Positions 1 through 64,000 of a DNA stretch of 64,000 nt are shown here, in pieces. The notes beneath the pieces are model-generated. The model saw only the letters and a list, made by a program, of their open reading frames with translations, was not told where the DNA came from and did not search any database. A program made the translations under genes and the position numbers. Within the stretch, counting starts at the first letter, position 1. The number at the start of each line of letters is the position of its first letter. The stretch spans positions 4,477,730 to 4,541,729 of the forward strand of contig NZ_CP016756.1 of the NCBI RefSeq assembly GCF_001700965.1, in the 5' to 3' direction. The DNA comes from Stenotrophomonas nitritireducens. Lineage in GTDB: Bacteria; Pseudomonadota; Gammaproteobacteria; Xanthomonadales; Xanthomonadaceae.

Positions 1-308
1 TCGATGGTGGCGCCTTCCCGCACGAAACGGCGTTCCAGCTGCATCACCGACAACGCCAGCCGTGGCAGCAACGCATCTTTGCCCTGGTTGCGGAAGTAAT
101 CACGCAGCAGGCGCAGGCCCGGTTCGAGCTGGGTGGCGCTGCCGTACACGGCCGCCGGCGAGCTGGCGTCGATACGCAGCACGCTGTCCATCGCGGTGCG
201 CACGATGGCGCTTTCCGAATGGCCGGTTTCGGCGATGCGGCGCACCTGCTGCAAGGCCTGGGCAATGCCGGCCAAGGCAAGTACGCGGTCATCGATAGAA
301 AAAGTCAT
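1..308 (-). CDS. hflD: HflD family protein (lysogenization regulator), partial
   Basis: The N-terminal ~102 residues of an HflD homologue run off the left edge of the window. The sequence reads [20 protein letters not shown] and continues with [12 protein letters not shown] and [11 protein letters not shown], matching the pattern of E. coli HflD (LALAGICQ, LMVLERK). HflD is a peripheral inner-membrane protein that affects lambda CII stability and lysogenization. It lies 9 bp after mnmA, and the nudJ-mnmA-hflD order is the same as in E. coli. An alternative in-frame ATG two codons upstream (312-314) is possible. The C-terminal half is not visible. Confidence 0.88.
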
Positions 309-317
309 GGTCATCTC

Positions 318-1439
318 TCAAGGGGTAACAGGAGCCGCCAGACGGCGCTCCAAAGGTGCATCGGTTGCGGCGATCACCGCGCCGCCCAGGCATTCCATAC
401 CGTCGTACAGCACCAACGATTGACCCGGGGTGACGGCGCGTTGCGGGCGCGCGAAGTGCACATCCAGCGTACCGTCATCGCGCACCGTGACCGTGCAGGC
501 CTCGTCCGGCTGCCGGTAGCGGGTCTGTGCGGTGCACGCGAAGCTGCGTGCGGGCGGGCTGCCGGCAATCCAGTGCATGGTCTCGCTGCGCAGCCACTGT
601 GACTGCAGCCAGGGGCTGTCGTGGCCCTGGTCGACATACAGGATGTTGCGGGCCACATCCTTGCCCACCACGAACCACGGTGCCGCCGGGCGGCCGCGCA
701 CGCCACCGATGTTCAGGCCTTCGCGCTGGCCCAGGGTGAAATAGAACACGCCGGGGTGACGGGCGATGACCTGGCCATCGGGGTCCTGGATCTCGCCTTC
801 CCGGGCCGGCAGGTACTGGCCCAGGAACTCGCGGAAATCACGTTCGCCGATGAAACAGATGCCGGTGGAATCCTTCTTTGCATGGGTCGGCAGGCCGGCG
901 TCGCGGGCAATGCGGCGCAGCTCGCTTTTCTCCATGTGGCCGATCGGGAACAAGGTAGCCGCCAGTTGGGCCTGCCCGAGCTGATGCAGGAAATAGCTCT
1001 GGTCCTTGCCGCGGTCGGCGCCACGCAGCAGCCGCCAGCGGCCGGCGGACTGGTCCACCTGGGCGTAGTGGCCGGTAGCGATGCGTTCGGCGCCCAGCTC
1101 GCGGGCGGCATCCAGGAAGTGCTTGAACTTGACCTCGCGGTTGCACAGCACGTCCGGGTTGGGCGTGCGGCCGGCGGCGTATTCGGCCAGGAAGTGCTCG
1201 AACACGCCCTGCCAGTATTCCGTCGAGAAATCGCGGAAGTGGAAGGGGATATCCAGCCTCCCGCAGACTGCCACCGCATCGCGCCGGTCATCCTCGGCGC
1301 GGCAATGGCCGCTGCCATCATCGGCCCAGTTCTGCATGAACAGGCCGGCGACATCCAGGCCTTGCTGGACCAGGGTGAGCGCGGCCACCGACGAGTCGAC
1401 CCCGCCGGACACGCCCACCACGATATTCGGATTGCTCAC
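318..1439 (-). CDS. mnmA: tRNA-specific 2-thiouridylase MnmA
   Basis: This enzyme transfers sulfur to U34 of tRNA Lys, Glu and Gln in the cytoplasm, using ATP and a persulfide relay. The 373-residue product shows the PP-loop [13 protein letters not shown] at its N-terminus, the catalytic Cys in [13 protein letters not shown] and the second Cys in [10 protein letters not shown]. Length is normal for the family. The start is GTG at 1439, chosen because it gives [12 protein letters not shown] and overlaps the stop of the upstream Nudix gene by four bases (GTGA), which suggests translational coupling. hflD follows on the same strand. Confidence 0.95.
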
Positions 1440-1900
1440 GGTGCCACCTGTCGCACGATCGAAAGCGGGTAACGCTGCCCGGCCAGCCAATCGGAGATCG
1501 TCTGCCAGACCAAGGGGCTGCGCAGTCGCGCCATGTCGGCCTGCAACGCCACCGGGCTCATCCACAGCGCCTGCACGATACCCACATCGAGCGCTTGTTC
1601 GGGATGGTGCTGCAGCGGTTCGGCGGCGAAGGCGAAGCGCAGGAACGGCGTGCCATCGGCCGCCGTCCACTGGTAACTGCCGATGAAACCGGTGAGCTGA
1701 ACGTCCCAGCCGGTTTCCTCGCGGGTTTCGCGCACCGCCGCCTCGAGCAGGCTCTCGCCCGGCTCAAGATGACCGGCCGGCTGGTTCAACACCCGTCGGC
1801 CGCCTTTTTCTTCTTCCACCAGCAGCAGCTGCCCTGCGCGGGAGACCACGGTGGCCACGGTCACATGTGGCGCCCATCGCTGGGACTGCAAAGCATTCAC
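1436..1900 (-). CDS. nudJ: Nudix hydrolase, NudJ-like
   Basis: A 154-residue Nudix pyrophosphohydrolase. The Nudix box is intact: [20 protein letters not shown], followed by TGW, giving G-x5-E-x7-REUxEE. E. coli NudJ hydrolyses hydroxymethylpyrimidine pyrophosphate and other nucleotides and is also encoded directly before mnmA. The assignment to NudJ rests on that synteny and on size, and the substrate cannot be read from the sequence. It is translationally coupled to mnmA by a GTGA overlap. Confidence 0.82.
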
Positions 1901-1902
1901 GC

Positions 1903-2379
1903 TCAGTACTCGTCCTTCGACGTCATTTCCAGCTCGATCGCATCGGCGCTCTTGGCGGCCGCGTCGATGGCATCGGAGATGATCTCGGAACTGGCATTGG
2001 CGTCCACCTTGACCACGAACATCGCCACGTCGCCCTGCTTCACCCAGCCGCCGAGCTTGGAATCGTTGGAATCCTCCAGCAGGCGGTTGGCCACCAGTGC
2101 CGGGAACTGCGGGCTGCTGGACTTGTAGCCCGGCGACCAGATCTCGCGGACCTTGTGGCTGCCATAGGTTTCCACGTTGGAGCGCACGAACACCAGCTGG
2201 GTACGGTCGTCTTCCATTTCAAAGACCAGCTGGTAGTCGCCATCGCTGTCCACCTCGTACTTGTACTTGAGGGTGTCCAGTACGCGGCCGACGGCCGGAT
2301 CCGCCTCGCCGGCGAACGCGGTGCCTGCGGTAGCGGTGGCCAGGGCCAGCAGAGCGATGCTGATTACAGACTTCTTCAT
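1903..2379 (-). CDS. Secreted or periplasmic protein of unknown function
   Basis: A 158-residue product starting [20 protein letters not shown], a clear Sec signal peptide with likely cleavage after AFA. The mature part is acidic, with no family I can name ([37 protein letters not shown]). The ATG at 2379 is preceded by GGGGAA at a good distance. It sits two bases upstream of the Nudix gene on the same strand, so it is probably the first gene of the transcript that continues into nudJ-mnmA-hflD. Confidence 0.7.
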
Positions 2380-2500
2380 GTTTTCCCCAGTTGTAAGGAT
2401 TTGGTCAGGTAAAGGAGGGTTAGCCAGCAAATTGTGCGGGGGCAGGGGGGGCTGCGTCCAATGCCCAGAGGCTGCCACACAGACCGGCTATAATTGGGCA

Positions 2501-2821
2501 ATGTCCCAGAAGACCCAACACGATAGCGACCATGGCCTGCTGGTCGCCCCCGGCAAGCCCGAGGTGGCGCCCCCGCCGCAGTACCAAGTGATGCTGCTCA
2601 ACGACGACTACACCCCGATGGATTTCGTGGTGACGGTCCTGCAGAGCTTTTTTTCGATGGACATGGACAAGGCCACCCAGGTGATGCTGCATGTCCATAC
2701 CCGCGGCCGTGGCATCTGCGGTGTCTATACCCGCGAGGTGGCCGAAACCAAGGTCGCGCAGGTCAACGAGTTCTCGCGCATGAACCAGCATCCGTTGCTG
2801 TGCACGATGGAACGCGCCTGA
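2501..2821 (+). CDS. clpS: ATP-dependent Clp protease adaptor ClpS
   Basis: A 106-residue ClpS. ClpS binds N-degron substrates and hands them to ClpA-ClpP in the cytoplasm. Hallmarks are [20 protein letters not shown], the histidine-containing [21 protein letters not shown], and the C-terminal [10 protein letters not shown]. The N-terminal tail before PPPQYQ is acidic and disordered, as usual. Its partner clpA lies 311 bp downstream on the same strand, the standard pairing. Confidence 0.96.
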
Positions 2822-3132
2822 GCCCGTCACAGGTGCCCGGTAGGGGGGGGCTGTCCGGCTGCCTGATCGACCAGACTGAGTGCACGCGCCGCAGCGGCGG
2901 CAAAGCCGCTGTGCGGGCGCTGTTTGGGGTCAGCGCAGATGGAACGATTTGTCCTGTAAGTTGCCTGCGTAACGGCTGATCGGCCTGTTCGGGCCTTGAA
3001 ACTGAATGCAGAATTCACGGTGAGCGCTGTTTTATCGTCATTACTGACGTAGCGTCTACATCATCGTAGTTAGGGTGCTGGAAAAAGCGATCCCAGGCCG
3101 CATATTGTCTCCAACCGCAACCGGAGTGCCTT
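2822..3132 (+). other. clpS-clpA intergenic region
   Basis: A 311-bp gap without an acceptable gene. It contains a run of eight G (about 2843-2850), a GC-rich stretch capable of weak hairpins near 2885-2915, and AT-richer sequence just upstream of clpA where a clpA promoter would be expected. CGGAGTG lies a few bases before the clpA ATG and is its ribosome-binding site. I see no riboswitch or RNA gene. Confidence 0.5.
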
Positions 3133-5412
3133 ATGTTCAGTAAAGACCTCGAGCAGACCATTGGTCAGTGCTACAAGCGCGCCCGGGAAGCCCGTCACGA
3201 ATACATGACGGTTGAACATCTCTTGCTGGCCCTGTTGGAAAACGCATCGGCACAGGCTGTGCTGAAAGCATGTGGCGCGGATCTAGAGCGCCTGGGAAGG
3301 GAGCTGGAAAAGGCGATCAACGCCTCGGTCTCGCTGTTGGCCGAAGACGACGGCCGCGACACGCAGCCTACGCTGGGTTTCCAGCGCGTACTGCAGCGGG
3401 CCGTGTACCACGTGCAGTCCTCGGGCAAGAAGGAGGTTACCGGTGCCAATGTGCTGGTGGCGATCTTCGGCGAAAAAGAATCGCACGCGGTTTATTACCT
3501 CAATCAGCAGGATGTGACCCGGCTGGACGTGGTCAATTACCTGTCCCACGGCGTGGGCAAGAGTGGCGACGACCCGGAAATGTCCTCCCCGCTGGAAGGC
3601 GAGGGCCGGGTTGAAGGCGCTGATGGCGAAGGCAAGGGCGACTCGCTCAACGAGTTCGCCAGCAATCTCAACGAGCTGGCCAAAGCCGGGCGGATCGATC
3701 CGCTGGTCGGCCGTCGCGATGAGATCGAACGCACCATCCAGGTGCTGTGCCGCCGCCGCAAGAACAACCCGCTATACGTGGGTGAGGCCGGCGTGGGCAA
3801 GACCGCCATCGCCGAAGGCCTGGCCAAGCGCATCGTCGACGGCGAGGTGCCGGACGTGCTGGCCGATGCGGTGATCTACTCGTTGGATCTCGGCGCGCTG
3901 GTAGCGGGCACCAAGTACCGTGGCGACTTCGAGAAGCGCCTCAAGGGCGTGATCACTGCACTGAAGAAGATCCCCAACTCGGTGCTGTTCATCGACGAGA
4001 TCCACACCATCATCGGTGCCGGTTCGGCTTCCGGTGGCACCATGGATGCGTCCAACCTGATCAAGCCGGCACTGGCCTCGGGCGAGCTACGCTGCATCGG
4101 CTCGACCACCTTCCAGGAATACCGTGGCATTTTCGAGAAGGACCGTGCGCTGGCGCGGCGCTTCCAGAAAATCGACATCGTCGAGCCGACCGTTGGCGAG
4201 GCCTACGAGATTCTCAAGGGCCTGCGGCCGAAGTACGAAGCACACCACAGCGTGACGTATGCCGACGATGCCTTGCAGGCAGCGGTGGACCTGTCGGTCA
4301 AGCACATCGCCGACCGGCTGTTGCCGGACAAGGCCATCGATGTCATCGACGAGGCCGGCGCACGCCAGCGGCTGTTGCCGGAAGGGCAGCGCAAGGAGCG
4401 CATCGACATCGAGGAAATCGAAACCATCATTGCCAAAATGGCGCGCATCCCGGCCAAGCAGGTCACTGCCAGTGACAAGGATGTGCTGCAGCACCTGGAG
4501 CGCAATCTGAAGATGGTGATCTTCGGCCAGGACCAGGGCATTGAGTCGCTGACCTCGGCGATCAAGCTGTCGCGCTCCGGTCTGGCCAGCCCGGACAAGC
4601 CGATCGGCAACTTCCTGTTCGCCGGCCCCACCGGCGTGGGCAAGACCGAGGTGACCCGTCAGCTGGCGTTGCAGCTGGGTATCGAGCTGGTGCGCTTCGA
4701 CATGTCCGAGTACATGGAGCCGCATTCGATCAGCCGCCTGATTGGTGCCCCTCCGGGCTATGTCGGCTTCGACCAGGGCGGCCTGCTGACCGAGAAAATC
4801 GTCAAGACGCCGCATTGCGTGCTGCTGTTGGACGAGGTGGAGAAGGCGCATCCGGACATCTTCAACATCCTGTTGCAGGTGATGGACCGCGGCGTGCTCA
4901 CCGACACCAACGGCCGTGAGGCCAACTTCAAGAACGTGATCCTGGTGATGACCACCAATGCCGGTGCCACCCAAGCTGCACGTCGCTCGATTGGTTTCAC
5001 CAAGCAGAACCATGCCACCGACGCGATGGAGGTAATCCGCAAGAGCTTCACCCCTGAGTTCCGCAACCGCCTGGATGCGGTGGTGCAGTTCCAGCCGCTG
5101 GGCTTCAGCCACATCCTGCGGGTGGTGGACAAGTTCCTGATCGAGCTGGAGATGCTGCTGCAGGACAAGCACGTTTCGTTGTCGGCCACCCCGGCCGCCC
5201 GCGAATGGCTGGCACAACATGGTTTCGACGCGGACATGGGCGCACGCCCGATGCATCGGGTGATCCAGGACAAGGTGAAGCGCCCGCTGGCCGACGAGCT
5301 GCTGTTCGGCAAGCTGGCCAACGGTGGCAAGGTCAGCATCGACGTCCGCGATGGCGAGTTGATCGTGGACACCGAGTCCGAGCCGGAGCACCTGTTGCCG
5401 GCAACGGTGTAA
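3133..5412 (+). CDS. clpA: ATP-dependent Clp protease ATP-binding subunit ClpA
   Basis: A 759-residue Hsp100 unfoldase that feeds substrates, including those delivered by ClpS, into ClpP. Order of parts: N-terminal Clp repeat domain (to about residue 150); AAA-1 with Walker [10 protein letters not shown] (K223) and Walker [15 protein letters not shown]-2 with Walker [10 protein letters not shown] (K504) and Walker [14 protein letters not shown]. The arginine-finger region and C-terminal D2-small domain ([20 protein letters not shown]) are complete. A charged linker rich in Glu and Gly follows the N domain. An intrinsic terminator follows the stop. Confidence 0.97.
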
Positions 5413-5480
5413 GGCCGGAGCCTGCGGGCGGTAGGAGCGGCGTAAGCCGCTAAGCTGGCCCGTTGTCCGTACACACAAAT

Positions 5481-5510
5481 CCCGCATCGAAAGGTGCGGG
5501 GTTTGTTTTT
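5481..5510 (+). terminator. Rho-independent terminator of clpA
   Basis: The stem CCCGCA / TGCGGG with an eight-base loop is followed by GTTTGTTTTT. It lies about 70 bp after the clpA stop on the same strand. Confidence 0.85.
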
Positions 5511-5541
5511 GCGTGGCTCGTTCGGCAGGGCAGAGGCCCAT

Positions 5542-5650
5542 GTAGTGCCGAGCCATGATCGGCAAGAGGCATTACCGGGAAAGCCCCTGCCGAGCATGGC
5601 TCGGCACTACAGAATCAGGCGGGCTTCTGCCGAGCATGGCTCGGCACTAC
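5542..5650. repeat. Three REP/SMAG-type palindromes
   Basis: Three 23-bp copies of GTAGTGCCGAGCCATGCTCG-GCA: 5542-5564 on the plus strand (one mismatch), and 5588-5610 and 5628-5650 in the opposite orientation. Each copy can fold into a short stem (TGCCGAGC/GCTCGGCA) and opens with GTAG. This is the layout of the SMAG REP elements of Stenotrophomonas maltophilia, and it is the best genus marker in the window. Confidence 0.8.
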
Positions 5651-5668
5651 AAAAACCTGCAGGCACGC

Positions 5669-5696
5669 GAAAAAGCCAGCACGATGGCTGGCTTTC
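5669..5696 (-). terminator. Rho-independent terminator of infA
   Basis: The perfect stem AAAGCCAGC / GCTGGCTTT, read on the minus strand, is followed by a T-run, about 25 bases after the infA stop. Confidence 0.85.
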
Positions 5697-5718
5697 CTGC
5701 AACGCTCTACTTACCGCA

Positions 5719-5937
5719 TTACTTCATGCGGTAGGTGATACGGCCCTTGGTCAGGTCGTACGGCGTCATCTCAACCTTGACGCGGTCGCCGGTCAGGATG
5801 CGGATGTAGTTCTTGCGCATGCGGCCGGAGATGTGGGCGATGATTTCATGCCCATTTTCCAGACGAACGCGGAAAGTGGTGTTCGGCAACGTCTCGCTGA
5901 CGGTGCCCTCGAACTCGATGGAGTCGTCTTTCGACAT
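5719..5937 (-). CDS. infA: Translation initiation factor IF-1
   Basis: A 72-residue single OB-fold protein that binds the 30S A site during initiation. It reads [20 protein letters not shown] and ends [11 protein letters not shown], matching IF-1 along its whole length ([33 protein letters not shown]). The ATG at 5937 gives the standard length. The gene is monocistronic, with its own terminator downstream, and lies 98 bp after aat on the same strand. Confidence 0.97.
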
Positions 5938-6035
5938 GTAGTCCTGTGCGGTTCTGCGGACGGCCAATAGGCCTAAGGGCGGGCATTTTACGCTTTCGCG
6001 GGCCGGGATGCAAAGTTTGCGTTAAACCCCGGCAT

Positions 6036-6770
6036 TCAGGCCAGCGCCGAGGCCGGAAGTTCGCCAAACCTGCGCGCCCAGCTGCTGGCATCGCCCGGCA
6101 TTTGCACCAGTGCTGCAACGGCGGCCAGAAACTCCGTGCGCGGCAGGTGCTCAGCGCCCATCCGCAGCAGGTGCGGGTTCTCCACCTGCGCATCCATCAA
6201 GGGCCAGCCCCAGCGCGCCAGGGTGCCGGCCAGCGCCGCAAGCGCCACCTTCGAACCGCCGCTGCGGCCGCTGAACATGCTTTCCCCGAAAAACATCTGG
6301 CCGATGGCGACGCCGTAGATGCCGCCAACCAGTTCCTCGTCGTCAAACACTTCCACCGAGTGCGCATAGCCAAGCTGGTGCAGCTGCACGTAGGCGGCAA
6401 GCATGTCGGGGGTGATCCAGGTGCCATCCTGCCCGGGCCGTGGCGCCTGCGCGCAGGCCTGCATGACCTCGGCGAAGGCGGTATCGGCGCGGATCGTCCA
6501 GGTGCTGTTGCGCAGGCTGCGGCGGAACCGCGAGGACAGGTGGACCTGATCGGTGCGGAACACCATGCGCGGGTCCGGCGACCACCACAGCAGCGGCTGA
6601 CCCTGCGAAAACCACGGAAAGATGCCGCTGGCATACGCATTGAGCAGCCGTAAAGGACTCAGGTCGCCGCCAATGGCAAGCAGACCTTCCGGGTCCCTCA
6701 GCGCCAGCTCCGCAGGAGGGAAGGGCGCATCGCTGGCGGTATCCAGCAGGAAGGGGCCTTTATTGCTCAT
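6036..6770 (-). CDS. aat: Leucyl/phenylalanyl-tRNA-protein transferase
   Basis: A 244-residue cytoplasmic enzyme of the N-end rule. It adds Leu or Phe to proteins with N-terminal Arg or Lys, creating degrons read by ClpS. Family motifs present are GLLAIGGDLSP, AYASGIFPWF, LLWWSPDPRMVF, YAHSVEVFDDEELVGGIYG and GQMFFGESMFS. The ATG at 6770 overlaps the stop of the upstream acetyltransferase-like gene by four bases (ATGA). Its proximity to clpS-clpA groups three parts of the N-degron pathway within 4 kb. Confidence 0.95.
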   Translation of the reverse strand: MSNKGPFLLDTASDAPFPPAELALRDPEGLLAIGGDLSPLRLLNAYASGIFPWFSQGQPLLWWSPDPRMVFRTDQVHLSSRFRRSLRNSTWTIRADTAFAEVMQACAQAPRPGQDGTWITPDMLAAYVQLHQLGYAHSVEVFDDEELVGGIYGVAIGQMFFGESMFSGRSGGSKVALAALAGTLARWGWPLMDAQVENPHLLRMGAEHLPRTEFLAAVAALVQMPGDASSWARRFGELPASALA

Positions 6771-7900
6771 TGCGCTGGATCTTCCTGTTTGAACGGCGAA
6801 TGGCGCAGCAGGTCGGCCTCGTAGTGGGCAAGATCTTCGCGCTCGCGGCGGCACCAGTCGCGCGCCGCATCACGGAACTGGGGATGCGCAAGCCAATGAT
6901 GGCTTTGCACCCGGGTCGGCAGGAAGCCACGCGCCAGTTTGTGCTCGCCCTGCGCGCCGGGTTCGAAGCGCTGCAGGCCCTCGCGCAGGCAGTAATCGAT
7001 GCCCTGGTAGTAACAGGTTTCAAAATGCAGGCCGGGCAGGGTGGCACCGCCCCAATAACGGCCGTACAGCGTATCGGTGCCGCGCAGGCACAGCGCGCCG
7101 GCGATGGGTTCGCCGTCCTGCAGGGCAAGGAACAGCACCAGCTGGCGCGGCATCTGTGCCGCCAGGTGGCGCAGGAAGGCAAGCGTCAGTGCAGGCGCAT
7201 TGCCATATTCGGCGAAGGTCTGCAGGTAGAAGCCATGCATCGACCGCAGTTCGTCGTCACTGGTTTCATCACCGTGACGCGTCACGAAAGTAATGCCGGC
7301 CTGTGCGACCTTGGCACGTTCCTGACGGATGTTCTTGCGCCGCTTGTGGTCCATCGCGGCGAGGAAATCATCGAAAGCGTTCCATTCAGGGCGGCGCTGC
7401 CACTGGAACTGCACATCGTCGCGCTGCAGCCACTGCGCGCCGAACAGCGGGCTCTCTTCGGCCAGATGGAAGTTGATATGTGCCGAGGACAGCGCCTCGT
7501 CCTGCACATGCGCAACGATGGCCTGCAGCAGCGCCTGGCGGTCTGCCTCGCTGCGGGCCAGCAGGCGCGGCCCGGTAACCGGCGAGTAGGGCACACCGCC
7601 CAGCCATTTCGGGAAGTACTCCAGCCCATGGCGTGCGTAGGCATTGGCCCAGGCGTGGTCGAACACGAACTCGCCGTGCGAGTTCTGCTTCAGATAACCG
7701 GGTGCGGCAGCGACAAGTTCGTCATTGCGCCACAGGCTCAGGTGCTGGGCTTGCCAGCCCCATTCCGGGCGCAGGCAGCCATGCTGTTCCAGCCCACTGA
7801 GAAAGGCATGGCTGATGAAGGGATTGCTGCCGCCGTGCAGGCCATCCCAAGCAGGCGCACCGACGTCTCGCAGATGGGAAAGGACTCGGAGTTGCGTCAT
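6767..7900 (-). CDS. GNAT-superfamily protein (DUF482 / peptidogalycan-like)
   Basis: A 377-residue protein resembling the DUF482/COG3146 acyltransferase family, which has two GNAT-like lobes. Visible features are NPFISHAFLSGLEQHGC, DHAWANAYARHG, the cluster HKRRKNIRQERAKV and FETCYYQGIDYCLREGLQRFEPGAQGEHKLARGF. No substrate is known for the family. It is translationally coupled to aat by an ATGA overlap, a linkage common in proteobacteria. ATG at 7900 is preferred over the adjacent upstream TTG. Confidence 0.82.
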   Translation of the reverse strand: MTQLRVLSHLRDVGAPAWDGLHGGSNPFISHAFLSGLEQHGCLRPEWGWQAQHLSLWRNDELVAAAPGYLKQNSHGEFVFDHAWANAYARHGLEYFPKWLGGVPYSPVTGPRLLARSEADRQALLQAIVAHVQDEALSSAHINFHLAEESPLFGAQWLQRDDVQFQWQRRPEWNAFDDFLAAMDHKRRKNIRQERAKVAQAGITFVTRHGDETSDDELRSMHGFYLQTFAEYGNAPALTLAFLRHLAAQMPRQLVLFLALQDGEPIAGALCLRGTDTLYGRYWGGATLPGLHFETCYYQGIDYCLREGLQRFEPGAQGEHKLARGFLPTRVQSHHWLAHPQFRDAARDWCRREREDLAHYEADLLRHSPFKQEDPAQ

Positions 7901-7932
7901 CAATGGAGCCTAACGTATCCGCCCGGCATCGT

Positions 7933-8784
7933 TCATTTAGGCGCGGGGCTGGAGGGCACGTCAGTCCCCCAACTGATCGTGCGCACTTCCTCTTTGATTG
8001 CTGTCATATCGCAATTCCAGACAGGCTCCGGCAGTTGCTGCAAACGCGCGTTTGCAAACGCCGCGACGCGATGGACGCCGCGTGCTTGTCCAGCCGCCGC
8101 TGCCACGCTGTTGTTGCAAAAGCGGTACGTCACGGCGGGCTGAGGGACGCCGGCCAATGGCTGAGGCGAGCGCGTGTAATACGACTGGATCGCCGCGTTG
8201 ATGATGTTGTTGGCGGCAATCTCCTGCATGGCAAAAAGCCCAATGCCGACGCTGTCCGGAGAGATGGTATCGAGTGTCTTGCCCGGCAACTGCTGGAAAT
8301 AAGTGGCTGCGGCATTGCCTCCGCCTTCCACTTCCTTCAGAAGCGCCAGTGTCATCAGCTGCTCGATGGCGGTGGTTTTTCCCGCCATCGAATCTTCCTG
8401 CAGCCAGGTCAACGCCAGTTGCCGACGTTCCGGCGCCATTCGTACGCCGGCAACGAGGCAGCCGGCGAGGGCAGGGGAAAGCATCTCCCTGGTTTTGACA
8501 TTACCGCCCATGGCGGATGCCAGCATTTCGTCGAGTCCCTTGCGCACATTCGGGTCTGCCGACTGCAGGACAAGTTGCATCGTTGCCAGCGAGCGCTTGC
8601 TGCCGCCGAGATAAGCAAGGGCAGGATCCTGCTTCACCAGCTCCGCAACCATGTCCTGCGACAGGCATAGGTTGCGAACCATGGGATTCATCTCTGAAGG
8701 AGCCAGCGGCGGCGGAACTGCTTTCGCCGCCGCTGCTGCATTTGCAGCCGCCATGGAAGCTGCGATCAAGACCAGGCGATACAT
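7933..8784 (-). CDS. Exported protein of unknown function
   Basis: A 283-residue product with an N-terminal signal sequence (MYRLVLIAASMAAANAAAAA). The mature chain is helical, with several Cys (RNLCLSQDM, LAGCLVAG, YRFCNNS, VWNCDM) consistent with periplasmic disulfides. I do not recognise the family. It lies 32 bp before the acetyltransferase-like gene and 32 bp after trxB on the same strand, so the three may share a transcript. Confidence 0.65.
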   Translation of the reverse strand: MYRLVLIAASMAAANAAAAAKAVPPPLAPSEMNPMVRNLCLSQDMVAELVKQDPALAYLGGSKRSLATMQLVLQSADPNVRKGLDEMLASAMGGNVKTREMLSPALAGCLVAGVRMAPERRQLALTWLQEDSMAGKTTAIEQLMTLALLKEVEGGGNAAATYFQQLPGKTLDTISPDSVGIGLFAMQEIAANNIINAAIQSYYTRSPQPLAGVPQPAVTYRFCNNSVAAAAGQARGVHRVAAFANARLQQLPEPVWNCDMTAIKEEVRTISWGTDVPSSPAPK

Positions 8785-8816
8785 TCAACAATCCTTGTCA
8801 GTTCACCAGCAGGCGC

Positions 8817-9800
<984 letters not shown>

Positions 9801-10073
9801 TCAGGATTGGTGGCCCGAACGCGGCATTCCGCAACTGTCCGGGCAAGCCAATAGAGTGGCGGTCTGACCCCTGTGAATCAAGGCACGTGAATGGAACTGC
9901 GCGGCCCGTTGGATACACCTTCGCTGTTTCCTGCATCGCCGCCGTCATGATCGGGCGGTTTTTGACGCTTTCTGTCTCTCAGCAGTACCGCAATGCGCTA
10001 CAAGCGGATGAAACCGGGCGATCTGTCGTTTAATATCAATCACTAACCGTGCATTTTTAAGGTCTGGTCAAAG

Positions 10074-12440
10074 GTGGCGAAACAGGTCCCGGAACGCGAC
10101 AAGAGCCCCAAGGCTGCCGCTGACGCGCGCAAGCAGGCGGCTGCAGCAGACAATCCGCGTCGACAGAAGTTATGGCGTGACCTGGCGTTGATCGCGATCG
10201 CGCCGGCCTTGCTGTACCTGCTGGCCAGTCTGTTCACCTATTCCCCCACCGATCCGGGCTGGTCACAGTCGGGCTCGGTGATTGCGCCCGTGCACAACAT
10301 GGGCGGCAAGGTCGGCGCATGGATTGCCGATGTGCTGCGCCAGTTGTTCGGCTATGTGGCCTATTTGATTCCGGTGATGCTTGCCGCGGTGGCCTGGATC
10401 GCCATGTTCGGCCTGAAGAAGAACGACGAGCGTGGCCAGGATGATCTGGGCCCGGCGTTGCGCCTGGTGGGCATTGTCGGCTTCCTGATTGGTGCCACCG
10501 GTTTCCTGTACCTGCGCCTGCCGCCGGGCGACGTGGCCCGCGCGGGCGGCGGCCTGGGCGTGCTGGTGGGCAAATCGCTGCAGACCGGTTTCGGGCCAGT
10601 CGGCAGCAACCTGTTCCTGCTGGTGCTGCTGCTCACCTCGATCACGCTGGCCACCGGCCTGTCGTGGTTTGCGGTGATGGAGAAGATCGGCAAGTGGGTA
10701 CTGGCCCTGGGGCCGGTGCTCAACAAGAAGAAAGAACAGGCCAGCGAGTGGCAGCAGACCCGCGTGCTGCGCGAGGAGCGCGAGGAAGTGCGCAAGGTGG
10801 ACGCCGAGGTGCGCGCCAAGCGCGAGCCGGTGAAGATCGAGCCACGCCCGGCACCGGTGATCGAGAAGAGCGACCGCGCTAAGCGCGAGACCCAGATCCC
10901 GATGTTCCAGGGCGTCAATGGCGACGGCTCGGACATCCCGCCGCTGGCGCTGCTGGACGATCCCAAGCCGCAGCCCAAGGGCTATGACGAACAGACCCTG
11001 GAAACCCTGTCGCGGCAGATCGAGTTCAAGCTCAAGGATTTCCGCATCGATGCGCAGGTGGTGGGGGCGTATCCGGGCCCGGTGATCACCCGATTCGAAA
11101 TCGAGCCGGCGCCGGGTATCAAGGTCAGCCAGATCAGCTCGCTGGACAAGGACATCGCGCGCGGGCTTTCGGTCAAATCGGTGCGCGTGGTCGATGTGAT
11201 TCCGGGCAAGTCGGTGATCGGCCTGGAAATCCCCAACGTCACCCGCGAAATGATCTTCCTTTCCGAGCTGTTGCGCTCCAAGGAATACGACAAGTCGGCC
11301 AGCCCGCTGACCCTGGCGCTGGGCAAGGACATTGCCGGCCGCCCGACCGTGGCCGATCTGGCGCGCATGCCACACCTGCTGGTGGCCGGTACCACCGGCT
11401 CGGGCAAGTCCGTGGCGGTCAACGCGATGGTGCTGAGCCTGCTGTACAAGGCCAGCCCGAAAGACCTGCGCATGCTGATGATCGACCCGAAGATGCTGGA
11501 GCTCAGCGTCTATCAGGGCATCCCGCATCTGCTGGCGCCGGTGGTTACCGATATGAAGGAGGCCGGCAACGGCCTGCGGTGGTGCGTGGCCGAAATGGAG
11601 CGCCGCTACAAGCTGATGAGCGCCGTGGGCGTGCGCAACCTGGCCGGCTTCAACAAGAAGGTGAAGGACGCCATCGACGCCGGCCAGCCGCTGATGGACC
11701 CGCTGTTCAAGCCCAACCCGGAGATGGGCGAGGCGCCGCGTCCGCTGGAACCGCTGCCGTTCATCGTCATCTTCATCGACGAATTCGCCGACATGATGAT
11801 GATCGTCGGCAAGAAGGTCGAAGAGCTGATCGCGCGCCTGGCGCAGAAGGCGCGTGCGGCCGGCATCCATCTGATCCTGGCCACGCAGCGGCCGTCGGTG
11901 GACGTGATCACCGGACTGATCAAGGCCAACATCCCGACCCGTATCGCCTTCCAGGTGAGTTCCAAGATCGACTCGCGCACCATCCTGGACCAGTCCGGCG
12001 CCGAGGCGCTGCTTGGCAACGGCGACATGCTGTACCTGCCACCCGGCACGGCAATGCCGGACCGCGTGCATGGCGCCTTCGTCTCTGATGAAGAAGTGCA
12101 CCGCGTGGTTGAACACCTGAAGGCCAGCGGCCCCACCGATTACATCGAGGGCGTGCTGGACGAAGTGCAGACCATGGGCGACGGCGTGGTGGTCGGCGCC
12201 AACGGCCTGCCGGAAAGCAGCGCCAGTGCCGGCGACGAATCCGATCCGCTGTACGACGAGGCGCTGCGCATCGTTACCGAAACCCGCCGCGCCTCCATCT
12301 CCGGTGTGCAGCGCCGCCTGAAGATCGGCTACAACCGCGCCGCGCGCCTGATCGAGGCGATGGAAGCGGCGGGCGTGGTCACCGCGCCCGAACACAATGG
12401 CGACCGCACCGTGCTGGCACCGCCACCGCCGAAGCACTGA
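10074..12440 (+). CDS. ftsK: DNA translocase FtsK
   Basis: A 788-residue septal DNA pump that brings chromosome dimers to dif and activates XerCD. The N-terminus has about four transmembrane segments. A short, charged linker (residues ~215-300, rich in Glu, Arg and Lys) follows. The motor carries Walker A GTTGSGKS (K445) and Walker [15 protein letters not shown]. The C-terminal winged-helix gamma domain ([20 protein letters not shown]) reads KOPS. Start is GTG at 10074. A chromosomal dif site lies 6 kb to the right, in this same window. Confidence 0.96.
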
Positions 12441-12446
12441 ACGGAG

Positions 12447-12475
12447 GGGCGGCATTCAGTAACTGATTGCCGCCC
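12447..12475 (+). terminator. Hairpin after ftsK, probable terminator
   Basis: The perfect 8-bp stem GGGCGGCA / TGCCGCCC with a 13-base loop lies seven bases after the ftsK stop. No T-run follows, so it could equally be a transcript-stabilising stem. Confidence 0.4.
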
Positions 12476-12533
12476 ATTCAGTTTGAAAGAGGCAGACTCT
12501 GCCTCACCACCAACACCATTATCCCAAGCCGCC

Positions 12534-13172
12534 ATGACTGCATTTCTGCGCCACTCCGTTCTTGCTGTTGCCTTGGCTTGCGCCGGCCTTGCCGCGGATG
12601 CCCATGCCGGCGCCCGCGATGACCTGAAATCCTTCACCAATGGCCTGCGTGGCCTTGATGGCCAGTTCGCGCAGCAGGTGGTGGACTTGCGCGGCCGGGT
12701 CAAGGAATCCTCCAGCGGCCGCGTGGCGCTGTCGGCGCCGCGCCAGTTCCGCTGGGAATACACCCGTCCGCATCCGCAGCTGATCATCGCGGACGGTAGC
12801 AAGCTGTGGGTCTACGAGCCGGACCTGGAGCAGGCTCGGGTCAGCCCGCAGGGCACCGAGGAGCAGAACAACCCGCTTACCGCCCTGATCAACCCGGCGC
12901 TGCTGGAGCAGCAGTACGACATCAGCGAGGAAGCCGCGCCGCGCGATGGCATGCAGTGGCTGTCGCTCACCCCCAAGCGCGATACCCAGGCCAGCTTCGA
13001 TGTGGCGGCGTTGGGTTTCTCCGGCGGCGGGCTGTCGCGGATGGAACTGGTGGACGCCGTTGGCCAGCGCACCATCATCACGTTCAGCGGCTGGAAGAAG
13101 AACCCCAGTTTTGCTGCCGGTACCTTCCGTTTCGTGCCGGGCAAGGACGTCGACGTGGTCGGCGAACGCTGA
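12534..13172 (+). CDS. lolA: Outer-membrane lipoprotein carrier protein LolA
   Basis: A 212-residue periplasmic chaperone that moves lipoproteins from LolCDE to the outer membrane. It has a signal peptide (LAVALACAGLAADAHAG), then GQFAQQVVDLRGRVKESSSG, RVALSAPRQFRWEYTRPHPQ, IIADGSKLWVYEPDLEQA and FVPGKDVDVV, all typical of LolA. The ATG at 12534 precedes the signal peptide directly. The ftsK-lolA-rarA order is widespread in gammaproteobacteria. Confidence 0.94.
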   Translation: MTAFLRHSVLAVALACAGLAADAHAGARDDLKSFTNGLRGLDGQFAQQVVDLRGRVKESSSGRVALSAPRQFRWEYTRPHPQLIIADGSKLWVYEPDLEQARVSPQGTEEQNNPLTALINPALLEQQYDISEEAAPRDGMQWLSLTPKRDTQASFDVAALGFSGGGLSRMELVDAVGQRTIITFSGWKKNPSFAAGTFRFVPGKDVDVVGER

Positions 13173-13229
13173 ACCCAGCCGCCGGATTTTCGCGGCAAGG
13201 GCAGGGGGCCACGCTGTTAGAATGCAGAC

Positions 13230-14594
13230 GTGGCCAGATCCCGAAATATCTTTCTTGATGAAGCTCCCGCCGACCTGCTGACAGCAGACCGGGACAGCAT
13301 GCGCCCGCTCGCCGAGCGCATGCGCCCACGCACGCTGGACGAGATGGTCGGCCAGAAGCGTCTGCTGGCGCCCAACACGGCGCTGCGCCGCGCGGTTGAA
13401 TCCGGGCGCGTGCATTCGATGATCCTGTGGGGCCCGCCGGGCTGTGGCAAGACCACGCTGGCCTTGCTGCTGGCGCAGTACGCCGACGCCGAGTTCAAGG
13501 CGATATCCGCGGTGCTGTCCGGCCTGCCGGACGTGCGCCAGGTGCTGGCCGAGGCAGCACATCGTTTCGCCGACGGCAGACGCACCGTGTTGTTCGTCGA
13601 CGAGGTGCACCGTTTCAACAAGGCACAGCAGGATGCCTTCCTGCCGCACATTGAGCGCGGCACGATCATCTTTGTCGGCGCCACCACCGAGAACCCCTCC
13701 TTCGAACTGAATTCGGCGCTGTTGTCGCGCTGCCGCGTGCATGTGCTGGAATCGGTATCGCCCGAAGATGTGGTGGAAGCATTGCAGCGCGCACTGGCTG
13801 ACACCGAGCGTGGCCTGGGCGAGCAGGAAATTACGGTCTCGCCCGAATCGCTGCTGGAAATCGCCCGTGCCGCCGATGGCGACGTGCGCCGCGCATTGAC
13901 CCTGCTGGAAATCGCCGCTGAACTGGCAGCGGGGGAGGGCGGTGAAATCACCCCGGAAACCCTGCTGCAGGTGCTGGCCGACCGCACCCGCCGTTTCGAC
14001 AAGAACGGTGAACAGTTCTACGACCAGATTTCAGCCCTGCACAAGTCGGTGCGCAGCTCCAACCCGGACGGCGCCATCTACTGGCTGGCCCGCATGCTCG
14101 ATGGCGGCTGCGATCCGTCCTATCTGCTGCGCCGGTTGACCATCATGGCGGTGGAAGACGTCGGCCTGGCCGATCCGCGGGCGCTGGAAATGGCGATCAA
14201 TGTCTGGAACGCCTATGACCGCATCGGTGCCCCGGAAGGCGATATCGCGCTGTCCAATCTGGTCGTTTATCTGGCCAGTACGGCCAAATCCAACGCCGCC
14301 TACATGTCCTTGCACGCCGCCCGTGCCGACATTGCCAACTACGGCACCCAGCCGGTGCCGATGCACCTGCGCAACGCGCCCACCCGCTTGATGAAGACAC
14401 TGGGTTACGGCCAGGGCTACCAGTACGACCATGATGTCGAAGGCGGCATCGCCCTGGACCAGACCGCGTTTCCCGATGACATGGGAGAGCAGGTCTATTA
14501 CAAGCCGGTGGAACGCGGTTTGGAGATCAAGCTGAAAGACAAGCTTGACCGCCTGCGTCTCGCCCGCGAACAGGCCCGCGCGCAACGCAAATGA
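13230..14594 (+). CDS. rarA: Replication-associated recombination protein RarA (MgsA)
   Basis: A 454-residue AAA+ ATPase acting at stalled replication forks. Walker A is GPPGCGKTT (K74), Walker B is [20 protein letters not shown], and sensor motifs lie in [19 protein letters not shown]. The C-terminal tetramerisation region (AMEIN-type: [19 protein letters not shown]) is complete. The GTG start at 13230 gives [17 protein letters not shown]. crcB follows 37 bp downstream. Confidence 0.94.
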
Positions 14595-14631
14595 CCATTG
14601 CCGCCCAACCCAGGCCAGGAGCTTGACCGCC

Positions 14632-15018
14632 ATGTGGCTTTCCTTCCTGGCCATCGGCGTAGGCGCGGCATTGGGCGCCTGGTTGCGCTACGGACTGAGC
14701 CTTTGGTTGAACCCGCTGCACAACACCGTGCCGCTGGGCACCTTGACCGCCAATCTGCTCGGCGGCTACGTGATCGGCCTGGCCCTGGCGTTTTTCGCCA
14801 CCCGGCCGGAGCTGTCACCGCAATGGCGGCTGTTCGTGGTCACCGGTTTGCTGGGCGGCCTGACCACGTTTTCGACGTTTTCGGCTGAAGTTGTGTACCT
14901 GTTGCAGCGTCAACAGTTGGGCTGGGGCCTGCTCACCATTGGCCTGCACCTGATCGGCTCGTTGTCGATGACCGCCTTTGGCTGGTGGACCTGGCGTGTC
15001 CTGCGGCACCTGACTTGA
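14632..15018 (+). CDS. crcB: Fluoride efflux transporter CrcB (Fluc)
   Basis: A 128-residue, four-helix inner-membrane fluoride channel that works as a dual-topology dimer. Key family residues appear in [28 protein letters not shown] (pore Asn) and [15 protein letters not shown] (Phe box and central Na+ site). It lies only 37 bp after rarA, so it is likely cotranscribed. I see no fluoride riboswitch in that short gap. Confidence 0.94.
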
Positions 15019-15107
15019 AGCCGCTTTCAATGCCACGGTTGATCCCGCATCATGCGCCCACCACAAATTGAGCGTTCCCTGGATATGCAGCAGAAGCGGG
15101 CAAAAAA

Positions 15108-16148
15108 ATGAGTACTCCAGCGTCGGCAGACGCAGCCCGCATCGATGCAATCGCAGGTTCGCTCCCCGCCAGCACCATCATCGGCGCTGATGTCGGCGGC
15201 ACCTATGCCCGCCTGGGGTGGACCCAGCAGCAGGCCGACGGCAGCCTGAGCGTGAATGGTTTCCGCAAATACGCCTGCGCCGAGCACCCGAGCCTTGCCG
15301 CGATTCTGCGTGACTATGCCGATTGGCTGGCGCGCGAAACCGATGCGCCGCCCATCGCGCACGCGGTGGTGGCGATCGCTGGTGTCGTGGATGGCGACAA
15401 CCTGCTCAATACCAATCTGGCCTGGCCGGTATCGCTGGCCGCAACCCGCAATGATTCGGGTCTGCCGTCGCTGGAGTTCATCAACGACTTCGTTGCCGTG
15501 GCCCAGGCCATGGCGCATGCCGAAGCCGATTCGCTGCACCTGATCTGTGGCCAACCGGAACGGGGAGCTGCCGGGCCCGCATTGGTGTTGGGACCAGGTA
15601 CGGGTTTGGGTGTGGCGGTCTATCTGCCAGGCGGTAGCCCGTCCGTCCTGCCCAGCGAGGCAGGGCATGCCGCGTTGGCTGGTTCCACGGCGTTGGAACA
15701 TGATGTGCTGCAGCTGCTGTCACAGCGCTATGAGCACATTGACAACGAACGGGTTCTTTCCGGCCCCGGCCTGATCACGCTGTACACCATCCTCTGCGAA
15801 CTGCGCGGCACTACCCCGCAGTGGCATACGCCCGCCGAACTGGTGGATGCCGCACGCAATGGCAGCGACGCACTTGCGATGGAAAGCGTGGAGGTGTTCT
15901 GCGCGTGGCTGGGCAGCCTGGCCGGCGATCTGGCCCTTACCTTTGGCGCGCGTGCCGTCTATCTGACCGGTGGCATCACCGGGCATTTGAGCGGGCCGCT
16001 GCATGCAGGTGGCTTCCAGCAGCGCTTCCTCGCCAAAGGCCGGCTGTCCGCAGCACTCAAGCATGTTCCGGTATGGCGCGTTGAGCACGGCGAACTCGGT
16101 GTACTGGGCGCCTTGGCCTGGCACGTGGACAAACGCGCAACGCGCTGA
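15108..16148 (+). CDS. glk: Glucokinase
   Basis: A 346-residue cytoplasmic glucokinase of the bacterial Glk family. It has the ATP phosphate-1 motif IIGADVGGTYARLGW, the sugar-site region LEFINDFVAVAQAM with the catalytic Asp, LGPGTGLGVAVYL, SEAGHAALAG and the adenosine motif AVYLTGGITGHL. Start is the ATG at 15108 after an A-run. It is followed 31 bp later by a glycosylasparaginase, so this looks like a small carbohydrate and amino-sugar utilisation group. Confidence 0.93.
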   Translation: MSTPASADAARIDAIAGSLPASTIIGADVGGTYARLGWTQQQADGSLSVNGFRKYACAEHPSLAAILRDYADWLARETDAPPIAHAVVAIAGVVDGDNLLNTNLAWPVSLAATRNDSGLPSLEFINDFVAVAQAMAHAEADSLHLICGQPERGAAGPALVLGPGTGLGVAVYLPGGSPSVLPSEAGHAALAGSTALEHDVLQLLSQRYEHIDNERVLSGPGLITLYTILCELRGTTPQWHTPAELVDAARNGSDALAMESVEVFCAWLGSLAGDLALTFGARAVYLTGGITGHLSGPLHAGGFQQRFLAKGRLSAALKHVPVWRVEHGELGVLGALAWHVDKRATR

Positions 16149-16179
16149 GCGCAACCAAGCAAACGAGGAGATTCCAGCG

Positions 16180-17187
16180 ATGACGACCCGCAGACAGTTC
16201 CTGCAGACCTCCGCCTTGCTTGGCGCATTGGGCACGACGGCGCCCGGGGTGCTCGCATCACCCGCTGCGGCCAACGGCGCGCGCGTGGTATCGACCTGGG
16301 ATTTCGGCGTGGGCGCCAACCAGGCCGCGTGGAAGGTGCTGGCCGCAGGTGGCAGTGCATTGGATGCGGTGGAAGCCGGCGCACGCTGGGCCGAGAGCGA
16401 GCTGTGCAATTCCACGGTGGGCCATTGCGGCAATCCCGACCGCGACGGCGTGCTGAGCCTGGATGCCAGCATCATGTCTGGTGATGGCCGCTGCGGCTCG
16501 GTTGCGGCAATCGTCGATATCCTGCATCCCATCACCGTGGCCCGCGCGGTGATGGAGAAAACCCCGCACGTGATGCTGGTAGGCGAGGGCGCGCAGCAGT
16601 TCGCGGTACAGCAAGGCCATGAACGGCGGAACCTGCTGACGCCGGCAGCGGAAAAAGCCTGGCGCGAGTGGCTCAAAACCGAACACTACGCACCGCAGAT
16701 CAACGCCGAACGCCGCGGTATTCCCGGCGACAAAGACAACCACGACACGCTGGGCATGATCGCCATCGATAACAAGGGCGATATGGCCGGTGCCTGCACC
16801 ACCAGCGGCATGGCCTTCAAGATGCATGGCCGCGTCGGTGACAGCCCGATCATCGGCGCCGGCCTGTACGTGGACAACGAAGTGGGCGCCGCCACCGCAT
16901 CCGGCATGGGCGAAGAGATGATCCGCAATGCGGCGTCTTTCCTGGTGGTTGAATTGATGCGGCAAGGCCGCTCACCGGCCGACGCCTGCCTCGAAGCCAT
17001 CCAGCGCGTGGTTCGCAAACGACCCGAGGCCAGCCGTACCTTGCAGGTCTGCTTCCTGGCAATGAACCGCAGTGGGGAAGTGGGCGCCTACGCGCTGCAT
17101 CGCGGCTTCGTGTATGCGGTATGCGACAGCAACAAACAGGATGCCTTGCTTGAATCAGCCTCGGTGTACACGAGCACGCAGGCATGA
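16180..17187 (+). CDS. N4-(beta-N-acetylglucosaminyl)-L-asparaginase, exported
   Basis: A 335-residue Ntn-hydrolase that cleaves the GlcNAc-Asn bond of N-glycopeptides after autoproteolysis. The proposed nucleophile is Thr190 in DNHDTLGMIAID, the self-cleavage site of the family, followed by TSGMAFKMHGRVGDSPIIGAG-type substrate residues. The N-terminus MTTRRQFLQTSALLGALG is a twin-arginine-type signal, so it probably acts in the periplasm. AGGAG lies upstream of the ATG. The stop overlaps cutC by ATGA. Confidence 0.92.
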   Translation: MTTRRQFLQTSALLGALGTTAPGVLASPAAANGARVVSTWDFGVGANQAAWKVLAAGGSALDAVEAGARWAESELCNSTVGHCGNPDRDGVLSLDASIMSGDGRCGSVAAIVDILHPITVARAVMEKTPHVMLVGEGAQQFAVQQGHERRNLLTPAAEKAWREWLKTEHYAPQINAERRGIPGDKDNHDTLGMIAIDNKGDMAGACTTSGMAFKMHGRVGDSPIIGAGLYVDNEVGAATASGMGEEMIRNAASFLVVELMRQGRSPADACLEAIQRVVRKRPEASRTLQVCFLAMNRSGEVGAYALHRGFVYAVCDSNKQDALLESASVYTSTQA

Positions 17188-17921
17188 GTTCGCCGTACCT
17201 GCTGGAAATCGCCTGCAATTCGGCGATGTCGGCACTGGCCGCGCAACAAGGTGGCGCCAACCGCATTGAACTATTCGAGAACCTGGAGCAGGGCGGCACC
17301 ACGCCGTCCTCCGGCAGCATCGCCATCGCACGCGACAAGGTGCAGATTCCGCTGTACGTATTGATCCGCCCGCGCCCAGGCGACTTTCATTACGGACCAA
17401 TCGAAACAGAGATCATGCTGCGCGACATCGCCCACTGCCGGCAGCTCGGCTGCGACGGTGTGGTGATTGGTGCATTGGATGCAGATGGCCAGATCGACGT
17501 AGCGCTATGTCGTGAACTGATACGTGTTGCCGGGCCATTGGACATTACCTTCCATCGCGCATTCGACGCCGCACGTGATCTACCTGCAGCGCTCGAGCAG
17601 ATAGTTGAGCTGGGCATCAAACGCATTCTCAGCTCGGGCGGCCAAACCAGCGCCGTCGAAGGCAGCGCAAGGCTTGCCAAGCTGGTCAAACAGGCCGGAT
17701 ATCGCCTGCAATTGATGGCCGGGGCAGGGTTGAACGCAGCAAACATCGCGGACGTGGCGCGGCAATCGGGCTGCCTGCAATTGCACGCATCAGCCAAGGC
17801 GCTACAACGATCAGCGATGCGTTACCGGAATCCGGCATTGAAGGGTTTGGAGAGCAATTGGGTGCAGAGCCAGGCCGAAATGGTCTGCGCATTGCGGCAA
17901 GCCTTGGACGCGATCAGCTGA
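17184..17921 (+). CDS. cutC: CutC family TIM-barrel protein
   Basis: A 245-residue protein reading LEIACNSAMSALAAQQGGAN, RIELFENLEQGGTTPS, LIRPRPGDFHYG, GCDGVVIGALDADGQID and RILSSGGQT, typical of CutC. The family was linked to copper tolerance, but its biochemical role is unsettled. ATGA overlap with the glycosylasparaginase gene implies coupled translation and a possible role in the same sugar pathway. It is the last recognisable core gene before the accessory region. Confidence 0.92.
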   Translation: MSSPYLLEIACNSAMSALAAQQGGANRIELFENLEQGGTTPSSGSIAIARDKVQIPLYVLIRPRPGDFHYGPIETEIMLRDIAHCRQLGCDGVVIGALDADGQIDVALCRELIRVAGPLDITFHRAFDAARDLPAALEQIVELGIKRILSSGGQTSAVEGSARLAKLVKQAGYRLQLMAGAGLNAANIADVARQSGCLQLHASAKALQRSAMRYRNPALKGLESNWVQSQAEMVCALRQALDAIS

Positions 17922-18534
17922 GGCTGGCAGGGTCATCTCTCGGCCAATTAAAGTGACGAATCACTTTAATTGGCGCTATTGAAGATTGTCGGCGGAGCCG
18001 AACCTGCCTGGATCAAGATCCATTCGATTCCTTAGCTTGTGCGCCAGATTAAGGTGATTCGTCACTTTAATAAGGGGTCGGGAATAAGGGGGATCGGGCA
18101 CTCATTGTCCGCAGCAGAACTTTGCGGATGAAGCCTCTGAATTTCATGCCGCGTGGCGGCCCGGAGCCCCCATAACGCGATGCCCAGGGTGGCCCTCAGA
18201 GCAGCAGCCTCACAGAGGTGCACAGCCAACAGATGGCATTTAAACGTGACGAGTCACTAAATTGCCGTCGAGCTCGCAATAGCCGGTAAGGGCCGCTCCA
18301 CGCACAGACTGCCGAGGTTGCGGCTTCAAATCTGGAGCGTTTCCGGGGACTAAGCACGCCAGATTTCAAGGATGTAGACGGAATTGCATGGATCACACGG
18401 CTTAGCAACAAAGGAGCTTACGCGCTGCTGCATATCCAGCACGATGTCATGGCACTCGGTGCCAAAGAAAGGCATTGGGCGAAGGCAAGAGCTACAGGTA
18501 AATCGCTTTTAGTTCGGCGCCGTTGCTAGAACTT
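17922..18534. other. Gap between cutC and dif
   Basis: A 613-bp stretch without a convincing intact gene. Three related palindromes lie in it (entered separately). A possible coding remnant on the plus strand near 18380-18530 (ITRLSNKGAYALLHIQHDV) has no start and no family I recognise. The stretch ends at the dif site and looks like eroded DNA at an integration hotspot. Confidence 0.5.
17944..18265. repeat. Three operator-like palindromes, core GTGAYTCGTCAC
   Basis: Copy 1 (17944-17973) is a perfect 13-bp inverted repeat CCAATTAAAGTGA / TCACTTTAATTGG around CGAA. Copy 2 (18048-18071) is ATTAAGGTGA-TTCG-TCACTTTAAT. Copy 3 (18238-18265) is weaker, with core GTGACGAGTCAC. Flanks are AT-rich. 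The size and symmetry fit sites for a dimeric regulator, but no regulator gene is adjacent and the function is unknown. Confidence 0.6.
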
Positions 18535-18562
18535 ATTTTACATAATATACATTATGCGAAAT
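18535..18562 (-). other. Chromosomal dif site / left attachment site
   Basis: A 28-bp site matching E. coli dif. On the plus strand it has the arm ATTTTACATAA, then TATACATTATGCGAAAT, with dyad-related XerC and XerD arms around a 6-bp centre. It marks the replication-terminus resolution site used by XerCD and FtsK, and is also the left boundary of the filamentous prophage. Confidence 0.9.
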
Positions 18563-18651
18563 GGCGTAGTGAAACGCCTGCGCTGGATCTGGCTTTGGAT
18601 CTCATCTCACCTACCATCCCGGCCTCCTAAGGATCAGGGGGAAATTGAGGC

Positions 18652-19005
18652 ATGAGTGACAACTACAACATCGACCGCAGGCCGCCTTGCTGGCCGACCG
18701 GAGAACAATGCCCGAACGCGTGTGCATCAGCGCACCACCGGCACATCATCGAAAACCACGTCGAGCTCCACGGCCCTTGGGCTGGATGGCGACTGGCTGG
18801 CCGTGATCTGGTCGCGCCGTCCGGCGAACGAATCCCAGAGCGTCGGCTGCGCGGCCTTCTCTGGCGCGCCGATGCCTCTGATTTACGTGACGCGACACGT
18901 AAAAGGAACGCTGCGCGAAAAGCCGGTCAGCGGTCGATGGTAAAGGTCGTTGTCGTAGACCTGGGCGAATGGAGGGAACGCCACTTCGGGACCCGCGCAG
19001 GATAA
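18652..19005 (+). CDS. DUF3653-type phage protein
   Basis: A 117-residue protein with the segment HGPWAGWRLAGRDLVAPSGE followed by RIPERRLRGLLWR, characteristic of DUF3653 proteins found in Xanthomonas and Stenotrophomonas filamentous phages. The function is unknown, probably DNA-associated control. In the integrated prophage it is the first gene after dif. In the excised circle its ATG would overlap the stop of the extended repressor gene (ATGA), making the two an operon. Confidence 0.75.
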   Translation: MSDNYNIDRRPPCWPTGEQCPNACASAHHRHIIENHVELHGPWAGWRLAGRDLVAPSGERIPERRLRGLLWRADASDLRDATRKRNAARKAGQRSMVKVVVVDLGEWRERHFGTRAG

Positions 19006-19075
19006 GAGCGCATCCGTAGGGGCCTTGCCCCTACACCCCAGCTACAATCGAAACGGAGGCTACAAGGGGTAAATC

Positions 19076-19480
19076 ATGGAACGAAAAAAACCGACTTTCA
19101 GCAAGCCCGACATGGACGAAATTCGATTCCGTGAGCCAGCTCGGCAGCGGAAAAGTGATTCCGGCAACGGCCTCGTTTGGAAAATCGCAATCGGAGTTTT
19201 TGTAGGCATGTCGATCTGCCTAATAGCCACGTGCTCGCTAGTTGGCATAGGTGCCGCTGCTGTCGCAGAACAAGAAGATCAAGCCCGTAAGGCTGCAGTA
19301 GATGAGTTCCTGCGCACAGCGAATGATCCGGACCCGTTCGGTTTCGAAGCGCGCGCAGCAGAAGAACGCCGTATTGAAATGGAGCGGCGAGCACTTCGAC
19401 CAGGTCAGCGCTGCATGCAAGGAAAGCGGTTAGAGCGCATCGAAGGCGGTTGGAAAGACGTCCCGAACGAACCATGTTGA
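19076..19480 (+). CDS. Single-pass membrane protein of the prophage, unknown function
   Basis: A 134-residue protein with a basic N-terminus (MERKKPTFSKPDMDEIRFRE), one transmembrane helix at about residues 35-60 (IAIGVFVGMSICLIATCSLV) and a charged C-terminal tail with two Cys. AAGGGG lies upstream of the ATG. It points toward zot and the stops face each other two bases apart. It could be an immunity, superinfection-exclusion or accessory product; nothing in the sequence decides this. Confidence 0.6.
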   Translation: MERKKPTFSKPDMDEIRFREPARQRKSDSGNGLVWKIAIGVFVGMSICLIATCSLVGIGAAAVAEQEDQARKAAVDEFLRTANDPDPFGFEARAAEERRIEMERRALRPGQRCMQGKRLERIEGGWKDVPNEPC

Positions 19481-19481
19481 T

Positions 19482-20645
19482 TCAAAGCGTGCTCGTGGGC
19501 GGTGTGTAGCCTCCGATAGTTCGCGCCGGGTTTTTCGGGAACACATCTCCACGACTGCCAGACGAATAGCCAACCACCGACGATGGTGCACCTGCCTGCG
19601 ACAAATGCGTCGGCTGCGCGTCCCCTGCCCCATATGGAACCGGACCACCCTGAGGCGGCTGCGCTGGCTGTTTGTATGGATTATATGGCTCGCCCCAACG
19701 CGCAATGTCGCGGCAAACGTCATCGCGCAACACTACCCGGGTACTCTGCTCTGTAACGCACCGACAGCTGTTTTCCGATGCCATGCAGTACACATGGGGA
19801 TCTGATACCACGGCCCGGTCAACGTAAGCGGGCGCTGACCAAGGAACGTCCGCAACCATCGGTGTCAAAGCGGCTATGTACTGCTCGCCAGTTCGCGGGG
19901 CTGGACGTTCGCCATCTGACCTGACCGCCGAAGCCGAGGACTGGCCGGGCTGCGCCACAGGCGCAGTCGCGGCCATTTCCTCAGCTTCGGCTTGCCCCCT
20001 AATGCCTTTCCAGAACAGCCAACCGAACACGCTCGCAGCCAACAAGATCGCTATGGGGCCGGTGATCAGAACCTTCTTCAGTAGCGCTGGCATCCGGTAC
20101 TTGACCGTGTGCAGTTCCGCGCTCTTGTAGTACTGGAAATACTTCTGCGGCAGCTTCCATTTCTCGTGATCGTAAAGCCCTTTGATGCGCTTGAGGCCCA
20201 TGCGGACCTCATCCATGACCTGATGATTTCGGAAGATAAAGGTTTCATCCTTACCCGACTGGCGCAGCAAATGCTCATGGAAGCCAACCAGCCCGCGCAG
20301 GTGTGTATCCAGGTAATTCGGCTGCTGCGTTGCCAGCACAAGACGCACGCCAACGTGCCGGATCGTCTCCATTGCGCTGATGTATTCGGGCGGATCACCA
20401 CCGCGCCGTGCGCGGAAATACTGCTGCGCCTCATCAACAAACAATACCGCACCCGCCGGCAGATCACGCCACCGAGTCGGATCATCCCATGGCGTCACGC
20501 CGGGCACAGAAATGCCGTTGATATTGCAGGTATACACATGCTCGCCCTTCTCCACTAGCTCAACAATCCGCTGCGTCATACGCAACGACTTGCCCGAACC
20601 GGGCAAGCCAGTGAGAAGAGAAATTGAAGCGGTGTCACCGATCAT
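19482..20645 (-). CDS. zot: Zot/pI-like phage assembly ATPase
   Basis: A 387-residue homologue of inoviral pI, also called zonula occludens toxin. It drives virion extrusion through the envelope. Walker A is TGLPGSGKSLRM (K19), Walker B AGAVLFVDEAQQYF, and a single transmembrane helix (LITGPIAILLAASVFGWLFW) follows the cytoplasmic ATPase domain, with a Pro/Gly-rich periplasmic tail. The start overlaps the pVI-like gene by ATGA. The name reflects homology to V. cholerae Zot; toxin activity should not be assumed. Confidence 0.92.
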   Translation of the reverse strand: MIGDTASISLLTGLPGSGKSLRMTQRIVELVEKGEHVYTCNINGISVPGVTPWDDPTRWRDLPAGAVLFVDEAQQYFRARRGGDPPEYISAMETIRHVGVRLVLATQQPNYLDTHLRGLVGFHEHLLRQSGKDETFIFRNHQVMDEVRMGLKRIKGLYDHEKWKLPQKYFQYYKSAELHTVKYRMPALLKKVLITGPIAILLAASVFGWLFWKGIRGQAEAEEMAATAPVAQPGQSSASAVRSDGERPAPRTGEQYIAALTPMVADVPWSAPAYVDRAVVSDPHVYCMASENSCRCVTEQSTRVVLRDDVCRDIARWGEPYNPYKQPAQPPQGGPVPYGAGDAQPTHLSQAGAPSSVVGYSSGSRGDVFPKNPARTIGGYTPPTSTL

Positions 20646-20956
20646 ACTGGCGGCTCATATTTGCGAGAGAGAAAAACACGCTGCACGCCTTGGATGCCAT
20701 AGGCACTAAGCATGATTGAAATTGCGGTATCCAAACCAAGCGCATGTACCCAATTCGCTGCAATCGCTGGAACGGCGTTCCAAACGTTGACTGCTTGATC
20801 AATAAGCGGTTCATAGACGAAATGCTGAGCAGCGAAGCCCAGCCCAAGCGCGCTGAGGGCCTTGCCGATCCACAGCGCAAGTTTGAGTTTGAGCAGCTTG
20901 TTGAGCACACCCGCAAGCGCGCCGAGAAAGGGATTGTCAACGGAGAACCACGACAT
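20642..20956 (-). CDS. pVI-like minor coat protein (DUF2523)
   Basis: A 104-residue hydrophobic protein with about three membrane segments (FLGALAGVLNKLLKLKLALW, ALSALGLGFAAQHFV and a C-terminal helix). Its size and place between the pIII-like adhesin and Zot are those of the DUF2523/pVI minor coat protein of inoviruses, which anchors pIII at the virion end. It overlaps zot by ATGA and starts 2 bases after the adhesin stop codon. Confidence 0.82.
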   Translation of the reverse strand: MSWFSVDNPFLGALAGVLNKLLKLKLALWIGKALSALGLGFAAQHFVYEPLIDQAVNVWNAVPAIAANWVHALGLDTAISIMLSAYGIQGVQRVFLSRKYEPPV

Positions 20957-20957
20957 A

Positions 20958-22463
20958 TCAGCGTCTCCACAAAATTGGAAAGGCCGCGATCATGGCCGCA
21001 GCAATGATGATCTTCTTGATGATGGCGAGTGCGTCATAGAAGCCCTGAGGCATCACAACTTTAGTGCCCATGATGTCCACGTCAGGAATAACGTTTCCGC
21101 CGCCGATGCTCAGCCTATTCTGATTCAGCGTTGGCGTTACCCCATCCCCTGCCCAAAGGCCACCCACTACACCCGCCAGATCATCCCCTGCCCCGTCGGC
21201 TGCCCCTGACCGCGCATCACCCTTCGCAGCATCCCTATCGCCCTCAAACGAGCAGCGCTGCTTCCACTGCTGCAACACTTGTGAATAAGCCTCTGCCTTG
21301 CAGCTCTTGCCGGCACAGACAGGTATGTCGTTCTCACCGCAGCCAGTACCATTTGTGATTTCGTTGCCCTTGGTATTGCACTCAATTTTCCAAGTGAATT
21401 TGAGCTGTAGGCACTTCAATGTGTCTCCAGTGCAGATCGGCGGCGTGTCGCAGTTGCCAGAATCCGTGGCTGAATCACCATCATCCTTATCACCGTCCTT
21501 ACCATCGCCCTTGGACGGTTTCCCGTTGCCAGATGTGTTACCGGAACCATCTGGCTGATTATCGCCCGTACTGTTCTTGGCGCTCCCTGCAGGAGCTGTT
21601 TGGTAATTGGTTACGTTGTAAGTTGTGCAGGTGTTATTAATGCATGCGGTCTGCTGGTGCCCCTCCTTTCGTTGCCAATCTTTGTTATCAATTTTTACAT
21701 TCGGTGGAGTGACTGGCTCACCCTTCTTGCCCTTTACCTGGGCATCGTCACCATCGATCTTCTTGCCAGTTTCGTTCGGCGTCCAGCAAAAAGTTTTCCC
21801 CGTTGATGCTGTAGCACAATGATCACCGTTTGACTTGAAACAGGACGTCTGACCGCCACCCAATGCAGTGCATTCTGGCTCGGTGGGCTTAGGCTGCTCT
21901 TCACGAGTGTCGATAGCACCGTTCTGGCTCAGAGATTGAGAAGTACATGTTTCATTGAGGTACGTTGCGTTACGACGCCCATAGAGCATGACGCCGCCTG
22001 GCTGACTATATGAAATCTGCTCTTGTTGGATTTTGCAGCCAGCAACACAGCTGGGCCATGGCATTGGACTTCCAGCTGACTTGTCACCTGCTGGAGTCGT
22101 CACGTTTCGAGCGGAACACGTTTTTCCGCTCGAGAACCAAAAAGTTTTAGACGAATCGCCGCCATCAGAACCGGAAACCCGGCAACGCGGAGTGCTGGGG
22201 CCGGTAGCGTGCACAACACACTCAAACCCGCCATTCCCGTATGAGTCAACAACGGAAGTGCAGTCTTTGGCAATTTTGGGATAACCGCCATAAGGCTCGT
22301 AATAAGACATGCTGTTGGAGACAGCAGCCTTGCACTGCGAATACGCTTCGCCCTGATCGCAAATACCGCTAGATGCACATGAAGCAGAAGATTGCGCCTG
22401 CACAGGATCGATACCTTGCCACACATACGCAGCGACAAGCAGCAGTGTAAAAAGCCAACGCAT
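20958..22463 (-). CDS. pIII-like adsorption protein
   Basis: A 501-residue secreted protein: signal peptide (MRWLFTLLLVAAYVWQGIDP...VQA), a Cys-rich N-terminal half with more than ten Cys, a Gly/Asp/Lys/Ser low-complexity linker near residues 335-375, a second Cys-rich domain, and one C-terminal transmembrane helix (IIKKIIIAAAMIAAFPILW). This architecture is that of inoviral tip adhesins (pIII, OrfU, TspB-like), which bind pili and the Tol system. Its ATG overlaps the stop of the preceding 22-codon gene (TGATG). Confidence 0.85.
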   Translation of the reverse strand: MRWLFTLLLVAAYVWQGIDPVQAQSSASCASSGICDQGEAYSQCKAAVSNSMSYYEPYGGYPKIAKDCTSVVDSYGNGGFECVVHATGPSTPRCRVSGSDGGDSSKTFWFSSGKTCSARNVTTPAGDKSAGSPMPWPSCVAGCKIQQEQISYSQPGGVMLYGRRNATYLNETCTSQSLSQNGAIDTREEQPKPTEPECTALGGGQTSCFKSNGDHCATASTGKTFCWTPNETGKKIDGDDAQVKGKKGEPVTPPNVKIDNKDWQRKEGHQQTACINNTCTTYNVTNYQTAPAGSAKNSTGDNQPDGSGNTSGNGKPSKGDGKDGDKDDGDSATDSGNCDTPPICTGDTLKCLQLKFTWKIECNTKGNEITNGTGCGENDIPVCAGKSCKAEAYSQVLQQWKQRCSFEGDRDAAKGDARSGAADGAGDDLAGVVGGLWAGDGVTPTLNQNRLSIGGGNVIPDVDIMGTKVVMPQGFYDALAIIKKIIIAAAMIAAFPILWRR

Positions 22464-22531
22464 CAGATCAGCCCATCCGCGACGATGTAACCGCCGATGA
22501 TCCAAAGAACAAGAACAAGTAGTCCGGTCAT
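22463..22531 (-). CDS. 22-residue hydrophobic phage peptide (pVII/pIX candidate)
   Basis: Reads MTGLLVLVLWIIGGYIVADG and ends LI, a single short membrane helix. It sits between the coat hairpin and the pIII-like gene, whose ATG overlaps this stop. Filamentous phages encode tiny pVII and pIX end proteins of about 30 residues, usually near the coat gene, and this is a reasonable candidate. Too short for ordinary gene finders. Confidence 0.55.
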   Translation of the reverse strand: MTGLLVLVLWIIGGYIVADGLI

Positions 22532-22540
22532 GATGTGCGA

Positions 22541-22560
22541 AGGGCGGGTTTCCCCGCCCT
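22541..22560 (-). terminator. GC-rich hairpin after the major coat gene
   Basis: The perfect stem AGGGCGGG / CCCGCCCT with a 4-base loop lies 16 bases after the coat-protein stop. Inoviruses use a terminator or attenuator here so that coat mRNA outnumbers adhesin mRNA. No T-run follows. Confidence 0.6.
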
Positions 22561-22575
22561 CCCCTTGTCGATCGC

Positions 22576-22833
22576 TTACTTGCCGCCAATCAGGCCAAAG
22601 GCCTTCATGGTCCACTTACCTACGGCGTAGGCGGTATAGATCAGGACACCGGCAGCCACCATGGCAGCGATTGCGGCCAGAACGGTGGCGCTGTCGAAAC
22701 CATCAGCGGCGAACGCCAATCCAGGAGCGGCAGCAGCACCGCCAAGCGCCACAGCAGCGCCCACACGGTCACGCAGCGAACGACCAACAGCCTTGGCACG
22801 AATCAGTGCAGTTTCACGAGTATTGCGATTCAT
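22576..22833 (-). CDS. Major coat protein pVIII precursor
   Basis: An 85-residue precursor: a 42-residue leader (positive N-region, hydrophobic core, AFA cleavage) and a 43-residue mature coat beginning ADGFDSATVLAAIAAM. The mature part has a short acidic N-terminus, one transmembrane helix and a basic C-terminus (VGKWTMKAFGLIGGK) that would contact DNA. This is the standard pVIII plan. The start overlaps the preceding 67-residue gene by ATGA. Confidence 0.9.
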   Translation of the reverse strand: MNRNTRETALIRAKAVGRSLRDRVGAAVALGGAAAAPGLAFAADGFDSATVLAAIAAMVAAGVLIYTAYAVGKWTMKAFGLIGGK

Positions 22834-23033
22834 TCTTCATTTCCTTGTTTTGGGATGATCAAACGGAGTGCAGCGAGAGTTACAAGGCCAACAAAAATCG
22901 CTGGACCCACGGTGTTGGCCTGTTCGACCGTGGGAAGCATGTCCACCCAGCTGGGTTGATCCAGCCAAGCGGATTGAGCACACGACCCGTCCTGCAAAGG
23001 CACCGGATCGATGCATACGAGGACGCGGGCCAT
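22830..23033 (-). CDS. 67-residue phage membrane protein (minor coat candidate)
   Basis: A short protein with two Cys near the N-terminus (MARVLVCIDPVPLQDGSCAQ), a C-terminal transmembrane helix (GPAIFVGLVTLAALRLIIP) and the tail KQGNEE. Position between the ssDNA-binding protein and major coat, and coupling to the coat gene by an ATGA overlap, suggest a minor coat or assembly role. I recognise no named family. Confidence 0.6.
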   Translation of the reverse strand: MARVLVCIDPVPLQDGSCAQSAWLDQPSWVDMLPTVEQANTVGPAIFVGLVTLAALRLIIPKQGNEE

Positions 23034-23036
23034 GGG

Positions 23037-23327
23037 TTAAGCCTTGGCCGGAACGGTTGCGCGGACCAGCGCGGGGAACTTCGACCAGTTGGCCGTGCCC
23101 TTGTTGACCTGGATCATGGAAGCGGTGTCCATGACGTATTCGCCAACCGGATAAGCGGTCTGGCCTTCCTCAAGGCGCACGTCATATGGGTAGCCAAAGC
23201 CACCGGCTTCCAGCTTCGCTTTCTGCTTGCGCGTGGTGTAGGCGCGTTCCTTGCCGCTGTCGTCTTCGAAGGTGCCTTTGCGCTCGGTTACTTCGGCAGA
23301 GAGGATGGTGACCTTGATCAGTTCCAT
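23037..23327 (-). CDS. Phage single-stranded DNA-binding protein (gpV-type)
   Basis: A 96-residue protein beginning MELIKVTILSAEVTERKGTF, with a beta-rich pattern and many basic and aromatic residues (YTTRKQKAKLEAGGFGYPYD). Its size and position directly after rep match the inoviral ssDNA-binding proteins that coat the replicated strand before packaging. AAGG lies upstream of the ATG. It starts 13 bases after rep. Confidence 0.82.
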   Translation of the reverse strand: MELIKVTILSAEVTERKGTFEDDSGKERAYTTRKQKAKLEAGGFGYPYDVRLEEGQTAYPVGEYVMDTASMIQVNKGTANWSKFPALVRATVPAKA

Positions 23328-23340
23328 GATTTTTCCTTGG

Positions 23341-24441
23341 TTATGCCCGCGATTCCGGGCTATCGATATGCCCCGATGGGGCGAAAAGAATTGCGGTAAG
23401 CAGCTGAGCGGCGTCTTCTGGACGCGGACACCACGGCGGCAGCTTGGCGCGGGCTGTGCCGACAATCAGGCGTGAGAGCGTTGATTCATCACCACCGGAT
23501 GCGTGGAGCATCGCGTTGATCATTGGCCCGTACTGGCGACGGAAATGCATGACGGCGCGGGTGCAGTTGGCGAGCAGCTTTTCTGTGGCGATGCGCAGGC
23601 GTTGGCCGATGCCATCAACGAAGTCGAGGATGGGGTAAGAGCCAACCAGATACGGGGCTGGATCAGTGAGCATGTCCAGGGGAAGTTCACGCCGATTACT
23701 GGCGTGGAACTCGCCTTCATAGCGCACCCATTCGGAAGCCATGTCACCCTGCTCCCTGCCCTTCTCATACACGCGTAGCTGCTGCTCAGACTTGCGGCTA
23801 CCCACGTAGAAGGTCTTGCCGGTGCGGTTGCCCATGTCATCAATCAGGCGGGCTTTAGGCCGCTGACCGCGACGGTCAAAACCGCCCTCGTTGTAACGAT
23901 CAACGGCCCACTGCACCGGCCACTGACCGAGGAAATCATCTGCCGCGATATCGACGCGCGTAATGCGTGCATCGGATAGCCCCAGCAGTGAAGCGAGCGA
24001 CGACCACCGCTGCGCATGGTCATCGCCACTGCTGGCCTCAAATATGCGGCAACCATTGCCAGTAAGTTCCAGACGCGCGGTGTGCACGCCGTCCTTGCGG
24101 ACCGTGGCAAGGCCGCCGAATTCCAACAGGCCTACATGCTCGCCACCGGCTTGCAGCGATACGCGCCAGTTGTAAAACCGGCCACGCGAAGGATCGCCGA
24201 GTTCAAACAGGCCCGGGAAGAAGTGGCCGGCCAATGCCTGGGCCACGGCGCGGACGCAGGAACCTACCGGGCCGTCCAGATCATCAAGGACCGCTTTGCG
24301 GTCATCGACCATGCCATACACGTCAAGGACGGAAATAAGATCGAAGGCGGAGGCCAGCCAGTCGATCACTACCCCGATTCGTTCAGTTTCACTGACTCCC
24401 CTGTTAGACGAGGGGAGTCCCGAAGCTGCGGCCTCATGCAT
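23341..24441 (-). CDS. Phage replication initiation protein (Rep_trans family, RstA-like)
   Basis: A 366-residue initiator that should nick the phage origin for rolling-circle replication. Visible parts are VIDWLASAFDLISVLDVYGM, LGLSDARITRVDIAADDF, TGKTFYVGSRKSEQQLRVYEKG and WVRYEGEFHASNRRELPLD, typical of PF02486-like inoviral Rep (RstA). The ATG at 24441 was chosen because it overlaps the preceding gene's stop. A perfect 9-bp inverted repeat (24394-24419) falls in its first codons. Confidence 0.88.
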   Translation of the reverse strand: MHEAAASGLPSSNRGVSETERIGVVIDWLASAFDLISVLDVYGMVDDRKAVLDDLDGPVGSCVRAVAQALAGHFFPGLFELGDPSRGRFYNWRVSLQAGGEHVGLLEFGGLATVRKDGVHTARLELTGNGCRIFEASSGDDHAQRWSSLASLLGLSDARITRVDIAADDFLGQWPVQWAVDRYNEGGFDRRGQRPKARLIDDMGNRTGKTFYVGSRKSEQQLRVYEKGREQGDMASEWVRYEGEFHASNRRELPLDMLTDPAPYLVGSYPILDFVDGIGQRLRIATEKLLANCTRAVMHFRRQYGPMINAMLHASGGDESTLSRLIVGTARAKLPPWCPRPEDAAQLLTAILFAPSGHIDSPESRA

Positions 24442-24745
24442 AGCTGGCGCCCTCCCCGTAAACCACGGTGCGGGTGCTGCCGAGCACAGCCACGACGCGG
24501 TAGGAGCGACGGCCACGCAGCAGCGCATTCCACCAGCGAGCGCGGGCGACGGCCCATGCGTCATCCCGGCCATAGCGGCACTTAGGAAGCCATGGACCGT
24601 CACCGATGCGGTGTTCAATCTCGTAGTTGGGTTGCGGCATGGCGCGGAGCGCTTCGACTTCCACGTCCAGATGCGACGAGGCCGGAAGCGGCTCGTAGAA
24701 GCGCGGATCTACGCGACGGATGCCGTAGGGAACGCGGTTAGCCAC
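24434..24745 (-). CDS. Phage protein of unknown function, 103 residues
   Basis: A soluble, Arg/Trp-rich product (YGIRRVDPRFYEPLPASSHL, WNALLRGRRSYRVVAVLGST). The GTG at 24745 is chosen because it overlaps the stop of the preceding 33-residue gene, like the other starts in this cluster. Its stop overlaps the rep ATG (ATGCATGA). No family recognised; the basic composition would suit a DNA-binding accessory of replication. Confidence 0.55.
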   Translation of the reverse strand: MANRVPYGIRRVDPRFYEPLPASSHLDVEVEALRAMPQPNYEIEHRIGDGPWLPKCRYGRDDAWAVARARWWNALLRGRRSYRVVAVLGSTRTVVYGEGASYA

Positions 24746-24839
24746 GCCGACCACCAGAGCGCAGCCATGCCACGTAAACAGCAAAAATCAGCGACCAGAG
24801 GAAAGCCCACAGGAGGTTGTCGAGGAGGAAATCAATCAC
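24738..24839 (-). CDS. 33-residue hydrophobic phage peptide
   Basis: Starts GTG and reads VIDFLLDNLLWAFLWSLIFA, then VYVAWLRSGGRRG: a single membrane helix with a basic C-terminus. The start overlaps the previous stop (GTGATTGA) and the stop overlaps the next GTG (GTGGCTAA). In size and build it resembles pVII/pIX end-cap proteins of filamentous phages, but that is inference. Confidence 0.5.
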   Translation of the reverse strand: MIDFLLDNLLWAFLWSLIFAVYVAWLRSGGRRG

Positions 24840-25029
24840 GGCGCGCCTCCCGAGTAGAACGAAGGCGACGACGACGCAGGCGAAGAAGCACGCGCACGGA
24901 ATGAGCGATCCGATACCAATCACGCGTGATGAGCCACAAGACCGGGCCGAAACCGCAATAAATGGCAATCACCAGCATCAGCGAGTTCCAGTCGCTGGCG
25001 GTGATGACGTAGCAGGAGGGATCAGCCAC
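24832..25029 (-). CDS. 65-residue phage membrane protein
   Basis: Begins VADPSCYVITASDWNSLMLV, with one or two hydrophobic segments (LVIAIYCGFGPVLWLI) and a very basic tail (RVLLRLRRRRLRSTREARRD). The GTG start overlaps the stop of the preceding 22-residue gene (GTGGCTGA). The arginine-rich tail suggests contact with nucleic acid or the inner membrane surface. Family unknown. Confidence 0.5.
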   Translation of the reverse strand: MADPSCYVITASDWNSLMLVIAIYCGFGPVLWLITRDWYRIAHSVRVLLRLRRRRLRSTREARRD

Positions 25030-25090
25030 GGCGCACCCACCGGATGTAGTAGAAGCAACCGAGCAGCGCCAGCGGAACAAGAACGATCAC
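25022..25090 (-). CDS. 22-residue hydrophobic phage peptide
   Basis: Reads VIVLVPLALLGCFYYIRWVR and ends RG, a single membrane helix with a positive end. The GTG overlaps the preceding stop (GTGA) and the stop overlaps the next start. It is supported only by its place in an unbroken chain of overlapping starts and stops. Confidence 0.42.
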   Translation of the reverse strand: MIVLVPLALLGCFYYIRWVRRG

Positions 25091-25254
25091 TGGCCTACCT
25101 CCGCCCTAGCACAGGCAACAAGGCAAGCAGCGCGGTACGCGGAATCAACACGCGCATCCCGGCGAGCAATCACCCAGCCAAACAAACGGGCGGTGCCGAC
25201 CGAGAACAGCACGGCGGCGCAGAAAAGGCAGAGCGGAAGAATGACGTCGCTCAC
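25087..25254 (-). CDS. 55-residue phage membrane peptide
   Basis: Begins VSDVILPLCLFCAAVLFSVG, with an N-terminal hydrophobic helix and then a short soluble tail (RDARVDSAYRAACLVACARAEVGQ). The GTG at 25254 overlaps the preceding stop (GTGA), and its own stop overlaps the next GTG. No family recognised. Confidence 0.48.
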   Translation of the reverse strand: MSDVILPLCLFCAAVLFSVGTARLFGWVIARRDARVDSAYRAACLVACARAEVGQ

Positions 25255-25388
25255 TTGGCACCGCCGATGAGAGCGATGCGCTCATCAATGGCGGCTTCAA
25301 CCTGGACGACCTTGGCCGCATCACCGAGACGCGCCCAGTGGCGGCGAACCGCGTACAGCTGGTGCAGCTTCAATCCGTCGAGTTGCAT
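25251..25388 (-). CDS. 45-residue phage early protein
   Basis: Reads MQLDGLKLHQLYAVRRHWAR, then a helical, charged stretch ending ERIALIGGAK. GGGGAG precedes the ATG at good spacing. It is the first gene of the leftward phage operon, divergent from the repressor and just beyond the operator. Possibly a small regulator or replication accessory; not identified. Confidence 0.55.
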   Translation of the reverse strand: MQLDGLKLHQLYAVRRHWARLGDAAKVVQVEAAIDERIALIGGAK

Positions 25389-25452
25389 AGTGCACTCCCC
25401 TCCCCTACGCCCTAGATGCCCGCACCCGGCTCTAGGGGAGACCGGGGCGGGA

Positions 25453-25519
25453 GTATTCCCTGTGGAATACAAGGTCGCAGTATCCTGACGGGGAAACGAA
25501 AGTCAACCCACGGGAATAC
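25453..25519. promoter_or_regulatory. Prophage operator region between repressor and early operon
   Basis: The perfect inverted repeat GTATTCC-CTGT-GGAATAC lies at 25453-25470. A second half-site GGAATAC lies at 25513-25519, directly before the repressor ATG, where binding would block its own translation or transcription. The 133-bp divergent interval must hold both promoters. This is the expected target of the 25522 repressor. Confidence 0.65.
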
Positions 25520-25521
25520 AC

Positions 25522-25893
25522 ATGGAAACCATCGCTGATCTGATCGAAGCGGCACGCAAGCGAACTGGCGCCACCTACACGGATATCAGCGAGCGCTTGG
25601 ATCGCTCCAAACAGCTGATAACGAACTGGAAATCAGGGAAAAAGGTGCCGACAGATGGTGACGTGCTGGCACTGGCAAGGATGGCCGGAGAGAACGCGGA
25701 CAAATGGCTTGCGATAGCTCAAGCAGCGCGAACCGAGGGCGAAGCTAGGACGCGCTGGGAGCTAATTGCGCAAAAGTTGGGGGCGGTCGCTATGGCCCTA
25801 GTGATAGGGGTTGGCCTCGCCTCCCCTGCGCACGTACAGGCGGCAGAACCGGGTAATTCCACGCACGGTGTATACATTATGCGAAATGGGTGA
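25522..25893 (+). CDS. HTH repressor-like phage protein with membrane segment (DUF3693-like)
   Basis: A 123-residue product: N-terminal helix-turn-helix (TYTDISERLDRSKQLITNWK) followed by KVPTDGDVLALARMAGENAD, then a hydrophobic segment (AVAMALVIGVGLASPAHVQA). It is the likely lysogeny regulator, facing the early operon across the operator. Its last codons, VYIMRNG, are encoded by the dif half-site of the right attachment site. In the excised circle the frame would stay open for 30 further codons, ending at the DUF3653 start. Confidence 0.8.
   Translation: METIADLIEAARKRTGATYTDISERLDRSKQLITNWKSGKKVPTDGDVLALARMAGENADKWLAIAQAARTEGEARTRWELIAQKLGAVAMALVIGVGLASPAHVQAAEPGNSTHGVYIMRNG
25871..25889. 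other. Right attachment site (dif half-site)
   Basis: TATACATTATGCGAAATGG is identical to 18546-18564. Only the centre and one arm of dif are kept; the other arm is phage sequence (CACGCACGGTG). This hybrid site is expected after XerCD integration at dif. Confidence 0.85.
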
Positions 25894-26654
25894 TTGGGCG
25901 GATCAGCTGGATCTGGCTTTGGATCTCATCTGTCAGTTTTTTTAGTTCGTGTCCTTTTGCTGACGGGACAACTAGAGATGTACTTTTCCGCCAACTAAAG
26001 ATGTACTTTTTGCTCGACCTGCTGTCTACCGCGGATAATTTCGTCGCGATTAGGTAGATGTTCTTACTCGCCGCGTCCGCCAAACGACAGGCCGGCAATG
26101 TGCAACGGGCCAGAGGCGCCCTTTCAAGGCCCCTCCATAGTGTAGCCCAGGGCCTTCTACGGGCCTTGATCGCGTGTTTTTCGTGTCAGGCAGCCGACGG
26201 CGGTGAGGTGTCGCTACTCGGCCTCGGAGCCCACAATATTTGGGCTTTGGTGCGGATCAATGAGATTCGAGGGCCAACGTTGGCCTTCATCTGGGTGACA
26301 CAGAAAACACGCGCATCCGCTGGATTTCCAACTCAACTAGGGGTCTCGGACGTTTGGACCGAAGCATCCTCAACGCGACGCGGCGATCCCCTTCTGCAGA
26401 TCCTTAGCCTCTCGCTCGCCCCGAGTTCTGTCGATTAGTGCATCTCCATGCCCCGGCGCAGGGGCGTTGGGCCCCTTGACGGCTGTCTACTGCGGACAAT
26501 TTCGTCGCGCGCAGGTAGATCTTGCTGGTTTGGAAGCAGATAAGTCCGTCACCCTGTGACCGAACGTAGAAATTTGCGTATGTTGTCAAACGCAATACGC
26601 TAGACGGCTCAGCGTGATGCCGTAGGAATTCTAGTCAACAGACGTAGACATTGA
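25894..26654. other. Degenerate non-coding stretch with IS-end-like repeats
   Basis: About 760 bp with no credible gene. It starts with a 26-bp copy of phage left-end sequence (25906-25931). Then comes a tandem pair of ACTARAGATGTACTTTT units (about 25970-26010), which resemble multiple terminal repeats of IS21-type elements. Two 42-bp direct repeats follow (listed separately). It reads as layered remnants of past insertions. Confidence 0.5.
26021..26523. repeat. Two imperfect 42-bp direct repeats, 461 bp apart
   Basis: Copies at 26021-26062 and 26482-26523 share GCTGTCTAC-GCGGA-AATTTCGTCGCG-AGGTAGAT with six or seven differences. Each starts with GTCTAC and ends with GTAGA, so the ends are weakly palindromic. 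They flank a segment without a gene. They could be transposon ends or recombination sites; their identity is unknown. Confidence 0.55.
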
Positions 26655-27545
26655 CTATTTTGCCTTCGCCTTCCTAGGGGCTGGCAGCTTACGTTTACCA
26701 CGCAACGCCGCCTCGATAGCAGCAGGAATTTTGCTCAGTTGTTCCTCCAGGACCTCGGACTTCGCCCGTTGCCGGTCCGCTTCTTTAGAGGAAACCGCCG
26801 CTGCGTTCTGGGCAGCCTTCAAAGCACTGGCAAGTGATTGTTCGGTTGTAACGCGAAGCTTCTCTGCAGAAGCCAACTTGGTCTGTAGGTCTTTGATCTG
26901 CTGACGGGCTTGGTCGACTTCCCGTGCAGCACGATTTTCGACAGATCTGGCGTGTTCCATCAGGCTCTCGCGTTCAGATCTGGCCAGTTCTCGCTCGTCG
27001 TGCAACCGGGCCTCGAGGGTCTGCTTTGCCACATCCAGCTGCTCCAGCCGCTGATCCACAGAAGCACGTTGTTGTGTCGACTCTGTCAGCTGCGATTGAA
27101 GTTGATCGACGAGCTGCCGAAGCTCCGTCACTTGGGTCAGCGCCAGGCGTTCTGTTTGGGCTGAGGCTGTCGCCTGGGCATGTAGCGCGGAAGCTTCCTC
27201 GGCGAAGTTCTGCTGCTGCACCCGCAGCTCGTCATACTCGGCCGCAAGCGACTGTCTGGCGCCGGCAAGCTCTTCCAAAACCGATTCACGGGCATGCTGC
27301 AATGCCAACGCCCACCATTGACCGGCCAACTCGGCTAGGACCGCCGGCGCGTCCTTCAAATCTGGTCGCTTCGACTGCAGTCGAAGACCCAGATTTTTCC
27401 ACCAAGTGTCCAGCCACCGCGTCACGGTGTTGGGTGATCCTGTGCCCAAGTGCGCGCGGATGCGTTCTACCGTCGGGCGTTCGCCATTGGCAACCAGCGC
27501 GTCGGCGGCGGTGTGAACATCGGATTCGGTGATGCCGCGGGCCAT
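26655..27545 (-). CDS. tnpT: KfrA/TnpT-type DNA-binding coiled-coil protein
   Basis: A 296-residue protein with an N-terminal KfrA-type DNA-binding domain (ESDVHTAADALVANGERPTV, RIRAHLGTGSPNTVTRWLD) and a long coiled coil with heptads of Glu, Gln, Leu and Ala (residues ~100-280), ending in a Lys/Pro-rich tail. KfrA domains occur in plasmid proteins and in TnpT, the cointegrate-resolution helper of Tn4651-type Tn3 transposons. Divergence from a tyrosine recombinase with a palindromic site between them favours TnpT over a plasmid KfrA. Confidence 0.75.
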   Translation of the reverse strand: MARGITESDVHTAADALVANGERPTVERIRAHLGTGSPNTVTRWLDTWWKNLGLRLQSKRPDLKDAPAVLAELAGQWWALALQHARESVLEELAGARQSLAAEYDELRVQQQNFAEEASALHAQATASAQTERLALTQVTELRQLVDQLQSQLTESTQQRASVDQRLEQLDVAKQTLEARLHDERELARSERESLMEHARSVENRAAREVDQARQQIKDLQTKLASAEKLRVTTEQSLASALKAAQNAAAVSSKEADRQRAKSEVLEEQLSKIPAAIEAALRGKRKLPAPRKAKAK

Positions 27546-27591
27546 GCTGACGTCTCCTGTATCGGTGCCCTACTCTGTTGATTACGTACTT

Positions 27592-27612
27592 ACGATAAGT
27601 GATGATTATCGT
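27592..27612. promoter_or_regulatory. Candidate core recombination site between tnpT and tnpS
   Basis: The perfect inverted repeat ACGATAA - GTGATGA - TTATCGT (7-bp arms, 7-base spacer) lies in the 104-bp divergent gap. Arms and spacer fit a tyrosine-recombinase core site. In Tn4651 the resolution site also lies between divergent tnpS and tnpT. Confidence 0.6.
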
Positions 27613-27649
27613 GGGTATAAGCTCTAATTCGTAGTATACATTACATAGT

Positions 27650-28738
27650 ATGAAAGATAATTCTACGATTCCGGTTCTCGCTGCGACGGCTGCCAGCTTG
27701 GTACTGCCCGAACAACTGGCGCAACAGGCGGCCGACGCGGTGCGTGAACTGCTGGCCGAGGCGGCCGCTGAAAACACCACCCGCAGCTATACCAGTGCCT
27801 TGCGCTACTGGGCCGGCTGGCATGCGGCCCGTTATGGGATCGAGCTGATGCTGCCGGTGCATGAGGCCACGGTGCTGCAGTTCGTGGTCGACCATGTCCA
27901 GCGCCGATCGACCGAGGGCGAGCTGACCTGGGAGCTGCCGCCGGCCGTCGATCAGGCGCTGGTCGCTGCTGGCCTGAAAGCCAAGCTCGGCCCCTGGACC
28001 TTGTCGACCGTGCGGCATCGAATCGCCGTGCTGTCCACGGCGCACCGGCTCAAGCAAGTTACCAACCCCTGTGAACAACCGGCGATCCGCACCGTGCTCA
28101 GCCGCGCCGCCCGAGCGGCCGTCAAACGCGGCGAGCGGCCACGCAAGAAGACCGCCATCACCCTGCCCGAGCTGGAAGCCATGCTGGCCACTTGCGACGA
28201 CAGCCTGGAGGGGATCCGTGACCGTGCCCTACTCTGCTTTGGGTTCGCCAGTGGCGGCCGCCGACGCAGCGAGATCGCCGCCGCCGACTTGCGCGACCTG
28301 CGCCGGATCGGCGAGGCGGGCTATATCTACCGCCTGGAGCACAGCAAGACCCAGCAGGCCGGCGTTACCGCCACCTCGACCCCGGACAAGCCGGTGCTGG
28401 ATCGGGCCGCCCTCGCCCTGCAGGAGTGGTTAGAAGCCTCCGGGATCACCGAGGGGGCGATCTTCCGGCGGCTATGGAAACAGCGCGTCGGCCCTGCCCT
28501 GTCCCCGGCGGCCGTCGGGGAAATCGTGCAGCGGCGGGCGCGCCTGGCCGGGCTGGAAGGGGATTTTGGCGGGCATAGCTTGCGGTCGGGCTTCGTGACC
28601 GAAGCCAGCCGCCAGGGTGTGGCGCTGCCGGCGATCATGCAGCTGACGGAGCACCGGTCGGTGTCGAGTGTCGTGGGGTATTTCCAGACGGGTGGCGCGG
28701 CAGACAACCCGGCCGCTCGCCTATTGGATAGCGAGTAG
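27650..28738 (+). CDS. tnpS: Tyrosine recombinase, TnpS-like cointegrate resolvase
   Basis: A 362-residue tyrosine recombinase. The SAM-like N-terminal domain is TRSYTSALRYWAGWHAARYG. Catalytic residues are visible in GFASGGRRRSEIAAADL (first Arg), GGHSLRSGFVTEA (His-x-x-Arg), LTEHRSVSSVVGYFQTG (His and nucleophile Tyr). It is divergent from the TnpT-like gene with a dyad site between. By analogy with Tn4651 it would resolve transposition cointegrates. No tnpA is adjacent; the only Tn3 transposase here lies about 19 kb to the right. Confidence 0.8.
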   Translation: MKDNSTIPVLAATAASLVLPEQLAQQAADAVRELLAEAAAENTTRSYTSALRYWAGWHAARYGIELMLPVHEATVLQFVVDHVQRRSTEGELTWELPPAVDQALVAAGLKAKLGPWTLSTVRHRIAVLSTAHRLKQVTNPCEQPAIRTVLSRAARAAVKRGERPRKKTAITLPELEAMLATCDDSLEGIRDRALLCFGFASGGRRRSEIAAADLRDLRRIGEAGYIYRLEHSKTQQAGVTATSTPDKPVLDRAALALQEWLEASGITEGAIFRRLWKQRVGPALSPAAVGEIVQRRARLAGLEGDFGGHSLRSGFVTEASRQGVALPAIMQLTEHRSVSSVVGYFQTGGAADNPAARLLDSE

Positions 28739-28981
28739 CAAATTGAGAGCCTCGTTTGCTAGAACTGACTAACCAATCATCGCCGCGGCGCCTCAGGGGT
28801 TTTGCACGCAATTGAGGTAGCGCATTCGGCATCTCAAATCTCCCCTTGAAACTGCGCCATTTGGTACATACGTGAACATTGAGGGATAGCCATCGCTATG
28901 GATGCCTGTGGCTTCTCCCGGGGGAAACCAAAAGAACCGCCATCACAGTGGTCGCCCTCGGCGGCCGTACAGGGAGAGTTT

Positions 28982-30322
28982 ATGAGCTCGAGGACGTGGA
29001 ACGAGAGCCGTGCCGACAAACGTATACAAGCGACGATCGATGAGGTATCGATTTCGGACATCACGATTAAGCCTTATGTCCGTGACACCGATCTGCGGAG
29101 CCTGAGTAACAAAGTGGCCTACCGCGTCGATGGTGTGCATTTGTATGCCGACATCGTGAATCTGGAAGATCTCTTGAATGTCACAATGATCGAAGGCGAG
29201 ATGTGCCATCGCCGAACCTTGCGCTTCTTGAATCTTCATTACCGCGCAGTCGAGCGGATCCTGGCCAACGAAGACGCCATCCTGGTCGACTTTCACAACC
29301 AGCGGCTGCACTCGGTAGTGGCCAAACCTTACGACGACGAAGCCAAGCGTATCCATCGGGCCATTGCCATCGGTCAGATGATCATGGATGTTTTGGCACG
29401 CACCGGTGAGGACGCTGATCATCCCGCCGCCAAAGTGCGCATCGGCATCGACAGCGGGCTGGCCCTGGCGGTCAACAACGGGCGCCGCGGCCATCGCGAA
29501 CCGCTCTTCCTCGGCGAACCGGCCAACCATGCTGCCAAGCGATCGGGCGGCGGAAAGGCGGCGGGCATCTATCTGACCAACAATGCGCGGCAAAAGATCG
29601 GTCTGGCTAAAGTCACCTCTGAAGACGCTGCGCCGCTGACGGTCGACGAGATCAAGACCAGTCAGAATGAGGTCAACCTAGTCAGCACGGTCGACAAGGT
29701 GGTGAAGGATTGGGAGGCTGATCTGAAAGCGCACCCGATCGGTAAATTCGAATTCAGCGCTCATACCCCGCCCTATGCTGGCCTGGACTTCGAAAGGCTG
29801 TCCGTGGCTGCAACACGGCGCCAGGATGCGGCGACCGTCTATGCGGATATCGACGGCTTTACCAAGTTCGTAAGCCGCAACATCGCCGACGATCTGAACG
29901 CCAAACACGTCGTTCGTGCGCTGCGGGTGCTGCGTAGTGAGCTGGACGCAGTGCTACACACGGAGTTCAAGGGACGCAAGGTCCGATTCATCGGCGACTG
30001 TGTGCACGGACTCTTGATCGAAGGAACCTGCGCGAATACGAACGAGGAAGAGACCATCAGCAACATGGTCTTGTGTGCCGGCGGCATGCGCAGCAGCTTT
30101 GCGCTCGCCCTAAAGAAGTTGCATACGGCTGGCACCAACGCCAGTTCTTTGGGTCTACAGATTGGTTTTGAGTTCGGGCCCATGACCGCGACCCGCCTGG
30201 GCATGAAGGGTGACCTCATTCGTTGCTCGGTTAGTCGCGGTGTGCTGACAGCGGAGCGCGAGCAGGGGCGCTGCAAAGGCGCTGAAACGGCAATCGGCGC
30301 TGAGGCCTTCAAAACCGGATAG
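28982..30322 (+). CDS. Tandem-domain class III nucleotidyl cyclase (Pycsar-like, orphan)
   Basis: A 446-residue cytoplasmic protein with two cyclase homology domains. Domain 1 (~45-210) has HLYADIVNL (D57) and KVRIGIDSGLALA, then GEPANHAAKR (N182, K186). Domain 2 (~280-430) has VYADIDGFTKF (D289, D291) and RKVRFIGDCVHGLL (D339). The metal-binding Asp set is complete only in domain 2 and the Asn motif survives only in domain 1, so one composite active site is likely. Pycsar cyclases make cCMP or cUMP on infection and switch on a TM or TIR effector. None is visible here, and substrate and role are inferred. GGGAGAG precedes the ATG. Confidence 0.72.
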   Translation: MSSRTWNESRADKRIQATIDEVSISDITIKPYVRDTDLRSLSNKVAYRVDGVHLYADIVNLEDLLNVTMIEGEMCHRRTLRFLNLHYRAVERILANEDAILVDFHNQRLHSVVAKPYDDEAKRIHRAIAIGQMIMDVLARTGEDADHPAAKVRIGIDSGLALAVNNGRRGHREPLFLGEPANHAAKRSGGGKAAGIYLTNNARQKIGLAKVTSEDAAPLTVDEIKTSQNEVNLVSTVDKVVKDWEADLKAHPIGKFEFSAHTPPYAGLDFERLSVAATRRQDAATVYADIDGFTKFVSRNIADDLNAKHVVRALRVLRSELDAVLHTEFKGRKVRFIGDCVHGLLIEGTCANTNEEETISNMVLCAGGMRSSFALALKKLHTAGTNASSLGLQIGFEFGPMTATRLGMKGDLIRCSVSRGVLTAEREQGRCKGAETAIGAEAFKTG

Positions 30323-30707
30323 GTGAACTATTGGGATAGAGGATGTGAACTATTCCACTGCTGAAGCAGCTGCTGGCCGGCCGACAGATGGCCGAGAGGC
30401 GCCGTTGGAGTGGTTCCAATCGCATGGTCCTTTCGCAGAGCATGCTTGCACTTCGTCAACTTTGCTTCAAGTGATCGACCGAGCACGTTTCGCTTTCACA
30501 GGACAAATCTGCCGGTTCCCCCCCCTTGGAAACCGCCCAGGGCTTTATGCAGCAATCATCCAAGCTTCACGCGGTCCCGGCGCAGGCGGCCGGAGTCGGG
30601 GCGTGACGCCCGGTGCAGGATGATGTGGACCGAAGACAGATCGACACACGGATCAGACTGATGAGCCCGCGCATTGCGGTGCGTGTCAAGATAGTTGTCG
30701 CCTGATT
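30323..30707. other. Gap between the cyclase and the IS3/IS91 chimera
   Basis: About 385 bp. No intact gene seen; short open frames on the plus strand (for example TIPLLKQLLAGRQMAERRRW) lack a good start or a family. The right part, near 30660-30707, probably belongs to the IS3-type element. If the cyclase ever had an effector partner here, it has been deleted or replaced. Confidence 0.45.
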
Positions 30708-32462
30708 TCATGCAGCTAGTCGCTTACTTTCATTCTGTTTGCTTTGTGCCGGCACGACCGTGTCTCGGTCGGGATTGAGCGTGACGGCACCGACGCGACT
30801 CCAGTCCCTGATCGTGCCGGTCCAACGCTGCGGATGGCGCTGGCGGGCGAGCTCGTAGACCTGAGTGCGGACTTGGAGCTGGGCGGCGTCCTGGCCCGCG
30901 TGTCGCACGGCCGGGGCGACGAAGCGCAAGCCGCTGTGCAGGTGCTCGTGGTTGTACCAGTGAACGAACTGCGCGGCCCATGTCCGTGCATCCTGCAGGT
31001 CGGCAAAGCCCCGGATCGGGAAGCCGGGGCGGTACTTTGCGGTGCGGAACAGGCTCTCCACGAAGGCGTTGTCGTCGCTGACCCGCGGGCGCGAGTAGGA
31101 CGGGGCGACGCCCAGCCACTGCAGCATCGCCAGTACCGTGGTCGCTTTCAGGGCGGCACCGTTGTCGCCATGCAGCACTGGTTTGTTGGTCGCTGCATGG
31201 ATGCCCTCGGCCAGCGCCGTGCGCTTGAGCAGATGCGCGGCATGCTCGCCGGACTCGACCTCGTGCACCTCGTGGCCGACGATCTTGCGGCTGTACAGGT
31301 CCAGGATCAGGTACAGGTAGAACCAGCGCCCGGTCACCTGCGAAGGCAGCCAGGTCACGTCCCAGCACCACACCTGGTTGGGGGCGCGGGCCACGTGCGT
31401 GGTCGGCTTGCGGCGGGCCTGCGGTGTCTTGGCGCGACCGCGGTGACTGGCCTGCCCGGCCTGGTGCAGGACCCGGTGGAAGCTCGACTCGCTGGCCAGG
31501 TAGCGGCCCTCGTCAGCCAACCGCGGCACGATCTGCGCCGGCGGCAGGGCGGCGTATTGCGGGGCGTTGGCCACCTCCAGGATCGCGGCCCGCTCCTGCT
31601 CGCTGAGCGCGTGCGCGGGGGCCGGACGCACCGCTTCGGGCCGACCATCGGCACGGATGCCCGCGCTGTCGGACAGGAACACGGATTCGTCTTCGCCTTC
31701 GAGCCAGCCGCGGCGCGACAGGTGCCGGCACACGCGATGCGCGATGGTGTTGGCGAGCTGCGTCAGTTGCGCAGAGGTGGGGGCACGGGCGCGGCGCAGG
31801 CGCGGCTTGCGCCGCGGGGGCTCGACGTTCGCGTCGTACACGCCGTCGAGCCACAGCATGTGGAAGTGAACATTCAGGTTCAGCGCGCTGCCGAAGCGCT
31901 GGATCAGGGTCACCGCGCCGCATTGCGCGCTGGCGTGGTCGACGCCGACTTGATCGGCTAACCAGCCGGCGATGACGCGCTGCACGATCACCAGCACCGG
32001 GCCGATGGCCTCCGGCTTGCTGGCGAACAGGAAGCGCAGCGGGTACGGAAAACTCAGCACCCATTGCCGCACCGGCCGCGGGCCAAACACCTCCTCCACC
32101 AGGTGCCGCGCGCTCTCGGCCATGCGCCGCGCCCCGCAGCTGGGGCAGAAGCCGCGCTTCTTGCAGGAGAAGGCCACCAGCCTCTCGGCCCGGCACTGCT
32201 CGCACACCACGCGCAGGAAACCGTGCTCGAGCACGCCGCAGCGCAGGTAGGTCTCGAACTCCTCGCGCACATACTCGGGCAGCGAGCGGTCTTGCGCCTC
32301 AAGACTTGCGATGAAGTCCGGGTAGTGCGCCTCGACCAGCGCGTACAGCAGCGTGCGCTCGGGAACATGGCGTGCGTAGCTCGGCGCGGCCGCCAGCGCG
32401 GTGTTTGCGGCACGGGCGACACGCGGCGCGGCGCGTCCCTCCGGTGCGGTGAGGCACAGCAC
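30708..32462 (-). CDS. Chimeric transposase: IS91/ISCR N-terminal half fused to IS3-family OrfB
   Basis: A 584-residue open frame from two unrelated transposases. Residues 1-267 are the N-terminal half of the IS91/ISCR protein (Cys cluster VCEQCRAERLVAFSCKKRGF-CPSC, HUH motif NVHFHML), lacking the catalytic Tyr. From about residue 268 it is an IS3-family integrase core: CWDVTWLPSQ (Asp), LHGDNGAALKA (Asp), DDNAFVESLFRTAKY (Glu). The junction is at 31660; DNA to the right matches the ISCR copy at 37.7 kb through 32681. An insertion or recombination made it, and neither half should work as a normal transposase. Confidence 0.85.
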   Translation of the reverse strand: MLCLTAPEGRAAPRVARAANTALAAAPSYARHVPERTLLYALVEAHYPDFIASLEAQDRSLPEYVREEFETYLRCGVLEHGFLRVVCEQCRAERLVAFSCKKRGFCPSCGARRMAESARHLVEEVFGPRPVRQWVLSFPYPLRFLFASKPEAIGPVLVIVQRVIAGWLADQVGVDHASAQCGAVTLIQRFGSALNLNVHFHMLWLDGVYDANVEPPRRKPRLRRARAPTSAQLTQLANTIAHRVCRHLSRRGWLEGEDESVFLSDSAGIRADGRPEAVRPAPAHALSEQERAAILEVANAPQYAALPPAQIVPRLADEGRYLASESSFHRVLHQAGQASHRGRAKTPQARRKPTTHVARAPNQVWCWDVTWLPSQVTGRWFYLYLILDLYSRKIVGHEVHEVESGEHAAHLLKRTALAEGIHAATNKPVLHGDNGAALKATTVLAMLQWLGVAPSYSRPRVSDDNAFVESLFRTAKYRPGFPIRGFADLQDARTWAAQFVHWYNHEHLHSGLRFVAPAVRHAGQDAAQLQVRTQVYELARQRHPQRWTGTIRDWSRVGAVTLNPDRDTVVPAQSKQNESKRLAA

Positions 32463-32681
32463 GGAACGATCCTGCGCATCGACGGCTGCACAGTGTTCCG
32501 CGCGGCCTCATCGCCGCCCATCGGCATTTCTCCCGCGCATGGGTAAGACATCGGCGCGGCGCAGCGTAGCAAATCACCTACCTGAGGGCACCTCTAAAAA
32601 CCCCCGCTCTCGCGCCAGCAGCCCTCAGCAGAGTGCCCCGCTGACGGCATCAGGGTGAGCGACATCGTCAAGGTGAAGGTG

Positions 32682-33570
32682 GCTGCCGCTGGTGCGGCAG
32701 ACCCTGGCCGAGGCTGGTCTCAAGATCGATGAGATCGATGGCGTGGCCTATACCGCCGGCCCCGGGCTGGTGGGGGCGCTGCTGGTCGGGGCCGGGGTCG
32801 CGCGCGCGCTGGCCTGGGCGCTGGACGTGCCGGCGGTGGCGGTCCACCACATGGAAGGCCATCTGCTGGCGCCGCTGATGGAGGATGATCCGCCGCAGCC
32901 GCCGTTCGTCGCCCTGCTGGTTTCCGGCGGCCACACCCAGCTGGTGGCGGTGGACGGCATCGGCCGCTACCGGCTGCTGGGCGAGACGCTGGACGACGCC
33001 GCCGGCGAGGCCTTCGACAAGACCGCGAAGATGATGGGCCTGCCCTATCCCGGCGGCCCACAGCTGGCCGCGCTGGCCGAACAGGGCGTGCCGGGCCGCT
33101 TCCGCTTCGCCCGGCCGATGACCGACCGGCCGGGGCTGGATTTCAGTTTCTCCGGGCTCAAGACCCAGGTGCTGCTGGCCTGGCAGCAGTCCGACCAGTC
33201 GCCGCAGACGAAGGCCGACATCGCCCGCGGCTTCGAGGACGCGGTGGTCGACACGCTCGCGATCAAGTGCGAACGCGCGCTGGACGCGGCCGGCTGCGAC
33301 GTGATCGTGGTCTCCGGCGGCGTCGGTGCCAACAAGCGCCTGCGCGCGAAGCTGCAGGAGATGGCGGACAAGCGCGGCGGCCGCGCCTGCTTCCCGCGCC
33401 CGTCGCTGTGCACCGACAACGGCGCGATGATCGCCTTCGCCGGCGCCCTGCGCCTGCAGGCCGGGCAGCGCGAGGATGCCGCGGTGCACGTGGTGCCGCG
33501 CTGGGACATGGCCTCGCTGCCGCCGGTGGCGGCAGAACGGGAATCGGGAATCGGGAATGGAGAATCGTGA
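32682..33570 (+). pseudogene. tsaD: TsaD (tRNA t6A synthase subunit), 5'-truncated
   Basis: TsaD forms threonylcarbamoyl-adenosine at A37 of ANN-decoding tRNAs. The fragment starts abruptly at [17 protein letters not shown] and continues to a natural end, lacking about the first 60 residues, including the N-terminal ATPase motif. Present are [14 protein letters not shown] (metal His pair), [19 protein letters not shown] and [12 protein letters not shown]. The 5' edge abuts 27 bp of tex sequence beyond the ISCR-like transposase, so the truncation is a transposition junction. tsaD is essential, so the host must have another copy elsewhere. Confidence 0.9.
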
Positions 33571-33630
33571 AGAGCGGCCATGCGGTTGCTCTTACCATTC
33601 CCGATTCCCGATTCCCGATTCCCGATTCCC
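33538..33630. repeat. ATTCCCG heptanucleotide repeats, inverted pair
   Basis: GGGAATC units near 33538-33556 face a run of about five ATTCCCG units near 33596-33630, in the tsaD'-folB gap. They can pair into a long stem. Such ATTCCCG runs are frequent in Lysobacter/Xanthomonas-type genomes and occur nowhere else in this window, which hints at a foreign donor for this segment. Confidence 0.7.
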
Positions 33631-33636
33631 GCCCTC

Positions 33637-34005
33637 ATGGACAAGGTTTTCATCGAAGCCCTCGAGATCGACGCCCTGATCGGCATCTACGACTGGGAGC
33701 GGCGCATCCGCCAGACGCTGGTGTTCGACCTCGAGATGGGCTTCGACAACCGCATCCCCGCCGCCAGCGACGACATCGCGCTCACCCTCAACTACAAGGC
33801 GGTGAGCAAGCGCCTCGTGGAATATGTCTCGCAGTCGGATTTCGGGCTGGTGGAGACGCTCGCCGAGCGCTGCGCGGAGATCGTGATGAACGAATTCAAC
33901 GTCGATTGGTTACGATTGAAGCTGAGCAAGCCGGGTGCGGTGCGCGGTGCGCGCGCGGTCGGTGTCATCATCGAACGTGTACGCACGCCACAAGGGAACG
34001 GATAG
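33637..34005 (+). CDS. folB: Dihydroneopterin aldolase
   Basis: A 122-residue folate-pathway enzyme converting 7,8-dihydroneopterin to 6-hydroxymethyldihydropterin. It begins MDKVFIEALEIDALIGIYDW, has RIRQTLVFDLEMGF, LTLNYKAVSKRLVEYVSQSD with the substrate-binding Tyr, ETLAERCAEIVM with the Glu, and the final LSKPGAVRGARAVGVIIER. Complete. It lies in an imported block with tsaD' upstream and folK' downstream, a normal Xanthomonadaceae arrangement. The stop is followed directly by the mscS start. Confidence 0.93.
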   Translation: MDKVFIEALEIDALIGIYDWERRIRQTLVFDLEMGFDNRIPAASDDIALTLNYKAVSKRLVEYVSQSDFGLVETLAERCAEIVMNEFNVDWLRLKLSKPGAVRGARAVGVIIERVRTPQGNG

Positions 34006-35286
34006 TTGCAGGAACAGCTGGAGACGCTTCGCACCACGCTCGCGCCCTACCCGGGCGCCTACACCGGGATCGTGATCGCCGCGCTGCTGCTGGCGGCATG
34101 GCTGGCCAACTGGCTGACCAAGCGGGTCCTGCTGCGCGGGCTCAGGCGCCTGCTGCGGGCCACTCCACTGGGGGGCGCGCAGCACGACCACGAGGTGCAG
34201 CTGCGGGTGATCCCGCGCCTGGCCAACGTGGTCCCGGCGCTGGTGATCGCCGCCGGCATCGCGGTGGTGCCGGATCTGCCGGCGCAGGTGGTCACCGTGG
34301 TGCGCGCGCTGTGCCAGGCCTTCATCGTGCTGACCGTGGCGCTGTCGATCTCGCGCGCGCTGGATCTGGCCAACCAGGTGTACGAGCGCCGCCCCGACGC
34401 GCGCAACAAGCCGATCAAGGGCTACCTGCAGGTCGCCAAGATCATCATGTTCGTGCTGGTCGCGATCTCGATCGTGGCCACCCTGGTCGGTGCCCAGTTC
34501 CTGCACATCCTCACCGGCCTGGGCGCGATGACCGCGGTGCTGATGCTGATCTTCCAGGACACGATCCTCTCGCTGGTGGCCAGCGTGCAGATCAGCAACG
34601 ACGGCCGCGTGCGCATCGGCGACTGGATCGAGATGCCCAGCCAGAACGCGGACGGCGACGTGATCGACATCGCCCTGCACACCATCACCGTGCAGAACTG
34701 GGACAAGACCATCACCACGGTCCCGACCAAGAAGCTGATCAGCGATTCGTTCAAGAACTGGCGCGGCATGAGCGAGTCGGGCGGTCGCCGGATCAAGCGT
34801 GCGATCTACCTCGACCAGCATTCGGTGCGCTTCCTCGAGGCGGGCGAGGTGTCGCGCTTGCACCGCTTCGCCCTGATCGACGGCTACCTCGGCGAGAAGC
34901 AGCGCGAACTGGGCGAATGGAACGCACGCCCGGAAGTGCGCGGCGCGGAGGCGGTGAACCAGCGCCGGGTCACCAACCTCGGCACCTTCCGCGCCTACGT
35001 CGAGCAGTACCTGCGCCACCATCCGAAGATCCACCAGGACATGACCCTGCTGGTGCGGCAGCTGCAGCCGACCTCCGAGGGCCTGCCGCTGGAGATCTAC
35101 TGCTTCACCAACGACGTGCGCTGGGCGTTCTACGAGGGCATCCAGTCCGACATCTTCGACCACCTGCTGGCGATCCTGCCGGAGTTCGGGCTGAAGGTGT
35201 TCCAGGGCAGCAGCGACGCGCCGCTGGACGTGAACCTGCGGCGCGTGGATGCGCCGTCGCATCCGGCCGGGCCGGGCGAGGGCTGA
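34006..35286 (+). CDS. MscS-family mechanosensitive channel (YbdG-like)
   Basis: A 426-residue inner-membrane protein with about five transmembrane helices and then the MscS beta domain (LSLVASVQISNDGRVRIGDW, IEMPSQNADGDVIDIALHTI, VPTKKLISDSFKNWRGM). Length and the extra C-terminal region match YbdG-type channels rather than the short MscS. The TTG start at 34006 directly abuts the folB stop, implying coupled translation. It appears intact within the imported block. Confidence 0.85.
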   Translation: MQEQLETLRTTLAPYPGAYTGIVIAALLLAAWLANWLTKRVLLRGLRRLLRATPLGGAQHDHEVQLRVIPRLANVVPALVIAAGIAVVPDLPAQVVTVVRALCQAFIVLTVALSISRALDLANQVYERRPDARNKPIKGYLQVAKIIMFVLVAISIVATLVGAQFLHILTGLGAMTAVLMLIFQDTILSLVASVQISNDGRVRIGDWIEMPSQNADGDVIDIALHTITVQNWDKTITTVPTKKLISDSFKNWRGMSESGGRRIKRAIYLDQHSVRFLEAGEVSRLHRFALIDGYLGEKQRELGEWNARPEVRGAEAVNQRRVTNLGTFRAYVEQYLRHHPKIHQDMTLLVRQLQPTSEGLPLEIYCFTNDVRWAFYEGIQSDIFDHLLAILPEFGLKVFQGSSDAPLDVNLRRVDAPSHPAGPGEG

Positions 35287-35371
35287 CGCACCGCCGCCGC
35301 ACGCGCCGGCGCGTGGCGCTCGCGCCTTCCCCGTCCGATGCGCGATCATGCGCGCTCCCCCGGAGCGCGCC

Positions 35372-35998
35372 ATGCCCACCGCCTACCTGAGTCTCGGCAG
35401 CAATCTCGACCCGGTGCGCTTCCTGCGCGAAGGCATCGCCGCCCTGCGCGCGCGCTTCGACGACGTCGCCGTATCCGCGGCGTACCGCTTTCCCGCGGTC
35501 GGCTACGACGGCCCGGACTTCATCAACGCGGCCGCCGCGATCCGCACCGAACTGTCGCCCGAGGCGCTCAACGCCTGGCTGCATGCACTCGAGGACGCGC
35601 ACGGCCGCGACCGCAGCGGCCCGCGCTACAGCGACCGCACGCTCGATATCGACATCGTGCTGTATGACGACCTCGTCGCCGAAGGCGTTGGCAACCTGCG
35701 CATCCCGCGCGACGAACTGCGCCACGCCTTCGTGCTCAAGCCGCTGGCGCAGATCGCGCCCGGCGCGGTGCATCCGCTGGAACGACGCACGATCGCCGAA
35801 CTGTGGCAGGCGCACCCCGACCACGACGTGGCGTTCGACGAAGTCGCGTATAGGAAGTTCAAACGCCCTTTTCGGGCAGTCTGCTGGGTAGGCGGCGGTC
35901 GCGCAAGCCCCGTTTTGGGCACGGATCGGACGTCTGTGAGTGGGATTTCGGCATCGCGGGGCCACGCAGCGGCGTTGTCAGCAGCCATGCTTCGCTGA
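35372..35998 (+). CDS. folK: 6-hydroxymethyl-7,8-dihydropterin pyrophosphokinase, 3' end replaced by ISCR DNA
   Basis: FolK transfers pyrophosphate to hydroxymethyldihydropterin. Residues 1-159 are native: AYLSLGSNLDPVRFLREGIA, YDGPDFINAAAAIRT, HGRDRSGPRYSDRTLDIDIV, PRDELRHAFVLKPLAQIAPG. At 35848 the sequence enters the ISCR oriIS end, and the frame runs on for 49 foreign residues (YRKFKRPFRAVCWVGG...) to a stop at 35998. The catalytic core is complete, so a fused product might still be active. The whole tsaD'-folB-mscS-folK' block is bounded by ISCR sequence on both sides. Confidence 0.88.
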   Translation: MPTAYLSLGSNLDPVRFLREGIAALRARFDDVAVSAAYRFPAVGYDGPDFINAAAAIRTELSPEALNAWLHALEDAHGRDRSGPRYSDRTLDIDIVLYDDLVAEGVGNLRIPRDELRHAFVLKPLAQIAPGAVHPLERRTIAELWQAHPDHDVAFDEVAYRKFKRPFRAVCWVGGGRASPVLGTDRTSVSGISASRGHAAALSAAMLR

Positions 35999-36620
35999 TT
36001 CCCGACAGCGGGCCGAGCGCCGCCCTGCGGATCGTGGCCGCATCGGCTCGGATTCCGGTTTCGCCGTCGGCTGTGCAGCCGGCAGATCGTCACGCGGCTT
36101 GCACTGGCGGTGCGCGCGCTGCGGGCCTGTAGTGCGCTTCTTCCCGCGCGCCCTGCTTCACAAAGTGGCCAAGGATGGCGCGGATGGCGGCAGGTTCCTC
36201 GATGCTGGCGACGATCCGCACGGTGCCACCGCAGTGGACGCAGGCGGTGACGTCGATGGAAAAGACCCGCTTGAGGCGTTGCGCCCAGCTCATCGAACGG
36301 CGCTTCTCCTCGGGGCTGCGCGGCGCGTCGTTCGCGCTTGCGTCCGCCGGCTCCACAGCGGCGTCATGCCGCCTGCCGCGCCCCGATGGCGTCAACTGTG
36401 CGCGCAGGGCGGCGTTCGGGGCAAACACCCCGTGGAAGCGGGTCAGGTGGGCGCGCGGTGGCGGGACCAGCGCCGCCAGCTTGGCGATGAAATCCACCGG
36501 ATCCCATTCCACATGCGTGGTGCCATTGCGCCACGGCGTCTTGAGCTGATACCGCACCCTACCCTGCGGTGAGATCGACAGCCGCTGCTCGCTGATCGCC
36601 GGGCGCGTGATGTAGCGGCA
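35848..36620 (-). mobile_element. ISCR-like element remnant A (oriIS end plus 3' part of transposase)
   Basis: The left boundary GTATAGGAAGTTCAAACGCC is the complement of GCGTTTGAACTTCCTATAC, the oriIS motif of ISCR elements, an exact match. The remnant contains the C-terminal third of the transposase and stops at 36620, where unrelated sequence with an SDR gene begins. Confidence 0.82.
36090..36620 (-). pseudogene. tnpA: IS91/ISCR transposase, C-terminal fragment
   Basis: About 177 residues from CRYITRPAISEQRLSISPQG (single catalytic Tyr) to the native C-terminus. Compared with the full copies at 37944 and 42376 it has many substitutions (for example RRHDAAVEPADASANDAPRS), so it derives from a related, not identical, element. 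The N-terminal two thirds, including zinc cluster and HUH motif, are missing. Confidence 0.85.
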
Positions 36621-36699
36621 GCAACGGGGCGCCAAAGCGCCCCGTTTCACATTTGCCCCTCCACACAATGGGAGAAGCTCACTAACTATCCGCCGATGC

Positions 36700-37629
36700 T
36701 CAGCATGCGGTATACCCGCCGTCGACAACCAGTTTCTGACCGGTCATAAAGGAAGACTCGTCGGACATCAGGAACACCGCCGGCTTGGCGATTTCGGCCG
36801 GAACACCCATACGGCCACCAAATTTCCCACGCGGGACAATATCTGCATCCTTCACCGGATCGTTGCACAATGGGTGCAGCGCCGCCAGCTGGGTGAAGTC
36901 AAAGGCATCCGTTTCCAAGGATTTCTCATGCGACAACTTCTCTTTGTCAGTCGTGACAGCGGCCTGGAATAGCGGCGTCATAATATATCCCGGATTCACG
37001 GTGTTCACTCGGATTCCGTATTCCGCGAACTGCAGCGCGAGGGCCTTCGACAGGCCGACAACGCCGTGTTTCCCCATCGTATACTGGACCAGATTGAAGC
37101 GTTCAATCAGCACCTCGCCCGTCTCCGTGTTCACCACCTTCGGGCGACCGGCGACGCCGTGGATGCTCGATACCAGCACGATCGAGCCCTTGGTCCCGTG
37201 CTTCATCATCAGCCGCGAGCCGTAGAGCGCGGTATTGAACACTCCGTCCTCGTTGACGCTCTGGATGAATTTTTTCGACTTCAGAACCTCCTCGGGATCC
37301 TTATCGAAATCCTCAGCCGTCGCCACGCCGGCATTGGCCATGATGGCATCCACCCGACCATAGGTCTTCTCAGTGATCTCGAAAAGTTTCTCAACATCCT
37401 TCGGATCAGTCACGTCGGTATGCACATAGAGCGCATGCCCCTCACCATATTCCTCGTTCAGGCTCTTGGCGAATGCCTCGCCCTGCTCATCGTTGATGTC
37501 GGAAATGACAACCCCATCGGCCCCTTCGGCCAAGGCTTCGCGAACCGTTGCCGAGCCAATGGAATCGAACCCGGGGATGACCGAAACCGACCCCGTCACT
37601 ACGACAATCTTGCCAGCTAGCTTACCCAT
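36700..37629 (-). CDS. SDR-family oxidoreductase
   Basis: A 309-residue NAD(P)-dependent short-chain dehydrogenase. Rossmann start KIVVVTGSVSVIPGFDSIGS, Asp after beta-2 (VVISDIND, favouring NAD), MANAGVA, catalytic Ser in VLVSSIHGVAG, and YTMGK for Tyr-x3-Lys. The dinucleotide loop is longer than the usual TGxxxGIG. The region before the C-terminus is also extended. AAGGAG precedes the ATG. It stands alone between ISCR remnant A and copy B, with lower GC than its neighbours; substrate unknown. Confidence 0.85.
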   Translation of the reverse strand: MGKLAGKIVVVTGSVSVIPGFDSIGSATVREALAEGADGVVISDINDEQGEAFAKSLNEEYGEGHALYVHTDVTDPKDVEKLFEITEKTYGRVDAIMANAGVATAEDFDKDPEEVLKSKKFIQSVNEDGVFNTALYGSRLMMKHGTKGSIVLVSSIHGVAGRPKVVNTETGEVLIERFNLVQYTMGKHGVVGLSKALALQFAEYGIRVNTVNPGYIMTPLFQAAVTTDKEKLSHEKSLETDAFDFTQLAALHPLCNDPVKDADIVPRGKFGGRMGVPAEIAKPAVFLMSDESSFMTGQKLVVDGGYTAC

Positions 37630-37690
37630 CTCGAATACTCCTTTGGTTGAGATATTAGTGAATACATGCTGCGGTAGGGCCACCTTGGGG

Positions 37691-39674
37691 TATAGGAAGT
37701 TCAACCGCCCTTTTTGGCGAGTCTGGCGGGTAGGCGGCGGTCGCGCAAGCGCCGCTTTGGGCACAGATCGGGCACAGATCGGGGGTTCATGCGTGGGTTT
37801 TCGACATCGCGGGGCCACGCAGCGGCTCAGTGCGTAGCCATTTCTCACCGAATCCCGGCACAGGGCCGAGCGCAGCCCTGCGGGGTCGTGGCCGCATCGG
37901 ATCGGACTCTGGCTTGGCTGCCGGCTGTGTGGCCGGCACCTCGTCACGCGGCCGGCGGCGGCGCGCGCGCTGCGGGCCGGTAGTGCGCTTGCTCCAGCGC
38001 GCCGTGCTTCTCGAAGTGGGCGAGGATGGCGCGGATGGCGGTGGGTTCCTCGATGCTGGCGACGATCCGTACCGCGCAGCCGCAGTGGGCGCAGGTGGTG
38101 ATGTCGATGGAAAAGACCCGCTTGAGCCGTTGCGCCCAGCTCATCGCACGGCGCTTCTGCTCGGGGCTGCGCGGCTCGTCGTGGGCGCTGACGTCCACTG
38201 GCGCCGCATCGCCCGCAGGCCGCTTGCCGCGCCCCGAGGGCGTCAGCTGCGCACGCAGGTTTGCATTCGGGGCGAATACGCCGTGGAAGCGGGTGAGATG
38301 CGCGCGAGGTGGCGGGACCAGTGCCGCCAGCTTGGCGATGAAGTCCACCGCATCCCATTCGACATGCGTGGTCCCATTTCGCCACGGCGTCTTGAGCTGA
38401 TACCGCACCCTACCCTGCGGTGAGATCGACAGCCGCTGCTCGCTGATCGCCGGGCGCGTGATGTAGCGGCACAGCTTTTCGAGCTTGTGGCTTTCGTGTG
38501 CTTCCGCGGCCACGCCGGCATGCAGCGAGAAGCCGCCGACCTTGCCGGCATCGCCCTCCAGCGAGCCTGCGTCACCGGGCAATGTTTGCAGCGTGACGAC
38601 CTTGCGGCCAGCGTCGCGACCGGTGGCGATGCGGTAGGTCATCGAACTCATCCGCAGCCCATCCATGCCGTCGTCGCTACCCGCGCTGTCGGACAGGAAC
38701 ACGGATTCGTCTTCGCCTTCGAGCCAGCCGCGGCGCGACAGGTGCCGGCACACGCGATGCGCGATGGTGTTGGCGAGCTGCGTCAGTTGCGCAGAGGTGG
38801 GGGCACGGGCGCGGCGCAGGCGCGGCTTGCGCCGCGGGGGCTCGACGTTCGCGTCGTACACGCCGTCGAGCCACAGCATGTGGAAGTGAACATTCAGGTT
38901 CAGCGCGCTGCCGAAGCGCTGGATCAGGGTCACCGCGCCGCATTGCGCGCTGGCGTGGTCGACGCCGACTTGATCGGCTAACCAGCCGGCGATGACGCGC
39001 TGCACGATCACCAGCACCGGGCCGATGGCCTCCGGCTTGCTGGCGAACAGGAAGCGCAGCGGGTACGGAAAACTCAGCACCCATTGCCGCACCGGCCGCG
39101 GGCCAAACACCTCCTCCACCAGGTGCCGCGCGCTCTCGGCCATGCGCCGCGCCCCGCAGCTGGGGCAGAAGCCGCGCTTCTTGCAGGAGAAGGCCACCAG
39201 CCTCTCGGCCCGGCACTGCTCGCACACCACGCGCAGGAAACCGTGCTCGAGCACGCCGCAGCGCAGGTAGGTCTCGAACTCCTCGCGCACATACTCGGGC
39301 AGCGAGCGGTCTTGCGCCTCAAGACTTGCGATGAAGTCCGGGTAGTGCGCCTCGACCAGCGCGTACAGCAGCGTGCGCTCGGGAACATGGCGTGCGTAGC
39401 TCGGCGCGGCCGCCAGCGCGGTGTTTGCGGCACGGGCGACACGCGGCGCGGCGCGTCCCTCCGGTGCGGTGAGGCACAGCACGGAACGATCCTGCGCATC
39501 GACGGCTGCACAGTGTTCCGCGCGGCCTCATCGCCGCCCATCGGCATTTCTCCCGCGCATGGGTAAGACATCGGCGCGGCGCAGCGTAGCAAATCACCTA
39601 CCTGAGGGCACCTCTAAAAACCCCCGCTCTCGCGCCAGCAGCCCTCAGCAGAGTGCCCCGCTGACGGCATCAGG
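37691..39674 (-). mobile_element. ISCR-like (IS91 family) element, copy B, complete transposase
   Basis: The oriIS end GTATAGGAAGTTCAACCGCC lies at the left (one mismatch to the ISCR motif). Transposase follows on the minus strand, and the upstream (terIS) side abuts tex coding sequence at about 39675, where the element seems to have entered tex. It is identical to the right part of the chimeric copy (31660-32681) and nearly identical to copy C over 1.6 kb. Confidence 0.82.
37944..39482 (-). CDS. tnpA: IS91/ISCR-type rolling-circle transposase, copy B
   Basis: A 512-residue HUH transposase that would nick at oriIS and move by rolling-circle replication. Parts: N-terminal zinc cluster (VCEQCRAERLVAFSCKKRGF-CPSC), WVLSFPYPLRFLFASKPEAI, HUH motif NLNVHFHMLWLDGVY (H199, H201), and a single catalytic Tyr340 in LCRYITRPAISEQRL, with no second Tyr four residues upstream. 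That makes it Y1, as in ISCR, rather than Y2 as in IS91. A second C-x-x-C (TCAHCGCAVRI) lies near the C-terminus. Start GTG at 39482. Confidence 0.9.
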   Translation of the reverse strand: MLCLTAPEGRAAPRVARAANTALAAAPSYARHVPERTLLYALVEAHYPDFIASLEAQDRSLPEYVREEFETYLRCGVLEHGFLRVVCEQCRAERLVAFSCKKRGFCPSCGARRMAESARHLVEEVFGPRPVRQWVLSFPYPLRFLFASKPEAIGPVLVIVQRVIAGWLADQVGVDHASAQCGAVTLIQRFGSALNLNVHFHMLWLDGVYDANVEPPRRKPRLRRARAPTSAQLTQLANTIAHRVCRHLSRRGWLEGEDESVFLSDSAGSDDGMDGLRMSSMTYRIATGRDAGRKVVTLQTLPGDAGSLEGDAGKVGGFSLHAGVAAEAHESHKLEKLCRYITRPAISEQRLSISPQGRVRYQLKTPWRNGTTHVEWDAVDFIAKLAALVPPPRAHLTRFHGVFAPNANLRAQLTPSGRGKRPAGDAAPVDVSAHDEPRSPEQKRRAMSWAQRLKRVFSIDITTCAHCGCAVRIVASIEEPTAIRAILAHFEKHGALEQAHYRPAARAPPPAA

Positions 39675-39941
39675 GTGAGCGACATCGTCAAGGTGAAGGT
39701 GCTGGAGGTCGATGTGCCGCGCAAGCGCATCGCCCTGACCCGGCGGCTGGACGACGTGCCCGGCGAGAAGCCGGCACGCGAGGCGCGCGGCGAGCAGCCG
39801 CGTGGCGGCCAGGACCGCGGCGGCGGACGTGGACCGGGCGGTCCGCGTGGCGGGCGTGGGCCGGGCGGCAAGCCCGCCACCGCCTCACCGCCGGCCAACA
39901 ACGCCCTGGCCGACGCCTTCGCCCGCGCGCGCGGGCGCTAG
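39675..39941 (+). pseudogene. tex: Tex transcription accessory protein, C-terminal fragment
   Basis: 88 residues of the S1 RNA-binding domain and C-terminal tail of Tex: [26 protein letters not shown], a Gly/Arg-rich linker and [15 protein letters not shown]. About 700 N-terminal residues are missing because the ISCR-like element replaces them. The first 27 bp also occur at 32655-32681 beside the chimeric copy, joined there to tsaD. Confidence 0.85.
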
Positions 39942-40350
39942 CCGGGGCTCCGACACGGGGCGCCTGAACACCACGCCCCTCGACGGGGTAATCTTCGCTC
40001 CCGCATGCGGGAGCGGGCCACGGCGGGGCAATGCACCCGGAAGGCCGGCAGGTCCAGAGGCGCGTTGATGGCGCGGTTGCCCGGATGCGGCCGTGTCCGG
40101 CCCGACCCGGCACAGGCCACCGCACCCGTGGGGCGCGAACGCCCTGCAGGGCGGCTTCGCCCACCGCCATCGTTGACTGGACGGGTGCGACTTTCCTGCA
40201 CGGGAAAGCGCGCACGCACGACCACCCGGCCGCGGGCGCGCGCGCATTCATCACAGACGTACTGGACAGTACAGTATTATGGCCGTGCGCTTCCCCGCGA
40301 ACCGGCAGCCATCGCTCCCGATGCGTCCCCCTTCCTCGAGGTCCGATGAC
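39942..40350. other. Intergenic stretch between tex' and gcd'
   Basis: About 409 bp of very GC-rich sequence with no gene I can support. It includes the short palindrome GTACTGGACAGTAC near 40260-40273, which could be an operator for the downstream gene fragment. Probably native intergenic DNA of the donor. Confidence 0.45.
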
Positions 40351-40635
40351 ATGAACACCACTTCCGTGGCGCCTGCGGGCGCCAGTACCGGTCGCTGGCC
40401 ATTGCGCCTGTTCGGCGCGGCGCTCGTACTGATCGCGCTACCGCTGCTCGCCGGCGGGCTCTACCTGATCACCCTTGGCGGCTCCTGGTATTACCTGCTG
40501 GCCGGCCTGGCGCTGGCACTGAGCGGATTCTTCTACGTCCGCCGCGCGCCCGTCGCGGCCTGGCTGCTGGCCGCGACCACCATCGCGACCGTGCTGTGGT
40601 CGCTGTGGGAAGTCGGCGCCCGCTTCTGGGAACTT
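40351..40635 (+). pseudogene. gcd: Membrane-bound PQQ glucose/quinate dehydrogenase, N-terminal fragment
   Basis: About 95 residues: a short soluble leader and the transmembrane domain (LRLFGAALVLIALPLLAGGL, LGGSWYYLLAGLALALSGFF, LLAATTIATVLWSLWEVG), the signature N-terminus of membrane-bound PQQ-dependent dehydrogenases. The beta-propeller catalytic part is absent. At about 40630 the sequence changes to a lemA gene on the opposite strand, so this is a second, non-ISCR-visible junction. The frame then runs on meaninglessly to 41325. Confidence 0.8.
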
Positions 40636-41181
40636 CACTTCCGGCGGAGTGCTGAGGGCTTCGCGGCCCTCGACGCCGACATCGAAGAAGTCGCGGCCTT
40701 CGAAATTGAACATGCCCGCGATGATGGAACCGGGGAACTGTTCGCGGGACGTGTTGTAGTCCTGAACCGCCGAGTTGTAGAACCGGCGCGCCGCGGCCAG
40801 CTTGTCCTCGATGGCGGACAGCTCGTTCTGCAGCTGGATGAAGTTCGTGTTCGCCTTCAGGTCCGGATAGGCTTCCGCCAGTGCGAACAGCTTGCCCAGC
40901 GAGGCAGTCAGCATGCCCTCGGCCTGGCTCATTTCAGCCGGCGTATGAGCGCTCTGCGCCGCATTCCGGGCAGCGATCACCTGCTGCAGCGTGTCCTGTT
41001 CGTGCTTGGCATAGCCCTTCACGGTCTCGACGAGGTTCGGGATCAGGTTCTGGCGCTGTTTCAGCTGCACATCGACGTCAGCAAAGGCCTGGTTGACCCG
41101 CTGCCGCTTCATCACAAGACCGTTGTAAATCAGGATAATGAAGCCAGCGATCAATACGATGACGCCAAGTCCAATAAGCAT
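40438..41181 (-). CDS. lemA: LemA family protein, C-terminal end fused to foreign sequence
   Basis: LemA proteins are envelope proteins with an N-terminal membrane helix and a helical bundle; their role is unclear. The protein begins MLIGLGVIVLIAGFIILIYN, then RVNQAFADVDVQLKQRQNLI, PNLVETVKGYAKHEQ and SLGKLFALAEAYPDLKAN. Native sequence extends to about ALSTPPEVKF (near 40636), just short of the usual stop, and then continues through the antisense of gcd' to 40438. It would add about 65 unrelated residues. Codon use differs from the core genes, suggesting a different donor, perhaps alphaproteobacterial. Confidence 0.82.
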   Translation of the reverse strand: MLIGLGVIVLIAGFIILIYNGLVMKRQRVNQAFADVDVQLKQRQNLIPNLVETVKGYAKHEQDTLQQVIAARNAAQSAHTPAEMSQAEGMLTASLGKLFALAEAYPDLKANTNFIQLQNELSAIEDKLAAARRFYNSAVQDYNTSREQFPGSIIAGMFNFEGRDFFDVGVEGREALSTPPEVKFPEAGADFPQRPQHGRDGGRGQQPGRDGRAADVEESAQCQRQAGQQVIPGAAKGDQVEPAGEQR

Positions 41182-41328
41182 GTGTGTCCCTCCGGAAAGC
41201 CTTACGCATCAACGCCTAACCGGCACCGCCGCCTCACGCAAGGAAAACCCGGGACATCCGGACTGCATCAAGGCTTGACCTGGCCGCCCGGCCTGGCCAC
41301 CCAGTATATAACGATCAGGAACTGACCC

Positions 41329-42051
41329 ATGGCCGAATCTGCACCGGAATCCGACAATTCCTACATCCACAAAGAACACCACTATTTCCAGCGGGTGAAC
41401 TGGCTGCGCGCCGCCGTGCTCGGCGCCAATGACGGCATCCTGTCCACCGCCGGCCTGCTGATCGGTGTTGCCTCCGCAGACGCCACACCCGGCGCGATCT
41501 TCACCGCCGGCCTCGCGGGCCTGGTGGCCGGTGCCATGTCGATGGCCGCCGGGGAATATGTGTCCGTCTCCTCGCAGGCAGACCTCGAAAAGGCAGACCT
41601 CGCGATCGAGCGCGCCGCCCTTCACAGCCATCCGGACGCCGAACTCCAGGAGCTGACCGAAATCTATATCAGCCGCGGCCTGACCCCTGAAACGGCCCGG
41701 GACGTCGCCCGGCAGCTGACAGAGCATGACGCCCTGGAAGCCCATGCGCGTGACGAACTCGGCATGAGTGAGATCGTCGCCGCCAAACCTGTGCAGGCGG
41801 CGGTCAGCTCCGCCCTCAGCTTCTCCGTCGGCGCCGTCCTGCCGATCATTGCTGCTGTTGCTTCGCCGGCTGGCCTGATCACGCCGGTTGTGGCCGTCGT
41901 GTCCCTGATCAGCCTCGGCATCCTCGGCGCCCTGTCGGCCCGCGCGGGCGGGGCCAGCAAGAGCAAGGCCGCCGCGCGCGTCGTGTTCTGGGGTGTCGCT
42001 GCCATGCTGGCGACCGGCGTGATCGGGCACCTGTTCGGCACGGTGGTTTAA
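41329..42051 (+). CDS. VIT1/CCC1 family iron/manganese transporter
   Basis: A 240-residue integral membrane protein: EHHYFQRVNWLRAAVLGAND, GILSTAGLLIGVASA, GLAGLVAGAMSMAAGEYVSV (first helices with the metal-translocation Asp, Met and Glu), a cytoplasmic insert with acidic residues and the last three helices. This is the VIT/CCC1 fold, which exports Fe2+ or Mn2+. It appears complete and follows lemA' divergently by 147 bp. Fused or mobile origin is implied by its place between junctions. Confidence 0.9.
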   Translation: MAESAPESDNSYIHKEHHYFQRVNWLRAAVLGANDGILSTAGLLIGVASADATPGAIFTAGLAGLVAGAMSMAAGEYVSVSSQADLEKADLAIERAALHSHPDAELQELTEIYISRGLTPETARDVARQLTEHDALEAHARDELGMSEIVAAKPVQAAVSSALSFSVGAVLPIIAAVASPAGLITPVVAVVSLISLGILGALSARAGGASKSKAAARVVFWGVAAMLATGVIGHLFGTVV

Positions 42052-42121
42052 CGCAGCGCTGGCAACGCCCTGTAAACAGACCCCGGTCAGAGATCATTGC
42101 ATCTGTCCGGAAGATTGAAGG

Positions 42122-43917
42122 GTATAGGAAGTTCAACCGCCCTTTTTGGCGAGTCTGGCGGGTAGGAAGCGGCCGCGCAAGCGCCGCTTTGGGCACAGAT
42201 CGGGCACAGATCGGGGGTTCATGCGTGGGTTTTCGACATCGCGGGGCCACGCAGCGGCTCAGTGCGTAGCCATTTCTCACCGAATCCCGGCACAGGGCCG
42301 AGCGCAGCCCTGCGGGGTCGTGGCCGCATCGGATCGGACTCTGGCTTGGCTGCCGGCTGTGTGGCCGGCACCTCGTCACGCGGCCGGCGGCGGCGCGCGC
42401 GCTGCGGGCCGGTAGTGCGCTTGCTCCAGCGCGCCGTGCTTCTCGAAGTGGGCGAGGATGGCGCGGATGGCGGTGGGTTCCTCGATGCTGGCGACGATCC
42501 GTACCGCGCAGCCGCAGTGGGCGCAGGTGGTGATGTCGATGGAAAAGACCCGCTTGAGCCGTTGCGCCCAGCTCATCGCACGGCGCTTCTGCTCGGGGCT
42601 GCGCGGCTCGTCGTGGGCGCTGACGTCCACTGGCGCCGCATCGCCCGCAGGCCGCTTGCCGCGCCCCGAGGGCGTCAGCTGCGCACGCAGGTTTGCATTC
42701 GGGGCGAATACGCCGTGGAAGCGGGTGAGATGCGCGCGAGGTGGCGGGACCAGTGCCGCCAGCTCGGCGATGAAGTCCACCGCATCCCATTCGACATGCG
42801 TGGTCCCATTTCGCCACGGCGTCTTGAGCTGATACCGCACCCTACCCTGCGGTGAGATCGACAGCCGCTGCTCGCTGATCGCCGGGCGCGTGATGTAGCG
42901 GCACAGCTTTTCGAGCTTGTGGCTTTCGTGTGCTTCCGCGGCCACGCCGGCATGCAGCGAGAAGCCGCCGACCTTGCCGGCATCGCCCTCCAGCGAGCCT
43001 GCGTCACCGGGCAATGTTTGCAGCGTGACGACCTTGCGGCCAGCGTCGCGACCGGTGGCGATGCGGTAGGTCATCGAACTCATCCGCAGCCCATCCATGC
43101 CGTCGTCGCTACCCGCGCTGTCGGACAGGAACACGGATTCGTCTTCGCCTTCGAGCCAGCCGCGGCGCGACAGGTGCCGGCACACGCGATGCGCGATGGT
43201 GTTGGCGAGCTGCGTCAGTTGCGCAGAGGTGGGGGCACGGGCGCGGCGCAGGCGCGGCTTGCGCCGCGGGGGCTCGACGTTCGCGTCGTACACGCCGTCG
43301 AGCCACAGCATGTGGAAGTGAACATTCAGGTTCAGCGCGCTGCCGAAGCGCTGGATCAGGGTCACCGCGCCGCATTGCGCGCTGGCGTGGTCGACGCCGA
43401 CTTGATCGGCTAACCAGCCGGCGATGACGCGCTGCACGATCACCAGCACCGGGCCGATGGCCTCCGGCTTGCTGGCGAACAGGAAGCGCAGCGGGTACGG
43501 AAAACTCAGCACCCATTGCCGCACCGGCCGCGGGCCAAACACCTCCTCCACCAGGTGCCGCGCGCTCTCGGCCATGCGCCGCGCCCCGCAGCTGGGGCAG
43601 AAGCCGCGCTTCTTGCAGGAGAAGGCCACCAGCCTCTCGGCCCGGCACTGCTCGCACACCACGCGCAGGAAACCGTGCTCGAGCACGCCGCAGCGCAGGT
43701 AGGTCTCGAACTCCTCGCGCACATACTCGGGCAGCGAGCGGTCTTCTACCTCACGGCGCGCGAGAAAGTCCGGCCAATGCGCCTGCACCAGCGAATACAG
43801 CAGCGTGCGCTCGGGACGGTGAGGCGCATAGCGAGCCGTGGGCAGATGCGCTGCCGGCGACGTTGCGTGCGCCACGGCATCCTGCAGCTGCGACACGGTC
43901 GCGGCGAGGCGCGGCAC
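42122..43917 (-). mobile_element. ISCR-like (IS91 family) element, copy C
   Basis: The oriIS end GTATAGGAAGTTCAACCGCC lies at 42122. The sequence matches copy B almost base for base as far as about 43744, then changes to a different 5' part of the transposase gene. It lies in the same orientation as A and B. What follows on its upstream side is non-coding DNA and groEL'. Confidence 0.82.
42376..43917 (-). CDS. tnpA: IS91/ISCR-type rolling-circle transposase, copy C (mosaic N-terminus)
   Basis: A 513-residue protein identical to copy B over the C-terminal ~455 residues apart from one visible Lys/Glu change (FIAELAALV). The first ~57 residues differ (VPRLAATVSQLQDAVAHATS, ARREVEDRSLPEYV in place of EAQDRSLPEYV). 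So the 5' part comes from a related element, joined at about 43744 by recombination in the conserved DRSLPEYV coding region. Zinc cluster, HUH and single Tyr are all present. Start GTG at 43917. Confidence 0.9.
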   Translation of the reverse strand: MPRLAATVSQLQDAVAHATSPAAHLPTARYAPHRPERTLLYSLVQAHWPDFLARREVEDRSLPEYVREEFETYLRCGVLEHGFLRVVCEQCRAERLVAFSCKKRGFCPSCGARRMAESARHLVEEVFGPRPVRQWVLSFPYPLRFLFASKPEAIGPVLVIVQRVIAGWLADQVGVDHASAQCGAVTLIQRFGSALNLNVHFHMLWLDGVYDANVEPPRRKPRLRRARAPTSAQLTQLANTIAHRVCRHLSRRGWLEGEDESVFLSDSAGSDDGMDGLRMSSMTYRIATGRDAGRKVVTLQTLPGDAGSLEGDAGKVGGFSLHAGVAAEAHESHKLEKLCRYITRPAISEQRLSISPQGRVRYQLKTPWRNGTTHVEWDAVDFIAELAALVPPPRAHLTRFHGVFAPNANLRAQLTPSGRGKRPAGDAAPVDVSAHDEPRSPEQKRRAMSWAQRLKRVFSIDITTCAHCGCAVRIVASIEEPTAIRAILAHFEKHGALEQAHYRPAARAPPPAA

Positions 43918-44051
43918 GAAACACTCCGGTGCAGGGAATGGCTGCTCAGGCTTGCGCCCGCCCCGGCCGGTTCATATCGGCCTTTTCCGGTTTTCGTATC
44001 GGACATCGCCGCGCTTAAGACAGGGCGTTTCCCACGTCGGACGCCAGAAAG

Positions 44052-44082
44052 CACGAAGCCCGGCAAAAGGCCGGGCTTCGTG
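44052..44082 (-). terminator. groEL terminator-type hairpin
   Basis: CACGAAGCCCGGC / GCCGGGCTTCGTG type stem around AAAA, about 80 bases beyond the groEL' stop on the minus strand. Strong stem; it probably came with the groEL fragment. Confidence 0.7.
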
Positions 44083-44160
44083 GTCACGCTTGCTTGCTGG
44101 AGGGCGCGGTTCGCCCGCTGCGCGGACGTCTTCGCGCCACCACTGGCGCGATGGGCGGAC

Positions 44161-44893
44161 TTAGAAATCCATACCACCCATGCCACCCATGCCACCACCT
44201 GCCGGCATGGCGGGTTCTTCCTTCTTCGGCGCCTCGGCCACCATCGCTTCGGTGGTGATCATCAGGCCCGCGATGGAGGCGGCGTTCTGCAGTGCGGTAC
44301 GCGTGACCTTGGTCGGATCCAGGATACCGAAGGCCACCATGTCGCCGAACTGGCCGTTGGCAGCGTTGTAGCCGAAGTTGCCCGAGCCGGCCTTCACTTC
44401 GTTGACGATGACCGAAGGCTCTTCACCGGCGTTGGTGACGATCTCGCGCAGCGGAGCTTCCATCGCACGCAGGGCGATGACGATGCCGTGGTTCTGGTCT
44501 TCGTTGGCGCCCTTGAGGTTCTCGATGGCCGCCTTGGCACGGATCAGGGCCACGCCGCCGCCCGGTACCACGCCTTCTTCCACCGCTGCACGGGTGGCGT
44601 GCAGGGCGTCTTCGACGCGCGCCTTCTTTTCCTTCATTTCCACTTCGGTCGCAGCGCCCACCTTGATGACGGCCACGCCGCCGGCCAGCTTGGCCACGCG
44701 CTCCTGCAGCTTCTCGCGGTCGTAGTCCGAAGAAGTTTCCTCGATCTGCGCCTTGATCTGGCCGATGCGGGCCTGAATGCGCTCGGCATCGCCGGCGCCG
44801 TCGATGATGGTGCTGTTTTCCTTGGTGATGACGACGCGCTTGGCGCGACCCAGATCGTTGATCGTGGCCTTCTCCAGCGACAGGCCGACTTCG
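44161..44893 (-). pseudogene. groEL: GroEL chaperonin, C-terminal fragment
   Basis: About 243 residues of the 60-kDa chaperonin, from [20 protein letters not shown] (apical-domain end) through the equatorial domain ([40 protein letters not shown]) to the typical [15 protein letters not shown] tail. The first ~300 residues are missing. At 44893 the sequence switches to a hydrolase fragment on the other strand. The open frame reading into that sequence is not native. Confidence 0.9.
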
Positions 44894-45387
44894 CAGCACT
44901 GGATTTCCGTCCGCCGGATGCGGAGCAGTACCGTGGCGATACGGCATTGTCGGCGATGCCGCCCAAGCTGATCCTGGCACAGGCCATCGCCATGGCCCTC
45001 GACGTCAAGACCGTATCGGATGCGGAAGCGGATGCCGCGTTGAACACGTTGGCGACACGCTTCACCCGCAACATGGTCTGCGATCCGCGCAAGGTGCAGC
45101 CTGAGGAAGGAGGCGCGGGGCTGTACGTGCGCACCGGCGCGAACTGGTTCGGCGATGTCGCCGATCCCCGCCCGCAGATGCGCCGCTTCCCCGGAAAGGT
45201 GCTGGTGCTCCAGGGGCAGTGCGACTTCGTGCCTTACGCCGAAGCCTACGAGTACGTGGACCTGTTCCCCGACGCGCGTTACCGGTTCGTCGCCGGCGCC
45301 GGACACATCCTGTGGTGGGAGCGGCCGGATGCGTATGCGCGATCCATCGAGGCCTTCCTAGCCGAGGGGGGCGGAGATCCTCCGTAG
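44894..45387 (+). pseudogene. Alpha/beta hydrolase (proline-iminopeptidase-like), C-terminal fragment
   Basis: About 160 residues: [52 protein letters not shown] and [20 protein letters not shown]. The last two contain the acid (Asp) and base (His) of an alpha/beta-hydrolase triad; the nucleophile-bearing N-terminal half is missing. It faces groEL' tail to tail at a direct junction with no spacer, so both were truncated in one event. Confidence 0.72.
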
Positions 45388-45415
45388 CGTCTTGACCAGC
45401 ATGAATCGCCCCGCT

Positions 45416-46681
45416 TCAGCGGAACTCGAACAATTCGTGCCGCAACCGGTCTTCCGCCACGCCGGTTTCCCGCATCAGCTGGCGCACCTGGTCCAGCAGG
45501 CCCTTGGGGCCGCAGAAGCTGATCTGCACCCCCGACGCTCCCGCCCGCTCGACCCGTTGCGCGAACTGCTGACGAAAGCCGGCTGACGACGGTCCCGTGG
45601 CGATGTCGATCAGTTCGACACCCCGCGCACGCGCCATCCCCGCCAGATCCACGGCGTCGGGAAGCTCGCGACCCGGCGTGAAGAAATGGAAGAAGGTCAC
45701 GCCGTCCAACGCGGACGCGTCGGCATCGCGAAGCCAGGCAATGAACGGCGTCACGCCCACGCCACCGGCGATCCATATCTCCTTCCGTCCGGTGGGCCTG
45801 TGCTCGAACCGGCCGAACGGCGCATAGACCTGTGCCACCATCCCGGGCCTGGCATCCCTCACCAGCCGCTCCGTGTAATCGCCCAGCGAACGCACCATGA
45901 AGGCGATGCCGCCATCGGCGTCCCCCGCGCTGGCGATGGTGAAGGGATGCGGCTCGCGCAGGCCGTCGTGTCCGAAGGATACGAACGCGAACTGGCCGGG
46001 CAGGAACGGAATGCCCGGACCTTCGGGCACCAGCTGCAGGTGGACGGCACTGCCGTTGGCGGACACCGCGCGCAGGCGGTACCGCGCATGCCGCGAGAAC
46101 AGGGGATACAGCAGCAGCTTGTAGGCCGCCCCCATCACGCCCAGCGACGACAGCACGGCCAGCCATGCGCCCGCCGCGCTGGCCAGCGCGATGGGCGACT
46201 TGAAGCTGGCCCAGTGCGCCACGACGATCAGGAACAGCGGACCGGACAGCTTGTGCCACCACCGCCAGGTCCGGTACGGGATCTTGCGGTTCAGCGCCAG
46301 CAGCACGATGAGCATCAGCGAGACGAAGCTGAGCTGCCGGACGAGCCGCGTCACCGGTCCTGGCAGCGGCAGGATGGCCGCTGTCTCCCATGCCGGAGAA
46401 CCCGCCTTGAAGACCAGATGGACCGAGGCGAACACCAGCGCCCACACGCCCAGCCACTTATGCGTCTCATAGACGCGGTCCAGACCACCGAACAGCGACT
46501 CGACCGCCTTCCAGCGTGCCCCGAGGACGGCCGCAAGGGCCATCAGCGACACGGCGGCGACGCCCGAACCCAGGCTGAGCATCCCCGTGGTCGGCCAGGT
46601 GCTGCCGGGAACCGCCGAGGCCGTCAGCGCGAAGCTGGCCAACACCGCGGGAACAATCAGGGAATGCGAACCGAGGCGCAT
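45416..46681 (-). CDS. Ferric-reductase-like transmembrane flavoprotein
   Basis: A 421-residue inner-membrane oxidoreductase. The N-terminal half has about six helices with heme-ligand-type His (HKWLGVWALVFASVHLVF, WWHKLSGPLFLIVVAHWASF). The C-terminal half is a ferredoxin-NADP reductase module: FAD motif REPHPFTIAS, NAD(P) motif IWIAGGVGVTPFIAWL, terminal CGPKGLLDQV. This matches the FRE/NOX-like ferric reductase family, perhaps reducing ferric iron or passing electrons to a partner. It appears complete, with ATG at 46681. Its link to the hydrolase fragment is unclear. Confidence 0.82.
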   Translation of the reverse strand: MRLGSHSLIVPAVLASFALTASAVPGSTWPTTGMLSLGSGVAAVSLMALAAVLGARWKAVESLFGGLDRVYETHKWLGVWALVFASVHLVFKAGSPAWETAAILPLPGPVTRLVRQLSFVSLMLIVLLALNRKIPYRTWRWWHKLSGPLFLIVVAHWASFKSPIALASAAGAWLAVLSSLGVMGAAYKLLLYPLFSRHARYRLRAVSANGSAVHLQLVPEGPGIPFLPGQFAFVSFGHDGLREPHPFTIASAGDADGGIAFMVRSLGDYTERLVRDARPGMVAQVYAPFGRFEHRPTGRKEIWIAGGVGVTPFIAWLRDADASALDGVTFFHFFTPGRELPDAVDLAGMARARGVELIDIATGPSSAGFRQQFAQRVERAGASGVQISFCGPKGLLDQVRQLMRETGVAEDRLRHELFEFR

Positions 46682-46767
46682 GACAGATCCGTCCAATCGA
46701 AAGGCCGGATCGAATGATACCGTCAGGCGTGCCGACGCGCGTTGATCGGGATCAATCTGGCGACCTG

Positions 46768-47340
46768 ATTAGCCCCGACCGCAAAGACCTGGACGGCCAG
46801 TTGTTCGAGACCTTTGCCGACTGCCGCTGGTCGATCCGTGCCACGCCGGTGCAGGCCAACAGCCGCGACGACCTGCGCGAGCAGCTCACGGCCGTGGAAG
46901 CCGGCGGCGTGTTCTTCACCACCATCAACAAGTTCGCTCCCGAGCGTGGCCAGACTTCGGTGCCGGTCCTCTGCGAGCGCAGCAATGTCATCGTGATCGC
47001 CGACGAGGCGCACCGCACGCAGTACGGCTTCAGAGCCGACCTCGATACCAAGACGGGCCAGACCAAGTACGGCCTCGCCAAGTACATGCGCGATGCGCTG
47101 CCGAACGCGATCTACCTTGGCATGACCGGCACGCCTGTGAGCCTGGACGACCGCGACACCGAGGCGGTCTTCGGCACCTACGTCGACGTCTACGACATGA
47201 TCGCCGCGCAGGAAGACGAGGCGGTGGTGCCAGTCAGCTACGAGAGCCGGATCATCGAGCTTCGCTTCAATGAGGCCGAGAAGCAGGCGCTCATGAGGGT
47301 CGGCAGGGAATCGTTACGTACAGGGCCAAATGCCACCTAA
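46768..47340 (+). pseudogene. hsdR: Type I restriction enzyme HsdR, internal fragment
   Basis: About 175 residues of the HsdR motor region: DRKDLDGQLFETFADCRW, AVEAGGVFFTTINKFAPERG, motif II VIVIADEAHRTQYGF and motif III AIYLGMTGTPV. Nuclease domain and most of the helicase are missing on both sides. It enters at about 46770 and leaves its frame's homology at about 47300, just before the Tn3-family transposase. It is non-functional as a restriction enzyme. Confidence 0.85.
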
Positions 47341-47391
47341 GCGATTGAAACGCAATGATAATTGTCTTGTCCCGATGGCGGATGTCCCCGT

Positions 47392-50385
47392 CTATGGGGC
47401 CTGTTCAAGGACTTTCGCTGTATAGCTCAGCGGCGCCACTTCCCTTTCAAGATCCAAGTGGTAGTCGCCGAAGCGATTGATGTGGCTGGTCCGGTAAGGC
47501 GACAGGCCGGCCAGAATCTCGGGCGTCAGTTCAATCCCCTCCTTCTGCATTACGGCCAAGGTCCGGCTCATGCGTTCCACGTTGTGGAGGATGATCATGT
47601 TGGCCACCAGCTGGCTGTACTTGATGATCTTGCGCTGCTCGTGTTGGACGTTCTCAGCAATGATCCCTTGGCTGCCAAAGAAGACCCACTTCACGAAGCC
47701 GTTGTATTCCTCGCTCTTGTTGGTCGCAGCATGGATCGTTTTGCGAATCTCGTTGTCATCGATGTAGCGCAGCAAGAACAGCGTTCGGACGGCCTTGCCA
47801 AGTTCCCGGAAGGCGAAGTACAGCTTGTTCTTCCGGCTGTAGGTGCCCAGCCGGCGCAGGATCGAGGACGCGGTGATCTTCCCCAATCGGATCGAGATCA
47901 CTACCCGCAGCATGTCGTGGAGATGCGTCGCGATCAGTTGCCAGTCGATGCTGTCTCCGAACAGTGCCTGGATATTCTTATAGGTCCTGCCAGGTTCGGG
48001 CCGGAAGAATGTCAGATCCTTGATGTTTCGTATCCTGGGCATCAGCTGGATGCCCAGCATGTGGGCCAAACCGAAGACTGGGTAGCTTTGGGCCTGCGTG
48101 TCGCCATGGACGATCTCAGGCTGGATGTCGGAAGTGTTGGCCAGCAGGCCGTCGAGGATGTAGATGCCCTCGTGCACACCACAGGGAATGAAATGGCTGA
48201 ACAGCGCCACGTATTTGTCGGACACATGTTAGTAGCCGATGCCGCCGTAGCCGCCGTAGCGGATGTGGTACTCCGACAGCAGGTTGTCCTCGTAGACGCT
48301 CCATTTGGTGCCATCTGCTGAGGCGCTTTTCCCGCTGCCCCAATAGCCCGGGAGGTCGAATTTATTGTAGGTATTGATGACCTCTACGATGGCCTTCTCA
48401 AGCACATCCTCGGTCACGTATTTCAGGTTCAGCCAAGCAACCTGGCGCCGGCTGAAGCCCTTGATCGACCGCGCCGTCTGCGTCGGACCCAAGTTGCAGC
48501 CATAGCAAAACAGCGTGGTGATCACCCGTCGAGGGAGATCTTCAACCTGGCTCTCGGTGCCGGCGATCGGACGGAAGAATCGGTGCAGATCCAGCCATTG
48601 GCTGGCGTCGATCAGGACATCGACGATGCTGGACTCCGGGAGCCGTTCGGCGATGAGGCGGTCCACGGTGGCAATGGCGCTTGAGACCTCGGCGCGTTGC
48701 CCCTTCCGCAGTACCAGGCGTCCTTCCAGAATGTCCGCATGAACATTCTCGGGGAAACGCTCGTCAACTTCGTCGGCCAAGTCGGTCAGTTGTGCGCGCA
48801 ACCCGGCCACGAAAGTCGCAGCGTCGGTGGGCAAGCCTGACACCTGGCCATAGGCTTCCAGTTCCTGGGCCAAGGTGGCTTCATCGACCAGCTGCTCGCG
48901 GTAGTCGTCAAATCGTTCGCTGCTCGGGATGAAGAGATCTCCCGACTTCAGTTCGTCCTTGACCTGCACCAGCACGGCCAGCTCGAAGTACTTACGGTGC
49001 ATCCAGCCGGCGCCTGCCGCGCTGGCCCGCTTGCCAAACACGTGCTGACGCCAGAGCTTGGACATCCAATCGAAGTCCTTTTCCGGGTCCAGGCCGAGGG
49101 ATGCGACCTCGATCAGCTCACGGCGTTGGTTGCGCAGCGACAGCACCGCTGCAATCAACGGCTCCATGCCGGCATCGTGGCTGGTTGCCCGCAAGTTCAT
49201 CAGCTCCAGCCCATTGAACAGCAGCGGCCTGACCGCGCCGTAGGGTTGCAGCATGAAAGGCAGATAGTTCTTTCCTGCGTATGCCATATGTTCTTCGCAT
49301 TCGGCCAACAAGGTCGACACTTCCGCTTCCAGACTGTTATCGATGGCATCCACGCGCTGACTATCGCTGCCGTCGAGCTGATAGGCCTGCAGGATTTCCT
49401 TGAGCTGGCCGATCAGGAAGTCGGCCCGCTTGGCATGTTCGAGCTGGTAGGCCAGCAGCTTTTGCTGGGCCGTGTTCTCCAGCCCGCGCACCTGCTTGAT
49501 GAACAGCTCGGCTGCGTCATCCAGCGTCTTGGCATGCTGGGCGCGAATGAAGATGGTGGCCAACGCATAGCGCTTGTCCGGAGCCAGTTCGGCTAACTCG
49601 CTGGCGTCATAGGCGCGAGCCATTGCACGGAATTGCTTGAGCTTGGGCACCGGCACATCGATGGGAGGCAGCTGCTCGGCCAACTGCTGCAGCATGCGGA
49701 TGTGCTGCAGATAGAACCGGACCTCCTTGTTGGTCGGTCGGCCAGGCTCGCGCTTGAGCGATTGCCAGCCAGTAAATCTGGAGCCTTCCGGTGCGCGCAG
49801 CAATTCGTCAATGAGCGTGCGCGTGGCAGGCGTCAGCGCGTGACTGATGCTGCGGTAGTAGCCCAGATTGACCCGCTCACGTGCGCCGATGGCGGCCAGC
49901 TCCAGGGTGCGGAAGCCTGGCAGTTCGTAGCGGTGGTGCACCAGCTCTTCGAGCAGGACGTTCACGATGTCCGGGATGGTGTGCTTGGTCTGGGCTGCTC
50001 CGGTGGCCACCGTGTCCAGCCAGGCCAAGCCTGATTTGTCCAGGGGATGTACCCCGATGAACTGCCGAAGCTGCGGCATATGGCGGCGCTGGCTACCGGA
50101 AGCGTCGTAACGTTCGAGCTGGTCGGTGTCCAATACGCGCCCGAGTCGGGCGGCCTTGGCGATGTGCTTCCGGATCCGCTCGGGCACTTCGGCTAACACC
50201 GTGAAGTAACCCAGGCGCTGGAAGAGCTTGAGATGAATCAGTACCGCCAGCTGCGGTCCCGGCTGGGTGGTCAGCTGCTTGGCGAATGCAATCTCAGCGG
50301 CGGTGGGGGTATAGATCTCCTCCAGTTCCTTGGCGGTGGGATCAGGCTTCAGTCGCGGGTAGGCGGTCTCGTGAAGGGTAGCCAT
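47392..50385 (-). pseudogene. tnpA: Tn3-family transposase, interrupted by one in-frame stop
   Basis: A DDE transposase of about 996 residues that would form cointegrates. The N-terminal 718 residues (MATLHETAYPRLKPDPTAKE ...) end GGYGGIGY, then TAA at 48229-48231, then HVSDKYVALFSHFIPCGVHE in the same frame. The stop replaces the Tyr expected in the conserved GYYHVSD, so it is a single-base nonsense change and not a frameshift. Both DDE Asp residues visible (HVSDKY, VHGDTQAQS) lie after it. Only suppression or reversal would give an active protein. Upstream, on the same strand, is a tyrosine recombinase. Confidence 0.9.
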
Positions 50386-50408
50386 TGGATCCGGAGGTTA
50401 TGAGGGGA

Positions 50409-51680
50409 TCAATCCCAGTGCCGGCCGTCGTCTGTATTGAGAGACGCTTCCAGGAAACACTGGTGCGTATCGGCCATGCGGTGCATGTCATCGAGCAACG
50501 TGGCCAGGATTTCATCCAGATCCCGGTCGGGATCGGTGGGAACAGTCAACTGGTACTCGCTGCTGGCAGTGTTCAGGCGCACAGCCTGGAACGGGGCCAA
50601 GCAGATCTCTTCGATCCGGCCTCGGGCCTTGGCCGCGCCGCGGCCCGTGCGGGCAAACGGGGTCAGCACCATGCGCAGGCGCAGCTGCAAGGCCGGTTTG
50701 CCCTCGGGCGCCGGCAGTGCCATCGCCGGTACCGGCGCGGTTGGACTGGGCAGGCTTGCTTCAATGCGGTCACGGGCAAAGGGGTCACGCCCGTCCAGAT
50801 AGCGCATGGCCGACTGCACATCGCGCCAGCCCACGTACTCCATCAGCGCCTTCATGTCCCAGCCTTGGTCGTTGGCCCAGCTGGCAAAGCCGCGGCGCAA
50901 CGAATGGCTGCTGTGGAGCCCCGCATCGGCAAAGCCGGCACTGGTCAGCAACTCGCGTAGCAGGCGCACCAAGCTGTTGGGATGCAGGCCCTCGGCGCTC
51001 ACCTGGCCCCATTGGTTAACCTCCCGAAACACCGGCCCTTCGTGCAGGTCGGCCGCCTGCAGCCACACCTGGGTCGCCTCCACCGGGCACAACCGCGACA
51101 ACGCCGGCACCTTGTAGGTGACGCCGGCGGCCTGGCGGTCGCCCTTGCTGCGCGGCAGGAAACAGGTCATCCCCTGTCCCGGCACCAGCGTGAGATGGGC
51201 CACGTCCAGACGCAGCAGTTCATCGCCACGGAAGCCCCGCCAGAATCCGAGCAGCACCAACGCTCGGTCGCGTTGATGGCGCAGCGCCGCCGCTCCGTCG
51301 CCCCGGGCATGCGCCGCCGCGATCGCGGCAGCCAACCAGTCATCGAGCTCGACCAGCCGCCGAATCTGCAGCGGCGCGGCTTGCTTGACCTGGCCCGGGT
51401 GCAGGGTCTGGATGCCTTTGAGCACCTTGCGCACCAGCGGCGACCGGGTCGGGTCGACAAAGCCGTGGTCGCGGTGCCAAGAGGCAATGGCGGCCAGCCG
51501 GTGGCGAAGCGTGCTGGCGGCTAGGGTCTGCGCATACGCGGCCAGGTACCGCGCCACGCTGTCCGGTGTCGCTGGGAGGTGGCCTTGCCATTCAACCTCG
51601 AAGTGCCGCAGCGCCGACGCATAGCTGCGCACCGTGTTCTGGCGCGTGGCTGCATCGAGGTAGCGGTCCAGTTCGGTCAC
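50409..51680 (-). CDS. Tyrosine recombinase of the Tn3-family module
   Basis: A 423-residue recombinase with catalytic residues in GFWRGFRGDELLRLDVAHL (first Arg), SSHSLRRGFASWANDQGW (His-x-x-Arg) and YVGWRDVQSAMRYLDGRDPF (Trp/His position and nucleophile Tyr). It carries a C-terminal extension of about 110 residues after the Tyr. The GTG at 51680 overlaps the merR stop (GTGA), and tnpA follows 23 bp downstream, so merR-recombinase-tnpA look like one operon. It is distinct from the TnpS-like enzyme at 27650. It may resolve cointegrates or be an integrase. Confidence 0.82.
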   Translation of the reverse strand: MTELDRYLDAATRQNTVRSYASALRHFEVEWQGHLPATPDSVARYLAAYAQTLAASTLRHRLAAIASWHRDHGFVDPTRSPLVRKVLKGIQTLHPGQVKQAAPLQIRRLVELDDWLAAAIAAAHARGDGAAALRHQRDRALVLLGFWRGFRGDELLRLDVAHLTLVPGQGMTCFLPRSKGDRQAAGVTYKVPALSRLCPVEATQVWLQAADLHEGPVFREVNQWGQVSAEGLHPNSLVRLLRELLTSAGFADAGLHSSHSLRRGFASWANDQGWDMKALMEYVGWRDVQSAMRYLDGRDPFARDRIEASLPSPTAPVPAMALPAPEGKPALQLRLRMVLTPFARTGRGAAKARGRIEEICLAPFQAVRLNTASSEYQLTVPTDPDRDLDEILATLLDDMHRMADTHQCFLEASLNTDDGRHWD

Positions 51681-52090
51681 TGGCGCGTGGCCTCCACAGC
51701 GACCGGCTGCCGCAGGGTCGACAGGATGGTGCATTCAGCCCGCTGCCCACCGTGGCAACTGGCAATCACCCGTTCCAACTCGGTGGCCATGCGCTCCAGG
51801 TCGGCCATGCGCGCCCGCACGTCGGTCAGATGGCTGCGTGCCAGCCGGTCCACGTCCCCGCACGAAAGCTCCTCATCGCCGGCCAGCTGCAGCAGGCTGC
51901 GGACCTCCTCCAGGCTGAAGCCTAGGTCCCGGCCGCGCGCAATGAAGCGCAGCCGCTCGATGTCGGCCGGGCCATAGACCCGGTAGCCATTGCCCGAGCG
52001 CCCCGGGCGCGGCAACAGGCCGATCCGCTCGTAATAGCGGATCGTCTCCAGGTGGCATCCACTGGCGTCGGCAGCCTCACTGATTTTCAT
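51677..52090 (-). CDS. MerR-family metal-responsive regulator (CadR/ZntR/PbrR type)
   Basis: A 137-residue regulator. Winged helix MKISEAADASGCHLETIRYY, ERIGLLPRPGRSGNGYRVYG, then the dimer helix and metal loop. The metal Cys residues of the Zn/Cd/Pb subgroup are all present: C77 (LSCGDVDRLA), C112 and C120 (SCHGGQRAECTIL). The ATG at 52090 gives the standard length. It is divergent from a CDF exporter across a MerR-type promoter (52102-52132), which it should activate when Zn, Cd or Pb binds. It overlaps the recombinase start by GTGA. Confidence 0.9.
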   Translation of the reverse strand: MKISEAADASGCHLETIRYYERIGLLPRPGRSGNGYRVYGPADIERLRFIARGRDLGFSLEEVRSLLQLAGDEELSCGDVDRLARSHLTDVRARMADLERMATELERVIASCHGGQRAECTILSTLRQPVAVEATRQ

Positions 52091-52101
52091 TCGTAGTACG
52101 C

Positions 52102-52132
52102 TTGACTCCGTAGTAGCTACGGACTTTACACT
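52102..52132 (+). promoter_or_regulatory. MerR-type promoter and operator of the CDF gene
   Basis: -35 TTGACT and -10 TACACT are separated by 19 bp, the over-long spacer typical of MerR-activated promoters. The spacer holds the dyad TCCGTAG-TAG-CTACGGA. It reads toward the CDF gene 64 bp away and lies immediately upstream of merR on the other strand. Confidence 0.85.
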
Positions 52133-52195
52133 CACCTGCTGTGTCATGCCAGCGACCCGCCCGGGCCCGGCTTCCCTGCGACTGGAGATGTTCCG

Positions 52196-52813
52196 ATGAG
52201 TGATTGCGGCTGCCACCACGAGGCCAAGAATGCGCAGGAGCGGCGCGTCCTCTGGATCGCCCTAGCGTTGAACGCGGCGATGGCCGTGATCGGCGGCATC
52301 GCCGGCTGGATTGCCCATTCCACTGGCCTGCTGGCCGACGCTCTGGACATGCTGTCCGATGCCACCGCCTATGCCATTGGCCTGGTCGCTATCGGGCGCA
52401 CGGCGCGCTTCAAGGCCAATGCCGCTTGGGTCAGCGGCAGCGTGCTGCTTGTGCTGGGTGTGGGCGTGTTGGTTGAGGTGGGCCGCCGGGTGATGTACGG
52501 CGCCGAGCCGGTCAGCGGCTGGATGATTGGCACCGCCCTGCTGTCGCTGGCGGTCAATATGGCGGTGCTGCGCATGCTGGCACCGCTAAAGTCCGGCGAA
52601 GTGCATCTGCGAGCGACGTGGCTGTTCACGCGGGCCGATGTGGTCGCCAATGTTGGGGTGATCCTGGCCGGTCTGTTGGTGTGGTGGCTGGCCAGCCCGT
52701 ACCCGGATTTCGTGATCGGCGCCCTGATCGGCCTGTATGTGATCAAGGAAGCCTTCGAGATTTTAGGTGATGCCCGCCGGGCAGGTGCCGACGCGCGCAA
52801 GACGGCTGCATGA
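52196..52813 (+). CDS. Cation diffusion facilitator-type metal exporter
   Basis: A 205-residue protein with six predicted helices. It begins MSDCGCHHEAKNAQERRVLW, with a Cys/His cluster before the first helix. The transport site in helix 2 reads LLADALDMLSDA (Asp-x3-Asp). The helix 5 site reads FTRADVVANVGV, with Asp kept but the usual His four residues earlier replaced by Phe. There is no C-terminal cytoplasmic domain, so it is shorter than CzcD or YiiP. GGAG precedes the ATG. Regulated by the adjacent MerR protein; likely Zn, Cd or Co. Confidence 0.85.
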   Translation: MSDCGCHHEAKNAQERRVLWIALALNAAMAVIGGIAGWIAHSTGLLADALDMLSDATAYAIGLVAIGRTARFKANAAWVSGSVLLVLGVGVLVEVGRRVMYGAEPVSGWMIGTALLSLAVNMAVLRMLAPLKSGEVHLRATWLFTRADVVANVGVILAGLLVWWLASPYPDFVIGALIGLYVIKEAFEILGDARRAGADARKTAA

Positions 52814-53121
52814 CCAGGCTTGGCCGACTGAGCTCGGACTCTGGCGGCTGCGCTTGAACCCGGCACTGTCACGTGGCGCAGCTGGCCCCCGACCTAATCC
52901 GTCGCAGCTCAATCTGCGTGACCGTGCGGAAGCTCAGGCAAAACGTTAACTTTCTGTTCTTCGGATGCCGGATTCCGTCAATTTCCCGCGCCAGCTTTTG
53001 CCTGGCCACCTGACTCGCAGAGGCCACTCGAGCCCGCGAGATTGATGAATAAGCGTCAGCTTGCTGATGAGCGGGACCCAAGGTATCTTTCCGGCCTCAA
53101 ATGTATCAGTCCTAGCCACAC
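52814..53121. other. Gap between the CDF gene and the peptide gene at 53122
   Basis: A 308-bp stretch without a credible gene. It probably contains the right boundary of the Tn3-family module, but I cannot identify inverted-repeat ends by eye. AT-richer sequence near 53080-53115 would suit the promoter of the 53122 gene. Confidence 0.4.
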
Positions 53122-53442
53122 GTGCCTTCCATTGTCATCCATGCCAAGCGCTACGCTCTGGCACTGCTGCTCGCAGTGATGATCATCGTGCCTGTCGTTG
53201 ATGCTTCGGTCTGCTTCTCTGAGGAGCAGTCACACCAGGAAGTGGCAGGGCCAGGCGATGGCCACCCCGATAAGGCGCATGCCGCTTGTGGTCACGGTCA
53301 CTGCCACCACAGCAGCACTTTTGTGGCGTCCAACGGTTTCACCAGTGCCGAAGCCGCAAGAAATGAAGGCGGGCACACGTTCTACGAACAGCCCATGACG
53401 TCCCACATCCCGGACACGCTGATTAGACCTCCCAGGCTTTGA
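53122..53442 (+). CDS. Small secreted Cys/His-rich protein (CzcI-like candidate), paralogue 1
   Basis: 106 residues with a signal or anchor (YALALLLAVMIIVPVVDASV), then a metal-ligand-rich stretch with AACGHGHCHHSSTFVAS and more His (GDGHPDKAHAACG), ending LIRPPRL. The start is GTG at 53122; no ATG is in frame before the hydrophobic segment. It shares the core ACGHGHCHHS and the end RPPR with the 56263 protein. Small periplasmic metal-binding proteins such as CzcI accompany czc operons, so a metal-buffering or regulatory role is likely but unproven. Confidence 0.62.
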   Translation: MPSIVIHAKRYALALLLAVMIIVPVVDASVCFSEEQSHQEVAGPGDGHPDKAHAACGHGHCHHSSTFVASNGFTSAEAARNEGGHTFYEQPMTSHIPDTLIRPPRL

Positions 53443-53606
53443 TCGCATAACAGGCGCAACGCGCCTGTCAGTCCTTCTGCGATCACCTTTGTGTAGGTCT
53501 TTCCATGAACACATCTTGTTGCTGGGCGCTCCGTGCGCTCGGCCGACGCGTGGCTGCACGTGCAGTCGCCGGCCAGTACTGCGCCGCCTTGAAGAAGGCG
53601 ACCTGA

Positions 53607-53963
53607 ATGCCCTTCTCAACATCTACCAATCTCCGAACTGCACGCGATCGAGCGGCACTACTGATGGCAACCTCCGTGCTTGCCATCGGCGCATCTCTTG
53701 GTGTGCGCGATTTTGGGCCTGTCGACGAACCGAGATTTGCCTTGGTTGCCACCCAAATGGTGGCAACCGGAAGCTCGCTGTTCCCGCGTCGGGGAGCGGA
53801 GCTGCACCCAGACAAGCGTCTCTTCATGTGGATCTCGGCTGCACTGCTGTCACTGACCCAAAACCTGCGGACCGCGGTCCTGGCCCCTTCGCTGGTGTCA
53901 GGCGTTGCATATGTGTGGATGGCTTTCCATCTAGGAACGCGCAATGGCGGCCGTGTGCGCTAG
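53607..53963 (+). pseudogene. arnT: ArnT/PMT-family glycosyltransferase, N-terminal remnant
   Basis: 118 residues: LGVRDFGPVDEPRFALVATQ, MVATGSSLFPRRGAELHPDK and the next membrane helix, matching the first periplasmic loop of ArnT-type lipid A glycosyltransferases (usually DEPRFA...P...KPP, with the catalytic Asp in this loop). The usual KPP reads KR, so the loop also has a small deletion. About 400 C-terminal residues are absent, and eptA begins 35 bp after the stop. It looks like a deletion that joined arnT' to eptA. Confidence 0.72.
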
Positions 53964-53998
53964 GGGCGCGCGCGGTGGTCAATAAAAAGGAATCACCA

Positions 53999-55714
53999 AT
54001 GCATTACGTGAAAACAGAATTCAACCGAGGCAGTTCGCGCGGGGGCCTAGGCTCAGATCCACTGGGCCGTCTTGGCAAGCCCATCTGCGGCCCGCAGCTG
54101 GGCGTCAACACGTTGATTATCATCGTGGCGATGTACTTCACGTTCTTTCTCAACAGCGCGTTCTTCGCAGAAGTAATTGCGAAGAGTGGTGCGGACGGAG
54201 CAGCTCGTGCGCTACTTGTTATCTCTACGGGAGCGATCCTCACTGCCTTGAATGTGCTCATTCTCGGATTGCTATGCGTTCGATGGACGGTGAAGCCGGT
54301 TCTTGCATTGCTTCTCGTCGTGTCCGCTACTGCTGCCTACTATTCAGACAATTACAGCGTCTACTTCGACGCCAGCATGGTACGAAATGTGCTGAAGACC
54401 GACGGCGCTGAAGCCGGAGAGTTGCTGACCTGGGGCTTCTTTCTTGCGGTACTAATTAAAGGCGTCGTGCCAGCTATCGCGGTATGCATGGTAAGGCTCC
54501 AACGTTCTTCCAATGTGACGCGGGCGATACTTGCAAGAGTGCTTCTACTTGGCATGGCGGTTGTTGTAATCGTTGGCGCGGCAATTGCGTCATTCGACGA
54601 CCTCTCATCACTCATACGCAATCACAAGCAAGTCAGATACCTTGCAAACCCTGGAAACTACATCGCTTCCATTGCGAAGGTTGTGCGAGAAGACACCCGT
54701 GCGGAGCGCGGTCCGATCCAAGTGGTTGGCCCCGATGCCATGATGACGCCTCATCCGCCAGGCGCGAAGCCCCACTTCTTGGTCATCGTTGTAGGTGAGA
54801 CGGTTCGTGCGCAGAACTGGGGTTTGAATGGATACGGCAGACAGACAACGCCACAGTTGGCAGCGTTGGACGTCGTCAATTTCTCAGACGTGACCGCCTG
54901 CGGGTCAAACACCGAAGTGTCGGTGCCCTGTATGTTCTCTGCGTACGGGAGGCGAGACTACGATCGAGACAAGATCAAAGGTTCGGAGTCGCTTCTGCAT
55001 GTTTTGGAGCGTGCCGGGGTCAGGACCCTATGGCGTGACAACCAGACTGGATGCAAGGGCGTCTGCTCTGATCTGGCATTTGAATCCTATCGCGTGCCGG
55101 TCAAGGATGTTCTGTGCGACGACCAAGCATGCCGTGACGAGATTATGCTGCAAGGTCTGCATGACTCGATCGAGGACAACCCTGGTGATGTCGTTGTCGT
55201 TCTACATCAGCTGGGGAACCACGGACCCAGCTACTTCAAGCGATACCCGGAAGATCTGACGAAATTTACTCCCGACTGCCGAAACGCAGACTTGGGCAAG
55301 TGCACACGCGGTGAAATCGTCAATGCGTATGACAACGCGGTCCTTGCGACAGATGACTTCCTTGCAAAGACAATTCGCATGCTTGAACAGGACAAGAGTC
55401 ACGATACCGGGCTGATCTATGTCTCCGACCACGGCGAGTCATTAGGGGAGGCGAACGTCTATCTTCACGGGCTCCCCTACGCTATCGCCCCTGATACTCA
55501 GATCAAGGTGCCGATGGTGATGTGGATGTCTGATGGTATGAAGAGCAGCAACAACCTGGACCTTCAATGTGTCCGGGACCGATCAAAGCAGCCGTCCAGC
55601 CACGACAACCTCTTCCATTCTGTGCTTGGCCTGATGCAGGTTAGGACGACGGTGCTAGACGAGAGCCTAAATCTGTTCTCAGGCTGTACCAGCAACGCCG
55701 GTCACAGCCTATAG
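53999..55714 (+). CDS. eptA: Lipid A phosphoethanolamine transferase, EptA/MCR family
   Basis: A 571-residue inner-membrane enzyme that transfers phosphoethanolamine from phosphatidylethanolamine to lipid A, lowering negative charge and conferring polymyxin tolerance. Five N-terminal helices precede a periplasmic sulfatase-fold domain. Active-site residues: E267 (VVGETVRAQNWG), nucleophile T305 (CGSNTEVSVPCMF), H408 (LGNHGPSYFKRYP), D477 and H478 (YVSDHGESLG). Paired Cys would form the usual disulfides. AAAGGA precedes the ATG. The eptA-dgkA pair is the same as around several mcr genes. Closeness to a particular mcr variant cannot be judged here. Confidence 0.92.
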   Translation: MHYVKTEFNRGSSRGGLGSDPLGRLGKPICGPQLGVNTLIIIVAMYFTFFLNSAFFAEVIAKSGADGAARALLVISTGAILTALNVLILGLLCVRWTVKPVLALLLVVSATAAYYSDNYSVYFDASMVRNVLKTDGAEAGELLTWGFFLAVLIKGVVPAIAVCMVRLQRSSNVTRAILARVLLLGMAVVVIVGAAIASFDDLSSLIRNHKQVRYLANPGNYIASIAKVVREDTRAERGPIQVVGPDAMMTPHPPGAKPHFLVIVVGETVRAQNWGLNGYGRQTTPQLAALDVVNFSDVTACGSNTEVSVPCMFSAYGRRDYDRDKIKGSESLLHVLERAGVRTLWRDNQTGCKGVCSDLAFESYRVPVKDVLCDDQACRDEIMLQGLHDSIEDNPGDVVVVLHQLGNHGPSYFKRYPEDLTKFTPDCRNADLGKCTRGEIVNAYDNAVLATDDFLAKTIRMLEQDKSHDTGLIYVSDHGESLGEANVYLHGLPYAIAPDTQIKVPMVMWMSDGMKSSNNLDLQCVRDRSKQPSSHDNLFHSVLGLMQVRTTVLDESLNLFSGCTSNAGHSL

Positions 55715-55785
55715 CCGACCACGGCGAGTATCGCTGTTGGAAGACCCGTGAGCGTCTCTTGGGCCCAAAAGAAGGAAACATCGAA

Positions 55786-56157
55786 GTGGCAGATATGTAC
55801 GGTCATCGTCCGCGGAGCATTGCGCGCGTCTTTGAGGCGCTTCGCTGGTCTCTCCAGGGGCTGAGATCAGCTTGGCTGCATGAATCGTCGTTTCGGTTGG
55901 AAGTTGTTATGGCCGCGGTGGCATTACCTACAGCTATCTTTTTCGGCAACTCAGGGGTAGAGCGAGTGCTTCTCATGGGGAGCGTACTGTTCGTTTTGGC
56001 ATTCGAGCTGCTGAACTCCGCTATCGAGGCAGTGATCGAACGGTATGGCCCAGAAATCCATGAGCTGGCTGGTCGTGCGAAGGACATGGGGTCGGCTGCG
56101 GTGTTCGTGGCTCTTTGCAATGTCGCCCTCACATGGGCCGTTATCCTTGTGGGTTGA
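55786..56157 (+). CDS. dgkA: Diacylglycerol kinase
   Basis: A 123-residue, three-helix inner-membrane kinase that recycles diacylglycerol, the by-product of EptA activity, to phosphatidic acid. Signature residues are SSFRLEVVMAAVALPTAIFF, FELLNSAIEAVIERYG (catalytic Glu) and HELAGRAKDMGSAAVF. I chose the GTG at 55786 because GAAGGA lies nine bases upstream; the ATG at 55795 is an alternative. It lies 71 bp after eptA and is probably cotranscribed. Confidence 0.92.
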   Translation: MADMYGHRPRSIARVFEALRWSLQGLRSAWLHESSFRLEVVMAAVALPTAIFFGNSGVERVLLMGSVLFVLAFELLNSAIEAVIERYGPEIHELAGRAKDMGSAAVFVALCNVALTWAVILVG

Positions 56158-56262
56158 TTCCCTGGGTCCCGACCTGAACGGGGCTAGGGTGCGTTCAAGC
56201 ACAGCCACCGTAGTGTTTTTATGTAATTGTATCCGTCCAAAAGAGGTTGCTAACCTTTCCCA

Positions 56263-56610
56263 ATGCGTCGCTCTCTGCCTGCTATTCGTATATACCTGAT
56301 GCTGCTGCTTTTGGCGGCGTTCGTGGTCGTGCCTGTGGCCGAGGCATTGGCGTGCGCGCAAGAAGCGACGGTCAGCGTGGGCGATGTGCACGCCTTGCAA
56401 AGTGATTCAGACTCCGAGTCGAGCAAGAGCAAGGATTCGTCCAGTGCCGATGCCTGTGGCCATGGGCATTGCCACCATTCAACGGCAAGCCTCCCAGCTG
56501 CCGGTCACGACGATCTGTTCGCCGATGGCCGGATTTCGCTGCACAGTACCGAGCACGGGGACGTCTACGCCCTCCGACTCGACGGACCCATGCGCCCCCC
56601 CCGTATCTGA
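56263..56610 (+). CDS. Small secreted Cys/His-rich protein (CzcI-like candidate), paralogue 2
   Basis: 115 residues with an N-terminal signal or anchor (IYLMLLLLAAFVVVPVAEAL), a Ser/Asp-rich acidic spacer (SDSDSESSKSKDSSSADA), the core ACGHGHCHHSTAS and the end GPMRPPRI. Same plan as the 53122 protein. It sits 56 bp before czcC, the position of CzcI in the Cupriavidus czc operon. The His/Cys/acidic composition suggests periplasmic Zn, Co or Cd binding. Confidence 0.68.
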   Translation: MRRSLPAIRIYLMLLLLAAFVVVPVAEALACAQEATVSVGDVHALQSDSDSESSKSKDSSSADACGHGHCHHSTASLPAAGHDDLFADGRISLHSTEHGDVYALRLDGPMRPPRI

Positions 56611-56666
56611 TCTGGCTCTGCCCCGCATTTGCGGGTAGTTCGCTCAGATAATTTACGGGAGTTTTT

Positions 56667-57920
56667 ATGTCGATTTTGACGGGTCGGTCGCTTTCAGCGA
56701 CCGGGTTGGCTGTCGCTGTTCTGCTGGCGTTGGTGCCAACCGGGCATGTAGCTGCTCAAACTGCACCATCTTACGAATCGTTGCTTTCTCGCTTGAACCA
56801 GATGCCTGCGACGGTCCAAGGCGTCGCGCTGGCTGAGGCAGCCGAGGCGCGGGTACAACAGGCTCGGGCACTGCCCAATCCGACGGTCTCCATCGAAGCG
56901 GAGAACGCCTACGGCACTGGTCCCTACAAAGGTTTCTCAAACGCTGACAGCATTGTCACCCTCTCCCAGCCGCTGGAGATTTGGGGTCAACGAGGGGCCC
57001 GAGTGCGCGCCGCGCGTGCGGAGGCTGGGGCTGCAGGCTTGCGGGGTGATCTGATGCGCAGTGACGCAGCGGGTCGCCTGGCTGCGACATACGCCGAAGC
57101 AGAGGCTGCGCTGCGCCGATATGAGTTGGCCAGCGAGGCATTGGCCTTGATTGAACAGGACGCCAAGGCGGTAGCTGCGATGGTCAGCGAGGGACGTGAG
57201 CCCAACCTGCGCGGTGTGCAGGCACGGAGCGAGGTCGCCAATGCAAAGGCCAGCCTAGATGAGGCCGAGGCCTACCGGGATGCGGCGCTTGCTCGCCTAG
57301 CCGGGGTGTCCTTAGTGGACAGCCCGCTGACCGACATCGGCGAAAGCCTGCTTGACCGAGTGCCCTCTCACCCAATTGACAATGAGGCCGCCCCGCTTGC
57401 CGTTCGTATCGCCCAAGCCGAAGCGGACGCCTCCGGCCGCCTTATCGATGTTGAGCGCAAGCGTGCGTTGCCACAACTGAGTGCATCCGTGGCTCAGACG
57501 CGCTTCCGCCAAGCGGGCGACCAAGCTTACAACGTGGGCATCAGCCTTTCGATCCCCCTATTCGATCGTAACCGCGGTGCGATCCAGGCGGCCTATGCGG
57601 AACAACGTGCTGCCGAAGCGGTTCTGGAGGCTCAGAGGCGTGACAGTGAGGCGGCCCGTTTGGGAGCGGTAGCGAGTCTCAAGGCATCCAACAGCCGCGC
57701 ACGAGCAGCGGATGAAAGCGTACAGGCCGCAGATGAAGCCTATCGGCTGGCCCGCATCGGATTTGAGGCAGGTCGTATATCGCAATTGGAGCTGCGCAGC
57801 ACGCGATCAACCCTGATCGCTGCGCGTGGCAGTGCTGTGGATGCCCGTCTTAGCCGGGTGGCAGCAGAAATCGACCTCGCCCGCCTTGAAGGGCGCGCAC
57901 CGTTTGTGGAGGCAAAATGA
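56667..57920 (+). CDS. czcC: CzcC-like outer-membrane factor
   Basis: A 417-residue TolC-family outer-membrane channel subunit of a Co/Zn/Cd efflux system. It has a signal peptide (GLAVAVLLALVPTGHVAAQ) and two OEP repeats with long coiled coils (QARALPNPTVSIEAENAYG, SIPLFDRNRGAIQAAYAEQR, ARIGFEAGRISQLELRSTRS). GGGAG precedes the ATG. The stop overlaps czcB by ATGA, so the operon is translationally coupled. Confidence 0.9.
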   Translation: MSILTGRSLSATGLAVAVLLALVPTGHVAAQTAPSYESLLSRLNQMPATVQGVALAEAAEARVQQARALPNPTVSIEAENAYGTGPYKGFSNADSIVTLSQPLEIWGQRGARVRAARAEAGAAGLRGDLMRSDAAGRLAATYAEAEAALRRYELASEALALIEQDAKAVAAMVSEGREPNLRGVQARSEVANAKASLDEAEAYRDAALARLAGVSLVDSPLTDIGESLLDRVPSHPIDNEAAPLAVRIAQAEADASGRLIDVERKRALPQLSASVAQTRFRQAGDQAYNVGISLSIPLFDRNRGAIQAAYAEQRAAEAVLEAQRRDSEAARLGAVASLKASNSRARAADESVQAADEAYRLARIGFEAGRISQLELRSTRSTLIAARGSAVDARLSRVAAEIDLARLEGRAPFVEAK

Positions 57921-59170
57921 ACAAGTACGGAAACAAGACGCTCATCGGAGCGACGCTGCTGGCTACCTTGATGATGACCGGCGCGCTGACCTCATGCAGT
58001 GGCGGGGCGCAGGAGGATGCCAAATCCACCGGTACGGAGGCAGAAAAGCCGGCTGGAAAGGATGATGGTCACGACGATCACGCAGCTGACGCAAAGCCGG
58101 GCTCCGCCGAGGCGCACAGTGAAGGTGATGGTGATGGCGAACATGGCGAAGAGGAGTCCGAGGAAGGTGTAGTCAAGCTGACGCCTGACCAGATCAAGGC
58201 ATCTGGCATCGGCGTGGTGGCTGTCGGCCGCGGCGGTGGCGCATCGACCCGCCTTGCAGGTCGCGTCGAGCCGGCCATCGGGGGGCGTGCTGCCATCGCC
58301 TCAACGGTCACCGGCCGCGTTGAGCGCGTGCTTGTTGCGCCGGGTACAGCCGTCAAGAGCAACCAGCCCCTGGTGATCATTGTCAGTGGAGAAGCTGCGA
58401 CCTTCAAAGCCGCCGCCACTGCCGCTGCGGCGGAGGCCGAAGCCATTCGCCTGGCCTACGGCCGCGACAAGTCTCTTGTCGAGCAGGGCGTAGTGGCTCG
58501 CCAGGAGCTGGAGGCCTCGCGCGCGCGCTCTTTGGCCGCTGATGCCGCCGCTAGTGCTGCACGTGCACAGGTAGCGGCCAGTGGATCTCCGGACAGTTCC
58601 GGCCGGGTGACAATCTCCAGTCCTGTCGCTGGCGTGGTTGGCAACGTCCAAGTGACGCCCGGTGGTGTCGTCTCAGCTGGAACGCTTGTTGCGGAGGTTT
58701 CCAATCCGGACATGAATGAACTCGTATTCACTGCACCGCCAGCACTGGCCACTCTCGCGGTGCCCGGAATGAAGCTGGAAGTGACTGGCCCGGGCGGAAG
58801 CTTCGAAGCTGAGGTGATTGCCGCCGCTGCGAATGTGATGCAGCAGGGAGGCACCGCGACCATTCGCGCCAAACCAATTTCGGAGAAGTTGCCACCGGCC
58901 GGCTCCCCCGTTTCGGCCGTCATCATCGCCGATAGTGCCGCTGAAGGTATGAGTGTGCCGGCGGATGCGGTCCAAAGCGTTGATGGCAGAAGTGTTGTCT
59001 TCGTTGCCGTCCAGGGTGGTTTCCAGGCTACGCCGGTACTCGCTGGTCGTCGTGCAGGTAATCGAATCGAAATCCTTAACGGCCTGACAGGTAGTGAGCG
59101 CCTCGTAGGCGCCAATGCCTTCCTGCTCAAAGCCGAACTGGCCAAGGGCGAAGCCGAGCACGGCCACTAA
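57917..59170 (+). CDS. czcB: CzcB-like membrane-fusion lipoprotein
   Basis: A 417-residue periplasmic adaptor. It has a lipobox LTSC with lipidation at C27, then a His/Asp-rich segment (DDGHDDHAADAKP, EGDGDGEHGEEESEEG) that can bind metal, and the barrel/lipoyl/hairpin body (STVTGRVERVLVAPGTAVKS, GQPLV-type NQPLVIIVSG, SPVAGVVGNVQVTPGGVVSA). The C-terminus ends GEAEHGH, again metal-binding. It follows czcC by ATGA overlap and precedes czcA by 15 bp. Confidence 0.92.
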   Translation: MNKYGNKTLIGATLLATLMMTGALTSCSGGAQEDAKSTGTEAEKPAGKDDGHDDHAADAKPGSAEAHSEGDGDGEHGEEESEEGVVKLTPDQIKASGIGVVAVGRGGGASTRLAGRVEPAIGGRAAIASTVTGRVERVLVAPGTAVKSNQPLVIIVSGEAATFKAAATAAAAEAEAIRLAYGRDKSLVEQGVVARQELEASRARSLAADAAASAARAQVAASGSPDSSGRVTISSPVAGVVGNVQVTPGGVVSAGTLVAEVSNPDMNELVFTAPPALATLAVPGMKLEVTGPGGSFEAEVIAAAANVMQQGGTATIRAKPISEKLPPAGSPVSAVIIADSAAEGMSVPADAVQSVDGRSVVFVAVQGGFQATPVLAGRRAGNRIEILNGLTGSERLVGANAFLLKAELAKGEAEHGH

Positions 59171-59185
59171 GGGAACTCATACACC

Positions 59186-62100
59186 ATGTTCAAGATCATC
59201 ATTGAAGCAGCGGTCAAGTTCCGTTGGCTCGTGGTGTTTCTGGCTGCTTCGATTGCCTGCTTTGGCTTGTTCCAACTGAGCAAGCTGCCAGTCGATGCTG
59301 TACCAGATATCACCAACCGCCAGGTTCAGATCAATACCATCGCACCTGCCCTTACTCCGGAGCAGATTGAACGCCAGGTCACCTATCCTCTGGAGACGGC
59401 CTTGGCCGGCATCCCAGGTCTGAACACCACTCGCTCCCTATCACGCAATGGCTTCTCTCAGGTCACCGCGATCTTCACTGATCAGACCGACATCTATTTC
59501 GCCCGCCAGCAGGTGGCAGAGCGGATGCGGGAGGCTGCCGGAGATCTGCCCGAGGGCGTGTCCCCATGCTCTCCCCGGTTACAACCGGGCTGGGCGAGGT
59601 TCTCATGTGGACGGTGGACTTCAAGCCATTCGACCCCAAGAAGCTGGCCAAGCCCGGCCAGGCTGGCTGGCAAGAGGGTGAGGTCTACCTGACACCAGAG
59701 GGCGATCGTCTTGGAACCGCCCAGGAGCGCGCAACGTACCTGCGTACTGTCCAGGACTGGATCATCGCACCACAGATGCGCTCCAGCCCCGGCCTGGCCG
59801 GTGTTGATACGGTGGGTGGGTACGTCAAGGAATACGGCATCTACCCCGACAGCGCTCGACTGGCGGCATACAACTTGGGTCTGGCCGATCTGGTCCAAGC
59901 ACTGGAACGCTCCAACGTCCAGGCTGGCGCGGGTTTCGTCCAGCGTGCGGGCGAAGGCCTGGTCGTTAGGGCAGACGGCCTTGCCCTGACGACCGACGAC
60001 TTGGCTCAGTCGCCGGTGGCCACCAAGGACGGTGTGGTCATCCGGGTGGCCGATGTTGCCGAGGTCGGTATGGGGCGCGCCCCACGGCTTGGTGCAGCTA
60101 GCCGAAATGGTCATGAGGCGGTACTGGGCACGGCACTGATGATCGCCGGCGGCAACAGCCGCACCGTCGCTCAAGCTGCAGCTGAGCGCCTGGCACAGGT
60201 CAATGAATCTCTGCCCGCCGATATCTTCGCAGAGCCAGTGCTGGACCGTAGTGTGCTGGTTAACTCCACTGTCAAGACTGTCGCCAAGAACCTGACCGAA
60301 GGTGCCCTGCTGGTCGTAGTTGTGCTGTTCCTGCTCCTGGGCAACCTGCGTGCGGCAGCCATCACCGCATTGGTCATTCCGCTGTCGTTCCTGTTCGCTG
60401 TTATCGGCATGAACAAGTTCGGCATCAGCGGCAACCTCATGAGTTTGGGTGCGCTGGACTTCGGCATCCTTGTGGATGGCGCGGTAATTGTGATCGAGTC
60501 CACCCTGCTGATGCTTGGCAAGCGGCGTGCGGAACTCGGCCGACCCCTCAATGCCATGGAGCGACTGCGTGTGGCCGCCGACTCGGCGAGGAAAATGGCG
60601 CGCCCTGCAGCCTTCGGCCAGGTGATCATCCTGTTGGTGTTCGCACCGATCCTTACGCTGGAAGGTGTGGAGGGCAAGACGTTCCAACCGATGGCCGCCA
60701 CCTTCATGCTCGCCCTCGTTGGCGCGTTTATCTTCTCGTTCACCTTTGTACCGGCGATGGCTGCCCTGTTGGTCAGGGAGCCCAAGCTCCACGCGAACAA
60801 GGAGGGGCACGAGAGCGACCAAGACGAAGAACATGAGACTGCCATCATCCGCGTCCTGCGCGGCCGTATTGAACCGGCGATCCAAGCGGCGATTCGTAGG
60901 CCCAAGGCAGTGTTCGCTGGCGCCATTTTGATGCTCGCGATGGGCGTGGTCGGCTTTACGATGCTGGGTCGAGAGTTCATGCCAACGCTTGATGAGGGAA
61001 ATCTCGCTATGCAAGCGTTGCGTGTGCCATCGACGTCGCTTGAGCAATCGTTGGCTATGCAATTGGCGCTGGAGAAGGCCATTGCTGCTGAACCAGAGGT
61101 TGTGACGGTCTTCTCGCGGACCGGTACTGCAGAAGCAGCTATCGACCCCATGCCGACCAACATCTCCGACAGTGTGATCGTACTTAAACCGAGAAAGGAG
61201 TGGCCAGACTCTTCCCTGAGCAAGGAGGATCTGATTGCAAGGTTTGAGAAGATCGCCGCCTCGCAGATAGGCAACAGCTTTGAATTCAGCCAGCCCATCG
61301 AGCTGCGCTTCAATGAGCTGATCTCAGGCGTGCGTACGGACCTGGCCGTCATGATCTACGGCGACAACTTCGAGCAACTGCAAGCTGTTGCCGATCAGGT
61401 CGCGCTGAAGCTGAGGAATGTCCAGGGCTCAGCGGATGTCCGTGTTGAACAGATTTCCGGCCTGCCCACGCTCAATGTGGCAATCGATCATCTTGCAGCT
61501 GCGCAGTATGGCCTCACGGCAGCGGACGTGAGCGACGCGCTTTCAACCGGTATTGGCGGCGCTGCGGCAGGCAAGATCTTCGAGGGCGACCGCCGGTTCG
61601 ATGTTGTTGTGCGCCTCGGCGACGATGCACGCAATGACCCCGATCAGCTCGCGTCACTGCCGATTGCAACTCCAACTGGGGGCATCGTGCCGCTCTCCTC
61701 TGTCGCACGCATTGAGATCAGCGAGGGGCCGAACCAGATCAGTCGAAACAATGGAAGCCGTCGTGTGGTGGTGCAGGCAAATGTTCGCGGTCGTGACTTG
61801 GGCGGGTTTGTTGGAGAGGCCCAGGCGGCGGTGAAGGACGTACAGCTTCCGCCGGGCGCCCACATGACGTGGGGAGGTCAGTTCGAGAACTTGCAGCGGG
61901 CTGAAAAGCGACTCATGACAGTTGTTCCGATTGTCTTCCTATTGATCGGCAGCCTGCTGTTCATGGCATTGGGCAGCGCAAAGGAGGCGGGCCTGGTGTT
62001 CACTGCGTCCCACTGGCCCTGGTTGGCGGAATTCTCGCGTTGCTGGTGCGTGGTATGCCGTTCTCGTATCTGCCGCCGTCGGATTCATCGCGGTATCGGG

Positions 62101-62419
62101 TGTTGCGACCCTGAATGGATTGGTGCTCATGCAAGCCATCAGAGAGAGGCTTGATGCAGGTGACAGTCCATTGATCGCTGCAATGAACGGTGCCGGCAGC
62201 CGAATTCGCGCGGTGGTGACCACCGCGCTGGTGGCGATCGTTGGCTTCATTCCAATGGCTATTGCGAGTGGATCTGGTGCTGAGGTGCAGAAGCCTCTCG
62301 CCACGGTGGTCATTGGCGGCCTGTTGACCGCAACAGTGCTAACACTTCTTGTGCTGCCGACATTTGCGGGACGCTTGGCCAAGGCAGGCCCGAAAGGGCA
62401 ACCGGAAACTGTCCACTGA
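59186..62419 (+). pseudogene. czcA: CzcA-like heavy-metal RND transporter, disrupted by three 1-bp deletions
   Basis: The inner-membrane proton/metal antiporter of the Czc complex. Reading across frames gives a near-complete protein of ~1080 residues from MFKIIIEAAVKFRWLVVFLA to LPTFAGRLAKAG. The HME-RND motif ALDFGILVDGAVIVIES is intact. Frame breaks are near 59565 (GVSP/MLSPV), near 62006 (GLVFT/VPLALVGG) and near 62062 (GMPFS/SAAVGF), each explained by one missing base. As read, three fragments result (59186-59692, 59566-62154, 62120-62419). Everything else is well conserved, so sequencing error is as likely as decay. Confidence 0.85.
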
Positions 62420-62497
62420 ATGATGGAGTGTTTGGGCCCGGCAGAGCATCTGCCTGCCGGACTTCCCGTTCCATTTTTATGACGTTGGAGGGAACAA

Positions 62498-64000
62498 ATG
62501 AACCTGACCACAGAACTCGAACTGCCAGTAATACTCCCAGGTGTCTCTCGGGACGACAGCTGCGTCCAGAGGCTGGTCGCTGGTCTTCAGGACATGGAGG
62601 GAGTATCGCGCGTGCACATTCGCGAGGGTAGCGACGAAGCTCTCGGAACGCTCTGCATTCATTACGACCCCGAGATCGTCTCGCTTCAGCGAGTGCCGAG
62701 AGGTGGCGCATCCGTGGGCATTGAGTTGGGTGATCGGTATGGCCACCTTTTCTTGGAGCTTGGTTCGGCCGTTCACACGAAAGGCAAGGACAATTGCGGC
62801 GCAAGTGCAGGCCGTACCAGGCGTCATTGAAGCCACCACCAGCCCAGCTGGTGGCATAAGCATCGAGTACGAGAGAGCCAAGACAGGCGAGGCGGAGCTG
62901 AGAGCGAAGCTTGAGGCGCTGGGTGTAGCGCAAGAGCCACCGAGTCCGAGGGGAGATTTGAAGGATCAGCACGAAGGACACGATCACAAGGACCGACAGG
63001 ACCCCGGTCATTCCCACGGGGGCACGCTAGGTGGCAATAGTGAGCTGATCTTCTCACTTGCTTGCGGCCTGCTCCTGATCGTGGGATTTGCGATTGAAAA
63101 GCTTGGGTTGACCCAAACGCCCTGGATCCCCACAGCGTTTTACGTAGCAGCCTACGTCTTTGGCGGCTGGTTCACGCTTGGCGAGGCGATCGGGAACATC
63201 AAGCTGAAGCGCTTTGAGATCGATACGCTGATGCTGGTTGCAGCGGCAGGCGCAGCCGCGCTCGGCGCATGGGCCGAAGGCGCCTTGCTTCTGTTCCTCT
63301 TCAGTCTCGGTCACGCCCTTGAACACTACGCGATGGGCCGGGCTAAACGTGCGATAGAAGCTCTCGCCAAGCTTGCCCCAGAAACTGCCAGGGTGCTGAG
63401 GAATGGGCAGGTCGTGGAAGTCCAGGTTGAATCGTTGATACCTGGAGATGTGGTGGTCGTACGTCCCAATGACCGGATGCCGGCGGACGGATTCGTTATC
63501 AAAGGGGCTAGCAGCGTTGACCAAGCCCCTGTCACCGGGGAAAGCATCCCGGTTGATAAGCTGGCAGTCAATGACGCTGCTCTAGCACGGGATCGACCTG
63601 ATTCGGTGGTAATGGAGTCACGTGTTTTCGCCGGCACTATCAATGGCTCCGGCGCCCTGGAGGTTGAAGTCACGCGTCGATCAGGCGAATCGGCACTGGC
63701 CCGCGTCGTCAAGATGGTGAGCGAAGCCGAAACCAGGAAATCGCCAACGCAGCGCTTCACAGACAAGTTTGAGAGGGTATTCGTTCCCGCTGTTCTGATC
63801 TTGGCCGTGCTGTTACTTTTCTCATGGATCGTGATCGATGAGCCATTCCCGCGACAGCTTCTATCGAGCGATGGCGGTACTTGTAGCGGCAAGCCCTTGC
63901 GCACTGGCAATCGCGACTCCAAGCGCGGTTCTAGCGGGAATTGCGCGAGCTGCGCGAGGTGGCGTACTCATCAAGGGTGGCGCACCACTGGAGGAGCTGG
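62498..64000 (+). pseudogene. P1B-type metal-transporting ATPase (CzcP/CadA-like), frameshifted, cut by window end
   Basis: Starts MNLTTELELPVILPGVSRDD with GGAGGG upstream. Recognisable parts in order: an N-terminal metal-binding-like domain, a His-rich linker (HEGHDHKDRQDPGHSHGG), helices, the actuator motif VTGESIPVDK, then the membrane motif SPCALAIATPSAVLAG before the window ends. SPC rather than CPC is the P1B-4 (CzcP/CoaT) signature. Frame changes occur near 62765 (into FTRKARTIAAQVQAVPGV) and near 63855 (PFPRQ instead of PFRDSFYRAM). The phosphorylation domain lies outside the window. Confidence 0.82.

Follow-up and report, generated by a model that had tools for sequence, protein, structure and literature searches.

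The final 64 kb of the single 4,541,729-bp contig of the Stenotrophomonas nitritireducens chromosome (the whole stretch of 64,000 nucleotides that was analysed, referred to as the window) contains four IS91/ISCR-type units, U1-U4, in one common orientation. A search of the organism's own genome with U3 as query returned four listed matches, all of them inside the window. The repeats among the units, 1-1.7 kb long and 98.8-100% identical, cannot be due to chance. The layout is as follows, with a prime marking a truncated gene.

30311..31659, minus strand: left end of the block common to a metagenome genome (described below); another IS, with an rve integrase domain
30708-31659, minus strand: rve-domain frame of that other IS, fused to the N-terminus of the U1 transposase
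31660..32658, minus strand: U1, an ISCR with the N-terminal part of the transposase and the upstream side only; 100% identical to U3
32659..32681, plus strand: 23 bp of tex, the ISCR/tex join being as in U3 (boundary to within a few bases)
32682..35845, plus strand: payload tsaD'-folB-mscS-folK'
about 35846..36620, minus strand: U2, ISCR ori end and C-terminal part of the transposase only; 85% identical to U3
36621..37687, minus strand: SDR payload stretch, GC about 57%, with an intact SDR gene at 36700-37629
37688..39678, minus strand: U3, a whole ISCR as far as comparison shows; transposase at 37944-39482 (512 aa)
39679..40629, plus strand: payload tex'-gcd', Luteimonas-like
40630..42119, plus strand: payload lemA' (minus strand) and a whole VIT gene at 41329-42051 (plus strand), Hyphomonas-like
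42120..43917, minus strand: U4, an ISCR; transposase at 42376-43917 (513 aa); its ter limit probably lies between 43917 and groEL'
44161..44892, minus strand: groEL', C-terminal part
44893..46763: payload hydrolase' (plus strand, to 45387) and ferric reductase (minus strand, 45416-46696)
46764..47295, plus strand: join and hsdR' fragment (46775-47295)
47296..50385, minus strand: Tn3-family element, where the block shared with the metagenome genome stops

The single orientation of the four units, already proposed in the initial annotation, is borne out by comparing the repeats and the units with each other. All four ISCRs that it listed are present, but whole transposases are confined to U3 and U4 (U2 ends at 36620), and the unit that it placed at 30.7 kb, although an ISCR is indeed there, is a truncated one (31660-32658) whose frame runs on into the rve-domain IS (30708-31659). 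Its description of segments as cut in mid-gene fits most of them but not the SDR stretch, which is a whole gene; folB, mscS, VIT and the ferric reductase also look whole. A tRNA called by ARAGORN at 34212 is taken to be false; it falls within mscS and its identity is undefined.

Payload genes and their relatives

Pfam and NCBIfam profiles confirm TsaD, FolB, an MscS-type channel, FolK, SDR, LemA, VIT1 and the ferric reductase. By the same means, gcd' is the N-terminus of a PQQ membrane dehydrogenase, groEL' the C-terminal part of GroEL, and hydrolase' an alpha/beta hydrolase with a weak profile match. The gene names first proposed thus all stand by profile or by DNA comparison, tex by DNA homology only: its 88-aa tail, which matches no Pfam or NCBIfam profile, we take to be tex, as in the first reading. 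Some part of 39679-41330 is matched by 51 of 52 genomes of another genus, mostly over the first 250-290 bp.

The segments have different relatives. tsaD'-folB-mscS-folK' is colinear over its full length with a genome of the Luteimonas group (G126) at 82-83%, among 345 genomes of the family; the best other match to tsaD-mscS within the organism's own genus (91 genomes, including the host) is at 78%, with shorter pieces at 82-86%. In G428, which belongs with G126 to a genus (g29) that we infer to be Luteimonas, about 290 bp separate tex' and gcd', which are 80 and 82% identical to the array copies. The tex'-gcd' stretch by itself was searched for in that genus, in the organism's own genome and in eight other genomes, one of which (G007) has 85% identity over 114 bp of tex. 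For lemA'-VIT the colinear relative, at 81%, is a genome sharing only its phylum with the host (G790, from 398 genomes searched), and a protein named as from Hyphomonas sp. is 93% identical to the VIT product. At 89%, G212 (genus g17, Lysobacteraceae; 297 genomes searched) is the colinear relative of hydrolase'-ferric reductase; its own groEL is 1.3 Mb away from those genes. groEL' is 86-89% identical to many genomes of the family. For the SDR stretch, neither the 397 other genomes searched in the order (E values up to 1e-30) nor, by megablast, the plasmids gave a match; the nearest of 27 listed proteins is 93% identical to its product. The host retains its own tsaD-folB-mscS, folK, groEL and tex, at 71-82% identity to the array copies.

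A donor contributing all segments contiguously is thus not what was found: the relatives belong to different genera and, in the case of lemA'-VIT, lie outside the class. The search for donors segment by segment, as suggested at the outset, yields relatives that differ from segment to segment but no exact donor for any payload among the genomes searched, the colinear relatives being 79-89% identical in DNA.

Element ends and unit-to-unit comparison

The U3 and U4 transposases both contain Zn_Tnp_IS91 (PF14319) and Y2_Tnp (PF04986) domains, and both keep the HFH and CRYITRP motifs, which we take to be marks of the HUH-type transposase of IS91 and the ISCRs. U1 and U3 are without mismatch over 1,022 bp (31660-32681). 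Between U3 and U4 there are 4 differences in 1,626 bp (37688-39313), then 16 in the next 50 bp, and the alignment stops at 39384. A hot spot for breakage near the Tyr codons of the transposase gene, where U2 stops, was considered and rejected, the ends of related copies being scattered. They do cluster at 1114-1118, 1665, 1697 and 1834-1837 on the U3 reference, and the last three of these clusters are probably the limits of element subtypes.

Elements of the IS91/ISCR family have no terminal inverted repeats and make no target duplication; a search around the units in the window for inverted repeats of at least 30 bp found none. U2, U3 and U4 start, on the low-coordinate side, with GTATAGGAAGTTC, and the ori end, downstream of the transposase gene, is of the GTATAGGAAGTTCA type in all three, with at most one mismatch. 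At 51 distinct ori junctions with a sharp element end (from the window and from loci in the best 80 of 90 stretches), the bases before GTATAGG are G (94%) and then G or C (82/18%), with no further conservation outward of this GG or GC. IS91 moves by one-ended transposition, with an HUH transposase, a fixed ori end and read-through at ter, and its own target trait is the tetranucleotide GAAC or CAAG next to ori. The array resembles IS91 in its HUH transposase and fixed ori end, and probably in read-through at ter, and differs in that GAAC/CAAG is absent from array-type junctions; no tetranucleotide target of the IS91 type was found at any of the 51. A search for a paper on whether ISCRs share that target found none. 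A GAAC at the gcd/lemA join was considered as an IS91 target and rejected: all nine of the other listed joins start otherwise.

On the far side, U1 and U3 share the join into tex, in which ...GGGTGA is followed by GCGACATC. After it, U1 has 23 bp of tex and then tsaD, and U3 has about 950 bp of tex and gcd and then lemA'. At four other loci (L017, L018, L054 and L063) a U3-type ISCR end is followed by other DNA, which is identical in all four, so that they count as one alternative; U3 diverges from them at 39678. As these alignments read, the ISCR/tex join is fixed to within a few bases, the outer limit is variable, and 39678 is a candidate ter end.

Sharing with a metagenome genome and probable growth of the array

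Much of the array recurs in a Lysobacterales metagenome genome, SCN18_13_7_16_R1_B_69_60 (L064/G001). The 5,565 bp at 32145-37709 of the window are matched without a single mismatch, 43893-46763 (groEL'-hydrolase'-ferric reductase) is identical at 2,869 of 2,871 bp, 30311-31838 has 2 mismatches, and 46775-47295 is 100% identical. The limits of sharing are at 30311 on the left, by the other IS, and at 47295 on the right, by the Tn3-like element. In contrast to these stretches, the metagenome genome's own groEL is 83% identical to the host's; its tsaD stretch is at 77%, with shorter pieces at 74-86%. The ferric reductase and hsdR pieces lie with its own groEL on one 192-kb contig. Ten joins can be followed, of which six recur there (IS/U1, tex/tsaD, folK'/U2, U2/SDR, SDR/U3 and groEL'/hydrolase') and four do not (U3/tex', gcd'/lemA', VIT/U4 and ferric reductase/hsdR').

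The two arrays also differ. The sequence of the metagenome genome continues, about 20 bp past the equivalent of 46763, with a further, truncated ISCR ori end, followed by a resolvase and a type I restriction system whose hsdR is whole; the window has hsdR' there and is without 7,642 bp that are present in the metagenome genome, most simply a loss in the window's line. The third ISCR of the metagenome genome differs from U3 by one base in the first 250 bp, and at 41 sites thereafter to 38579. Another of its contigs (L115) carries a different payload with a VIT gene, which falls within an 886-bp identity to ISCR-flanking DNA of Lysobacter defluvii (L037); no near-identical copy of the tex'..VIT stretch is among the matches listed for the metagenome genome. 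Integrases lie near the array in both.

A scan of genome contigs for relatives of the transposase turned up 68 loci (in the best 80 of 90 stretches), which are partly non-independent: some belong to the same genome, and the metagenome array itself is among them as L064. With hits of less than 80 bp excluded and hits within 300 bp merged, 26 of the 68 have two or more units, and in 25 of these 26 all units have one orientation, L068 being mixed; this count is drawn from assemblies that may lose inverted repeats. On an ISCR-groEL reference taken from an NDM plasmid, the aligned part of groEL stops at 2206, 2285, 2327, 2617, 2706 and 2950, that is, at no fewer than six different cut points among loci from the same 80 stretches; these are alignment limits, not each inspected by eye, and the count omits L069 and L065, where the pieces are scattered or adjoin a truncated ISCR, as well as pieces at contig ends. 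The end at 2706 is common to the window and L113. In L022, L023, L043 and L053, the alignment continues through groEL.

The array is a head-to-tail row of ISCR27/ISCR3-type elements that has likely grown by rolling-circle read-through and by recombination between copies, and the initial proposal of one-ended read-through with inter-copy recombination is the best fit to what was found. Replication would start at the ori end, pass the ter end and enter neighbouring host DNA, each payload being acquired in this way. Circles consisting of the element and its captured DNA, which we infer to be the vehicle, would then join resident copies by homologous recombination. The outer joins tex/tsaD, gcd'/lemA' and groEL'/hydrolase' would each mark a point where the element had re-inserted in a new host and then made a further capture, and the differences between U3 and U4, and between the window and the metagenome genome, may reflect recombination within ISCR copies. 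Read-through does not explain U2/SDR, because U2 is without a ter side; later deletion or recombination may have made that join. The fixed ISCR join with its variable outer limit, the mixed ancestry of the payloads, the head-to-tail order and the exchange inside ISCR copies are the traces to be expected of read-through capture with recombination. Truncation of groEL at variable points in related loci is what read-through with variable stopping predicts, and the single orientation at 25 of 26 multi-unit loci is understandable because integration of circles by homologous recombination requires one orientation, which random insertion does not. The sequences compared contain no circle and no empty donor site; capture sites go unseen because no donor is close (79-89% identity).

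The same features bear on the unlikely alternative of a recombination hot spot, at which ISCRs inserted independently and foreign DNA arrived by ordinary recombination, the transposase having captured nothing. Exchange within ISCR copies has to be assumed in any case and the U2/SDR join sits where a truncated ISCR breaks off, as a hot spot would have it, but a single ISCR/tex join with two outer limits means a fixed point at the element and a variable point away from it; the one ISCR-groEL arrangement with its six or more outer limits, and the prevalence of a single orientation at multi-unit loci (both from the best 80 of 90 stretches), are likewise against it. An artefact of assembly, invited by near-identical repeats of 1-1.7 kb and by the four joins unseen in other genomes, is very improbable: the chromosome is a single 4.54-Mb contig, and a metagenome assembly made independently has six of the ten joins as well.

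Import of the whole array as one horizontally acquired block, by an integrative element or plasmid and with no capture in this host, has a slightly better than even chance of being right. Near-perfect identity over 5,565 and 2,871 bp in genomes with groEL genes only 83% identical speaks for it, as do the integrases near both arrays. It leaves the joining of the payloads unexplained, however, and the array has kept changing, as the L115 payload, the additional 7.6 kb and the different third ISCR attest. Block import concerns the final move and is compatible with growth by read-through and recombination.

Relation to resistance-carrying ISCR elements

Rolling-circle capture is better known for the spread of antibiotic resistance. 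No resistance genes were seen in the array; its cargo is ordinary chromosomal genes, as initially proposed. In ISCR27/ISCR3 fashion, groEL' lies on the ter side of U4; at U1 and U3 tex is there instead. The ISCR27 copy of pRB151-NDM has a transposase 93% identical to that of the array (residues 33-501, best segment), and those of the L024-L033 units are 86% identical. The plasmid record annotates its transposase as IS91 family, the name ISCR27 coming from the literature. In the plasmid, as beside U4, the transposase is followed by groEL, and the DNA of the two can be aligned from the ori end of U4 on into groEL, as far as 44892. There the two part: pRB151-NDM goes on with whole groEL-groES-cutA and a resistance gene, whereas the array has groEL cut at 44892, then hydrolase'-ferric reductase. 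In the plasmid record behind L043 the order is transposase-groL-groES-cutA-trpF-ble-blaNDM-1. Some part of 43700-46800 is matched in 1,133 plasmid records. When plasmids were searched with the whole array, as the initial annotation had suggested for its segment order, no record covered 80% of it, in a collection that may omit records of genomes nearest this one.

Modules of the form ISCR29-dGroL-blaAFM-ble-dTrpF-dISCR27-msrB-msrA-yfcG-corA are known (PMC9984417, PMC9602987). As outlined in these papers, they resemble the array in having ISCRs in a row, truncated groL and a cargo of ordinary genes, and differ in being plasmid-borne with a resistance gene, where the array is chromosomal and has four units. 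With such rows of ISCRs and ordinary genes already in print, and with the groEL' part belonging to the resistance-carrying ISCR27/ISCR3 group, the array is less novel than was first supposed: it adds an example, with housekeeping genes as load, to a mechanism already known and does not represent a new type of system, although the cargo is unusual and the record of stepwise capture unusually clear. Among the titles and abstract openings listed in literature searches, none concerns an ISCR array with housekeeping genes on a xanthomonad chromosome.

What the locus adds is that ISCR27/ISCR3, known from resistance plasmids, carries ordinary chromosomal genes in Stenotrophomonas-like and Lysobacterales genomes, that parts of an array are shared to the base between distinct genomes, and that ISCR/groEL and ISCR/tex with their different outer limits form a natural series for read-through capture without selection for resistance. 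That series bears on a hypothesis put forward in PMC12566650, in outline that groES-groEL-ISCR27 may originate in Xanthomonas and that ISCR27 was the first mobiliser of blaNDM there. A more tentative reading, which we regard as possible but rather doubtful, takes the captured fragments, read outward from the transposase, as a list of successive hosts in order: groEL' and then hydrolase'-ferric reductase on one side of U4, and Luteimonas-like tex'-gcd' and then lemA'-VIT of a Hyphomonas-like alphaproteobacterium beyond U3, with xanthomonads as a standing reservoir of the ISCR27/ISCR3 group that later carried NDM and floR. If it is true, ISCR arrays are records of movement from host to host across classes. 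A partial parallel is provided by sul4-ISCR20, which, as its report outlines it (PMC5732528), shares with the array chromosomal folate-pathway DNA, a partial FolK domain and an ISCR nearby, and differs in its ISCR, its Chloroflexi-like source and its integron context.

Flanks of the array

The array of four same-direction IS91/ISCR-type units is bordered in the window by the following genes and elements.

18652-28738 (within), left: Zot-like and Rep_trans genes, filamentous-prophage-like
18652-28738 (within), left: gene for a KfrA-like protein
18652-28738 (within), left: phage-type integrase gene
47295 (start; stretch to 62154), right: Tn3-family element
47295-62154 (within), right, beyond the Tn3-family element: integrase, cation efflux, EptA-like and RND efflux genes

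The host genome has a second copy of the initial 1 kb of the Tn3-family element, 100% identical, near position 1.96 Mb.

The inverted repeat between tsaD and folB

In the tsaD'-folB-mscS-folK' payload, tsaD and folB are separated by a GGGAATC-rich inverted repeat (33538-33631), which, among the matches listed, finds only itself in the host genome. It matches many places in G001, the Lysobacterales metagenome genome that shares parts of the array, and in G007, another compared genome; this distribution likewise points to a foreign origin.

Related units and their cargo in other records

VIT and ferric-reductase genes are ISCR cargo both in the window and in Lysobacter defluvii (locus L037, 10001-14772), where the order is ISCR, VIT gene, a distant ferric-reductase homologue (61% DNA identity) and ISCR. 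Six further loci with relatives of the window transposase (L021, L040, L041, L054, L062 and L075) have a common cargo, mostly at 90-98% identity; L021 and L054 belong to a single genome. The protein adjoining the ISCR in this cargo we take to be outer-membrane-efflux-like.

Ten records from several genera (L024-L033) have in common one ISCR unit that is 86% identical to U3, one of the window units with a whole transposase. The accompanying reading frames resemble floR and tetR/tet-type efflux genes, and the unit would therefore be ISCR3-like. Eight of the ten (L025-L031 and L033) are entire contigs of 7.06-7.30 kb, and look as if a tandem array or a circle had been collapsed in assembly.
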